In this document: in pieces, positions 1 through 64,000 of the stretch
Layout: each line of letters begins with the position of its first letter
Position numbering within the stretch: position 1 is the first letter of the stretch
Assembly (NCBI RefSeq): GCF_018320785.1
Contig: NC_054871.1
Coordinates: forward strand, 14,697,756 to 14,761,755
Source of the DNA: Cheilinus undulatus
Taxonomy: Eukaryota > Chordata > Actinopteri > Labriformes > Labridae
Reading direction: 5' to 3'
Length of the DNA: 64,000 nt
Notes under the pieces: generated by a model
Told to the model about the DNA's origin: nothing
Database searches by the model: none
Seen by the model: only the letters and a program-made list of their open reading frames with translations
Made by a program: the position numbers and the translations under genes

Positions 1-155
1 CAGCCAAAAATCACGGCTTGCAGTCTTTGCTCATAAGTGTTCATGCAGGGTTTCTTTGATTATGACCTTTTGTCTGCAGTCTTAAGAAGAAGCTGTGTGG
101 GCAAGGAAAGTCTGTGCTAAATTAGCGTAATGTCAACGCTTCAAAAGACACTTAC

Positions 156-240
156 CTCTGATAAAATCCCCAATCTGGTAGTAGGAGAGAGGATCATCGT
201 GGCTGCCAGAGGAAGGAATTTCTCTGATGTGACACAGGGC
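156..240 (-). CDS. ttc14: ttc14 coding exon 4 (partial gene, continues off left edge)
   Basis: Exon of tetratricopeptide repeat protein 14, a nuclear S1/TPR protein thought to bind RNA. Read on the minus strand from an acceptor ...CTTTCAG at 243-241 to a donor G|GTAAGTG at 155-154. The 85-nt exon encodes a peptide beginning [11 protein letters not shown] and containing [13 protein letters not shown]. This matches the part of vertebrate TTC14 just after the first half of the S1 domain (remembered as DPLSYYQTGDIIRA). It enters in phase 0, as exon 3 leaves, and exits in phase 1. Later S1 and TPR exons lie outside the window. A near-identical copy sits at 44266-44350 in the duplicated pseudogene. 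Confidence 0.88.
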
Positions 241-1479
241 CTGAAAGCAAAAGCAAGATACATAGAGATCATTTGACTACATTTTGGGGTACTATTTCAA
301 CCTTCATGAAACCAAATAAGTACAGAGTTCAACACTGTTTTACCTTTTAAGCATCCTATCTTTTTAGCAATCCTGCATAGAGCTAGACACATCAATTATG
401 GCCTGTTAAACTCTACTACAGTCCACTGTTAGGATGGGATACAGGGGATTGCAAAACAAGGTTAGAAGGTTTACCTTCATTTTTGGGATGATATTTAGGT
501 CTTTATTGGATGAAATAAATAGATTAAAAGTTTCCGAAAGGGAAACTGAAAACTATTTATTGTCTGAAACATTTCTATAGGTGATAAACTGATGTCACTG
601 AATATACACACAGGTGTTCTTTATAATTCCATCATGAGTGATGTCTGACAGCTTTTACAGTAATTATGATTCTGTTAATATCTGAAACACTGTTTGCCAC
701 GTTGGCAACTCTGAACCTTGGGAGATGAATATTCATAGAAGTTGAAGAGAATGTCACGACACCTTTATATTTTCTTAATTTCCTCTTTTAACACCTTATT
801 AACTGTGGTTTTAATCATCTGTACAGTACTGATTTGTATTATAACTGTTTGTCTCAGTGTTAATTATTCATATTAGGAGGTCAACTTGTCAAGCCCATAT
901 GGGTTTCTTTGGCATCTCCTGCATATTTATTCAGTTATTGTTATTCTGGTATTTTCTTCTTCTTCTTTGTTCATAAGTGAAATTAAAATAAAATAATAAA
1001 GAAAACATAGTGTAATATTCATAGCTGAAGCCCACAACATGCCAACAAGTCAAGCCTGTGATAAGCTTACATAAGATGCAAGATTTGCAGAACACCAACA
1101 CCCACACCAACACCAACCACGCAAGAACTCCAAAGACCACAGAGCTGGCACGTTACATAAAAAGGGCCGACTGATAACATCAAGAATTCTGCACATATAA
1201 TGATGGACTGACTTAACTTTATGCCTTCTGTTTACCATCACTGCCATGACTGTGTTTGTTGTTTTTCCTTCATCAGCACTTTGCTTCCAGATTAGCGATC
1301 TTTCTTATCATAAATATTGACCATGTTTATTATCAGGAAAATCTAGTCAGATAATCTCTAGAAACATCAAATAATTACGCCTTTGCTGACATTGGTTGGA
1401 AGGTGGGAATCAGGTCTGATTATTCTGTTGTGTGTAAACAGCCTTATTTAAATTTAGCTGAGTGAAATTATTGACCTAC
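241..1479 (-). other. ttc14 intron 3
   Basis: A 1.24 kb AT-rich intron between exons 3 and 4. I see no exon or structured element in it. Copy B of the duplication has the same intron with two extra insertions (44414-44943 and 45919-46354) that are missing here. Confidence 0.7.
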
Positions 1480-1679
1480 CGACAACTCCAAGTCCTCTAT
1501 GTCTCTCTTCAGCCCTCCTGCTGTGCAGAGCAGTGTTAGAAAGAAGCCATATTCTCTGATGTTGTTGATTCTCCCCACCACAATGTCTCCTCTCTCCAAG
1601 TCCCTGTACAGCATGGCTCTCCTCTCCTCGAAAGACACTTCCATGAATAACTCCACTGGTGGCATGACAGCAAAGGGCT
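1480..1679 (-). CDS. ttc14: ttc14 coding exon 3 (S1 RNA-binding domain, N-terminal half)
   Basis: A 200-nt exon with acceptor TTATTCCCCAG (ending at 1680) and donor TCG|GTAGGT (1479-1478). It enters in phase 1 and leaves in phase 0, so exons 1 to 4 join without a break. The peptide carries the TTC14 signature MPPVELFMEV, then RDLERGDIVVGRINNIREYG, then GGLKRDIEDLELS. Human TTC14 has [20 protein letters not shown] at this place. The segment GDIVVGRINNIREYGFFL is the first strand pair of an S1 (OB-fold) domain. The exon is intact here; its copy at 46883-47060 is broken. Confidence 0.93.
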
Positions 1680-1879
1680 CTGGGGAATAACAAGAATGAA
1701 GTAGAAACATGAAGATGCTGTACTTTATAAAGGCTAACAGGATCTGTATTTACTTTGAATAAACTTGCATTAATCATCCTTCAATTTAAAAATACATGTT
1801 TGTTGCTTTGGTCCTCCATGTGCAAAATGCGGGCATTTTCTCAAATCAAAAAGAGACCTCTTCCAAACTGTATCAAGGG

Positions 1880-2892
1880 AAGGGGATCTCAACCTTTTCA
1901 GCCCGCGACCCCAAACACAAAGGTGCTGGAGACCGAGGACCCCCACTGTACCTGAAGGTGGTTGAACACAGCCATACATAATCAAGAACAGTCATGTGCA
2001 GACCAGGTCATCCATAAGGAGGGATAACAGGGAGAGCTTTCTGGGGCCCAGCCAAGCTTGGGGCCCAAGGAGGTTAGCAAAATCATGGTTCATTGTAAAG
2101 TTAAGCTGTGATATCCATATTATATATATTTAACCTGAAAAATAACCCCTCTTATCAAAGCAACAAATATTTAAGAATTGCAATGGTTTTAATTGGCTTA
2201 AATGGGTTAATAAGGCCAAAAATTGTGGAAAAGGTGGTAAAATTGGATCTTAAAAGTATAAGAAATGGGTCAGCAGTTGCAAAAATAAGATTAAAGGGGA
2301 AAAATATAACCAAAAAAATGACAAAAATGGTTTAAAGTGGCAAAAATAGGCACAAATAGCGGTAAAAGGGATTGAAAAGCTACTGAAAATGCTTTAAATT
2401 GGCAAAAATGGGTGGAAATTTGGTGAAATGGGATAATAAATGTATATGAACTGGCAAAAAGGGTTAACTGAGACAGAAAAATAGGCAGAAATTGGCAGAA
2501 ATGGTTTAAACTAACAAAAATGGGCATATCAAATCATGAAATGGGCAAAAATGGATCTAAAAAGTGGTTAATAGTGGCAAAAATGTGTCAACAGAGGCAA
2601 AAATAGGTGGAAATTGGCAATAATTGGTTTAGAAGTGGCAAAAGCAGGCAGAAAAAGTAGTGAAAATGGTTTAAAATTGACAAAAATGGGTTTTAAGTGG
2701 CAAAAATGAGCTAAAACTGGTGGGAAAAAATGATAAATGGGTTAAATGAGTCAAAAATTGGCAAAATTATTGTAAAGTGGCAACAGTGTAATTTAAAAAG
2801 CATTCTAAGTTTGTTTTCTAGGAAATCTGGAGACCCCCTTTCAGTGTCTGGTGACCCCAAGGGGATCCCAACCCCAACGCTGAGAACCACTG
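1880..2892. mobile_element. Non-autonomous hAT-like element in ttc14 intron 2
   Basis: The ends resemble the hAT end consensus CAGTGGTTCTCAACC: left AAGGGGATCTCAACC, right GCTGAGAACCACTG. The flanking 8-mers atcaaggg and atataagg are a poor (5/8) target duplication. The interior (about 2170-2770) is built of loose repeats of GGCAAAAATGGGTTA-like words. The ends resemble the younger element at 9131-9745. Copy B of the duplication lacks this region: it joins sequence matching about 1780 directly to sequence matching 3117. Confidence 0.6.
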
Positions 2893-3284
2893 ATATAAGG
2901 AATGAAAGTTTGTCATTCAAGTACGATGAAGAAAAGTAAGCATTAATTATCAGTGATATAAAGCCAACCCAGTCAAAACTTGCGCCTATGTGGCAATCAG
3001 AAGAACTGCTTTCTGTCACTTTAAGCTTTCTTTGTGATCAACTATTTTCAGATGAATCTGAAACAGCAGCTGCTGGGATTAAAATATATAATCTGATGCC
3101 CCGTTTTGTCAGATGGTTTTGAAATGATTAATTAACAATATATGCAGCACCTCAGTGAGAAAATATCAGCACCTGTGTTGATTTAAGTTGTATAAGCATT
3201 TTGGTGTGGACAGATTTTCTCTAAAGAATGAACACAGTTTATAATTTTAAACAGAGGTGGCAATCTAGTCAAACCAAAACACAC

Positions 3285-3412
3285 CTGCAGCCTCCTCCTC
3301 CTCTACATGCTCCTCTTCCTGCACTGTTGCGGTTTTCCATGCTGGACAGAAGAGGATGTCGGCCTTTCTGGCGATAAACTGCTCCACAAGAGGGTTGTCC
3401 TGGACTTCAATC
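3285..3412 (-). CDS. ttc14: ttc14 coding exon 2
   Basis: A 128-nt exon with acceptor ...TGTGCAGCAG|G (exon starts at 3412; a CAG three bases earlier is an alternative acceptor) and donor GCTGCAG|GTGTG (3284-3283). Joined to exon 1 in phase 2 it reads R-IEVQDNPLVEQFIARKADILF, then CPAWKTATVQ and an acidic run of Glu. This matches the human TTC14 segment remembered as RVDNIEIQKFISKKADLLF. It leaves in phase 1, as exon 3 needs. No counterpart exists in the duplicated copy. Confidence 0.88.
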
Positions 3413-3687
3413 CTGCTGCACAGACAGAAAAAAAAAGCAGAGGCTCGTCAGATAACAATATGTCATGTTTGTATACTGCACACCTGGCAGAAAGATACAG
3501 TAATGCAGAGTGATCTTTAATTTGTCAGTGATCAGATTATGTAAGCACATGTTTAAATCCATCTCTTTAAGTAATGCTACACCAAATTGGACTAAATGTG
3601 AAATGCAGTCATTTGACTATGCTCCTGACACTTTTAACGAAAGGCATGGTTTGGGGTCGAGAAATCCCTTACCTTTATACTTTCAAG

Positions 3688-4448
3688 CAGGGTGGAAAAT
3701 AAGCACCGACCACCAGCCAAATGCAGATATTTTTGATCAGTGTCTGGTGAATTTGCTCAACCTAGCAGCCACCAAAGCAAGCAGATTAAAGTAATGCTAC
3801 AATGACTTCGCATATATCGAGTCCTGCTTCTTTGCTTGTTTCAACCGACTTTATGAGCAGAACTGAGCGGACCTAATCACTTATCGACCCAACCTTCTCC
3901 TCCCCATGTCACGGCTGCTGTCAAATGTTTACAGTTAGCTGTGGGCTGGGATGATCTGACTCAGTATCATATGAGTAGTGCTGCGCCTGATCTGTCTGCT
4001 AAAGGTGTCTTTAAACCAGTAGTTTGTTCATCAGTTCAATATGGCAAGACAAGCCTTTAATTCCAGCGTGGAGTTGCGTACAAAATATTTCTCATAATGC
4101 AGGAAAATGCCAGATAAATGTACAGTGCCCCAGTATGTCGTGCAACAAATCTTCACAAAGACCAGTGCAGGACAAACTGGTTGAACCTGCAGTTTATAAT
4201 GAGCAACAGTTTGGATCATTACTGCACCAGCTCCCTCCTTATCTACTGAATTTGACTGAGAAACAAGATCGTGATTACTGTGCTAAATACTAATAATGAA
4301 TACTATAATCCTTTATTTTTATGTTATACTTCATCACATTGAGCTGCTTGTTACAATAACGTGGCTGGTAAAACTTTGAGTGGCTCATGAATTTTTGAAT
4401 CCACCAGCCAAAGTGGCAGGTGGGCGAAAAATTAAGTTTCCAACCCTG
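3688..4448. mobile_element. hAT-type element with CAGGGT...ACCCTG ends
   Basis: The left end CAGGGTGGAAAATAAGCACC and the right end TTTCCAACCCTG form the terminal inverted repeats. The flanks ctttcaag and ctttcatg match in 7 of 8 bases, the 8-bp target duplication expected of hAT elements. The element is 761 bp, in ttc14 intron 1, without a transposase ORF that I can recognise. Confidence 0.75.
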
Positions 4449-4665
4449 CTTTCATGATATAGCACCACTGAAAACAGATGCTCGCCAAGTCCTTTAAATA
4501 TCAAATTAAAGACATGCACTCTGGGGGAAAGCATCATCAATCAAGCCAAGAGACACAGGTCTAGAGGTTTTCTAGAGCAAGGTTAAAATGCAAACACAAA
4601 AGGTAAGCCAGAGTAAATACAAAAGGACGGAATAAAGGTGATCAGCAGATCTTGCGTTTGCATAC

Positions 4666-4799
4666 CTTTCCCGCGTGGCCTTGCACAGGTCGGACACCAC
4701 AGCTTGAAAGTCAGGGTTTTCTGTTTGTTCACATTTCAGTTTGTCCAGCAGTGACTGTCCGTGATATGTCAGACACTGTCTGAGCAAGTCCTTGTCCAT
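4666..4799 (-). CDS. ttc14: ttc14 coding exon 1 (N-terminus)
   Basis: Begins with ATG at 4799-4797 and runs 134 nt to the donor GAAAG|GTATGC (4665-4664), leaving in phase 2. The peptide starts MDKDLLRQCLTYHGQSLLDK; the human protein starts MDRDLLRQSLN and shares the HG.SLL pattern. The clear match fixes both the gene identity and the start codon. The ORF runs on past the donor into intron sequence, but that tail has no homology to TTC14 while exon 2 continues it in frame. Upstream sequence has the look of a housekeeping promoter, with an NRF1-type site at 5263-5274. Confidence 0.92.
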
Positions 4800-5262
4800 T
4801 TTATTTCTCTTTTATCAGGACTGGACGGACATACTTACACAAGTAAAATGTACAGTTATAGTTAGGTGTCGCTGACTACGGGGTGAAATCGTTTCACTTG
4901 TTAACAGAATAAAGCGACAACGATGTTTGCCTTGCATCGATGACATCTGGCATACCAACGAAGCTGGTTTCTTTACTACCTCAAAAAACGTTTCATGGAC
5001 GGACTAAGAGATACTGCTAAGCAGCGGAGAGCCATTTCCTTGCGTCGCTAAGCTAGCAAAACATATGCTAGTTAGCCATGCTAACACTGGTTCAAGGCGT
5101 CTTTTGTAGTTTGCAGTGTTCAAAAAATTCACAATACGCGAGTTTTACATTTTTTAAAATATAACCCTTTTTCATATACAACGCACGAAGGTCTTTAAAC
5201 TAAACGACGGTACGGTTGAGGTCCATCACGTCTTTCCAGCGCGTATCCACTGTGTAGACGAT

Positions 5263-5274
5263 TGCGCATGCGTG
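5263..5274. promoter_or_regulatory. NRF1-type palindromic site in ttc14 upstream region
   Basis: TGCGCATGCGTG is one base off the NRF1 consensus YGCGCAYGCGCR. It lies 464 bp upstream of the ttc14 start codon in the most CpG-containing part of the intergenic region. NRF1 sites are typical of TATA-less housekeeping promoters. Copy B, where ttc14 is dead, has lost this stretch. Confidence 0.5.
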
Positions 5275-6119
5275 TGATGTGTTCCGCTGAAAGATTCGAC
5301 GGAAACAAGTACTACATAGGAACTATGGTGGACAGGCAAATACGTGAACTGTATAAACTGCAAGCTCAGCATTTAAGCATGGTCAAGGAGTGTTACTTAT
5401 AATGATATAAGGCATGCCCACTCAAAACTTGGGTCGATGATCAACTTTTTCAGATGACAATACAGCCGATCAAACTACATAGATGCTTTCTTTAAAATAT
5501 AATCTGATGCTCTGTTACGTTCGTCAGATTATTCTGAAATAATAAAAAGCAATGTACACCCCAGTGACACTGCAATAAAAATAACTGGTAAGAAATTATA
5601 ACTATTTTTCAAATCACTATTACCAGGTGTTCAGCAGGTTTACTTCTCTTGTTTACGCTGCAAAGGCTTCTGGAACAAACTAGTCATTACTGTTACATAA
5701 CTTTGGTCATAGTACCGCACACTATCACACAAAGGTATGAAGAATGTAGTAAAAATAATCCACTTAAGAATCTGAACTAAGAAGAGTCCGTTTCCCTTCT
5801 CTGTCCATAATGTTTTAGCACAATAAAACAAAAGTGTTTTCTATTATTTCAGCGCAGCCAGACTGCATTACCTCTCACTGATTTAAACCAATTTGACATA
5901 TATAATGTGATTTAAAAAGTCCTTATTTTTTCTAGTGTTCATTGTACTTAATAAGGACACATAGGATCCTAATTTCTTTGTAACTGCTGTTCTTAAATAA
6001 AGCCTCTGAAATAATATTTTATCAACAATTGGTTTAAAATGAGTGCTTCAAAGTTGGATTCTGCCTGAAAACATTTTGGAGGGATACAGAATGATAAAAA
6101 GTGAAAATACTGTTGCAAA

Positions 6120-6320
6120 CATAAAGTGCCTATAAAGGTATTCACCCTTTTATTGATTTTATAAATTAATCATGGTCAATATACACGATCAATTTGACTT
6201 GTTTTTGGACCAAAAAAAGCTGCTGAGAAGCATCCCCACAGCACGATGCTGCCACCACAGTAGGCATGGTGTGTTTGTGGTGATGTGCAGTGTCTCGTGT
6301 CTGCCAAACATAATCTACCC
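6120..6320 (-). mobile_element. Deletion remnant of a Tc1-like transposon
   Basis: The left terminal part AGTGCCTATAAAGGTATTCA is present, followed by a short antisense piece of transposase (AGCTGCTGAGAAGCATCCCC and the next 100 bases). The same insertion is far better preserved in copy B at 48400-49392, so it predates the duplication and the two copies decayed differently. Confidence 0.65.
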
Positions 6321-7590
6321 CTGTTTTGGTCACAACCCCAATCTCCTCTAATCCTGTTGTGAAACTTACTGTTTCCATTAAGTCATATTATAACTGTGCC
6401 AACATAGCTGATTATAGGAAAGAAGTGATATCACAAAAGAGTTTTGTCCTAAATAATACTTTATAACAAATTACATTTCTGAATCACTTTTATTTTGCAA
6501 AAAAAAAATGCTGCAATCAGGGAAATAAAGAACTGCAGGGAAATTCATAAATGAGTGCAAGGCAGTAAAATTAGAACTTGTTGAAGTGCATATTTTGGAT
6601 ATGTTTTGATATCTCTTCTCTGTGTTTAAGAAGAATGTTTTGGAGTAAATTTATAGGCTACTGTATATGGGAGGCATGTTGTGTTTATTGGGAACAAAAA
6701 TCCATGATCTTTAAATTCTAGAAGTTAAAATGATTTAGAATTTTAAAATGTGGCATGGGCATCTTATTTGAAGAGATCAAAAAGCAGTGAGCGTGGCAGA
6801 AGAGTGGAATAATTGCATGGCATAAAGAAACTAGTTTTACAACCTTATCATACTTTCCAGTAAAAGGTAGGAATTACAATCGTAATTAATTATAATTAAT
6901 AAATTAATTCGAACTGTGGGAACCCTAATTATGTGGATGTAATTACCTCCAGAAAATGCAGTTATATGAACAATCAACAGCTGTGATCATTGCAATCCAA
7001 TCTGGAGAGTCATACACACCAAGCATTTTTGTTAGCAAACTGGTGGCTCAGTGGCAGAAAAAGTGTTCTGACTTCTGAGACTTTTGTCTTAACATATTTG
7101 CTGTATCATGTTCACTCTAAGGTCTCTACATAGAACAACAACTTCCTCTGTCAAGCAGTCTCATTCATTCACTGCTGTTCTTAAGAGCATTTTCTATTGT
7201 TCCTGGGTAAACAGATATGGGACAATTTACCAGCTTGAACTATGTTAACCTAACTGATGCAAGTATCTCAATCTTACTCACCTTTTGAACTCATGTTGCA
7301 CCATCATGTAGAACACACAATCATGAAGAATCCAGGCAGCAGAGGAGATTTAGATGGGTAGGATAATTCCTAAAACTTCTGATTTTATGCATTTACTTCA
7401 CAAGAATCAAATTTTTGATGCCCTCATGTTGGCAAAAGTTGGGTCCCGGAGGCATTTGTTTTTATGTTGTCTGTCTGCGGTTTTGTCAGTTTGTGTAAAG
7501 TCTATTTTACAAGAATGCTTTGAGGGATTTTATTCAAACTTTGCAAAAATGTCCACTCTGACTCAAGAATGAACTGATGAATGTTTCTGA

Positions 7591-7626
7591 CTGAATTAGA
7601 GTAAGTTTAAACTTACTCTAAGTCAG
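7591..7626. repeat. Near-perfect 36-bp palindrome
   Basis: Eighteen bases on each side of the centre between 7608 and 7609 are complementary with a single mismatch. The core is AGAGTAAGTTTAAACTTACT. The matching place in copy B lacks it. No function is evident. Confidence 0.6.
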
Positions 7627-8339
7627 AGTTTTAGTCATCAAAGATTTATTTTTAGCTAGTCTTATTGCAGAGCGCAGTGAGCACATCATTGTGTTTTTGT
7701 GTGAAGTTCAGGAATAAATCCACTGTGTATTTTCATTGCTGCAGCAATGCCGCACCTTCATTATTTCCTTCAGAAATGTCTTTAAATTAGAGTGTCACAG
7801 ACTTCACTTATGTCATGTGAATGCACCGCACCAAACACTGACTTACAGAGTAATTCACAAATAATCAGAGCAATTTTCGTCATAATTAGTCAACAAAATT
7901 AACACTGATATGGTCATAAATGTGTGATGCTTCTGAAAAAAACATTCATTGCAGCCACAGATTCTGGAGCCTCTCCACTCTTTGCTAATTATCAGCAACT
8001 GCTAGCTTCATGGAGCTATTTTGCTGACTAAAAAGATTAAATAAGTATGCAACATTTATTGCCTACCCTATATTATAGTCAACCTTATTACTTACCAATA
8101 GGGGACAAGTCCTGCACCATAAAATTGACTAAATCACTCTGTCTTGACACACTCTTGACTTAGGTCATTATACTATAAGGGTAGGATCACATGATCTGTT
8201 CAACTGAGATGGTGGTGATTTTACCAGAGATGGCCAGCATCATAAAGGGCTGATTAAGGGGAAAAAAAAAAAAATTTTGTCAAAAAAAGACTTAGGCCAT
8301 TATTTTAGGAGGGTGACGTTATACAGAATGTTCTGTCAC

Positions 8340-8555
8340 TGTCACTGCAGGTTGTTTTTAATTTGATAACTCTGATCATTTACTTTAGTTTGACTTTAAT
8401 TTACCCTGTTTTTCAGGTTATATCAAATAATTAATCGTCTGCAAGCCCTGCTTCCTCCATGAGTGAGGGAGGAGTTACACACCTTTTAAGTGCAGCACAC
8501 AAACAGTCTGAGTACTTTTTCTCCACCCGAATGGGTGAAAGGTAACACCATCAAC
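8340..8555 (+). promoter_or_regulatory. Presumed promoter and 5' UTR of mucin 1
   Basis: This stretch is closely conserved with 51080-51293 upstream of mucin 2, including GGTTATATCAAATAATT, CTGCAAGCCCTGCTTCC and TGAGTGAGGGAGGAGTTACA. A weak TATA-like word CCTTTTAAG at about 8482 (CCTGTAAAG in copy B) sits roughly 70 bases before the start codon. Conservation right up to the ATG and fading into the intron fits a promoter plus leader. The start site of transcription is not determined. Confidence 0.45.
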
Positions 8556-8619
8556 ATGGACAGAAGACTCCTTTATTGGATATTAATGCTTGGATATTTA
8601 CAACTATCCTCTGGACAAA
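8556..8619 (+). CDS. Mucin 1 exon 1: signal peptide
   Basis: The ATG in CATCAACATGG opens 21 codons encoding MDRRLLYWILMLGYLQLSSG plus Q, a textbook secretory signal peptide: basic n-region DRR, hydrophobic core LLYWILMLGYL and SSG before the cleavage point. The donor CAAA|GTAACT leaves in phase 1. An almost identical exon at 51294-51357 splices in frame into the second Thr-rich array (54773). I therefore assign this exon to the array that follows the gap at 14584. The matching acceptor of mucin 1 is lost in the gap. The product would be a secreted or cell-surface O-glycosylated mucin. The gene has no name I can recognise. Confidence 0.8.
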
Positions 8620-9130
8620 GTAACTATCTTTTTATTTCTAAAATATCCTGTTATATCAGATTAGGCTGGAGAAAGGAGAGAACAGATTTGTTTGTTTGAC
8701 ATTAGATCTTCTAATGCTTTTAAATGGTGTTAATTACTGCAAAGACAGGCAGGAATTTTGTCGATATTTTACAATTCATTGTTTTCATAAAGTCCAATGC
8801 CATTTAATATTTATTTTTTTACATATATTATATTATATTATAAATGGTCTTCTGTCATGGACATATGGGACCAATAAATGTTAAGGTTTTAAAACAAAAT
8901 GCCACATTTTTTACATTCAATGCTGATCAACAAGATGCATGCATGTTGTTTTAAAATATTAAAATATTAAAACCCAAACTGAATCAGTTTCCCGTCACAC
9001 AAAAAATGATTCAAATAAAGTAAAGTACTCCCTAACCTAGAATCTAGATTATTACTACCTGCATTCAAAGTTACAGAAAAAACGGAGGTTAGCACTGTTT
9101 CCCTTGTTAAAATGGTAGTGTCGACTAAAT

Positions 9131-9745
9131 CAGGGGTTCCCAAAGTTTTCAGTTGATGACCCCCAAAATAACGGTGAAGAAGACCGGGGACCCCCAGCGT
9201 CCTGAAGGCTGGTTGTGGCATAGTTGAACACAGCCATGCACATTCAAGAATCATCATGTTGAGGACTTTTTACCTCTGCCAAGGAGGTTATGTGATCGGC
9301 AGGGTTTGTTTGTTAGCAACATAACTCAAAAGGTTATGGACGGATTTTGATGACATTTTCAGAAAATGTCAGAAATGGCATAAGAAAGAACTGATTAGAT
9401 TTTGGGAGTGATCTGGATCACCGTCTAGATCCATGTTTTTTTTTTTTTAAAGGATTCCTTACTATTGGGAGATAGGGCTAATGGCGGAGGTCTGCGCTGT
9501 CCGAGTGCTTTTCTAGTTAAACACTGCTTTGATTTCAGCATAAATCTCAACAAATTACTATGTTTTTATTTTTGATCAACCCAATTTTATGCATATATTT
9601 CTACAGTAATGTGCAAAATACACAATTTAAAATTATTTTAAACTATTTAAAACTACTCTTTGTTTCTTGGAAGGCCTCTCATGACCCCCACCCAGTGTCC
9701 CACGACCCCCCAGGGGGTTCCTGACCCCCACTTTGGGAACCACTG
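9131..9745. mobile_element. hAT non-autonomous element with perfect 8-bp target duplication
   Basis: Ends are CAGGGGTTCCCAAAGT and ACTTTGGGAACCACTG, inverted repeats of hAT type. The 8-mer gactaaat flanks both sides exactly (9123-9130 and 9746-9753). Inside, about 9270-9520, sits a second repeat beginning CTCTGCCAAGGAGGTTATGT, a word I remember as widespread in fish genomes. Copy B (near 51957) has the unoccupied site, so the insertion is younger than the duplication. Confidence 0.88.
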
Positions 9746-10624
9746 GACTAAATAAATGAGAATTTTGATATAAAAGCATAGATGCTTGGGTTGTGAGAGG
9801 CCGTAAGCCTGTCAGTCACTGCAGGTGTCTTTTACTATGTTCAACATCATTCCTGTGATTGTGTGCAAGTGAGAATGAGAGGTGGGTGTGCATGAGCGTG
9901 CTTTATTATGCAGTTGTGTATTCTTTTTTTGAATCTCCATAGTATATCAAAAGTTGGAAAGGGCCCCAAAAACCAAGCCATACCATTCCACTTTTTTTGC
10001 ACTCCTCCATAGGGGCACCAATCTCACCTATCCATCCCGAAAAGGTTGATCTACACACATAATAAGGGTTTGCACTGACATGGAGAAAAACAGACTAATA
10101 TCTGTACCTATCACGTTTTTTGTATTATTTTTCTGTGTGTGTTTCCTGTTTTTCACAGACTTATACACTGGATGTTTATGTGAATAGTTGTTGTATTTGG
10201 GTTTTTGGTTATTTGTATTTTCTTAATGAGTTTAATTCTGTGTCTTCATTTGTTGCTGATTACTCTGTAACTGGTTTTGCCTGCCTTGTCTTTCTTTGAG
10301 GGGTGTGGTTCTCTCTAATTGGTAGTCAATGGTATTAGGAGAGGCCACACCATAATGACTGATTAGTCCTGTTTGAAGACTCACCTGGCTTCTGTTCTCT
10401 TTGATTCCTGTGACTGCCTCTCATTGGCTGTAGTTTATAAAGAACTGTGACCACACCACAATGTTTGTTAGCCTTGATGAAGACCCATCTGGTCGAAACA
10501 TGTTTGATATTTAAATGATTTGGCCATTGCCATAAAGGCTTGTTATTATTTCGTTCTATTTCTATTATTATTTTACTATTATTTCAAGTTTGGAGTGCCT
10601 GGTTTTCTTTCTTTTTTGGACAAT

Positions 10625-10925
10625 TCTAGGTGGAGATTTTAATTGCAGTTTGAATTTGAAACTAGACAACTGCTTACGGATAGTAAGCTAATAGTAAACT
10701 AATAGTAAATCTAGCAGCAAAGTGCTGGAAGAGCTGAGGCTGACTGATTGATGGATAGCCTTGAATCCGTATACAAAAGATTTAACCTTTTTATTTTCTC
10801 TGTACATGGGTCTTATTCTAGAAGTGATTGAATTTTCATTTCCAAACAAAATCTGTACAGGGTTGAGCTGGTGTTATTGAACCCATGGGTCTGTCTGATC
10901 ACAGTCCAGTAAGGATGAAGTAAAA
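10625..10925 (+). mobile_element. L1/Tx1-type LINE fragment, endonuclease C-terminus
   Basis: Conceptual translation gives ILGGDFNCSLNLKLD, then KVLEELRLTD and PYTKDLTF, then GLSDHSPV. These follow the GGDFN and SDHxPV motifs of the apurinic endonuclease domain of L1-like LINEs. Frames are broken by stops and indels. Just upstream (10440-10520) is GATGAAGACCCATCTGGTCG, a word I know from fish LINE 3' ends, probably of a different copy. Confidence 0.6.
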
Positions 10926-11269
10926 TTTGGAAGAGCACTCTGATTTACAAGGCAAAAATGTTACAAAAAGGGAAAACATGCTTTTCAGTGATGGAAGGTA
11001 CAATGAAATCATCAAATTTAATTAAAAAAAAGTTAAAAATTAAATTTTATTTTTTCGCTTCAATTACCGTACCGAAAACGTAACAAATGGTGACTTCAAA
11101 ACCGAGGTATGTACCAAACCGAAAATTTTCTGTACCGTTACACCTGTAGTATGGAGTCCAACAGTGGCTGGAACTCTATCATCTTGTTTTAAATCTAAAT
11201 AAGACTGCATCAGTGTGTTTCTCCATAAGGACACAGTGTCCACTTAATAGTTTTGGGTCAAGATAAGGA

Positions 11270-12195
11270 CTAAAAAAATACAAGAGGTTAATAAATTCAA
11301 GTTCTTGGGAGTCATTTTAGATCCACAGCTCAGGTTTGATAAACATGTGAAGAAAATCACTAAAACAATGAAGAGCAACCTGAATTGTTTTAAATTAATT
11401 AGGCATTACCAGCTCAGGCAGCTCAGATATTTATGCACTCTATGGTCTTCTCTCATTTCTGATATTGTATGACAGTCTGGGCTCAAGGTTCACCTTCAAC
11501 AATCAGAAATCTTTCATCTTTGTACAGTAAAGCCCTAAAAAAAAAAAAAAAAAAACCTTCCGTTGGCATCACTGCCACATTTTGAAAACATACAATCTAC
11601 TGAGCTTTGAGAGCTCCATGCATCTGTCTTGCCTTAAATTAGTTTTTAAATGTATTAATAATCTTTCTCCTGAACCCTTATCCATATTTTTCCGAAGACA
11701 GCAGCACCAGAGTAACAAGAAGCACAGTGAATGGAAAGTGTAGCATACAAAAAAATACGAAGACCAACATTTGGACAGTCAGCCTTTTCTATTAAAGGCA
11801 GTGAACTCTGGAATTCGTTACCAACTGAAATAAAACTAATCACAGATTTATAATCCTTCACTGCAAAGGTCAAGTGCTGGCTGAAAGCAAACTAGAGCTG
11901 TAATCATTCTTAGATCTAATGTTTTTAACTTCATATTTGAACTGCTTTATAGAATTTGTTGTTTTTTTATGTGGATATGTATTTTAGTGTCCCTTCATTC
12001 TGTAAACTCTTGTGCCATTTTATGCTGTTAAATGGTGTACGTTTTATGAACTGTTTACTTAAGGGCCCAACTAGGGACTAGAGTTGGTAATTAGCAATTG
12101 CTAAAAACTCTTTGTGCAGCACATCAGATTCATGCTCTGTTATGAAACTCTGTTAAACTGCATCATCCCTATCAAATAAATAAATTCAAATTCAA
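11270..12195 (+). mobile_element. Non-LTR retrotransposon fragment, RT thumb to 3' tail
   Basis: Translation shows KFKFLGVILDPQLRFDKHVK, the FLGVxLDxxLxFxxHV pattern shared by RT C-termini of jockey/L2/Rex-type LINEs. Then comes a degraded C-terminal region with GSELWNSLPTEIK, and a tail of TAAATAAATTCAAATTCAAA. An internal A-run and stops mark it as dead. The clade is not certain. Confidence 0.6.
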
Positions 12196-12468
12196 ACTTC
12201 TTTCAGGATAGAGACACTCAGAATGAACGTGCTGCTGAGGCTGCTGTTTCTTTTTGTGCCCTTCCTGTTTCAGTTCCAATATCTACCTTTAACTTTTCGA
12301 CAGACTTATCTAAATATCTCTTCTATTAATAGTGATTACCTCTAAAACTAAAGACAAGTAGGAATCTGAGCTGGGGTTGGGACTGGGCAATGAATGTGGT
12401 CTTACATAGAATAAATTACTCTTCTTCTTGTATGTGCCTTATTTTGATTCAACTCAAACTAGTACATA

Positions 12469-14021
12469 CACCGCGTTCCACATTATTATGCAAACGACGT
12501 TTTTCTCTGATTTTCTAAATATCAATGCAAATGACAGTCATAATATTTTTCAAGTCATCAACAGAATATAATTCAAATGTTTTTGAACAAACTTCATAAT
12601 GATAACTTTTTTTTTCAAATAAAAACCTCAAAATGCACTTTTCCACATGTTCCACATTATTAAACAGGCCACAGGTTTCAGCAATATGAGAAAGAAAAAG
12701 GATCTCTCTGCTGCTGAAAAGTGTCAAATAGTGTAATGCCTTGGACAAGGAATGAAAACATTCGATATTTCAGGAAAAATTAAGCATGATCATCGCACTG
12801 TGAAAAATTTTGTGGCTGATTCAGAACACAGACGGGTTTGTTCAGATAAAGACAATAATGAGAAAGGTTTCTGATGGACAAATACATCAGATTAAGAGAG
12901 CAGATGCTAAAATGCCATTACAAAGCAGCAAACAAGTATTTGAAGCTGCTGGTGCCTCTGAAGTCCCACCAACCTCAAGGTGTAGGATCCTCCAGAGGCT
13001 TGCAGTCGTGTATAAACCTACTATTCAGCCACCCCTAACCAGTGCTCACAAGCAGAAATGGTTGCAGTGGGCCCAGAAATACATGAAGACTCATTTTCAA
13101 ACAGTCTTATTGACTGATGAGTGCCATGCAACCCTGGATGGTCCAGATGGAGGAGTAGTGGATGGTTGGTGGATGGCCACCATGTCCCAGTGAGGCCGGG
13201 ACGTCAGCAAGGAGGGGGCGGAGTCATGTTTGGGCCGGAATCATGAGGAGAGAGCTGGTAGGCCCCTTTAGGGTCCCTGAAGGTGTGAAAATGACCTCGG
13301 CAAAGTATATAGAGTTTCTGACTGACCACCTTCTTCCATGGTACAAAAAGAGAATCGTGCCTTCTGTAGCAAAATTTTCTTCAAGCATGACAAAGCACCA
13401 TCTCATGCTGCAAAGAATACCTCTGTGTCATTGGCTGCTATGGGCATAAAAGGAGAGAAACTCATGGTGTGGCCCCCATCCTCCCTTGACCTCAACCCCA
13501 CTGAGGACCTTTGGAGCATCCCCAAGCTAAAGATCTATGAGGGTGGGAGGCAGTTCACATCAAAACAGCAGTTCTGGGAGGATATTCTGACATCCTGCAA
13601 AAAAAATTCTAGCAGAAACTCTCCAAAAACTCACAAGTTCAATGGATGCAAGAATAGTGAAGGTGATATCAAAGAAGGGCTCCTATGTTAACATGTAACT
13701 TGTCCTATTAAGATGTTTTTGATTGAAATAGCTTTGATTTCAGTAAATATGACCCCTGATGCTGCAATTTCTACAAATGACCATTTTCAGTTCTTTACAA
13801 CCTATAAAATGTTTTAAAAAGCTATTGTGCTTGATAATGTGGAACAGTGCATTTTGAGGTTTTTATTTTTCAAAAGATAATTTTTGTCATTATGAAGTTT
13901 GTTCAGAAACATTTGAATTATGCTCTAATGGCTGATGACTTGAAAAATATTCTGTCATTTGCATTAATATTTACGAAAATCAGAGAAAAATATCATTTGC
14001 ATGATAATGTGGAACGCGGTG
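12469..14021 (+). mobile_element. Tc1/mariner transposon with long TIRs, degenerate transposase
   Basis: The ends CACCGCGTTCCACATTATTA and its inverted partner at 14021 are flanked by TA on both sides. The inverted repeats stay recognisable for about 190 bp. Three overlapping ORF pieces (12810-13193, 13162-13449, 13338-13691) carry Tc1-transposase motifs: LLTDECHA (first Asp), KHDKAPSHAAKNT (second Asp) and SSLDLNPTEDLW (third acidic residue). Frames shift between the pieces, so the enzyme is dead. The right flank is LINE sequence, so the element inserted into an older LINE. Confidence 0.88.
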
Positions 14022-14023
14022 TA

Positions 14024-14482
14024 TATTTGTGTAATGCTCATCTGACAGAATTCTATCACAATGTCAGTTCAACATGTCCTCACTGTTCTATTGATCCCAC
14101 CACTCTCTCACACATGTTCTGGTCGTGTCCAAAGCTGGGAAGATATTGGTCTGCCATTTTTAAAACTATTTCAGAGGGGTTTAAAATTCAAATTAATCCC
14201 TGCCCTCTCATAGTGATATTTAGTGTATCTACAACTCCTTTTCCCTGCACTGCAGCCATGTCAAACATGATTGCCTTCTAGTTAATACTGCCAAGAGGGA
14301 GGATACTGCTATCCTTGAAATCTCCAACTCCACCCTTGCACTCTACATGGCTTAGTGACATTATGTTCTTTTCTTTTCTTTTTGTTGACCCAGAATGGTA
14401 TTGCCTTCAAAGATTTGTTTAGATACTTTCAAATTTCACATTATTTGTTATTACACAAAGACTGGAACATTATTAGGATGCT
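14024..14482 (+). mobile_element. L1-like LINE fragment, ORF2 C-terminus
   Basis: Translation shows LYNAHLTEFYHNV-like sequence (from NAHLTEFYHNV), then CPHCSIDPTTLSHMFWSCPK and LGRYW. The C..C....LSHMFW.CP pattern is the zinc-knuckle end of L1-type ORF2 proteins. It runs into the assembly gap. Confidence 0.7.
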
Positions 14483-14483
14483 A

Positions 14484-14583
14484 NNNNNNNNNNNNNNNNN
14501 NNNNNNNNNNNNNNNNNNNNNNNNNNNNNNNNNNNNNNNNNNNNNNNNNNNNNNNNNNNNNNNNNNNNNNNNNNNNNNNNNNN
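14484..14583. other. Assembly gap of 100 N
   Basis: Exactly 100 N, the usual placeholder for a gap of unknown size. It hides the splice acceptor and the first few codons of mucin 1 exon 2. The first bases after it align with mucin 2 about 20 bases into its exon 2 (near 54794). Confidence 0.98.
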
Positions 14584-17500
14584 GACCACCACAAACTTCC
14601 ACAGCTCCAACCACCAACCACAGCTGCTCCAACCACCACAACCACAGCTGCCCCAAAAACTACAACTACTGTTGCTCCAACCACCACAACCACAGCTGCC
14701 CCAAAAACTACAACTACTGTTGCTCCTACCACCACAACCACAGCAGCTCCAACCAAAACCACATCTGCTCAAACCACAACAACCACAGCCGCTGCAACCA
14801 CCACTACCAAAGCTTCTCCAACCACCACAACCACAGCTGCTCCAACCACCACAACCACAGCTGCTCCAACCACCACAAACACAGCTGCGCCAACCACCAC
14901 AACCACAGCTGCTCCAACCACCACAACCACAGCTGCGCCAACCACCACAACGACAGGTGCTGCAACCACAACAACAACAGCGGCTAAAACCACCACAACC
15001 ACAGCTGCTCCAACCACCACAACCACAGCTGCTCCAGTCACCACAACCACAGCTGCCCCAACCACCACAACCACAGCGGCTCAAACCACCACAACCACAG
15101 TTGCGCCAACCACCACAACCACAGCTGCTCCAACCACCACATCCACAGCGGCTCAAACCACCACAACCACAGCTGCTCCAACCACCACAACCACAGCTGC
15201 TCCAACCACCACAAACACAGCTGCTCCAACCACCACAACCACAGCTGCTCCAACCACCACAACCACAGCTGCGCCAACCACCACAACCACAGCGGCTCAA
15301 ACCACCACAACCACAGCGGCTCAAACCACCACAACCACAGCTGCTCCAACCACCACAACCAAAGCTGCTCCAACCACCACAGCCACAGCTGCCCCAACAA
15401 CTACAACTACTGTTGCTCCGACCACCACAGCGGCACCAACAACCACAATGACAGGTGCTCCAACCACAACAACCACTGCTGCTCCAACCACCACTACCAC
15501 AGCATCTCCAACCACCACAACCACAGCTTCTGCAACCACCAGAACCACAGCTGCTCCAACAACCACAACCACAGCTGCTCCAACCACCACAACCGCAGCT
15601 GCTCCAACCACCACAACCACAGCTGCCCCAACAACTACAACCACTGCTGCCCCAACAACTAAAACTACTGTTGCTCCGACCACCACAACCACAGCTGCTC
15701 CAACCACCACACCCACAGCGGCTCAAACCACCACAACCACAGCTGCTCCAACCACCACAACCACAGCTGCCCCAACAACTACAACCACTGTTGCTCCGAC
15801 CACCACAACCACAGCAGCACCAACCACCACAACCACAGCAGCTCAAACCACCACAACCACAGCTGCCCCAACCACCACAACCACAGCAGCTCCAACCACC
15901 ACAACCACAGCGGCTCCAGCCACCACAACCACAGCTGCGCCAACCACCACAACCACAGCTGCCCCAACAACTACAACTACTGTTGCTCCGACCACCACAA
16001 CCACAGCTGCTCCAACCACCACAACCACAGCTGCTCCAACAACCACAACCACAGCTACTCCAACCACCACAACCACAGCTGCTCCAACCACCACAACCAC
16101 AGCTGCCCCAACAACTACAACTACTGTTGCTCCGACCACCACAACCACAGCGGCTCAAACCACCACAACCACAGCTGCTCCAACCACCACAACCACAGCT
16201 GCTCCAACCACCACAACCACAGCTGCTCCAACCACCACAACCACAGCTGCTCCAGTCACCACAACCACAGCTGCCCCAACCACCACAACCACAGCGGCTC
16301 AAACCACCACAACCACAGTTGCGCCAACCACCACAACCACAGCTGCTCCAACCACCACATCCACAGCGGCTCAAACCACCACAACCACAGCTGCTCCAAC
16401 CACCACAACCACAGCTGCTCCAACCACCACAAACACAGCTGCTCCAACCACCACAACCACAGCTGGTCCAACCACCACAACCACAGCTGCTCCAACCACC
16501 ACAACCACAGCTGCGCCAACCACCACAACCACAGCGGCTCAAACCACCACAACCACAGCGGCTCAAACCACCACAACTACAGCTGCTCCAACCACCACAA
16601 CCAAAGCTGCTCCAACCACCACAGCCACAGCTGCCCCAACAACTACAACTACTGTTGCTCCGACCACCACAGCGGCGCCAACAACCACAATGACAGGTGC
16701 TCCAACCACAACAACCACTGCTGCTCCAACCACCACTACCACAGCATCTCCAACCACCACAACCACAGCTTCTGCAACCACCAGAACCACAGCTGCTCCA
16801 ACAACCACAACCACAGCTGCTCCAACCACCACAACCACAGCTGCTCCAACCACCACAACCACAGCTGCCACAACAACTACAACTACTGTTGCTCAGACCA
16901 CCATAACCACAGCTGCTCCAACCACCACACCCACAGCGGCTCAACCCACCACAACCACAGCTGCTCCAACCACCACAACCACAGCTGCCCCAACAACTAC
17001 AACCACTGTTACTCCGACCACCACAACCACAGCAGCACCAACCACCACAACCACAGCTGCTCCAACCACCACAACCACAGCTGCTCCAACAACCACAACC
17101 ACAGCTGCTCAAACAACCACAACCACAGCTACTCCAACCACCACAACCACAGCTGCTCCAACCACCACAACCACAGCTGCCCCAACAACTACAACTACTG
17201 TTGCTCCGACCACCACAACCACAGCGGCTCAAACCACCACAACCACAGCTGCTCCAACAACCACAACCACAGCTGCTCCAACCACCACAACCACAGCGGC
17301 TCAAACCACAACAACCACAGTTGCGCCAACCACCACAACCACAGCTGCTCCAACCACCACATCCACAGTGGCTCAAACCACCACAACCACAGCTGCTCCA
17401 ACCACCACAACCACAGCTGTGCCAACCACCACAACCACAGCTGCTCCAACCACCACAACCACAGCTGCTCCAACCACCACATCCACAGTGGCTCAAACCA

Positions 17501-20500
17501 CCACAACCACAGCTGCTCCAACCACCACAACCACAGCTGCTCCAACCACCACAACCACAGCTGCTCCAACCACCACAACCACAGCTGTGCCAACCACCAC
17601 AACCACAGCTGCTCCAACCACCACAACCACAGCTGCCCCAACAACTACAACTACTGTTGCTCCAACCACCACAACCACAGCGGCTCAAACCACCAGAACC
17701 ACAGCTGCTCCAACCACCACAACCACAGCTGCTCCAACCACCACAACCACAGCAGCTCCAGCAACCACAACCACAGCTGCGCCAACCACCACAACCACAG
17801 CAGCTCCAACCACCACATCCACAGCGGCTCCAACCACCACAACCACAGCTGCTCCAACCACCACAACCACAGCTGCTCCAACCACCACAACCACAGCTGC
17901 TCCAACCACCACAAACACAGCTGCTCCAACCACCACAACCACAGCTGCTCCAACCACCACAACCACAGCTGTGCCAACCACCACAACCACAGCTGCTCCA
18001 ACCACCACATCCACAGCGGCTCAAACCACCACAACCACAGCTGCTCCAACCACCACAACCACAGCTGCTCCAACCACCACAACCACAGCTGCTCCAACCA
18101 CCACAACCACAGCTGCTCCAACCACCACAACCACAGCTGCTCCAGCCACCACAGCCACAGCTGCCCCAACAACTACAACTACTGTTGCTACGACCACAAC
18201 AACCACAGCTGCTCCAACCACCACTACCACAGCTGGTCCAACCACCACAACCACAGCTGCCCCAACAACTACAACTACTGTTGCTCCGACCACCACAACC
18301 ACAGCTGCTCCAACCACCACAACCACAGCTGCTCCAACCACCACAACCACAGCTACCCCAACAACTACAACTACTGTTGCTCCGACCACCACAACCACAG
18401 CTGCTCCAACCACCACAACCACAGCTGCCCCAAAAACTACAACTACTGTTGCTCCGACCACCACAACCACAGCAGCTCCAACCAAAACCACTTCTGCTCA
18501 AACCACAACAACCACAGCCGCTGCAACCACCACTACCACAGCTTCTCCAACAACCACAACAACTGCAGCTCCAACAACTACAACAACTGCAGCTCCAACA
18601 ACTACAACAACTGCAGCTCCAACAACTACAACTACTGCTGCTCCAACAACTACAACAACTGCAGCTCCAACAACTACAACAACTGCAGCTCCAACAACTA
18701 CAACAACTGCAGCTCCAACAACTACAACAACTGCAGCTCCAACAACTACAACTACTGCTGCTCCAACAACCACAACAACTGCAGCTCCAACAACCACAAC
18801 TGCAGCTCCAACAACTACAACAACTGCAGCTCCAACAACCACAACAACTGCAGCTCCAACAACTACAACTACTGCTGCTCCAACAACTACAACAACTGCT
18901 GCTCCAACCACCACAACCACAGCTGCCACAACAACTACAACTACTGTTGCTCCGACCACCACAACCACAGCGGCTCCAACCACCACAACCACAGCTGCTC
19001 CAACCACCACAACCACAGCTGCCCCAAAAACTACAACTACTGTTGCTCCAACCACCACAACCACAGCTGCCCCAAAAACTACAACTACTGTTGCTCCTAC
19101 CACCACAACCACAGCAGCTCCAACCACAACCACATCTGCTCAAACCACAACAACCACAGCCGCTGCAACCACCACTACCACAGCTTCTCCAACCACCACA
19201 ACCACAGCTGCTCCAACCACCACAACCACAGCTGCTCCAACCACCACTACCACAGCTGCCCCAACAACTACAACTACTGTTGCTCCAACCACCACAACCA
19301 CAGCTGCGCCAACCACCACAACCACAGCTGCTCCAACCACCACAACCACAGCTGCTCCAACCACCACAACCACAGCTGCTCCAACCACCACAACCACAGC
19401 TGCCCCAACAACCACAACCACAGCTGCCCCAACAACTACAACTACTGTTGCTCCGACCACCACAACCACAGCTGCTCCAACCACCACAACCACAGCTGCT
19501 CCAACCACCACAACCACAGCTGCCCCAAAAACTACAACTACTGTTGCTCCAACCACCACAACCACAGCTGCCCCAAAAACTACAACTACTGTTGCTCCTA
19601 CCACCACAACCACAGCAGCTCCAACCACAACCACATCTGCTCAAACCACAACAACCACAGCCGCTGCAACCACCACTACCACAGCTTCTCCAACCACCAC
19701 AACCACAGCTGCTCCAACCACCACAACCACAGCTGCTCCAACCACCACTACCACAGCTGCCCCAACAACTACAACTACTGTTGCTCCAACCACCACAACC
19801 ACAGCTGCACCAACCACCACAACCACAGCTGCTCCAACCACCACAACCACAGCTGCCCCACCAACCACAACCACAGCTGCCCCCACCACAACAACAACTG
19901 TTGCTCCTACCACCACAACCACAGCTGCTCCAACCACCACAACCACAGCTGCTCCAACAACCACAACCACCACAGCTGCTCCAACAACTACAACAGCTGC
20001 TCCGACCACCACAACCACAGCAGCTCATACCACAACAACCACAGCTGCCCCAACAACTACAACTACTGTTGCTCCGACCACAACAACCAAAGCGGCTCAA
20101 ACCACCACAACCACAGCTGCTCCAACCACCACAACCACAGCTGCTCCAACCACCACAACCACAGCTGCTCCAACCACCACAACCACAGCTGCTCCAGCCA
20201 CCACAACCACAGCTGCCCCAACAACCACAACCACAGCTGCCCCAACAACTACAACTACTGTTGCTCCGACCACCACAACCACAGCGGCTCCAACCACCAC
20301 AACCACAGCTGCTCCAACCACCACAACCACAGCTGCCCCAAAAACTACAACTACTGTTGCTCCAACCACCACAACCACAGCTGCCCCAAAAACTACAACT
20401 ACTGTTGCTCCTACCACCACAACCACAGCAGCTCCAACCAAAACCACATCTGCTCAAACCACAACAACCACAGCCGCTGCAACCACCACTACCAAAGCTT

Positions 20501-23500
20501 CTCCAACCACCACAACCACAGCTGCTCCAACCACCACAACCACAGCTGCTCCAACCACCACAAACACAGCTGCGCCAACCACCACAACCACAGCTGCTCC
20601 AACCACCACAACCACAGCTGCGCCAACCACCACAACGACAGGTGCTGCAACCACAACAACAACAGCGGCTAAAACCACCACAACCACAGCTGCTCCAACC
20701 ACCACAACCACAGCTGCCCCAACAACTACAACTACTGTTGCTCCGACCACAACAACCACAGCGGCTCAAACCACCACAACCACAGCTGCTCCAACCACCA
20801 CAACCACAGCGGCTCCAACCACCACAACCACAGCAGCTCCAGCCACCACAACCACAGCTGCGCCAACCACCACAACCACATCTGCTCCAACCACCACATC
20901 CACAGCGGCTCAAACCACCACAACCACAGCTGCTCCAACCACCACAACCACAGCTGCTCCAACCACCACAACCACAGCCGCTGCAACCACCACTACCAAA
21001 GCTTCTCCAACCACCACAACCACAGCTGCTCCAACAACCACAACCACAGCTACTCCAACCACCACAACCACAGCTGCCCCAACAACCACAACCACAGCTG
21101 CCCCAACAACTACAACTACTGTTGCTCCGACCACCACAACCACAGCTGCTCCAACCACCACAACCACAGCTGCCCCAACAACTACAACTACTGTTGCTCC
21201 GACCACCACAACCACAGCGGCTCAAACCACCACAACCACAGCTGCTCCAACCACCACAACCACAGCTGCTCCAACCACCACAACCACAGCTGCTCCAGCC
21301 ACCACAACCACAGCTGCCCCAACAACCACAACCACAGCTGCCCCAACAACTACAACTACTGTTGCTCCGACCACCACAACCACAGCGGCTCCAACCACCA
21401 CAACCACAGCTGCTCCAACCACCACAACCACAGCTGCCCCAAAAACTACAACTACTGTTGCTCCAACCACCACAACCACAGCTGCCCCAAAAACTACAAC
21501 TACTGTTGCTCCTACCACCACAACCACAGCAGCTCCAACCACAACCACATCTGCTCAAACCACAACAACCACAGCCGCTGCAACCACCACTACCACAGCT
21601 TCTCCAACCACCACAACCACAGCTGCTCCAACCACCACAACCACAGCTGCTCCAACCACCACTACCACAGCTGCCCCAACAACTACAACTACTGTTGCTC
21701 CAACCACCACAACCACAGCTGCGCCAACCACCACAACCACAGCTGCTCCAACCACCACAACCACAGCTGCTCCAACCACCACAACCACAGCTGCTCCAAC
21801 CACCACAACCACAGCTGCTCCAACCACCACAACCACAGCTGCTCCAACCACCACAACCACAGCTGCCCCAACAACCACAACCACAGCTGCCCCAACAACT
21901 ACAACTACTGTTGCTCCGACCACCACAACCACAGCTGCTCCAACCACAACAACCACAGCTGCCCCAACAACTACAACTACTGTTGCTCCGACCACAACAA
22001 CCAAAGCGGCTCAAACCACCACAACCACAGCTGCTCCAACCACCACAACCACAGCTGCTCCAACCACCACAACCACAGCTGCTCCAACCACCACAACCAC
22101 AGCTGCCCCAACAACCACAACCACAGCTGCCCCAACAACTACAACTACTGTTGCTCCGACCACCACAACCACAGCGGCTCCAACCACCACAACCACAGCT
22201 GCTCCAACCACCACAACCACAGCTGCCCCAAAAACTACAACTACTGTTGCTCCAACCACCACAACCACAGCTGCCCCAAAAACTACAACTACTGTTGCTC
22301 CTACCACCACAACCACAGCAGCTCCAACCAAAACCACATCTGCTCAAACCACAACAACCACAGCCGCTGCAACCACCACTACCAAAGCTTCTCCAACCAC
22401 CACAACCACAGCTGCTCCAACCACCACAACCACAGCTGCTCCAACCACCACAACCACAGCTGCGCCAACCACCACAACCACAGCTGCTCCAACCACCACA
22501 ACCACAGCTGCACCAACCACCACAACGACAGGTGCTGCAACCACAACAACAACAGCGGCTAAAACCACCACAACCACAGCTGCTCCAACCACCACAACCA
22601 CAGCTGCTCCAACCACCACAACCAAAGCTGCTACAACCACCCCAACCACAGCTGCTCCAACCACCACAACCACAGCTGCTACAACCACCACAACCACAGC
22701 ATCTCCAACCACCACAACCACAGCTTCTGCAACCACCAGAACCACAGCTGCTCCAACAACCACAACCACAGCAGCTCCAACCACCACAACCACAGCTGCT
22801 CCAACCACCACAACCACAGCTGCTCCAGCCACCACAACCACAGCTGCCCCAACAACCACAACCACAGCTGCTCCGACCACCACAACCACAGCTGCGCCAA
22901 CCACCACAACCACAGCTGCTCCAACCACCACAACCACAGCTGCGCCAACCACCACAACCACAGCTGCTCCAACTTCCACAACCACAGCTGCTCCAACCAC
23001 CACAACCACAGCTGCTCCAACCACCACAACCACAGCTGCTACAACCACCACAACCACAGCTGCCCCAACAACTACAACTACTGTTGCTCCAACCACCACA
23101 ACCACAGCGGCTCAAACCACCACAACCACAGCTGCTCCAACCACCACAACCACAGCTGCTCCAACCACCACAACCACAGCAGCTCCAGCCACCACAACCA
23201 CAGCTGCGCCAACCACCACAACCACAGCTGCTCCAACCACCACATCCACAGCGGCTCCAACCACCACAACCACAGCTGCTCCAACCACCACAACCACAGC
23301 TGCTCCAACCACCACAACCACAGCTGCTCCAACCACCACAACCACAGCTGCTCCAACCACCACAACCACAGCTGCTCAAACCACCACATCCACAGCAGCT
23401 CAAACCACCACAACCACAGCTGCTCCAACCACCACAACCACAGCTGCTCCAACCACCACAACCACAGCTGCGCCAACCACCACAACCACAGCTGCTCCAA

Positions 23501-26500
23501 CCACCACAACCACAGCTGCTCCAACCAACACAGCCACAGCTGCCCCAACAGCTACAACTACTGTTGCTACGACCACCACAACCACAGCTGCGCAAACCAC
23601 AACAACCACTGCTGCTCCAACCACCACTACCACAGCTGGTCCAACCACCACAACCACAGCTGCCCCAAAAACTACAACTACTGTTGCTCCGACCACCACA
23701 ACCACAGCTGCTCCAACCACCACAACCACAGCTTCTCCAACCACCACAACCACAGCTGCCCCAACAACTACAACTACTGTTGCTCCGACCACCACAACCA
23801 CAGCTGCTCCAACCACCACAACCACAGCTGCTCCAACAACGACAACCACAGCTGCCCCAAAAACTACAACTACTGTTGCTCCAACCACCACAACCACAGC
23901 TGCCCCAAAAACTACAACTACTGTTGCTCCTACCACCACAACCACAGCAGCTCCAACCACAACCACATCTGCTCAAACCACAACAACCACAGCCGCTGCA
24001 ACCACCACTACCACAGCTTCTCCAACCACCACAACCACAGCTGCTCCAACCACCACAACCACAGCTGCTCAAACCACCACAAACACAGCTGCCACAACAA
24101 CTACAACTACTGTTGCTCAGACCACCACAACCACAGCTGCGCCAACAACCACAACCACAGTGTCTCAAACCACCACAACCACAGCTGCTCCAACCACCAC
24201 AACCACAGCTGCCCCTACAACCACAACCACAGCTGTTCCAACCACCACAACCACAGCTGTGCCAACCACCACAACCACAGCTGCTCCAACCACCACATCC
24301 ACAGCGGCTCAAACCACCACAACCACAGCTGCTCCAACCACCACAACCACAGCTGCTCCAACCACCACAACCACAGCTGCTCCAACCACCACAACCACAG
24401 CTGCTCCAACCACCACAGCCACAGCTGCCCAAACAACTACAACTACTGTTGCTCCGACCACCACAACCACAGCTGCTCCAACCACCACAACCACAGCTGC
24501 TCCAACAACCACAACCACAGCTACTCCAACCACCACAACCACAGCTGCTCCAACCACCACAACCACAGCTGCCCCAACAACTACAACTACTGTTGCTCCG
24601 ACCACCACAACCAACTGCTGCTCCACCACTACAACCACACTGCAGCTCCAACAACCACCACAACCACAGCTGCTCCAACCACCACAACCACAGCTGCTCC
24701 AACCACCACAACCACAGCTGCTCCAACCACCACAACCACAGCTGCTCCAACCACCACAACCACAGCTGCTCCAACCACCACAACCACAGCTGCGCCAACC
24801 ACCACAACCACAGCTGCTCCAACCACCACAACCACAGCTGCTCCAACCACCACAACCACAGCTGCTCCAACAACTACAACTACTGTTGCTCCGACCACCA
24901 CATCCACAGTTGCTCCAACCACCACAACCACAGCGGCTCAAACCACCACAACCACAGCGGCTCCAACCACCACAACCACAGCTGCTCCAACCACCACAAC
25001 CACAGCTGCTCCAACCACCACAACCACAGCTGCTCCAGCCACCACAACCACAGCTGCCCCAACAACCACAACCACAGCTGCTCCAACCACCACAACCACA
25101 GCTGCTCCAACCACCACAACCACAGCTGCGCACACCACCACAACCACAGCTGCTCCAACCACCACAACCACAGCGGCTCAAACCACCACAACCACAGCTG
25201 CTCCTACCACCACAACCACAGCTGCTCCAACCACCACAACAGCGGCTGCCCCAACAACTACAACTACTGTTGCTCTGACCACCACAACCACAGCTGCGCC
25301 AACAACCACAACCACAGCGGCTCAAACCACCACAACCACAGCTGCTCCAACCACCACAACCACAGCTGCTCCAACCACCACAACCACAGCTGCTCCAACC
25401 ACCACAACCGCAGCTGCCCCAACAACTACAACTACTGTTGCTCCAACAACCACAACAACAGCTGCGCCAACCACCACAACAGCAGGTGCTCCAACCACCA
25501 CAACCCCAGCTGCGCCAACCACCACAACCACAGCGGCTCAAACCACAACAACCAGAGCAGCTCCAACGACAACCACAGCTGCCCCAAAAACTACAACTAC
25601 TGTTGCTACGACCACCACAACCACAGCAGCTCCAACCACAACCACAGCTGCCCCAACAACTACAACTACTGTTGCTCCAACCACCACAACCACAGCTGCG
25701 CCAACCACCACAACGACAGGTGCTGCAACCACAACAACCACAGCAGCTCCAACGACAACCACATCTGCTCAAACCACAACAACCACTGCTGCGCCAACCA
25801 CCACTACCACAGCTGCTCCGACCACCACAGCCACAGCTGCCCCAACAACTACAACTACTGTTGCTCCGACCACCACAACCACAGCTGCGCCAACCACCAC
25901 AACGACAGGTGCTCCAACCACAACAACCACAGCAGCTCCAACCACAACCACATCTGCTCAAACCACCACAACCACAGCGGCTCAAACCACCACAACCACA
26001 GCTGCTCCAACCACCACAACCACAGCTGCTCCAACCACCACAACCACAGCTGCTCCAACCACCACAACCACAGCTGCGCCAACCACCACAACCACAGCTA
26101 CTCCAACCACCACAACCACAGCTGCTCCAACCACCACAACCACAGCTGCTCCAACAACTACAACTACTGTTGCTCCGACCACCACATCCACAGTTGCTCC
26201 AACCACCACAACCACAGCGGCTCAAACCACCACAACCACAGCTGCTCCAACCACCACAACCACAGCTGCTCCAACCACCACAACCACAGCTGCCCCAACA
26301 ACTACAACTACTGTTGCTCCGACCACCACAACCACAGCTGCGCCAACCACCACAACCACAGCGGCTCAAACCACCACAACCACAGCTGCTCCAACCACCA
26401 CAACCACAGCAGCTCCAACCACCACAACCACAGCTGCTCCAACCACCACAACCACAGCTGCCCAAACAACCACAACCACAGCTGCGCCAACCACCACAAC

Positions 26501-29500
26501 CACAGCTGCTCCAATCACCACAACCACAGCGGCTCCAACCACCACTGCCACAGCTGCCCCAACAACTACAACTACTGTTGCTCCGACCACCACAACCACA
26601 GCTGGGCCAACCACCACAACGACAGGTGCTGCAACCACAACAACCAGAGCAGCTCCAACGACAACCACATCTGCTCAAACCACAACAACCACTGCTGCTC
26701 CAACAACCACAACCACAGCTGCTCCGACCACCACAGCCACAGCTGCCCCAACAACTACAACTACTGTTGCTCCGACCACCACAACCACAGCTGCGCCAAC
26801 CACCACAACGACAGGTGCTCCAACCACAACAACCACTCCTGCTCCAACCACAACCACATCTGCTCAAACCACAACAACCACTGCTGCTCCAACCACCACA
26901 ACCACAGCTGCTCAAACCACCACAACCACAGCTTCTGCAACCACCACAATCACAGCTGCTCCAACAACCACAACCACTGTTGCTCCGACCACCACAACCA
27001 CAGCTGCGCCAACCACCACAACCACAGCGGCTCAAACCACCACAACCACAGCTGCTCCAACCACCACAACCACAGCAACTCCACCCACCACAACCACTCC
27101 AATAACCATAACCACAAGAACAGAAACCACTCCAATCACCACAGCCATCCCAATCACCACAACCACTTCAATCACCACAACCACTCCAATAACCCCAACC
27201 ACTACAATCCCAACAGCCACTCTAACCACCACAACCACTCCAATCATCACAACCACTCAAACCACAACAACCACTCCAATCACCACAACACCTCCAATAA
27301 CCACGACAACCTCTCCAATCACCACAACCACTCCAATAACTACGACAACCTCTCCTACCATCACAACCACTCTAACAATCACAACCACTGCAATCATCAC
27401 AACCACTCCAACCACATCAACCACTCCAATCATCACAACTACTCCACCCACCACAACCACTCCAATCACCACAACCACAACAACCACAACCACTCCAATC
27501 ACCACAGCCACTCCAACCACCACAACAACTCCAACAACAACATCCATGCCAATCATCACAACCTCTCCAATCATCACACACACTCCAGCAACAACAACAA
27601 CCACTCCAATCATCACAACTACTTCAACCACCATAACCACTCCAATCATCACAAATACTCCAACCACCACAACCACTCCAATCATCACAACCACTCCAAC
27701 CACATCAACCACTCCAATCATCACAACTACTCCACCCACCACAACCACTCCAATCACCACAACCACAACAACCACAACCACTCCAATCACCGCAGCCACT
27801 CCAATCATCACAACCACTCAAACCACAACAACTACTCCAATCACCACAACCACTCCAATAACCACGACAACCTCTCCAATCATCACGACCACTTCAGTAA
27901 CTACGACAACCTCTCCAATCATCAATACCACTCCAATAATCACGACAACCTCTCCTATCATCACAACAACTCCAACCACCACAACCATGCCAATCATCAC
28001 ACCTACTCCAACCACCACAACCACTCCAGTCATCACAACTACTCCAACCACAACAACCACTCCAATCATCACACCTACTCCAACCACAACAACCACTCCA
28101 ATCATCACAACTACTCCAACCACCACAACCACTCCAACGACAACAACCACTCCAATCACAACAACCACTGCAATCACCACAACCATTCCAACAACCACCA
28201 CAACCACTCCAACAACCACAACAACCACTCCAATCACCACAGCCACTCCAATCATCACACCTACTCCAACCACCACAACCACTCCATTCATCACAACTAC
28301 TCCAACCACCACAACCACAACAACCACTCCAATCACAACAACCACTGCAATCACCACGACCATTCCAACAACCACCACAACCACTCCAACAACCACAACA
28401 ACCACTCCAATCACCACAGCCACTCAAATAACCACGACAACCTCTCCTATCATTACAAACACTCCAATTATCACAACCACTCCAACAACCACCACAACCA
28501 CTCCGATCATCACAACGTCTCCAACCACAACAACCAGTCCAATCACCACAACCACTCCAATCACCACAACTACTCCAACAAGCATGACAACCACTCCTAT
28601 CATCACGACTCCAACCACAACAACCACAACTACCCCAATCATAACAGCCACTCCAACAACCACCACAACCACTCCAATCATCACAACCACTCAAACCACA
28701 ACAACCACTCTAATCACCACAACCACGCCAATAACTACGACAATCTCTCCTATCATCACAACCACTCCAATCATAACAACCACTCCAACAACGACGATAA
28801 CCACTCCAATTATCACAACGACTCCAACAACCACAACCACTCCAATCATCACAACTACTACAACCACCACAACCACCCCATTCACAACAACCACTCAAAC
28901 CACTCCAATCACAACAACCACTCCAACAACCATGACAACCACTCCAACTATCACAACCAATCCAATCACAACAACGACTCCAACCACGACTACCACTCCA
29001 ATCACTGCAACCACTCCAATCTCAACAACCACTCAAACCACAACAACTACTCCAATCACAACAACCATGATAACAACACCAACCACTCCAACCATCACAA
29101 CCACTCCAATCACCACAACCACTCCAATCATCACAACTACTCCAATCATCACAACTACTCCAACCACAACAACCACTCCAATCATCACACATACTCCAAC
29201 AACCACTCCAATCATCACAACTACTCCAACCACCACAACCACTCCAACCACAACAACCACTCCAATCACAACAACCACTGCAATCACCACGATCATTCCA
29301 GCAACCACCACAACGACTCCAATCACCACAGCCACTCAAATAACCACGACAACCTCTCCTATCATCACAAACACTCCAATTATCACAACCACTCCAACAA
29401 CCACCACAACCACTCCAATCATCACAACCACTCCAACCACAACAACCACTCCAATCACCACAACCGCTCAAATAACCACGACATCCTCTCCTATCATCAC

Positions 29501-32500
29501 AACTACTCCAATCATCACAACTACTCCAACCACAACAACCACTCCAATCATCACACCTACTCCAACCACCACAACCACTCCAATCACAACAACCACTCCA
29601 ATCATCACAACCACTTCAATTATTACAACCACTCCTATCACCACAACCACCCCATTCACAACAACCACTCAAACCACTCCAATCACAACAACCACAACAA
29701 CCACTCCAACAACCATGACAACCACTCCAACTATCACGACCAATCCAATCACAACAACCACTCCAACCACAACTACCACTCCAATCACTACAACCACTCC
29801 AATCTCAACAACCTCTCAAACCACAACAACTACTCCAATCACAACAACCATGATAACAACACCAACCACTCCAACCATCACAACCACTTCAATCACCACA
29901 ACCACTCCAATCATCACAACTACTCCAATCATCACAACTACTTCAACCACTCCAATCATCACACCTACTCCAACCACCACAACCACTCCAATCATCACAA
30001 CTACTCCAATCATCACAACTACTCCAACCACAACAACCACTCCAATCATCACACCTACTCCAACCACCACAACCACTCCAATCATCACAACTACTCCAAC
30101 CACAACAACCACTCCAATCACAACAACCACTGCAATCACCACGACCATTCCAACAACCACCACAACCACTCCAATCATCAAAACGTCTCCAACCACAACA
30201 ACCAGTCCAATCACCACAACCACTCCAATCACCACAACTACTCCAACAACCATGACAACCACTCCAATCATCACGACTCCAACCACAACAACCACAACTA
30301 CCCCAATCATAACAACCACTCCACCAACCACCACAACCACTCCAATCATCACAACCACTCAAACCACAACAACCACTCTAATCATCACAACCAATCCAAT
30401 AACCACGACAACCTCTCCAATCACAACGACCACTCCAATAACTACGACAACCTCTCCTATCATCACAACCACTCCAATCACCACAACCACTCCAACAACG
30501 ACAATAACCACTCCAATTATCACAACGACTCCAACCACCACAATCACTCCAATCATCACAACTACTACAACCACCACAACCACTCCAATCACAACAACCA
30601 CTCCAACCACAACAACCACTCCAATCATCACAACCACTCCAATTATTACAACCACTCCTATCACCACAACCACCCCATTCACAACAACCACTCAAACCAC
30701 TCCAATCACAACAACCACAACAACCACTCCAACAACCATGACAACCCCTCCAACTATAACAACCAATTTAATCACAACAACCACTCCAACCACAACTACC
30801 ACTCCAATCACTACAACCACTCCAATCTCAACAACCACTCAAACCACAACTACCACTCCAATCACTACAACCACTCCAATCTCAACAACCACTCAAACCA
30901 CAACAACCACTCCAATCACAACAACCCTGATAACAACACCAACCACTCCAATCATCACAACCACTCCAATCACCACAACCACTCCAATCATCACAACTAC
31001 TCCAACCACGACAACCACTCCAATCACAACTACTCAAACTACAACAACCACTCCAATCACCACAACCAATCCAATCATCACAACCACTCCAATCACCACA
31101 ACTACTCAAACCACGACAACCACTCCCTTCACAACAACCACTCCAACCACAGCAACCACTCACACCTCTCCAATCACAACCACCACAACCACTCCAATCA
31201 TCACAACCACTCCAATCACAACAACCACTCCAACCACAACAACCACTTCAATCACAACAACCACTCCAACCACAACAACCACTTCAATCACCACAACCAC
31301 CCCATTCACAACAACCACTCAAACCACTCCAATCACAACAACCACAACAACCACTCCAATCACCATAACCACTCCAACAACCATGACAACCACTCCAACT
31401 TTCACAACCAATCCAATCTCAACAACCACTCAAACCACAACAACCACTCCAATCACAACAACCATGATAACAACACCAACCACTCCAATCATCACAACCA
31501 CTCCAATCACCACAACCACTCCAATCATCACAACTACTCCAACCACGACAACCACTCCAATCACGACAACCACTCAAACCCAAACAACCACTCCAATCAC
31601 CACAACCAATCCAATCATCACAACCACTCCAATCACCACACCTACTCAAACCACAACAACCACTCCCTTCACAACAACCACTCCAACCACAGCAACCACT
31701 CAGACCTCTCCAATCATAACCACCACAACCACTCCAATCACCACAACCACTCCACCCACCACAACCACTTCAATTATCACAACCAATCCAACACCAACCA
31801 CTCCAACCATCACAACCACTCCAATCACCACAACCACTCCAATCATCACAACTACTCCAATCATCACAACTACTCCAACCACAACAACCACTCCAATCAT
31901 CACACCTACTCCAACCACCACAACCACTCCAATCATCACAACCACTCAAACCACAACAACCACTCTAATCACCACAACCACTCCAATAACCATGACAACC
32001 TCTCCAATCATCACGACCACTCCAATAACTACGACAACCTCTCCTATCATCACAACCACTCCAGTCATAACAACCACTCCCACAATGACTATAACCACTC
32101 CAATTATCACAACGACTCCAACCACCACAACCACTCCAATCATCACAACTACTACAACCACCACAACCACTCCAATCACAACAACCACTCCAACCACAAC
32201 AACCACTCCAATCATCACAACCACTTCAATTATTACAACCACTCCAATCACCACAACCACCCCATTCACAACAACCACTCAAACCTCTCCAATCACAACA
32301 ACCACAACAACCACTCCAACAACCATGACAACCACTCCAACTATCACAACCAATCCAATCACAACAACCACAACAACCACTCCAACAACCATGACAACCA
32401 CTCCAACTATCACAACCACTCCAATCACTACAACCAGTCCAAACACCACAACCACTCAAGCCACAACAACCACTCCAATCACAACAACCATGATAACAAC

Positions 32501-34044
32501 ACCAACCACTCCAATCATCACAACCACTCCAATCACCACAACCACTCCAATCATCACAACTACTCCAACCACGACAACCACTCCAATCACAACAACTACT
32601 CAAACTACAACAACCACTCCAATCACCACAACCACTCCAATCACCACAACTACTCAAACCACGACAACCACTCCCTTCACAACAACCACTCCAACCACAG
32701 CAACCACTCAGACCTCTCCAATCACAACCACCACAACCACTCCAATCATCACAACCACTCCAACCACAACAACCACTCCAACCACAACAACCACTTCAAT
32801 CACAACAACCACTCCAACCACAACAACCACTCCTATCACCACAACCACCCCATTCACAACAACAACTCAAACCACTCCAATCACAACAACCACAACAACC
32901 ACTCCAATCACCATAACCACTCCAACAACCATGACAACCACTCCAACTTTCACAACCAATCCAATCACAACAACCACTCCAACCCCAACTACCACTCCAA
33001 TCACTACAACCACTCCAATCTCAACAACCACTCAAACCACAACAACCACTCCAATCACAACAACCATGATAACAACACCAACCACTCCAATCATCACAAC
33101 CACTCCAATCACCACAACCACTCCAATCATCACAACTACTCCAACCACGACAACCACTCCAATCACAACAACTACTCAAACCCAAACAACCACTCCAATC
33201 ACCACAACCAATCCAATCATCACAACCACTCCAATCACCACACCTACTCAAACCACAACAACCACTCCCTTCACAACAACCACTCCAACCACAGCAACCA
33301 CTCAGACCTCTCCAATCATAACCACCACAACCACTCCAATCACCACAACCACCCCAACCACCACAACCACTTCAATCATCACAACCAATCCAATAACAAC
33401 CACTCCAACCACCACATCCACTCAAACCACAATCACCACTCCAATCACAACAACCACTCCAACCACCATAACCACTCCAATCACAACAACCACTCCAACC
33501 ACAACAACCACTCCAATCATCACAACCACTACAATCACCAGACCTACTCCAACCACCACAACCTCTCCAATAACCACAACCACTCCAACCACCACATCCA
33601 CTCAAACCACAATCACCACTCCAATCACAACAACCACTCCAACCACCATAACCACTCCAATCACAACAACCACTCCAACCACAACAACCACTCCGATCAT
33701 CACAACCACTCCAATCACCACAACCACTCCAACCACTCCAATCACCACAACCACTCCAACCACTCCAATCACCACAACCACTCCAACCACTCCAATCACC
33801 ACAACCACTCCAACCACTCCAATCACCACAACCACTCAAACCACAACAACCACTCCAACCACAACAACTACTCCAATCACACCAACTACTCCAACCACTC
33901 TGGTTACCACAACCACGACCACCACTCCAACCACTCCAATCATCACCACCACTCCAACAACCACAACCACTCCAACCACAAAAGCTACTCCAACCACAAC
34001 AACTCTAACCACCACAACTACTCCTGCTCCAACCTCCACACCAG
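14584..34044 (+). CDS. Mucin 1 exon 2: giant Thr/Ala/Pro repeat domain
   Basis: About 19.5 kb of near-pure Thr-rich coding repeats, roughly 6,490 codons if it is one exon. The reading frame with ACC/ACA/ACT Thr codons is favoured by three things. Its end splices in phase (CCA G|GT at 34044) to exon 3. The paralogue's signal exon splices into the same frame. A codon-shuffled block keeps this peptide (18550-18906). Composition is Thr over 60 percent with Ala, Pro, Ile and a few Val, Gln and Lys; Cys is absent, as in the PTS region of mucins, where Thr carries O-GalNAc glycans. Two 1-base shifts just after the gap and a net -1 shift near 24613-24655 interrupt the frame (frame 1 before, frame 3 after). 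Another Thr-rich glycoprotein type is possible; no VWD or CT domain is visible. Confidence 0.8.
18550..18906 (+). repeat. Codon-shifted sub-array encoding the same TTTTTAAP
   Basis: About 15 units of ACAACTACAACAACTGCA plus GCTCCA. Compared with the main unit, five of eight codons differ and all five changes are synonymous. One unit has lost a single codon (TTTTAAP near 18793). The unit contains CTGCAG, absent from the main consensus. Confidence 0.92.
24612..24655 (+). other. Frame break in mucin 1 array
   Basis: Compared with flanking units there are three single-base indels within about 40 bases: an extra A in ACCAACTGCTGCT, a missing A in CTCCACCACT and a missing A before CTGCAGCTCC. The net effect moves the Thr frame from frame 1 to frame 3. 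The Thr frame is then continuous for 9.4 kb to a correct splice donor. An assembly or read error, or a very recent lesion, is more likely than long-standing decay. Confidence 0.75.
27084..34044 (+). repeat. 18-bp coding tandem array, [12 protein letters not shown], mucin 1
   Basis: The unit changes abruptly at about 27084 from the 24-bp type to CCAATCACCACAACCACT, about 390 units by length. Frequent variants are PII, PT, TQ, PF and MTTTP. The marker ACAACACCAACCACTCC next to ATGATA recurs at 29067, 29850, 30927 (as CTGATA), 31464, 32490 and 33066. These alternate long and short steps that sum to about 1.6 kb, so this array too has a higher-order structure. Confidence 0.93.
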
Positions 34045-34127
34045 GTATTTAGGTCAATTTCTAAATTTGTTCTGGTTGATACATACTTAAACTAACATTT
34101 TAGGGGTTACACTTCTGCTACACTATA

Positions 34128-34363
34128 CAGGGCCCATAGAAGCATTCACTTCTGGCGTGTTTTACCCTTTTACTGATTTTATAAATTAATGATCATGAAC
34201 ATAATTTTGCTCTTTTTGTAAATTAAAAAAAGCTCTTTGATGTCAAAGTCAAAACAGATTTCTTTAAAGTAATGTCAGGCAATATTATCGTGATCAAATT
34301 TGATGTTGAAAATCAGTTGAAGGGTAAAACATCCAAGGGGGCGAGTACCTTTAATTGACACTG
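34128..34363. mobile_element. Tc1-like MITE in mucin 1 intron 2
   Basis: A 236-bp element flanked by TA on both sides. The left end CAGGGCCCATAGAAGCATTC and the inverted right end CAGTGTCAATTAAAGGTACT agree imperfectly and share CCxTTGGATGTTTTACCC-like inner words. Confidence 0.65.
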
Positions 34364-34552
34364 TATACTACAGCTTTTTGATCTATTCTGCTTGGTTACT
34401 CTAAGTATAACTAAATGCAAAGTATTTGATCTAAAGACTAGGAAACAGACATTGTCCATCAAAATCTTTTAAGTTCATGTGGAAAAAGTAGCATTTTTTA
34501 TTAGCTATTTTATCGAGATGTTCCTAAAGATTATCTTTTTTGATTCATACAG

Positions 34553-34638
34553 GTCTGTTCTCACTGGCACATTTCCAGATCAGATTACGTTGTCTTCAGG
34601 ACATCAGCAATGAGACCCTCACTAATGAAATAAAAAAG
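34553..34638 (+). CDS. Mucin 1 exon 3
   Basis: Acceptor TTGATTCATACAG at 34552, donor AAAAAG|GTGCAA at 34639. It enters in phase 1, exactly what the array donor (CCA G|GT) leaves, and exits in phase 0. The 86 nt encode G, LFSLAHFQIRLRC, then LQDISNETLTNEIKK. The NET is an N-glycosylation sequon. The alternating hydrophobic strand followed by an amphipathic helix is like half of a SEA-type fold, but I cannot assign a family. Confidence 0.6.
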
Positions 34639-34778
34639 GTGCAATTTATAAAAAATATTTCTAGGGAATGTGTTCTACCTTTATTGAGCTTTTGTTTGTG
34701 AAATGCACAAACACAATAATGGGCTAGGTGAAAGCTTGAGATAAATCTTGTTTTTTATTCTGTTATCTTTCTATTTAG

Positions 34779-34859
34779 TTGTTCGAAGATCAGCTCCTAC
34801 CTGGAATATCCCACACAGTTAAAGTGACAAACATCCACAGGGTCCCAGCTGCCCCATAG
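34779..34859 (+). CDS. Mucin 1 exon 4 with stop codon
   Basis: Acceptor TTTCTATTTAG at 34778; enters in phase 0. It encodes LFEDQLLPGISHTVKVTN, then IHRVPAAP, then TAG at 34857-34859. The frame stays open for another 47 codons after the TAG (ELHVDKNSLVTVQVCAAG and on to a TGA at 35001), so the TAG may be a recent nonsense change in a longer domain. Without transcripts the true C-terminus is uncertain. Confidence 0.5.
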   Translation: MFEDQLLPGISHTVKVTNIHRVPAAP

Positions 34860-35059
34860 GAGCTTCATGTGGACAAGAATTCACTTGTAACTGTACAAGT
34901 TTGTGCTGCTGGATTTGTTTTAGCACAAGATTCAAGGAAGGTTCACTTGCAGTGTTTCATCCTGTCTGAAAAGAGGTGTGTCTTCAGAGTTTCATTTATC
35001 TGAGACCAATCATCCAACTTTACTCAGATGCTGCGATCTCCAACAAGGATCTACAAACC

Positions 35060-38000
35060 TGGTATGAGGTGCACGGAGTAGATGCGTGTTTAGTTCGCTC
35101 CCAACCACCACCTCTTTTATTTATTTTTTAAACCTCACTATTTTAAGTGTTAAGTGCTGGCAGTAGTCAGAAGTTAGTGCTTATCGTACACTGATGACCA
35201 AGTCAAAGGGAAAATCATCTTAAAAAGACAAGGCATCTCCATCTTCGCTGCCTGTTAGCATAACTATGGCTGACATTAGCTTGCTGCTAAACCACCACAG
35301 AGCTGCTCTGGCGCATCACTTCCCTGGAAACTACAGCTACTGAGGCCAACACACGTCTCCAACAACTGGAAAATGTTTGCACTGCTTTGAAGAAAAATAA
35401 TGAGTCATTCAAATTAAAGATAGTGGACTTGGAGGGACGCAGCAGGTGCCAGAACCTCCAGATCATTGGTTTACCTGAATCAATTGAGGGCCCTCGTCTG
35501 TCTAAGTTCTTCTCTCACCTTGTGGTTTATGTCCTTGGCAAGGATACACTCCCCTCTCCTTGAATTGGATTGGCCAGTGTGCTCGAATTGGATCGAGCAC
35601 ACTGGCCCCTTTCCCCCAAACCCACGGACGCAAATCCTGTACTTCCACAGCTTTAAATTCAAACATTTGGTGATCTGTGAGGCATGCAAACGAGGTGACC
35701 TGATCTACAGAAGATCTACAGAAGCCCAGAAGGTCTGCTTTTATGAAGACTTTTGCCCTGGTGTGTTAAAGCAGCGCTCTGATGGCCGAGCAGTACAAGT
35801 GTGGATACAAGCACAGTTCATTTAGGGTATTTGAAGAGGTTGAATTACAGTTCCTAATGTTTATAGTAGTTGTAGTAATGGAGTGATAGGAATAAGGAAG
35901 TATTAATATATGCTGATCAATGTATCAGAGTCTTGTTTGCTGCTGTTTTAGTGCAGTAACTAGGATGAAGCTTTGGTTGGGAGACGTATTTGCTGTTTGT
36001 TTGTGTTTGAGTATGTTTTTTTTTCTTTTTTTTTCTTTTTATTTTACCATTATTTTTTCTATTCAGGTGAGTCTTTTTGTTACCCATGTGTTTTTTTCAG
36101 AGGTGTCAAGTAACTAAATACAAATACTTCATTACCTTACTTAAGTAGAAATTTTGGGTATCTTTACTTTACTGGAGTAATTATTTTTCAGCCGACTTTT
36201 TACTTCTACTCCTTACATTTTCAAGCAATTATCTGTACTTTCTAATCCTTACATTTTAAAAATAGCCTCGTTACTCCTATTTCATTTCAGCTTGTTTTCA
36301 TTGAGGCTTGTCATCGTTCAAAGAAACACAAATAAAAAACTCAAAAACCTATCCAGATAAATCGTGCCATCCGGATAGAGTGAATTTGATTGTGGTTGGA
36401 TGAGAAGTATAACATAATACCATTCCAACACCCTATTGGTTTGTACTCGAGCCATCGTACCTATGCACGACACAAATCACGTCACACTCCAGCAAGGAAA
36501 TAGCAGACGTTTGTAGCCTAGTACAAAGATGTCCGTGGCAGAGACTCAAGAGAACTGGAGCAAAATGTCCCAACCAAGCACCAGTGAGGTAGTACACATA
36601 TATGGTTCTTGAATGTATTTGCATTGTACTAAAATGCATTTATTTTCAATAGGCACAAATGTGGCTGACACAGGTGCATCCCATATTTTTCAACACTAAC
36701 ATTTTGATTTAACATTATAGTCATTATGGCCTTTAGAAAAATGTATTTTTGGGGAGGTGGAGTAGTGCACTATAGGACCCTGTGGTGCGGCCTAAGCTTT
36801 TGTCCTTAATGGCATTTTTTCCCCCTTACATTACTCTTACTTTTATACTTTAAGTAGTTTTGAAACCAGTACTTTTACACTTTTACTTGAGTAAAAAGCT
36901 TGAGTTGATACTTCAGCTTCTACAAAAGTCTTTTTAAACCCTAGTATCTATACTCCTACCTGAGTAATGAATGTGAATACTTTTGACACCTCTGTTTTTT
37001 TTATATTTACTGCTCTCAACTTGGTCATGTGTTCTCTATTTTGTCCCTATTCTACTAGCCAATATGTGGGAGTTGCCAGTCATCAGGGCAGACAGACAAT
37101 GAATCATCTACCTGGATCTCGAAATATCTTTCTCTGTTAAGCTCTAACACCTTAAACAGCACCCTAACCCAACTATCAAGCAGTTTCCCTTTTTCTCTCC
37201 TGTTCACAGATCTTTTTACCAAAAGGGTTTTTTCTTATTCTTATTTTCTTTTTTTTTCTGACTTGATTCTCTATCAGATCATGCTTCTACTGCCCTATTG
37301 TAATATCAGACCATGCAACTGTCATTTTAGATATTTCTTCACCCGGCAAGTCCCTTTCTCGTTCACCCTGGCACTTTAATCCACTATTGCTCAATGATCC
37401 TGACTTTATTAAGACAATAGTCGTATCGACCTTTTCATTTCTACTAATCTTGATCCAGCTGTATCACCATCAACAATTTGGGAACCATGTCAAGCTTACT
37501 TATGATGAGAAATAATATCTTACTCTGCTTACCAGAGGAAGATTGTCACTGAAAAGAGAGCTAGTCTCCTCAGTGATCTATCACAGTTCCAAACTAAGTG
37601 TACAAATTCATCTGATGCAGATCTCACCAAAAGAATTACAAAAAAGGCTGAGTTTGATGTTCTGGCATCAAATGAAACATCAGTTACTGTTAAAAACCTG
37701 TTATAAGTTTTACAAGTTCGCCAGTAATCTGAGGATATTTGCTCAACAAATTCGACAATCCTCCTCATCATCACATATTACTCAAATAAAAACTGCTGTT
37801 GGCAAAATTCAAAATCCTCAGTCCATCAATAATGAGTTTAAAAACTTTTGTGCTTCATCGTATACATCTGAGAGCTCATCTGATGAAATGCAATACATAA
37901 TGTTCTTTAGCAATTTAAATATTCCATCCACTGGTCCTGAAACATCTGCCCAACTAGATAAACCCCTGACTGTTGAGGAGATTAAATATGCATTAAAGGC

Positions 38001-40050
38001 AATGCAGAGTGGTAAAAGTCTGGGTCCTGATGGTTTAACTGCCGAATTTTTAAGGCATTTGATGATAAATTATTTTCATGGTACTCTGCAGGGTTGCCCT
38101 CTGTTCCTTGCTTTTGTTTGCAATTGCAATTGAATCCTTGGTGTTGGCCCTCAGAACCAGTCAGATATGTGGATCTCAAGAGGAAGTACTGAGCATAAAT
38201 TGGCCCTGTACACCGCTGATCTTTTACTATTTGTCTCTGATCCTGATAATTCTATCTCTGCGGTATTAGCCCTGTTGAATGAATGGGGTAAGATTTCCTG
38301 ATATAAAATTAAATTTTCATAAAAGCATGTTAATAATGCAGCTTTAGACTATCCCATCTCAAAATTGCTATTGAAGACATTTCTAAAAAGAAATGTAAAT
38401 ATATCATTTTCAATGTCTACAGGTTTTCATTTCCAAACATTTTTTTCAGTCACTAGATAGCCTGATCTCTCAGTTTATATGGAACAAACAAATTCCCAGA
38501 ATAAAAAAACATATTCTACAACAAAATAAAGATGCTGGTGGAACAGCCTTACTAAATTTTTTATTTTATTACTGAGCTAACATTCAAATGTCACTGCACT
38601 GGTTTAGTGGTCATAACCAACCCCCATCATGGTTTCAGCTCAAAAGGTCCTCTTCACTATTGTTCCTTTTATGCCTTCCCCTAACAACCCATTTATCAAT
38701 GTACACCAACAATTATATAGTGAAAAACAGTCTCAAGATCTGAACTCAGCACAGACGTCACTTTGGACTTCAAGCAGTACCCCTCTTAACCCCCCTACAT
38801 GCTAACCCTTTGTTTTCTCCCTCTATTTCTGATAAAGCTTTTGCAACTTGGGAAGACCACAGCATTGTCTCTGTTAAGCATCTCAGTGGAATCCTTGCTC
38901 CATTTGATCTGTTAGCCTGTGCATTTAACCCACCAAGAACCCACTTCTTTAAGTATTTGCAAGCTCAAAACTTTGTCCGTGCTTCTCTTGTTTCCCTGCT
39001 GTCCCTCCAATAACTTTGAGTGAAGCTACTTTTAATATTAATCCTGTCTTAAAGTGTACAATCGCTAAGCTGTATAATATCCTTTTTTGAGTGCAAGCCT
39101 TCGGTTTCTGATAAACTGCTCTTAACTTGGTCTAAAGATCTCAACAGAGATTTAAGTACTGAGGTTTGGCAGTCAGTTCAGAAATGTGTTCATCCTCTAT
39201 TTCTGCCAGTCATAGAGATTTACAGTGCAAAGTAGTTCATAGAGTCCATTGGTCTAGAAGTAAATTAGCTTGCATATGTATTCTAGTATTGATCCTAAAT
39301 GTAACAAATTCCATACAGGACCAGCTAGTCTTGCACATGTTTTGGACCTGTCCGGCACTATTTCAGTATTGGAAATCTGTATTTGATTCACTCTCGGCCA
39401 TAACATCTACTACCATCCATCCCTCTCCACTGGTTGGTCTGTGTGGTGTCCTGCCTATTAACCAGGCACTGCCCTTCCAATTTGTTGACCTCATAGTTTT
39501 CCTCACTTTGATAGCATGGCGTGCTATTTTAATGCACTGGAAGAGCCCCTACCCACTGTCTCATACCAAATGGATAAAGGATGTCCTATCTTTTATGCAA
39601 TTGGAAAAAATTAGATCGAAACCTCAATACAAAATTTAACAAAGTATGGTTACCTTTTATAGAGCATGTCAGATCCCTCCAATTACACTCTGACCCCACT
39701 GGCTGAGCAACTCTCTCTACTTCATTTTACCAAAATCATACCTATTGAGTCTTGTTCTCTTATATTAATAGCATGTGGCATGCATTGTATGTAAAATGTG
39801 ATTGTTTTGAAATGTCCTTTATGATTTTTTGTATTTTTGTTTTTGTCCCTTTTTGTTTGTTTGTTTGTTTGTGTGTTTTAGGTTTGGTTGTTAGCACTCT
39901 TAACTGCCCTTGACATTCTCTATATAAGGATCGATGAAGAACAATATGTTTTCAAATCAGACATTGTGCAAAGAATTTTTGTACCACGTGACCATTGTGT
40001 TTGTATGTGTTGAAAAATGTACTTGAAAATTTTTAAATAAATCATAAACA
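35060..40050 (+). mobile_element. Decayed L1/Tx1-type LINE with ORF1 and ORF2 remnants
   Basis: ORF1 remnants: a coiled-coil piece (TRLQQLENVCTALKKNNESF), then QNLQIIGLPESIEGPR and later FYEDFCPGVLKQR, as in L1 ORF1p (transposase_22 family). ORF2 remnants: ISDHATVILDIS (endonuclease end, about 37300), SGKSLGPDGLTAEFLR (about 38010, RT), GTLQGCPL (about 38080, RT) and LHMFWTCPALFQYW (about 39335, zinc-knuckle end). Order and strand are consistent with one full-length element. The YxDD catalytic region is disrupted and many stops are present. The 5' and 3' limits are approximate; the 3' end is AT-rich (AATAAATCATAAACAAACC). Confidence 0.82.
36098..36994. mobile_element. hAT-like element nested in the LINE
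   Basis: The left end CAGAGGTGTCAAGTAACTAA and the inverted right end CAGAGGTGTCAAAAGTATTC share their first 12 bases. The element separates ORF1 from ORF2 remnants of the host LINE. Flanks are T-runs, so the target duplication cannot be judged. I remember the CAGAGGTGTCAAxAGTA end as common in fish genomes. Confidence 0.75.
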
Positions 40051-40108
40051 AACCACTAGAACTGTTAGAGAAAGTGTTTTTACACAAACACAGATGAAAA
40101 TATTTTAG

Positions 40109-40170
40109 GTGTGCTGCTCCAACCACCACTACCACTACCCCACTACCAGGAGGCTGTAACACATGCTGGG
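40109..40170 (+). CDS. Candidate mucin exon with one repeat unit and a CNTCWG end
   Basis: Acceptor GAAAATATTTTAG (to 40108) and a strong donor TGGG|GTAAGT. One frame reads [20 protein letters not shown], a single AAPTTTTTT mucin unit followed by two cysteines. It enters in phase 2 and leaves in phase 1, and does not join exon 3 or 4 in phase, so it may follow an unseen exon or be a stranded fragment. It lies just behind the LINE, 6 kb after the array. Confidence 0.35.
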
Positions 40171-41628
40171 GTAAGTTTTAATAACTAGACAAATCAAGCA
40201 AGAACAAAGGCCACACCATGCACTATGCTCGAAATAGATTAACTAAAGTAAAACACAAGTCTACAAAAACATCCCTCTCTCTCTTAGTGACCCTAATTCA
40301 AGTACATGGGGTTTTGTAGGCATATGTGTGAAATTAGTGCAAAGAACAAACCTAATGAACAGATTTTTATGCTTAATGAACATGAATACAATGAACATGC
40401 TGGTTTAATAGATAAAAATGCCAGTTTGTGTTTATGAACAGTAGTCTATGTGTGTATTCTAAATCAGAGTGAATCAGGATTTTAACATCTATAACCCTGG
40501 AGTGTAGGATTGGTAGGCCTATGCAATGCATAGGTCACATTTTACCCACTTCTTATGGCTTTAAACTTCCAAATGGCAAATAAGACAAAAGTTTTCACTG
40601 TCCAAAGTTACAGGAGGTTACACAGAGAAACCCCCATAACTTTCAGTGTTATTAACATATCCTAAAAGCTGTTAAGTGATTCTCAGATGTATTTATTGTA
40701 ACTGTTCATGTTCCTTCTATGATCTCTGCGAGTATTTTCCCCATTGCCTGGAGATTCTGTAAAATTATGAATATCAAAAAGTTGCTGGGGTATGTAAGTG
40801 TCTAGTTGTAACACTTTAAAAACATGAAAATCAGCCCACCGCATCCCTGTCACCTAGTGTTCAGCTAGCTGTAAGAGTATGATGGCTTAAAGTTATCAAG
40901 GGAAAAATACATCACAATTTTGCAAGAGATTTTAGGACTAAATCTGTAGCTTTATTAAAACAAAAAAAAATTCATAGTATTATTTGAAAAAAAAAAAACA
41001 CTCTCTTACATCCAAATCTGTTATTCTTCTGTATAATCCACAAGCGACTGTTCTCAGCCTTGAAATTCCCTGTGTGGGATCAGAGAAACTGGGAAAACAC
41101 TGTGTTTACATAAACTTGAGTATCCTGGTTCCTGTTTGTTGTTTTTTTTTTTTTTTTTTTAGAATCCCTTTTTTCTTTTTTTGTGTATGTATGTATGTAT
41201 ATGTCTTCAGAACCAGGGCATTAAAGTATCTCAGTTTCGAGAAACCCGATTATGCGCAAAATAATGGATTTTCTGTCAAACTGCACTCATATTTGGAAAG
41301 TGAGCTGTTTAATTTTTCAGCCGCAAATGAAAATGAGCGTTATTGACTGTGGGGAAGGAGAATGACCGCTCACACCAGGTGAAATTCAGAAACGTTGACT
41401 TTTCTGGTGTATTTTCAGAGTAAAAGCCTAATCTTTTTCAAGACCCATTTTGAGCTACATGCTTGTATTTAGGCAGTTTTTTTTCTGGGACAGGTATTTC
41501 GTTAATTAAGTCAGCTGTAAGTCTGACATTATGTGATGCCTTAATACATTTATAATGTCAATAATTACTAGAACATTTTTGGCTTACAGCTGAGGTCAGC
41601 CCTATGCATGGGTCTGTATGTGTCTAAA

Positions 41629-41664
41629 TGAGTGAGTGAGTGAGTGAGTGAGTGAGTGAGTGAT
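41629..41664 (+). repeat. (TGAG)n microsatellite
   Basis: About nine uninterrupted TGAG units. Confidence 0.95.
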
Positions 41665-41819
41665 GCTACTTTCAGAGCCATACATACAGAGTTGCCCTAT
41701 GGCCAGTGTTTAGTTGTACTGAAAGCTCTCTGTAGTGGCTGACTCCACTGCTGTAAATACCTCAGATAGATCATGTCTCTGTATGAAATAAAGAATAAAA
41801 ACAACAAAATAAAAAAATA

Positions 41820-42364
41820 CAGTGCTTAACAAATTTATTAGACCACCTGTCATATTTGTCTCAGAGACCATCCGGCATCATGAAATGCTTTAATGAAGAC
41901 TCTTTTATTTTCAGTGAGCTCTCCACGTTTTACCATTTTGAACAGGAATGAGGAATTTCAGACTGAAATCACCTTTTTATACCCAAATTTAAGCCGGCTC
42001 ACAGGGCTTCTCTGAGAAGTCAGAAATTAATCAAGCATAACATTCAACCACTAAAACTAATTTTTATGCTCATGAATGCAAGTAAATATAATTTGACATA
42101 TTAATCAAGAAATGATAATGTGCTTTACTATTTTTTCAGGGTTTTTTTTTGTAAATCAGTAAATTTGAAAGTTCATGGATAACAATAACAATTATATTTT
42201 AGCATTAAAAATATCATTTGGGTTAAAGAGCTTCTCCATATTGGTGTATTAACCATTGCAGAAACATAAAACATGATTTTGGTAATTAGCAATGCTGTTA
42301 ATTTAGGGCAGCTGTGGCATAAGCCTTACTTTGGGTGGTGGTCTAATAAATTTGTTAAGCACTG
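41820..42364. mobile_element. Mariner-type MITE with perfect 28-bp TIRs
   Basis: The element starts CAGTGCTTAACAAATTTATT and its first 28 bases are repeated perfectly inverted at the right end. TA lies on both sides (41818-41819, 42365-42366). It is 545 bp and has no transposase ORF. Perfect TIRs suggest a young insertion. Confidence 0.93.
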
Positions 42365-43330
42365 TACATTCAAATTTCAAGTTATCCAAGAGTATCATAT
42401 AATACAGTTTTCTCAGGAATGCCTCAGTTTCACCAAAATGCTGCCGTGTCAATCATTAGCCGGAAACAGCCGTGTGTTGTTGTAGGTGTGCCATAACAGG
42501 AAAGATGTTCAAGATGTTCTTGGAGGCTGTTTTGATCGGCAAACAGTATGAGTCAACACATAGCACTGTGGCATTTGATTATGTAAAGGAATGTCAAATG
42601 CATCTAGACCATGCAGCACGCTGACACATAAGACTGTGCTGGAACAAAAGCTTTTGAAGGTGTTATGACAGGTTCAATCTGCTGGTTGAAATGAATACTT
42701 CTGCCAGAGCAAGGAAAGGGGCATGTCTTGCAATCAGGAACTCTATATGAGTATCTTGTGAGGTACTGATGTGGCTGCTGAAGTAGATGGGAGGAAAAGA
42801 ACCATTTTGAAAATGGAAATCCTGCTGAAAAATGTGTGATCCAAAAATGTAAGTGAATTCAGCCAAAAAAAAAACTGTAAGACTAGTAGAAAAGCAAATT
42901 TGACCTAACCTGTTTGAGGTAAGCAGCAGCTGGTTTCAGACTAAATCCAGTAATGATACTAATGACACCCACACGTTACCTGACTTCTTATGTCATTATA
43001 TTGTTACAGGGATCAAGCTGCATCACAGTCTTTCTTGTTCTTGGGTATCATTAAGTTGTTGTTACTTGAACGTTGCACAAATCTGTGGATAAATAAGAGT
43101 CTAAAAATAAATTCCACAGGGAGGACTCCTCTAAAAGACACTTGGCCTTAAACCATGTGCAGACAAAAATATACCCAAAAGAGGTGAAACTAACTAAAGC
43201 TGAGGATGGACTACATGTTTTAGCAAGATCTTAGCTCTGTCTGATAGTCAAAGGGTTTTGGGAAATAAAAAATCTGCTTAGTGTTTCATAGTGGATAACA
43301 ATCAAAACACAGATGTTGATAAAAGTTTAC

Positions 43331-43553
43331 CATGTTTGATTTTTGTCCGGCCTTCTATGATTTGTACCATGACATCAGTGAAAGTGGCCGATATGGGGCA
43401 CAAAGCAATCTGCTCACAGAAGTCACAGATGTAAACAAACCAAATGGCAACGTGAAAGAGGAGTGATGAAGTTGGGTCTGTGAGACAGAAGGAAAGTTCT
43501 TCGAGCTCCAGCAATGACATCCCTGTCTTTATGATGTGTTACACCACGACAGA
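43331..43553 (-). CDS. Candidate exon of an unrecognised minus-strand gene
   Basis: Read on the minus strand, acceptor TTTTTCTCTTTTTCAG (to 43554), a 33-base leader, ATG at 43520, then 63 codons and donor AACATG|GTAAAC. The peptide starts MSLLELEELSFCLTDPTSSL, has a hydrophobic middle (LLFHVAIWFVYICDFC) and ends VMVQIIEGRTKIKHG. Both splice signals are good, and the peptide looks protein-like rather than random. I do not recognise the family and find no partner exon by eye. Confidence 0.35.
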
Positions 43554-44265
43554 CTGAAAAAGAGAAAAATGTTTGCAAGAAACATCAGACACACTTCGGC
43601 AGACAGGTTAGCAGGCTAACTGTTGTTAGCTTTGCCATGAAGTCAGTGCGCCATTAATTATGTTTGGTCAAACAAATACAGTGTAATCAAGTAAACAGAA
43701 ATACTGTATACTTTTTAACGGACTTCCATCTTGATGTAGTTCATCCCAGTTTCATTTCTTGCAAAGTCATCACATTTGTCACAAACACTGATCATGTACC
43801 ACCATGTAAAGGTACAAATTTATGGCTCTGTGATCGCACAGTCAGTGACCATTGTAACAAAGACAAAAGAAATTGTAACCTGACCTTGACTTAAAAGAAA
43901 TGAGACAATATGTATGACAGTGCTCTTTATCTACAATTGAAATGATGCATTATGAATGAGTAAGAAATAAAAAAGGTATACAATGTCAACTGCACCTGTT
44001 TCAATAAGATTTCTAATTGTGCTCATACCTTTTAAACCCTCAACCCTGGATTCTCATTGATTAGAAGAAGCCAAAAAAAGACATTCACACAGCAGGAATG
44101 GGATCCACTGATGACTCCACATTGCATGAAAAATCACACCTAGCAATCTTTGCTCATAAGAGCTCATGCAGGGAGTCTTTGATTATGACCTTTTGTCTGC
44201 AGTGTTAGGAAAAAAACGTCTGGGCAAGGCAAGTCTGTGCTAAATTAGTGTCAAAATACACTTAC

Positions 44266-44350
44266 CTCTGATAAAAGCCCCAATCTGATAGTAGGAGAGA
44301 GGATCATTGTGGCTGCCAGAGGAGGGAATATATCTGAAGTGACACAAGGC
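44266..44350 (-). pseudogene. ttc14: ttc14 pseudogene, exon 4 copy
   Basis: An 85-nt copy of exon 4 with intact splice sites (acceptor CTTTCAG, donor G|GTAAGTG) and an open frame reading ALCHFRYIPSSGSHNDPLSY then YQIGAFIR. Differences from the intact copy include I to F, E to Y, D to N and D to A. The first exons of the gene are missing and exon 3 is broken, so it cannot make TTC14. Confidence 0.88.
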
Positions 44351-44413
44351 CTGAAAGCAAAAGTAAGATACATACAGATGGTTTGACTATATTTCAGGGT
44401 ACCATTTCAACCT

Positions 44414-44943
44414 CACCTTGCAAAGCAGATGGATTTGCTGTTTCCCTGTTTCTCACTGGCAAATCCATGTTGCAAAGCTCCCATGTGAACAGTTTGGGCC
44501 TGTTTAGAAAGTGAAAGGACAGATCAGCATTGAGGAGCAGTGCTTTCAGGCACAGGAGAATTGTGACGTAAGCAAGCAGCAAGAGGAGGCCGGTGCATTT
44601 ATGGTGGAAGAGATTACTGTGAGTTCTGCTATAGCATCCGTTTTATCAGAACTTGACAATATTTCCTCGTTGAAAGAAAAAAAAAGAACGGCATTGAGTT
44701 GTTTTCTTTTCAAAAATGACAAAAGTTGTGTACTGAAATGTCTATAGTCGTCATGGTTCACGTTAAGCAGTCCTCTATGGACTTTACTCCTCAGTAGCGG
44801 CTACGATGTCTCGTGTTTTGTTGCTCTGATTGATCCATAAAGATGTGACAGAAAGTTTACACAATCTCCCTCCGAGTTTTTTTCAAAGGCTCTGCTATTT
44901 CCCAAACACTGTCTATAGAAGGTTTTCTGGCGTGTCAGGTTAA
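44414..44943. mobile_element. Copy-B-specific insertion with 10-bp direct repeats
   Basis: A 530-bp block flanked by atttcaacct on both sides (44404-44413, 44944-44953). Copy A has the site once (near 297). The size and direct repeats say transposition; the class is unclear because I see no good inverted ends. Confidence 0.6.
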
Positions 44944-45918
44944 TTTCAACCTTTATTAAATTAAATAAGTACAGAGTTCACAAACTGCAAGCCTGTGTGA
45001 GCCTGTTAGCAAATTAGCCACTACCATAACTTATCAGCCAAATACCATCCTCTACTGTTGACTAGACACCACATTAAAACTCAGCATCTCAAATGAAAAA
45101 TGAGTCTTACCGTCAGTTGTCCTATATTAGTCCTCATAATGATATAAATGTAACCTCTGCTAAAGCGGTAAATCCAACCATTGTGGTTTACTGGGAGTAA
45201 TCACGAAAAGACACAAGCTCCACAGCAGATATCCTAATTAGCCAGGACCCCCCAAGCATAAACAACTAGCTGTGAGGAAGAATGATGGAGCCCTCGCTAT
45301 CAGCCCCAAGCAGTCCATGCTAACCTGTGCAATGTGATTCTGTGTTGAATACAGTTTCATTTTATCTGAGAATTGGTCACAGGTAAATTTACCTACTCAT
45401 CAAAGTCCACTACAACTCTGCTCGGCGTAGGCCTTTCCCTCTTGGCTGCTGCATCGGTGTGCAAGCCACTCAGCCATCTGCAGTTCCCTTTGTTTCTACC
45501 TCTTTATGACTTGCAGCAAAGACTAACTCAAAATCCTTCCATACCGCTGATGATATCAAGCTTTTAGTTAACAAGAAAAAAACTCACTGAGATTAAAATT
45601 CTGTTTTCCTAGAGTTTTTGGGTAAAAATTTCCATGCATAGTTTTCTGTAGCGTTGAACTCCTTCAGAGATGAACTGGCTGACTGAGTAGATAAACAAAC
45701 CCAGTGCCACATGTAAAGTAGGTGTAGTAAGATTTATTTGATTTTATATTAAAGGATTCTTTGAACATAACTTCTAGGTAACACAAAATATAATATGTAC
45801 ATGCTAGTGGGTTTTTTTTGTTTGTTTGTTTGTTTGTTTTTTTGTTCTATTCTTGTATTTTCTTCTTCTTGGTTGTTCATAAGTGAAATTAACATAAAAT
45901 AATAAAGAAACTATAGTA

Positions 45919-46354
45919 TGTTATGACCTGACTCAAGGAGGTAACAAAGAGGGAGTCCACACTTAGTATAAAGAATTAACAAATGTATATTTATTTGTAA
46001 CATATGGTCAAACTTATCAAATAACTAATGTGTTATGTAAATGTGAGTTATCAGTCATGTCTGGAATGTATGGATGAGTGAATGTGTAGTGTGGTTGTAG
46101 TGAAATGTGCATCAAACCAAAAAAAAGGATGACATGTCAGCAGCAGGCCCAGCTGAGAGAGAGTGAGAATCTCAAACAGGCTGGCTTATCTGCCTGTCTG
46201 AAGGCCCTGCACAGGTGAGCAGCAATCAGCTCACAACTCCTCACAGCACCACCCTAATGCCAACTTCAAACACCTGAAAGAGGGGAAACATGGCTGAGAG
46301 CAAGGCATGGAGGAAATCAAGGCGAGTGGAAACCAAATGGGAGGGGTCGTCACA
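45919..46354. mobile_element. Copy-B-specific DNA element, about 436 bp
   Basis: Absent from copy A near 1006-1012. The ends TGTTATGACC and inverted TGTGACGACC match in 8 of 10 bases; flanks agta and agtg suggest a short target duplication. The family is not assigned. Confidence 0.55.
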
Positions 46355-46882
46355 AGTGTAATATTCATAGTTGAGACACATCATGCCAATAAGTCAAGCC
46401 TGTGATAAGCTTACATAAGATGCAAGATTTGTAGAACACCAACACCCACACCAACCATGCAAGAACTCCAAGAGCACAGAGCTGACACATTATGTAGAAA
46501 GGGCCGACTGATAACATCAACAATTCTGCACGTGCGATAGACTGATATAACTTTATGCCTTCTAGTTACTATCGCCGCCATGGCTGTGTTTGTTGTTTTT
46601 CCTCCATCAGTAACTTTGCCTCCAGATTGGCCATCATTTTCTTTCTTATCATAAGTATTGACCATGTTTATTTTTTAAAATTGGGATGACCCTGAATCTC
46701 TTCAAAACAGATCAGGGAAAATAAAATTCCTCCTGACCTGCCTCAGGAAAATCTGGTCAGTAAGAAATTTTGAATAATCAGGACTTTGCTGACATTGGTG
46801 GGAAAGTGGGAATCAGGTCTGATTATTCTGTTGTGTGTAATCAGCCTTTTTAAAATTCAGCTGCATGAAATAATTGACCTAC

Positions 46883-47060
46883 CAACAACTCCAAGTCCTC
46901 TATGTCTCTCTTCAGCCCTCCTGCTGTGCAGAGCAGTGTTAGAGAGAAGCCATATTCTCTGATGTTCTTGATTGTCCCCACTACAATGTCTCCTCTCCAA
47001 GTCCCTGTACAGCATGGCTCTCCCCTCCTCGAAAGACACTTCCATGGATAACTCCACTGG
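46883..47060 (-). pseudogene. ttc14: ttc14 pseudogene, exon 3 copy, truncated and frameshifted
   Basis: Matches intact exon 3 from the donor side (GAGTTGTT|GGTAGG region). About 78 bp covering the exon's 5' end and the splice acceptor have been deleted: the text jumps from CTCCACTGG to sequence matching intron position 1738. A 2-base deletion (TCTCCTCTCC against TCTCCTCTCTCC) shifts the frame within the RDLERGDIV segment. Both lesions are disabling. Confidence 0.9.
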
Positions 47061-47179
47061 ACCTGTGCAGGATCTGTATTTACTTTGGATAAATTTGCAT
47101 TAATCATCCCTTGATTTGATTAAAATGATCAATTACCAATATATGCAGCACCTCAGAGAGAAAGTATCAGCACCTTTCA

Positions 47180-48399
47180 AATCTCTCTTAACAGGTGTTT
47201 ACATTTTTTTTTCTCTCTGACTGAAATGGTACACTTGTAAAAACAAGCATACGTCATATTTTTATGCAACCAATCGAGATCTTTTAAGGGTTTTATGAAC
47301 ATTTTCCTCAATACTACATGCATGACAACATGGAAGGTTACTGAGCTGTCAACCATGTAAAACAGGAATGGCTGCTGACTTTAAGGAAACAGACAATGTA
47401 CATGTACATATGTACATGACCTTGATTAAAGATCAATTCAAACTCTATTTAATTCTCAAGAAATATTCCCATGGGTAGTGAAGACACATTTTCTCACAAC
47501 AATGGGCTTCAAAAAAAGAAGTAATCTGAGCTCTCAATGAGGTTTCTTTGTGTTGTCAGCAATTCCTGTGATTTGGAAGCTGACAGGCCTGGTTACCAGG
47601 AAACTAATAAAACTTTGTTTCCTGATCGCCTCTTCCTTTCAATACACTTTCATACAAGGAAACCTCAAACAAAACGGTTGTAACAAGATCATGATGAGTT
47701 TCTTCTACAAAGTGTGAGTCAGTTTATCCAAGTACAAGTGAACTAATTGGTTCCTCAGGTCTAATAAATGCACCAAAATGCCTCCCACATGTAAATTTTA
47801 ATTTTCTTGTTTGATCAACGACATTTTCCTCGTTATAGAAATACTTATGTTTTCAATTCAAAGGCACATAATATATAAGTACTACATTAAAGGTGCTACG
47901 TTACAATCAGCTTTAAGTATAGTACATTCAGCAGGTTTATTTCTTTATTTCCACTGTATAAGCTTCTGGTAACAAGACATTTCTATAACTCTGGTCATAG
48001 ACAAGATTACACAAAGACATAAAGACTAGTAAAAATAATCTACTTATGAATCTGAACTAAGACAAGTCAGTTTGCCCCCTCTGTCTTTAGTGGTTCAGCA
48101 CTACACAAAAGGTGTTTTCTGTTATTTCAATACAGCCACATTACCTCTCACTGATTTGAACCATTTTAAATACGTAATGTTTTTAAAAGTCCTTATTTTT
48201 TCTGATGTTCATTGTACTTAATAAGAACATATTTTTATTTAGGATCGTGACTTCCTTGTAAGTTCTGTTCTTTAATAAAGCCTCTGATATAATGTTAACA
48301 GTTTATTAAAAAATGAGAGCTATGAAGTTGGATTCTGCCTGAAAACATTTTGGAGGGATACGGAATTATAAAAGGTAAAAATATTGTTGCCAACATAAC
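47180..48399. other. Spacer without genes
   Basis: About 47180-47930 is unrelated to copy A and takes the place of ttc14 exons 1-2 and their promoter; from about 47930 it aligns with copy A from 5630. I see nothing coding. Confidence 0.6.
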
Positions 48400-49392
48400 C
48401 ATAGTTTCTTTTATGATTTTATAAATTAATCATGGTCAATATATTTTGACTTTTTTGACTAAAAACCCTTTAATGCCAAAATGAAAAAAGATTTCTAAAA
48501 CGTAACGTCAATTAGGTAAAAACATGTATTGTAAAGTAAGTCACTGCATAAATATCCCACACACCCCTCCCTCACTCTTTAAGTCAGTATTCAGTGTTAA
48601 CCTTTGCAGTCACAACACTGAGTCTGTGTGGATAGGTCTCAGTCAGGATTGCACATCTGGACACTTCAATGTCCAACTTCTCTGACAAGTTGTATGAATG
48701 GACCAGCTGCTGAGAAGCATCCCCACAGCATTATGCTGCCACCACCGTGCTTCACAGGGGAATGGTGTGTTTGTGGTGATGTGCAGTGTTTTGGTGTCCG
48801 CCAAACACAGCGTCTTGTCTGATGGCCTAAAAGCACCATTTTGGTTTCATCAGACCAAAAAACTTTCTTAAACCTTACCATGGAGTCTCCCACACTTTCG
48901 CAAACTCTAGTCAAAATGTAATCTGAGTTTTCTTTAACAGTGGCTTTCTCTTTGTCACTCTCCCATAAATCTCCAACTGGTGAAGAACCCAGGATGTATG
49001 CAGGGTCTCTCCCATCTCAGCTGCTGAAGCGTCTAACTCCTTCAGAGCAGTCATAGGTGTCTTGATGGCCTCTCTCACTTGTCTCCTTCTTGCACAGTCA
49101 CTCAGTTTGTGAGGATGGCCTGATCTTGACAGATTTACACATTTTCTGTATTCTGTCCTTTCTTGATGATGGATTTAACTGAACTCTGGGGATGTTCAGT
49201 GCCTTGGAAATTATTTAGTATCTATCCCCAGACTAATACTTTTATAATCTTTTCTCTGAGTTACTTGGAGCATTCTTTTGTCTTTATGGTGTAATGGTAG
49301 CCAAGAATACTGAATACACTGACCACGATTGATTTATAAAATCCATAAAAGGCTAAAACATCCAAGGGGATATATACTTTTTATAGGCACTG
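48400..49392 (-). mobile_element. Degenerate Tc1-like transposon with antisense transposase
   Basis: On the minus strand it reads HKLSDCARRRQVREAIKTPM (N-terminal HTH region, about 49060), then KVFWSDETKMVLLG (first catalytic Asp) and VKHGGGSIMLWGCFSAAG, all Tc1-transposase motifs. The right end CAGTGCCTATAAAAAGTATA is followed by TA; the left end is lost. A shorter remnant of the same insertion is at 6120-6320. No intact enzyme. Confidence 0.85.
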
Positions 49393-51079
49393 TATAAACA
49401 CGCCCCTGTTTAGGTCACAATTACCATCTCCTCTAATCCTGTTGTGAAACTTATTGTTCCCATTCAGTCATATTATAACTGTGTCAAGATAGCTGATAAA
49501 AGGAAAGAAGTGATATCACAAAAGATTTTTTATCCTGAATGGTACTTTATAACAAATCATGTTTTTAACATTGCAAAACACATGGAAGCATCATGAGCTG
49601 TGATTATTAACATCTAACCACCAAAGATACTAAAACGTGCTGCAAGCAAGGCACTAATTAATGAATTTGAAGGTTGAAGTGCATATTTTGGATATGTTTC
49701 TATATCTCTGCTATGGGTTTAAGAACATTTTACAGTAACTTTATAGGCTAGTGTATATAGGAGGCATGTTGTGTTTATTGGGAATAAAAAATCCATGATT
49801 TAAATTCTAGAAGTTAAAATGATTTATAATTTTAAAGTGTGACATGGGCACAAGTTTTGACAAAATCAAAAGGCAGTGAGTGCAGCAAAAGAGAGGAATG
49901 ATTGCCTGGCACAGAAACCAGTTTTACAACCTTGTCATAGCTTCCAGTAAAAGGTTGATTAAGTGCAAAGGAATTTTAACTGTGGGGAACTCTAACTATG
50001 ATGATGTTCTTACCCATACAAATCCAATCATATGAACAAGCAACGGCTGTGATCCTCACAATCCAATGTGTAGAGTCATACACACCAAGAGTTAATGTGA
50101 GCAAACTCAGTGGCATAAAAAGTGTTGATTTTTGAGTCTTTTGCCTTAACATAATTGCTGTACCATTCACTGTCTTCCTCCAATACTTTCTTCTTAACAG
50201 ATACAGGAGAGGTTATAGCTAATCTAACTTACTGATTTATTGAAATAAGGTCGTTCCAAGGTCTCTCTACATAGAGTCACAACTTCCTCTGTCATGCAAA
50301 GTCTCATTCATATGCACTGCCATTCTTAAGAGCGTTTTCTATTGCTGCTGAATAAACAGAGATGGGACATTTTACCAGCTTGAACTATGTTAACCTAACT
50401 GATGCACATATCACAGTCTTACTCACCTTTTGGACTCTTGTGTTTTATCCAAACCATGTTGCACCATCGTGTAGAAAACACAATCATGAAGAATCTAGGC
50501 GGCAGAGGTGATTTAGAAGGGTAGGATCTTTCTTTAAACCTCTGATTTTATGCATTTACTCCACAAGAATCAAATTTTTGAAGTCCCCATGCTGGCAAAA
50601 GCTGGGCCAGGAGGCATTTTGTTTTTATGATATCCGTATATGTACGTACGCCGGTCTGGTTAGTTTGTGTGAAGACGATTTTACAAGAATGCTTTGAGGG
50701 ACTTTGTTCAAACTTTGGGAAAATGTCCACTCTGACTCAAAAATGAACTGATAAACTTTTCATCTGTATCGTCCACATTTGTTCACTGCAAATAGGACTA
50801 AAAACACGTCTATGACAAATTGTCTGCCTTCGATTTTTAAAAAGTAAAGGAGCAATACAGTTTGAAATGTCTAATAGAATGTCCTACACATTTCGTAGAG
50901 GACTTTTGAAAAATGCAGTTTTCCAATCATGCCTTTATCCCAGAATGTAAATTATCATCTGTAAATATATTTTTCCATTTTTACTGTGTGAAAAACATTA
51001 ACACAACCTTAACATTTATCACTTGAAATAAGCTTATCTGTGCAGCAGTGAGCAACGTAGGCAAACTGTTCTGAAATGT
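49393..51079. other. Spacer upstream of mucin 2
   Basis: Aligns with about 6330-8330 of copy A. No exon is seen. Confidence 0.6.
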
Positions 51080-51293
51080 CACTGCATGTTGTTTTTAATT
51101 TGATCACTCTGACCATTTACTTTTGTATGACTGTAATTTACCCTGTTTTTCAGGTTATATCAAATAATTCATTATCTGCAAGCCCTGCTTCCTCCATGAG
51201 TGAGGGAGGAGTTACACACCTGTAAAGTGCAGTGTACAAACACAGGCTGAGTACTTTTCTCCACCTGGACGGGTGAAAGGTAACACCATCAGC
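51080..51293 (+). promoter_or_regulatory. Presumed promoter and 5' UTR of mucin 2
   Basis: Closely matches 8340-8555 (for example GGTTATATCAAATAATTC and TGAGTGAGGGAGGAGTTACA). This is among the best conserved non-coding stretches of the duplication, as expected if both copies are expressed in the same way. Confidence 0.45.
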
Positions 51294-51357
51294 ATGGACC
51301 GAAGACTCCTTTATTGGATTTTAATGCTTGGATATTTACAACTATCCTCTGGACAAA
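51294..51357 (+). CDS. Mucin 2 exon 1: signal peptide
   Basis: Same 21 codons as mucin 1 exon 1 with identical protein (MDRRLLYWILMLGYLQLSSG plus Q); the visible base differences (CGA for AGA, TTT for ATA region) leave the peptide nearly or fully unchanged. Donor CAAA|GTAACT, phase 1. Exon 2 begins with GT, giving AGT (Ser), then ACG ACA ACT ATG ACA in the Thr frame. The splice phase and array frame agree, independent support that this exon and the array belong to one gene. The product would be a secreted Thr-rich mucin, paralogous to mucin 1. Confidence 0.85.
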
Positions 51358-51628
51358 GTAACTATCTTTTTATTTCTAAAATATCCTGTTATATCAAATA
51401 AGGCTGGAGAAAGGAGAGAATAGATTAATTTGTTTGACATTTGATCTTGTGCACATATCTGTAATTGATTTCTTCATACAAAGAAACGTTGAAAAAATGT
51501 CCTTGAAATCTAACAAATTTTAATGGTGTTAATTATTGCAAAGGCAGGGAGAAATTTTGTTGATATTTAACTAATTTGGTATTTTCATAGTCCAAGTGCA
51601 GTGTCATATCAAATTTATTTTATCACAT

Positions 51629-51655
51629 ATTCTATTCTATTCTATTCTATTCTAT
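51629..51655 (+). repeat. (TTCTA)n pentanucleotide microsatellite
   Basis: Five units. The same place in copy A (about 8821-8843) has a different run, TATTA-type. Confidence 0.9.
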
Positions 51656-52384
51656 ATTAACTGGTCCTCTCATGGTCCTCTGTCATGGACATACGGACCA
51701 ATAAATGTTAAGGTATTACTTCAAAATGTCACATATGTTGCATTTAATGCTGATAAACAAGATTGCAAGTTGTTTTAAAATATTAAAACCCAAACTGAAT
51801 CAGTTTCACATCACACATTAAATAATTCATTAAGTACTCCTTAACCCCTGTCAAGATCTTAGAATCTAGTTTATTACTTTTTGTATTCATAGTTATAGAA
51901 AAAAACGGAGGTTAGCATTGTAGCATTGTTTCCCTTATTAAAATGGTAGTGTCGACTGAATGAGAATTTTGATTTAAAAGCAAAGATGCTTGGGTTGTGA
52001 GAGGCCGTAAGCCTGTCAGTCACTGCAGGTGTCTTTTACTATGTTCAACATCATGTCTGTGATTGTAAGTGAGAGTGAGAGGTGGGTGTTCACAAAGGCC
52101 ATGTGAGCATGCTTTGTTATGCAGTTGTGTATCCAGTGGTGAAGCGGTTTACAAGCACTGATACAGACAGCGACATTGTCTTGATTTGGTGTTGGCCAGA
52201 GCCCAAAGTACACTGTCTTGAGACAGGGAAATAAAGCTCATGCACAGCTGGTAAACAACTTGTAGTTTTATTGTAAGTGAAGGCTACAATGTAGATTCTA
52301 GTAGGAGGATTCAACCAAGTGGTCTGGTCAGTTTGGAAGCACACTTTTGGCATTTGTCAATACTGGACATTTCTTTATCTAAAC

Positions 52385-52990
52385 AAGCGAAGACAGCTTT
52401 TTGTGACAGAAAGGGTGTTTTCGCTCCTCTGCAAACCCGCTACAGCATGAGTCAGTAATGGGTAAAGGGGGAAAGGGTTGCTTGTTGAGTGAATGCATGG
52501 ATACTCTGTTAGCACACTGGAAAACTCAGCCTTAACTAGTCCAGCATTTCATCATTACAATAAGTGCTGAGACAAACACGGAAAGCTTTCTGCGACAGAA
52601 AACGATGTTGTCGCTCTTCTGCCGCCCCACTTTGGCATGACTATGTGATAGTTATAAGGATAGACTTACTTGTTGTGAGATACAAGGTCTGCTAGTGGAG
52701 TCATTAGCTCGGACTGAGACGCAGTGGCACTTTTGTCTGAACTGGATATCGTGTCTATTAAAACACATGCAGACAGCAACACGCTTTCCATGACAGAAAA
52801 GATGTTTCCGCTATACTCTCGGTCTTTTTTGGTATAGATTTCCAGTCATTTCTGTTGGCTTGTCCAATATGTTCTGGGCCTGCCCTGTGTTAGCGGTTAG
52901 CTTGGATGTCACTTTAGGAACGCAAAACCAGAGCAAATAGCCACACCTAAAGCTTGTCTTGGCAGAGAAAATGTTTTTGCAGGTCTTCTG
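52385..52990 (+). repeat. Diverged tandem repeat, four units of about 170-200 bp
   Basis: The word GACAGAAA or a variant, followed by TGTTTTCGCTC-like text and CTCTGC or CTTCTG, recurs near 52404, 52594, 52791 and 52963. Each is preceded by AGCTTT or CGCTTT. Similarity is clear only over about 50 bases of each unit. Confidence 0.55.
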
Positions 52991-53550
52991 TAGTGATGCG
53001 TTCCCTCCACTCGCCAATCAGATGCGACAAAAGAGAATCAGGAGGGTAGGGGGGATGACGTCGCTCAGGGACCCGTGTACTATTCACTCTCCACAGGGAG
53101 AGAGAGAGAGTATGTAGCTATACATTTAAGTAACCAGAAACAGTAACTTCCATATAAATAAGAACAGTACCAGTTGTATAACTCTATTACAAAAGTAGTC
53201 ATTCTCTCAGTTTTATGGTTTAGTTATTGTCCCAATGATCTATTTAGAGTTTAGATTTTAATTTATTTGGGAAATACTTTGACCAAGATGGATTATTATT
53301 TTTTTTTTTTTTCCAGTATTTTAATGGAACTCAAAGAAGACTACTCACACTGTGTTTTTATGTAAAAACAAAATTACAGGATTCATCATATTAAAAGTCA
53401 TAAAACTGGTGCGTGATGGTGTAAAAAATATCGTTTAAATCAAGCATTATGTCAAATTTTTGCTATTCTGAGGATAAAAGGATTTAATCCAACTGTTATT
53501 GGCAACAAAAGTAACATGCAGTTAAATCCATAATGGGTCAAAATACTTAA

Positions 53551-54230
53551 AGGAATACTTCAACATTTTGGCAAATTTGCCCATTGCCATAATTCCTATA
53601 GTCTTAGTAATAGGTTTGTTTCCTTTAGTCGTCGGTGCAAGCTGTTTCTAGATCTGGGGGGACCATTAAACCAGCTGCACCGCCAACCCTATGTTAGCAG
53701 ACGGAATTTTTGCTTTCCCTCATCAAACTCATCGAATATACACTCCAACAACTCCAAAAGGCTCTTGTGGACAAGTTGTGACCTGCACATTCACCACACT
53801 ATGAAATAATAACATATAATTATGTAACATTACGACACATGAAGCAAATACTCGGAACTACTTCTTGAGTGAACCACTGGGCGGAGTGACACAGTGCAGC
53901 AGCCATGTCTGGCGTGTAGATCCGGCTTTGCGTTTAACCTTAAAATATCTTTGTCTTGTAATGTTCCATGATTATTTCATAGTGTGGTGAATGTACAGGT
54001 CACAACTTGTCCATGAGAGTGTTTTGGAGTTGTTGGATTGTGTATTTGATGAATTTGATGGTGGAAAGCAAAAATTCTGTCTGTGAACATAGGGTTAGCG
54101 GTGCAGCTGGTTTAACGATCCCCCCAGGTCTAGAAACAGCTTGGACCAACAACTAAAGGAAACAAACTTATGACTAAGGCTATAGGAATTATGGCAATGG
54201 GCGAATTTGCTAAAATGTTGAAGTATCCCT
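53551..54230. mobile_element. Foldback MITE with TTAA target site
   Basis: Arms of about 260 bp (53551-53808 and about 53970-54230) are inverted copies around a loop of about 160 bp. The ends are AGGAATACTTCAACATTTTG and, inverted, AGGGATACTTCAACATTTTA. TTAA on both sides (53547-53550, 54231-54234) suggests a piggyBac- or Kolobok-type element. No ORF. Confidence 0.85.
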
Positions 54231-54772
54231 TTAATGTTTCTATTTTCATAGCCAAAGTGGTACTGAATGAAGAGCCATTTGGGAGCTGAAGGAGCCAGCT
54301 GTTCTTGCTGATATGAACCATATGATCCAGATCTTTGAACAGAGCAGGAATTACGATCCTTCCATTCTCAACCCACAGACATTAGGGACAGTAAAATTAC
54401 ACCCCAACAAAATGTAACTCAGCCAGAACACACAATTCAGTAAGGCTATTCTACAGACATCCCAGAAAGATGCGGTCAGCCATATACTAGGATTTAACCT
54501 AGTCTTCTTAAAGATCAGCGAACTCATGATTGCTTCTGATTTACTAATACAAGGAAAAAAAACACGTTTCAGCTGAAAAAAGGCTAGTGACTGTTGATTC
54601 CCTACTATTTCAAGTGAGAAAATGGGTGTCTGTGAAAACGTGAAATATTTTGGGGTCCGGCATACCAAACCGTACGAGAACGGTCTCAAGCAGGAAACCT
54701 AAAGGAAATGTGGCCTAAGTCTTGCTTCATATGTACATGAATGAAAAACCTTTTTTTTTTTCGATTCTCCAG

Positions 54773-57700
54773 GTACGACAACTATGACATTAGCTACAAC
54801 CACCACAACTTCGACAGCGCCAACCACAGCTGCTCCAACCATCACAACCACAGCTGCTCCAACCACCACAACCACAGCTGCACCAACCACCACAACCACA
54901 GCTGCTCCAACCATCACAACCACAGCTGCTCCAACCACCACAACCACAGCTGCACCAACCACCACAATCACAGTTGCTCCAACCACCACAACCACAGCTG
55001 CCCCAACAACCACAACTACTGTTCCTACCACCACCACATCAACAGCTGCTCCAACCACCACAACCACAGCTGTCCCATCAACCACAACCACCGCGGCTCC
55101 AACCACCACAACCACACCAGCCACTACCACCACAACTACTGTTGCTCCTACCACCACCACAACCACAGCTATTCCAACCACCACAACCACAGCTGCTCCT
55201 GCCACCACCACAACTACAGCAGCTCCCACCACCACAACCACAGCTGCTCCAACCACCACAACGACAGCTGCTCCAACCACCACAACCACAGCTACTCCAA
55301 CCATTACAACCACAGCTCCTCCAACCATCACAACCACAGCAGCTCCAACCGCCACAACCACAGCTGCTCCAACCACAACGACCACAGCTGCTCCAACCAC
55401 CACAACGACAGCTGCTCCAACCACCACAACCACAGCTACTCCAACCACCACAACAACAGCTGCTCCAACAACGACAACTGCAGCTGCTCCAACCACCACA
55501 ACCACAGCTCTTCCAACCACCACCACAACAACAGCTGCTCCAACCACCACAACTACTGTTGCTCCTACCACCACCACAACCACAGCGGCTCCAACCACCA
55601 CAACGACAGCTGCTCCAACCACCACAACCACAGCTGCTCCAACCACCACAACAACAGCTGCTACAACCACCAGAACTACTCCAACCACCACCACCACAGC
55701 CGCTCCAACCACCACAACCACAGCAGCTCCAACCACCACAACAACAGCTGCTCCAACTACCACAACCACAGCTGCCCCAACAACCACAACTACTGTTGCT
55801 CCCACCACCACAAGCACAGCGCTTCCAACCACCACAACCACACCAGCCCCAACCACCGCAACAACAGCTGCTCCTACAACCACAACTACTGTTGCTCCCA
55901 CCACCACAACCACAGCGGCTCCAACCACCACAACGACAGCTGCTCCTACCACCAGAACAACAACAGCTGCTCCTACAACCACCACAACAACAGCTGCCCC
56001 AACAACCACAACCACCGCGGCTCCAACCACCACAACCACACCAGCCCCAACCACCACAACTACTGTTGCTCCCACCACCACCACAACCACAGCTACTCCA
56101 ACAACCACCACCACAGCTATTCCAACCACCACAACCACAGCAGCTCCAACCACCACAACAACAGCTGCTCCAACCACCACAACCACAGCTGCCCCAACAA
56201 CCACAACTACTGATGCTCCCACCACCACAACAACAGCTGCTCCAACCACCACAACCACAGCTGCTACAACCACCACAACCACAGCTGCTCCAACCACCAC
56301 AACCACAGCTGCCCCAACAACCACAACTACTGTTGCTCCCACCACCATAACAACAGCTGCTCCAACCACCACAACCACAGCTGCCCCAACCACCACAACA
56401 ACAGCTGCTCCAACCACCACAACCACAGCAGCTCCAACCACCACAACAACAGCTGCTCCAACCACCACAACCACAGCTGCCCCAACAACCACAACTACTG
56501 TTGCTCCAACCACCACAACCACAGCTGCTCCTTCAACCACCACAACAACAGCTGCTCCAACCACCACAACAACAGCTGCTCCTACAACCACCACAACAAC
56601 AGCTGCTCCAACCACCACAACCACAGCTGCCCCAACCACCACAACTACTGTTGCTCCCACCACCACCACAACCACAGCTACTCCAACAACCACCACCACA
56701 GCTATTCCAACCACCACAACCACAGCTACTCCAACAACCACAACAACAGCTGCTCCAACCACCACAACCACAGCTGCCCCAACAACCACAACTACTGTTG
56801 CTCCCACCACCACAACAACAGCTGCTCCAACCACCACAACCACAGCTGCTCCAACCACCACAACCACAGCTGCTCCAACCACAACAACCACAGCTGCTCC
56901 AACCACCACAACCACAGCTGCTCCAACAACGACGACCACCACAACTACTGTTGCTCCCACCACCACAACCACAGCGGCTCCAACCACCACAACCACAGCT
57001 GCTCCTACCACCACCACAACAACAGCTGCTCCAACCACCACAACAACAGCTGCCCCAACAACCACAACAACCGCGGCTCCAACCACCACAACCACACCAG
57101 CCCCAACCACCACAACAACAGCTGCCCCAACAACCACAACAAACACAGCTACTCCAACAACCACCACCACAGCTATTCCAACCACCACAACCACAGCAGC
57201 TCCAACCACCACAACAACAGCTGCTACAACCACCACAACTACTCCAACCACCACCACCACATCTGCTCCAACCACCACAACCACAGCAGCTCCAACCACC
57301 ACAACAACAGCTGCTCCGACCACCACAACCACAGCTGCCCCAACAACCACAACTACTGTTGCTCCCACCACCACAACAACAGCTGCTCCTACAACCACAA
57401 CCACAGCTGCTACACCAACCACAACCACAGCTGCTCCAACCACAACAACCACAGCTGCCCCGACAACCACAACTACTGTTGCTCCAACCACCACAACCAC
57501 AGCTGCTCCTACAACCACCACAACAACAGCTGCTCCAACCACCACAACAACAGCTGCCCCAACAACCACAACCACCACGGCTCCAACCACCATAACCACA
57601 CCAGCCCCAACCACCACAACTACTGTTGCTCCCACCACCACCACAACCACAGCTACTCCAACAACCACCACCACAGCTATTCCAACCACCACAACCACAG

Positions 57701-60700
57701 CAGCTCCAACCACCACAACAACAGCTGCTCCAACCACCACAACCACAGCTGCCCCAACAACCACAACTACTGTTGCTCCCACCACCACAACAACAGCTGC
57801 TCCAACCACCACAACCACAGCTGCTACAACCACCACAACCACAGCTGCTCCAACCACAACAACCACAGCTGCTCCAACCACCACCACCACAACTACTGTT
57901 GCTCCCACCACCACAACCACAGCTGCCCCAACAACCACAACCACAGCTGCTCCAACCACAACAACCACAGCTGCCCCAACAACCACAACTACTGTTGCTC
58001 CAACCACCACAACCACAGCTGCTACAACCACCACAACCACAGCTGCTCCAACCACAACAACCACAGCTGCCCCAACAACCACAACTACTGTTGCTCCAAC
58101 CACCACAACCACAGCTGCCCCAACAACCACAACCACAGCTGCTCCAACCACAACAACCACAGCTGCCCCAACAACCACAACTACTGTTGCTCCAACCACT
58201 ACAACCACAGCTGCTCCAACCACAACAACCACAGCTGCCCCAACAACCACAACTACTGTTGCTCCAACAACCACAACCACAGCTGCTACAACCACCACAA
58301 CCACAGCTGCTACAACCACCACAACCACAGCTGCTCCAACCACAACAACCACAGCTGCCCCAACAACCACAACTACTGTTGCTCCAACCACTACAACCAC
58401 AGCTGCTCCAACCACCACAACCACAGCTGCCCCAACAACCACAACTACTGTTGCTCCCACCACCACAACAACAGCTGCTCCAACAACCACAACCACAGCT
58501 GCTACAACCACCACAACCACAGCTGCTCCAACCACCACAACCACAGCTGCTCCAACAACCACAACTACTGTTGCTCCAACCACCACAACCACAGCTGCTC
58601 CTACAACCACCACAACAACAGCTGCTCCAACCACCACAACAACAGCTGCCCCAACAACCACAACCACCACGGCTCCAACCACCATAACCACACCAGCCCC
58701 AACCACCACAACTACTGTTGCTCCCACCACCACCACAACCACAGCTACTCCAACAACCACCACCACAGCTATTCCAACCACCACAACCACAGCAGCTCCA
58801 ACCACCACAACAACAGCTGCTACAACCACCACAACTACTCCAACCACCACCACATCAGCTGCTCCAACCACCACAACCACAGCAGCTCCAACCACCACAA
58901 CAACAGCTGCTCCGACCACCACAACCACAGCTGCCCCAACAACCACAACTACTGTTGCTCCCACCACCACAACAACAGCTGCTCCTACAACCACAACCAC
59001 AGCTGCTACAACAACCACAACCACAGCTGCTCCAACCACAACAACCACAGCTGCCCCAACAACCACAACTACTGTTGCTCCAACCACCACAACCACAGCT
59101 GCTCCTACAACCACCACAACAACAGCTGCTCCAACCACCACAACCACAGCTGCCCCAACAACCACAACCACCACGGCTCCAACCACCATAACCACACCAG
59201 CCCCAACCACCACAACTACTGTTGCTCCCACCACCACCACAACCACAGCTACTCCAACAACCACCACCACAGCTATTCCAACCACCACAACCACAGCAGC
59301 TCCAACCACCACAACAACAGCTGCTCCAACCACCACAACCACAGCTGCCCCAACAACCACAACTACTGTTGCTCCCACCACCACAACAACAGCTGCTCCA
59401 ACCACCACAACCACAGCTGCTACAACCACCACAACCACAGCTGCTCCAACCCCCACAACCACAGCTGCTCCAACCACCACCACAACTACTGTTGCTCCCA
59501 CCACCACAACCACAGCTGCCCCAACAACCACAACCACAGCTGCTCCAACCACAACAACCACAGCTGCCCCAACAACCACAACTACTGTTGCTCCAACCAC
59601 CACAACCACAGCTGCTACAACCACCACAACCACAGCTGCTCCAACCACAACAACCACAGCTGCCCCAACAACCACAACTACTGTTGCTCCAACCACCACA
59701 ACCACAGCTGCCCCAACAACCACAACCACAGCTGCTCCAACCACAACAACCACAGCTGCCCCAACAACCACAACTACTGTTGCTCCAACCACTACAACCA
59801 CAGCTGCTCCAACCACAACAACCACAGCTGCCCCAACAACCACAACTACTGTTGCTCCAACAACCACAACCACAGCTGCTACAACCACCACAACCACAGC
59901 TGCTACAACCACCACAACCACAGCTGCTCCAACCACAACAACCACAGCTGCCCCAACAACCACAACTACTGTTGCTCCAACCACCACAACCACAGCTGCT
60001 CCAACCACCACAACCACACCAGCTCCAACAACCACAACTACTGTTGCTCCCACCACCACAACAACAGCTGCTCCAACAACCACAACCACAGCTGCTACAA
60101 CCACCACAACCACAGCTGCTCCAACCACCACAACCACAGCTGCTCCAACAACCACAACTACTGTTGCTCCAACCACCACAACCACAGCTACTCCTACAAC
60201 CACCACAACAACAGCTGCTCCAACCACCACAACAACAGCTGCCCCAACAACCACAACCACCACGGCTCCAACCACCATAACCACACCAGCCCCAACCACC
60301 ACAACTACTGTTGCTCCCACCACCACCACAACCACAGCTACTCCAACAACCACCACCACAGCTATTCCAACCACCACAACCACAGCAGCTCCAACCACCA
60401 CAACAACAGCTGCTACAACCACCACAACTACTCCAACCACCACCACATCAGCTGCTCCAACCACCACAACCACAGCAGCTCCAACCACCACAACAACAGC
60501 TGCTCCGACCACCACAACCACAGCTGCCCCAACAACCACAACTACTGTTGCTCCCACCACCACAACAACAGCTGCTCCTACAACCACAACCACAGCTGCT
60601 ACAACAACCACAACCACAGCTGCTCCAACCACAACAACCACAGCTGCCCCAACAACCACAACTACTGTTGCTCCAACCACCACAACCACAGCTGCTCCTA

Positions 60701-63700
60701 CAACCACCACAACAACAGCTGCTCCAACCACCACAACCACAGCTGCCCCAACAACCACAACCACCACGGCTCCAACCACCATAACCACACCAGCCCCAAC
60801 CACCACAACTACTGTTGCTCCCACCACCACCACAACCACAGCTACTCCAACAACCACCACCACAGCTATTCCAACCACCACAACCACAGCAGCTCCAACC
60901 ACCACAACAACAGCTGCTCCAACCACCACAACCACAGCTGCCCCAACAACCACAACTACTGTTGCTCCCACCACCACAACAACAGCTGCTCCAACCACCA
61001 CAACCACAGCTGCTACAACCACCACAACCACAGCTGCTCCAACCACAACAACCACAGCTGCTCCAACCACCACCACCACAACTACTGTTGCTCCCACCAC
61101 CACAACCACAGCTGCCCCAACAACCACAACCACAGCTGCTCCAACCACAACAACCACAGCTGCCCCAACAACCACAACTACTGTTGCTCCAACCACCACA
61201 ACCACAGCTGCTACAACCACCACAACCACAGCTGCTCCAACCACAACAACCACAGCTGCCCCAACAACCACAACAACTGTTGCTCCAACCACCACAACCA
61301 CAGCTGCTACAACCACCACAACCACAGCTGCCCCAACAACCACAACCACAGCTGCTCCAACCCCAACAACCACAGCTGCCCCAACAACCACAACTACTGT
61401 TGCTCCAACCACTACAACCACAGCTGCTCCAACCACCACAACCACAGCTGCTCCAACCACCACAACAACAGCTGCTCCAACCACAACAACCACAGCTGCC
61501 CCAACAACCACAACTACTGTTGCTCCAACAACCACAACCACAGCTGCTACAACCACCACAACCACAGCTGCTACAACCACCACAACCACAGCTGCTCCAA
61601 CCACAACAACCACAGCTGCCCCAACAACCACAACTACTGTTGCTCCAACCACTACAACCACAGCTGCTACAACCACCACAACCACAGCTGCTCCAACCAC
61701 CACAACCACAGCTGCCCCAACAACCACAACTACTGTTGCTCCAACCACAACAACAGCTGCTCCAACAACCACAACCACAGCTGCTACAACCACCACAACC
61801 ACAGCTGCTCCAACCACCACAACCACAGCTGCTCCAACAACCACAACTACTGTTGCTCCAACCACCACAACCACAGCTGCTCCTACAACCACCACAACAA
61901 CAGCTGCTCCAACCACCACAACAACAGCTGCCCCAACAACCACAACCACCACGGCTCCAACCACCATAACCACACCAGCCCCAACCACCACAACTACTGT
62001 TGCTCCCACCACCACCACAACCACAGCTACTCCAACAACCACCACCACAGCTATTCCAACCACCACAACCACAGCAGCTCCAACCACCACAACAACAGCT
62101 GCTCCAACCACCACAACCACAGCTGCCCCAACAACCACAACTACTGTTGCTCCCACCACCACAACAACAGCTGCTCCAACCACCACAACCACAGCTGCTA
62201 CAACCACCACAACCACAGCTGCTCCAACCACAACAACCACAGCTGCTCCAACCACCACCACCACAACTACTGTTGCTCCCACCACCACAACCACAGCTGC
62301 CCCAACAACCACAACCACAGCTGCTCCAACCACAACAACCACAGCTGCCCCAACAACCACAACTACTGTTGCTCCAACCACCACAACCACAGCTGCTACA
62401 ACCACCACAACCACAGCTGCTCCAACCACAACAACCACAGCTGCCCCAACAACCACAACTACTGTTGCTCCAACCACCACAACCACAGCTGCTACAACCA
62501 CCACAACCACAGCTGCCCCAACAACCACAACCACAGCTGCTCCAACCACAACAACCACAGCTGCCCCAACAACCACAACTACTGTTGCTCCAACCACTAC
62601 AACCACAGCTGCTCCAACCACCACAACCACAGCTGCTCAAACCACCACAGCAACAGCTGCTCCAACCACAACAACCACAGCTACCCCAACAACCACAACT
62701 ACTGTTGCTCCAACAACCACAACCACAGCTGCTACAACCACCACAACCACAGCTGCTACAACCACCACAACCACAGCTGCTCCAACCACAACAACCACAG
62801 CTGCCCCAACAACCACAACTACTGTTGCTCCAACCACTACAACCACAGCTGCTCCAACCACCACAACCACAGCTGCTCCAACCACCACAACCACAGCTGC
62901 CCCAACAACCACAACTACTGTTGCTCCCACCACCACAACAACAGCTGCTCCAACAACCACAACCACAGCTGCTACAACCACCACAACCACAGCTGCTTTA
63001 ACCACTACAACCACAGCTACTCCAACCACCACAACAACAGCTGCTCCAACAACGACAACTACAGCTACTCCAACCACTGCAACCACAGCTTCTCCAACCA
63101 CCACAACCACAGAAGCTCCCACCACCACAACCACAGCAGCTCAAACAACCACAACCACACCAGCCCCAACCACCACAACTACTGTTGCTCCTACCACCAC
63201 CACAACAACAGCTGCTCCAACCACCACAACCACATCTGCCCCAACAACCACAACTACTGTTGCTCAAACCACCACAACCATCAGAGCTGCTCCAACCACC
63301 ACAACAACCACAGGTGCTCCACAAACTACAACAACCATAGCTGCTCCAACCACTACCACCACACCAACAACAACAACTACTCCACCAACCACCACAACTA
63401 CTCCAACCCCCACAACCACTCCAATCACCACAACCACTCCAGTTTCCACAACCACTCAAACCACAACAACCATTCCAATCACCCCAACAACTCCAACAAC
63501 CACGACAGTCACCACTACCACTCAAGCCACAACAACCACTTCAACCACCACAACCATTCCAAGCATTACAAGTCCAATCACTACAACCACTCAAACCACA
63601 TCAACCACTCCGATCACTACGACAACTGTTCCAATCACATTAACCACTCAAACAACAACGACTCCCACCACATCAACCAGTCAGAGCACAACAACCACTC

Positions 63701-64000
63701 CAATCATCACAACCACTCCAATCACCACAACCACTACAACAACCACTCCAATCAGCACAACCACTCAAGCCACAACAACCATTTCAACCACCACAACCAC
63801 TCCAATCACAACAACCACTCCAATCACAACAACCACTCCAATCACCACAAGCACTCCAGGCATCACAACAAGTCCATTCACCACAACCACTCAGACCACA
63901 TCAACCACTCCGATCACCACGACAACCACTCCAGTCATCACAACCACTCCAGCCACAACAACCATTCCAATCACCCCAACAACTCCAACCACAACAACCA
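54773..64000 (+). CDS. Mucin 2 exon 2: giant Thr/Ala/Pro repeat domain (runs off window)
   Basis: Acceptor at 54771-54772 after a strong pyrimidine tract. With exon 1 the protein reads SS-GQ-S then TTTMTLATTTTSTAP and on into TTTTTAAP repeats. The Thr frame (codons starting at 54775) stays open for at least 3,075 codons to the window end, with no frameshift that I can find. The order is the same as in mucin 1: TTTTTAAP array to 63348, then the TTTTPI type. Variants AIP, ATP, APP, PAP and VAP mark higher-order repeats. Cys is absent. The likely role is a heavily O-glycosylated secreted or surface glycoprotein; the C-terminus, and so any membrane or GPI anchor, is not in the window. Confidence 0.85.
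54775..63348 (+). repeat. 24-bp coding tandem array, TTTTTAAP, mucin 2
   Basis: About 357 units by length. The unit is the same as in mucin 1, but the variant set differs: CTATTCC (AIP), CTACTCC (ATP) and ACACCAGCC (TPAP) are common, while the mucin 1 variants SAQ and KTT are absent or rare. Confidence 0.95.
57092..61969 (+). repeat. Higher-order repeat in mucin 2 array: three 1.6-kb super-units
   Basis: The marker ACCATAACCACACCAGCCCC ends blocks at 57595, 58687, 59191, 60280, 60784 and 61969. Steps are 1092, 504, 1089, 504 and 1185 bp, a short (504) and a long (about 1090) block alternating. The short blocks at 58688-59191 and 60281-60784 give identical translations. The third long block is 96 bp (four units) longer. 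A further long-type block follows from 61970 without a short one. Confidence 0.88.
63349..64000 (+). repeat. 18-bp coding array, [12 protein letters not shown], mucin 2 (partial)
   Basis: After a mixed stretch ([19 protein letters not shown]) the CCAATCACCACAACCACT unit takes over, as in mucin 1 from 27084. More varied than mucin 1, with PGI, TQT, PVS and SIT units. Runs off the window. Confidence 0.9.

Follow-up and report, generated by a model that had tools for sequence, protein, structure and literature searches.

The window, a 64,000-bp stretch of a Cheilinus undulatus chromosome, displays part of a cluster of four tandem genes, as the exon 1 query yields four genome matches and all of them are located within the cluster. 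The tandem pair of the original prediction is thus incorrect, with genes 3 and 4 located further downstream, at window-based coordinates of ~82.7 and ~99.6 kb. The four genes follow a common exon plan that comprises a signal-peptide exon, a phase-1 variable exon 2 and two short 3′ exons encoding a C-terminal part of 54–55 residues, which terminates in ..RVPAAP in genes 1–3 and in ..RVPAVQ in gene 4. The signal peptide MDRRLLYWILMLGYLQLSSGQ, or a version one change away from it, is recognised by inspection in 4/4 genes. The proposed sharing of this exon between genes 1 and 2 is confirmed by identical 21-residue frames at 8556 and 51294, the two 64-nt exons differing at 2 positions. Splice sites and start context are conserved across the four genes, where visible, and the frames of genes 2 to 4 are open.

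Exon 1 of gene 1 (8556..8619, plus strand), one of the four genome copies, encodes MDRRLLYWILMLGYLQLSSGQ together with the first base of a split codon and is followed by the donor GTAACT. A run of 100 N (14484..14583), an assembly gap, covers the exon-2 acceptor and the first exon-2 bases, and exon 2 as assembled (14584..34044, plus strand, donor GTATTT) therefore has its 5′ end inside the gap. The phase-1 junction attributed to both genes is observed in gene 2, whereas in gene 1 it is hidden by the 100 N. The plus-strand arrays of gene 1 consist of TTTTTAAP repeats from 14604 to 27097 followed by TTTTPI repeats from 27069 to 34024. Downstream, on the same strand, exon 3 (34553..34638) encodes LFSLAHFQIRLRCLQDISNETLTNEIKK after a split Gly codon and exon 4 (34779..34859) encodes LFEDQLLPGISHTVKVTNIHRVPAAP and the stop codon TAG. 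Gene 1 had been proposed to form a single frame of more than 6,500 residues, which is contradicted by clustered indels identified by inspection at 24604..24662 (plus strand) that displace the Thr frame by one base: it lies at 1 mod 3 up to ~24604–24650 and at 0 mod 3 beyond, the original upstream frame stops at 25278, and a further frame irregularity is present beside the 100-N gap. There is no support for an intact gene 1, and the break near 24.6 kb is probably a consensus error.

Gene 2 is also encoded on the plus strand, with the signal-peptide exon at 51294..51357 and exon 2, a single open frame of 15,393 bp, at 54773..70165, extending beyond the window end at 64000. Its TTTTTAAP array spans 54821–63363 and is followed by a TTTTPI array at 63344–70139, past the window end. 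The gene 2 model of four exons with GT-AG splice sites encodes 5,207 residues with no internal stop, of which 63%, 3,000-odd residues, are threonines and only one is a Cys. Gene 2 also contains near-identical blocks displaying 97.8–98.5% identity at lags 1593, 3189 and 1185. These blocks, the gap at the array edge of gene 1 and the clustering of indels within ~50 bp at 24.6 kb (by inspection) are consistent with an account in which the lengths of the arrays, the break in the gene 1 frame and the gene 2 blocks themselves result from assembly artefacts and the true genes are mucins of another size. We consider this account possible but doubtful: only sizes would be affected, and a further 3,146 codons of gene 1 remain open beyond the break, the first 94 24-bp units there retaining third-position bias.

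In gene 3, the 24-bp unit that matches the TTTTTAAP unit of genes 1 and 2 reads NTTIAAPT, and the gene model holds no TTTTPI array. The gene 4 model is devoid of any array. A second, partial copy of the region of a minus-strand flanking gene lies between genes 1 and 2 at 44129..47060 (minus strand; copies of 6–303, 1009–1331 and 1333–1659) and marks a duplicated segment upstream of gene 2. Transposon-like insertions surround gene 1. The Thr-rich segment 40108–40175, bordered by possible splice sites, was considered as an additional exon and rejected because an interspersed repeat makes up part of it; the region has 22 genome matches including itself, most of them over bases 46–101 of the 101-base query.

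The two-array order proposed for genes 1 and 2 holds in both, a 24-bp array with TTTTTAAP as its commonest octapeptide being followed by an 18-bp array with TTTTPI as its commonest hexapeptide. TTTTPI is the less uniform of the two units, accounting for 419/2,319 and 582/2,257 in-frame hexapeptides in genes 1 and 2, respectively, with rotations pooled. A stop-free Thr frame provides weak evidence of coding, since ACN codons are two changes away from a stop; stronger indications come from the manner in which the units vary. All 240 non-zero unit spacings scored in genes 1–3 are multiples of 3, a count that omits array ends, stretches too diverged for unit calls and gene 1 positions 14584–14604 and 24604–24662, the latter stretch holding the frame break. 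In the 24-bp arrays of genes 1 and 2 the third codon position varies 3 to 7 times as much as positions 1 and 2 (permutation p 1e-4 to 3e-4), and this excess holds when only distinct units are considered. The 18-bp arrays display no significant codon-position bias (p 0.16–0.23; non-synonymous to synonymous ratio 0.75–1.01 of expectation). Outside the arrays, pooled dN/dS for exons 1, 3 and 4 is 0.25–0.36 in 6/6 gene pairs, the low values being carried by exon 1 (0–0.14) and exon 3 (0.13–0.22), both as uncorrected ratios, while exon 4 alone gives 0.57–1.14 in the six pairs, with no clear constraint. Thus, the array repeats of genes 1 and 2 are real and protein-coding. Purifying selection is evident for exons 1 and 3 and within the TTTTTAAP units, whereas exon 4 does not clearly show it. 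These observations bear on the alternative of minisatellites expanding in a decaying, unexpressed gene cluster, whose coding potential would be a leftover. The gap and frame break of gene 1, the missing array of gene 4, the near-neutral 18-bp arrays and exon 4 and the transposon-like insertions near gene 1 are all compatible with decay. This explanation is nevertheless improbable in view of the uniform triplet spacing, the strong third-position bias of the 24-bp units, the constraint on exons 1 and 3 in every pair and the conserved splice sites and start context.

The class of the encoded products was assessed with the PTS definition of more than 40% S/T and at least 5% P per 100 residues (PMC5728529). 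Such composition is found in 5,107 of 5,108 gene 2 windows and in all windows of the two gene 1 pieces (3,243/3,243 and 3,047/3,047). In gene 3 it is restricted to 162/768 windows, most of the protein thus falling outside the definition. VWD (PF00094) gave at least 133 genome matches, with 150 of 170 candidates scored, none of which is located at C7:14.6–14.9 Mb. For SEA, exons 3 and 4 combined gave no Pfam match and no profile similarity to the SEA sequence of a gene on C22, so that a SEA ancestry of the C-terminal part is unsupported. A genome search with SEA returned no cluster match either, which is weak evidence because the same search missed the C22 SEA domain, split over exons. By inspection, no long hydrophobic stretch of the type found in transmembrane segments or GPI-type tails follows exon 1 in genes 1–4. 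The search of solved structures retrieved two weak matches (E 1.1–1.4) and the NCBIfam search retrieved no family. The secreted, mucin-like product of the original prediction therefore stands as the best reading, based on the signal peptide assigned by inspection and on the gene 2 PTS windows, and the cluster is best described as a putative secreted, non-gel-forming orphan mucin family.

Frog integumentary mucin C.1 (FIM-C.1), whose name is often applied by automated fish annotation, combines Thr-cluster repeats with trefoil domains. The cluster genes share the Thr-cluster repeats, but no trefoil was found in Pfam scans of exons 1, 3 and 4 and of the gene 2 array start. The fish gel-forming mucins muc2 and muc5, as described in PMC5728529, similarly carry a large PTS domain and are secreted; in contrast, no VWD was found in the cluster and gene 2 has a single Cys in its 5,207 residues. 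In plan, the cluster resembles orphan mucins that arise by 'mucinization', the gain of repeats in short secreted-protein genes (Pajic et al., reviewed in PMC12776774), with which the cluster shares a short secreted-protein gene and a P/T/S-rich exon holding in-frame repeats between conserved ends. The cluster differs in displaying different repeat states within one tandem fish cluster and in that one paralogue carries an N-glycosylation sequon array rather than repeats of the Ser/Thr-rich O-glycan type.

That paralogue is gene 3, which contains 82 N-glycosylation sequons in 867 residues, with 82 of its 86 Asn inside sequons, versus 3 and 2 sequons in genes 1 and 2. In its units third-position bias is reversed, most variation falling at non-synonymous sites, with 7 synonymous against 107 non-synonymous codon differences among all units and 5 against 80 among distinct units. 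As the units are not independent of each other, a reading of positive selection was left aside. Some glycoproteins of fish eggs are known to carry repeated N-glycan units, among them hyosophorin, which is stored in the egg and whose repeats contain acidic residues. Through its sequons, gene 3 would be the clearest case for reading the family as reproductive or egg-coat glycoproteins, with a role like that of hyosophorin, rather than as mucosal mucins. This reading appears improbable for the cluster, as its units lack the acidic residues of hyosophorin repeats and genes 1 and 2 are almost sequon-free.

Blocks of 240 bp compared between genes 1 and 2 display a median match of 0.917 in the 24-bp array, against 0.867–0.883 in ten unit shuffles, and of 0.858 in the 18-bp array, against 0.829–0.846 when unit-shuffled. 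The original proposal that two stacked PTS domains predate the duplication is plausible but not forced. Exons 3 and 4 of gene 3 are as close to those of genes 1 and 2 as the latter are to each other, yet gene 3 has no TTTTPI array, so that a further step is required, either a loss in gene 3 or an exchange of arrays by genes 1 and 2. TTTTTAAP is not private to the cluster family either, since unlinked C16 and C22 loci in the same genome encode it with synonymous codons other than those of the cluster. With rotations pooled, TTTTTAAP is the commonest octapeptide at the cluster, C16 and C22, while the commonest DNA units differ, in an unconditioned count. The C22 gene (C22:17.18 Mb), a SEA-type mucin gene with a SEA domain, shares the TTTTTAAP array with the cluster family, but the family's C-terminal part gives no SEA match. 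The skin mucus of a fish, Anabas testudineus, has been reported to contain a T-rich, AAP-containing peptide (PMC8632885). A literature search for the letters of the unit retrieved papers that by title concern this peptide or its derivatives, together with a review of peptide agents and a BCG paper; no title or abstract start describes a gene with it, and no paper identifiable by title deals with this gene family in the open PMC literature, which omits most subscription papers. Tentatively, the cluster may preserve successive states in the birth of mucins from a single ancestor, with no array in gene 4, an N-sequon array in gene 3 and double giant O-type arrays in genes 1 and 2. The homologous 24-bp unit would have changed from TTTTTAAP to NTTIAAPT and then become uniform by homogenisation, so that the entire domain moved to another glycan class. 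TTTTTAAP itself would have come under independent selection on three or more unrelated protein backbones of this genome. Under such a history, the separate synonymous codon set of each backbone would identify the glycopeptide itself as the target of selection.

Overall, we favour, with a probability of about 0.73, a reading in which four short secreted-protein genes form a tandem family whose second exon has repeatedly been made into a glycan-carrying repeat domain. The products would enter the ER through the signal peptide, and Golgi GalNAc-transferases would O-glycosylate many of the threonines in the gene 2 product, as well as those of gene 1 should that gene prove intact, generating a stiff, hydrated bottlebrush. 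Release would be as a soluble, non-gel-forming mucin, because no VWD, SEA or hydrophobic C-terminal segment was found. For the C-terminal part, binding of a partner or assistance in secretion is possible. The gene 3 product would bear mainly N-glycans. The arrays would grow and homogenise through slippage and unequal exchange, with selection on the reading frame retaining steps of whole triplets.

The cluster bears on the question of how unrelated short secreted proteins give rise to mucins. Four adjacent paralogues, related at their ends but each with a different middle, would allow ordinary comparative genomics to establish in which order arrays were gained and lost and the glycan type was switched. 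Antifreeze glycoproteins, the known parallel for convergent glycopeptide repeats, similarly carry Thr/Ala/Pro glycopeptide repeats that arose more than once, but they are built from tripeptide units with polyprotein linkers (PMC8622921), in contrast to the octa- and hexapeptide units of the cluster. The occurrence of one octapeptide, encoded by differing codons at unlinked loci, provides a natural test of whether glycosylation preference or shared descent fixes the sequence of a repeat.

Two plus-strand arrays dominate the window, and the tandem pair of giant Thr-rich mucin genes originally predicted here proved to be a family of four. When the 1.17-Gb, 46-contig assembly holding the window was searched, the DNA of exon 1 and that of exons 3 and 4 each gave four matches, 4/4 in both cases within this cluster, and a protein search of the genome with exon 3/4 gave seven at E <=10, all here. 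Reading the cluster with flanks from the same assembly placed gene 1 at 8556-34859 and gene 2 at 51294-70939 (both plus strand, gene 2 ending beyond the window), gene 3 at 82709-88586 and gene 4 at 99562-105084, with window numbering continued past its end. Exons 1, 3 and 4 were each located at four places, exon 4 of gene 4 weakly (E 0.15). Every visible intron displays GT-AG, and exon lengths are 64 bp (exon 1), variable (exon 2), 86 bp (exon 3) and 81 or 78 bp (exon 4).

Genes 1 and 2 do possess an identical exon-1 signal peptide and a common array order, as had been proposed. A 24-bp array (14604-27097 in gene 1, 54821-63363 in gene 2) runs into or is followed by an 18-bp array (27069-34024 and 63344-70139, the latter ending beyond the window), all on the plus strand. 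In frame, TTTTTAAP is the most frequent peptide of the first array and TTTTPI that of the second, TTTTPI being the looser (419/2,319 and 582/2,257 in-frame hexapeptides, rotations pooled). Exon 2 of gene 2 comprises 15,393 bp, and the whole protein runs to 5,207 residues with zero internal stops; Thr makes up 63% of it and Pro 12.5%, and it has a single Cys and 2 sequons. Within its 24-bp array, the segment 57118-61776 contains higher-order blocks that recur at lags of 1593, 3189 and 1185 with 97.8-98.5% identity, reflecting either recent block amplification or assembly duplication. At the other extreme, exon 2 of gene 4 is 126 bp and encodes 42 Pro/Thr/Ala/Ser-rich residues without repeat, in a product of 117 residues.

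Gene 1 as assembled carries a 19.5 kb array across two frames. Its exon-2 acceptor is masked by 100 consecutive N (14484-14583), so the phase-1 junction claimed for both genes is visible in gene 1 at the donor only. The single-frame giant exon expected of this gene is broken by a shift of the Thr frame at about 24604-24650, where three small indels cluster by inspection, the upstream frame stopping at 25278; past the break, 3,146 codons are open. The expected peptide TSTAPTT near the gap edge sits in yet another frame. Since those codons remain open and third-position bias persists in the next 94 units of the 24-bp array past the break, the irregularities are likely consensus errors.

The best evidence for coding is the frame-keeping of unit spacings. 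Non-zero spacings between neighbouring units in the six cluster arrays (12, 9, 42, 77, 85 and 15) are multiples of three in 240/240 cases, counted outside array ends, stretches too diverged for unit calls and, in gene 1, 14584-14604 and 24604-24662, the latter containing the break. Variation at codon positions 1, 2 and 3 of the 24-bp arrays is 0.031, 0.046 and 0.168 in gene 1 and 0.070, 0.036 and 0.243 in gene 2, and non-synonymous differences in these arrays reach 0.24-0.27 of expectation for all units and 0.33-0.37 for distinct units; the same codon-position bias gave no significant signal in the 18-bp arrays (p 0.16-0.23). The stop-free Thr frame is weak evidence, because Thr codons lie two changes from a stop. 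Pooled dN/dS of the unique exons is 0.25-0.36 in 6/6 gene pairs, a low value owed to exon 1 and exon 3 (uncorrected ratios 0-0.14 and 0.13-0.22) and not to exon 4, which alone gives 0.57-1.14.

Windows of 240 bp were compared between genes 1 and 2 against unit-shuffled controls. Median match of gene 1 to gene 2 was 0.917 for the 24-bp array (ten shuffles of gene 2, 0.867-0.883) and 0.858 for the 18-bp array (0.829-0.846); in the reverse direction it was 0.921 (0.875-0.900) and 0.873 (0.833-0.850). Both arrays thus have a history common to the two genes, through descent or exchange. Similarity within genes 1 and 2 is higher still (24-bp 0.969 and 0.992; 18-bp 0.915 and 0.965), so homogenisation is ongoing. 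Genes 1-3 are 0.93-0.94 identical in exon 3 and 0.88-0.90 in exon 4, compared with 0.74-0.77 and 0.69-0.72 to gene 4, and a 643-bp part of the upstream region of gene 3 is 95.6% like its gene 2 counterpart. The identities among genes 1-3 and this upstream likeness rule out gene 3 as an outgroup to genes 1 and 2. Thus, the proposal that two stacked PTS domains predate the duplication requires either that gene 3 underwent a loss or that genes 1 and 2 exchanged arrays.

Exon 2 of gene 3 (85471-87843, 2,373 bp) is built from the unit AACACAACCATTGCTGCTCCAACC, encoding NTTIAAPT, which aligns codon for codon with its counterpart in genes 1 and 2 through Thr to Asn and Thr to Ile changes. The product has 867 residues, with N-x-S/T sequons at 82 of its 86 Asn. 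Differences between units are mostly non-synonymous (107 vs 7 synonymous), and the Asn is the same in all but one of the 83 called units. This product would carry mainly N-glycans.

TTTTTAAP is not private to this family, as arrays of it also occur at 5.45 Mb of contig C16 and 17.18 Mb of C22, where small stretches of other Thr-rich loci were read. A protein search (E <=0.001; best 150 of 860 candidates scored) added C7:4.18 Mb and C22:17.22 Mb, the C16 locus not being among its matches. The commonest codons are ACC ACC ACA ACC ACA GCT GCT CCA in the cluster, ACA ACA ACC ACC ACA GCT GCA CCA on C16 and ACT ACA ACC ACC ACA GCT GCT CCA on C22, a comparison restricted to TTTTTAAP octets, so that its differences are necessarily synonymous. 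When this restriction is lifted, TTTTTAAP is still the commonest octapeptide at all three, and the commonest DNA units differ. Spacings change in threes on C16 (13/13) and C22 (4/4). The C22 gene encodes a SEA domain (PF01390, E 3.2e-9, exons joined), and the frame at C16:5455000-5458500 ends, by inspection, in a hydrophobic tail resembling a GPI-anchor signal. One octapeptide on three different ends may mean that the loci converged on this peptide, or that it spread long ago, with synonymous drift and homogenisation afterwards.

The minus-strand gene at about 1-4811, with weak S1-domain similarity below the cut-off (E 0.0041), is presumably TTC14; part of it was carried along in the duplication, as seen in a partial minus-strand copy (44129-47060). 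Intron 1 of gene 1 holds a relic (12460-13980), which we take to be Tc1/mariner-like, parts of which recur at about 95.9-97.9 kb with 80-87% identity. By inspection, a LINE-like insertion (34950-40100) downstream of the gene 1 stop codon splits a flank resembling the 3' flank of gene 4. Intron 1 of gene 2 holds a 264-bp, 90% identical inverted repeat (53547-54234), perhaps a non-autonomous transposon.

The 54-55 residues encoded by exons 3 and 4 matched nothing in Pfam (genes 1 and 3, E <=10) or NCBIfam, and nothing better than E 1.1 among solved structures; nor did they resemble the SEA sequence of C22 in a profile comparison. The Pfam and C22 comparisons, being direct, count for more than a genome-wide SEA search, whose silence at the cluster means little since it gave only two matches and missed the C22 domain. 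None of the 133 VWD matches in the genome (best 150 of 170 candidates scored) lies in the cluster, and lacking these parts the product would form no covalent gel. Golgi GalNAc-transferases act readily on Thr clusters that follow a signal peptide and are flanked by Ala/Pro, and dense O-glycans yield extended, hydrated chains. The product most likely makes a soluble layer that lubricates or acts as a decoy. An AAP-containing, Thr-rich peptide reported from Anabas testudineus skin mucus (PMC8632885) is a hint, no more, that such sequences occur in fish mucus. The review PMC12776774 and the paper PMC8622921 describe, respectively, mucin birth from proline-rich secreted genes via in-frame repeat gain, with antifreeze glycoprotein convergence, and a codon analysis of antifreeze glycoprotein repeats. 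An N-sequon sister and an array-less sister in one cluster are new, judged by listings of the open PMC literature, and the four-gene family fits the repeat-gain birth of mucins as described in PMC12776774.
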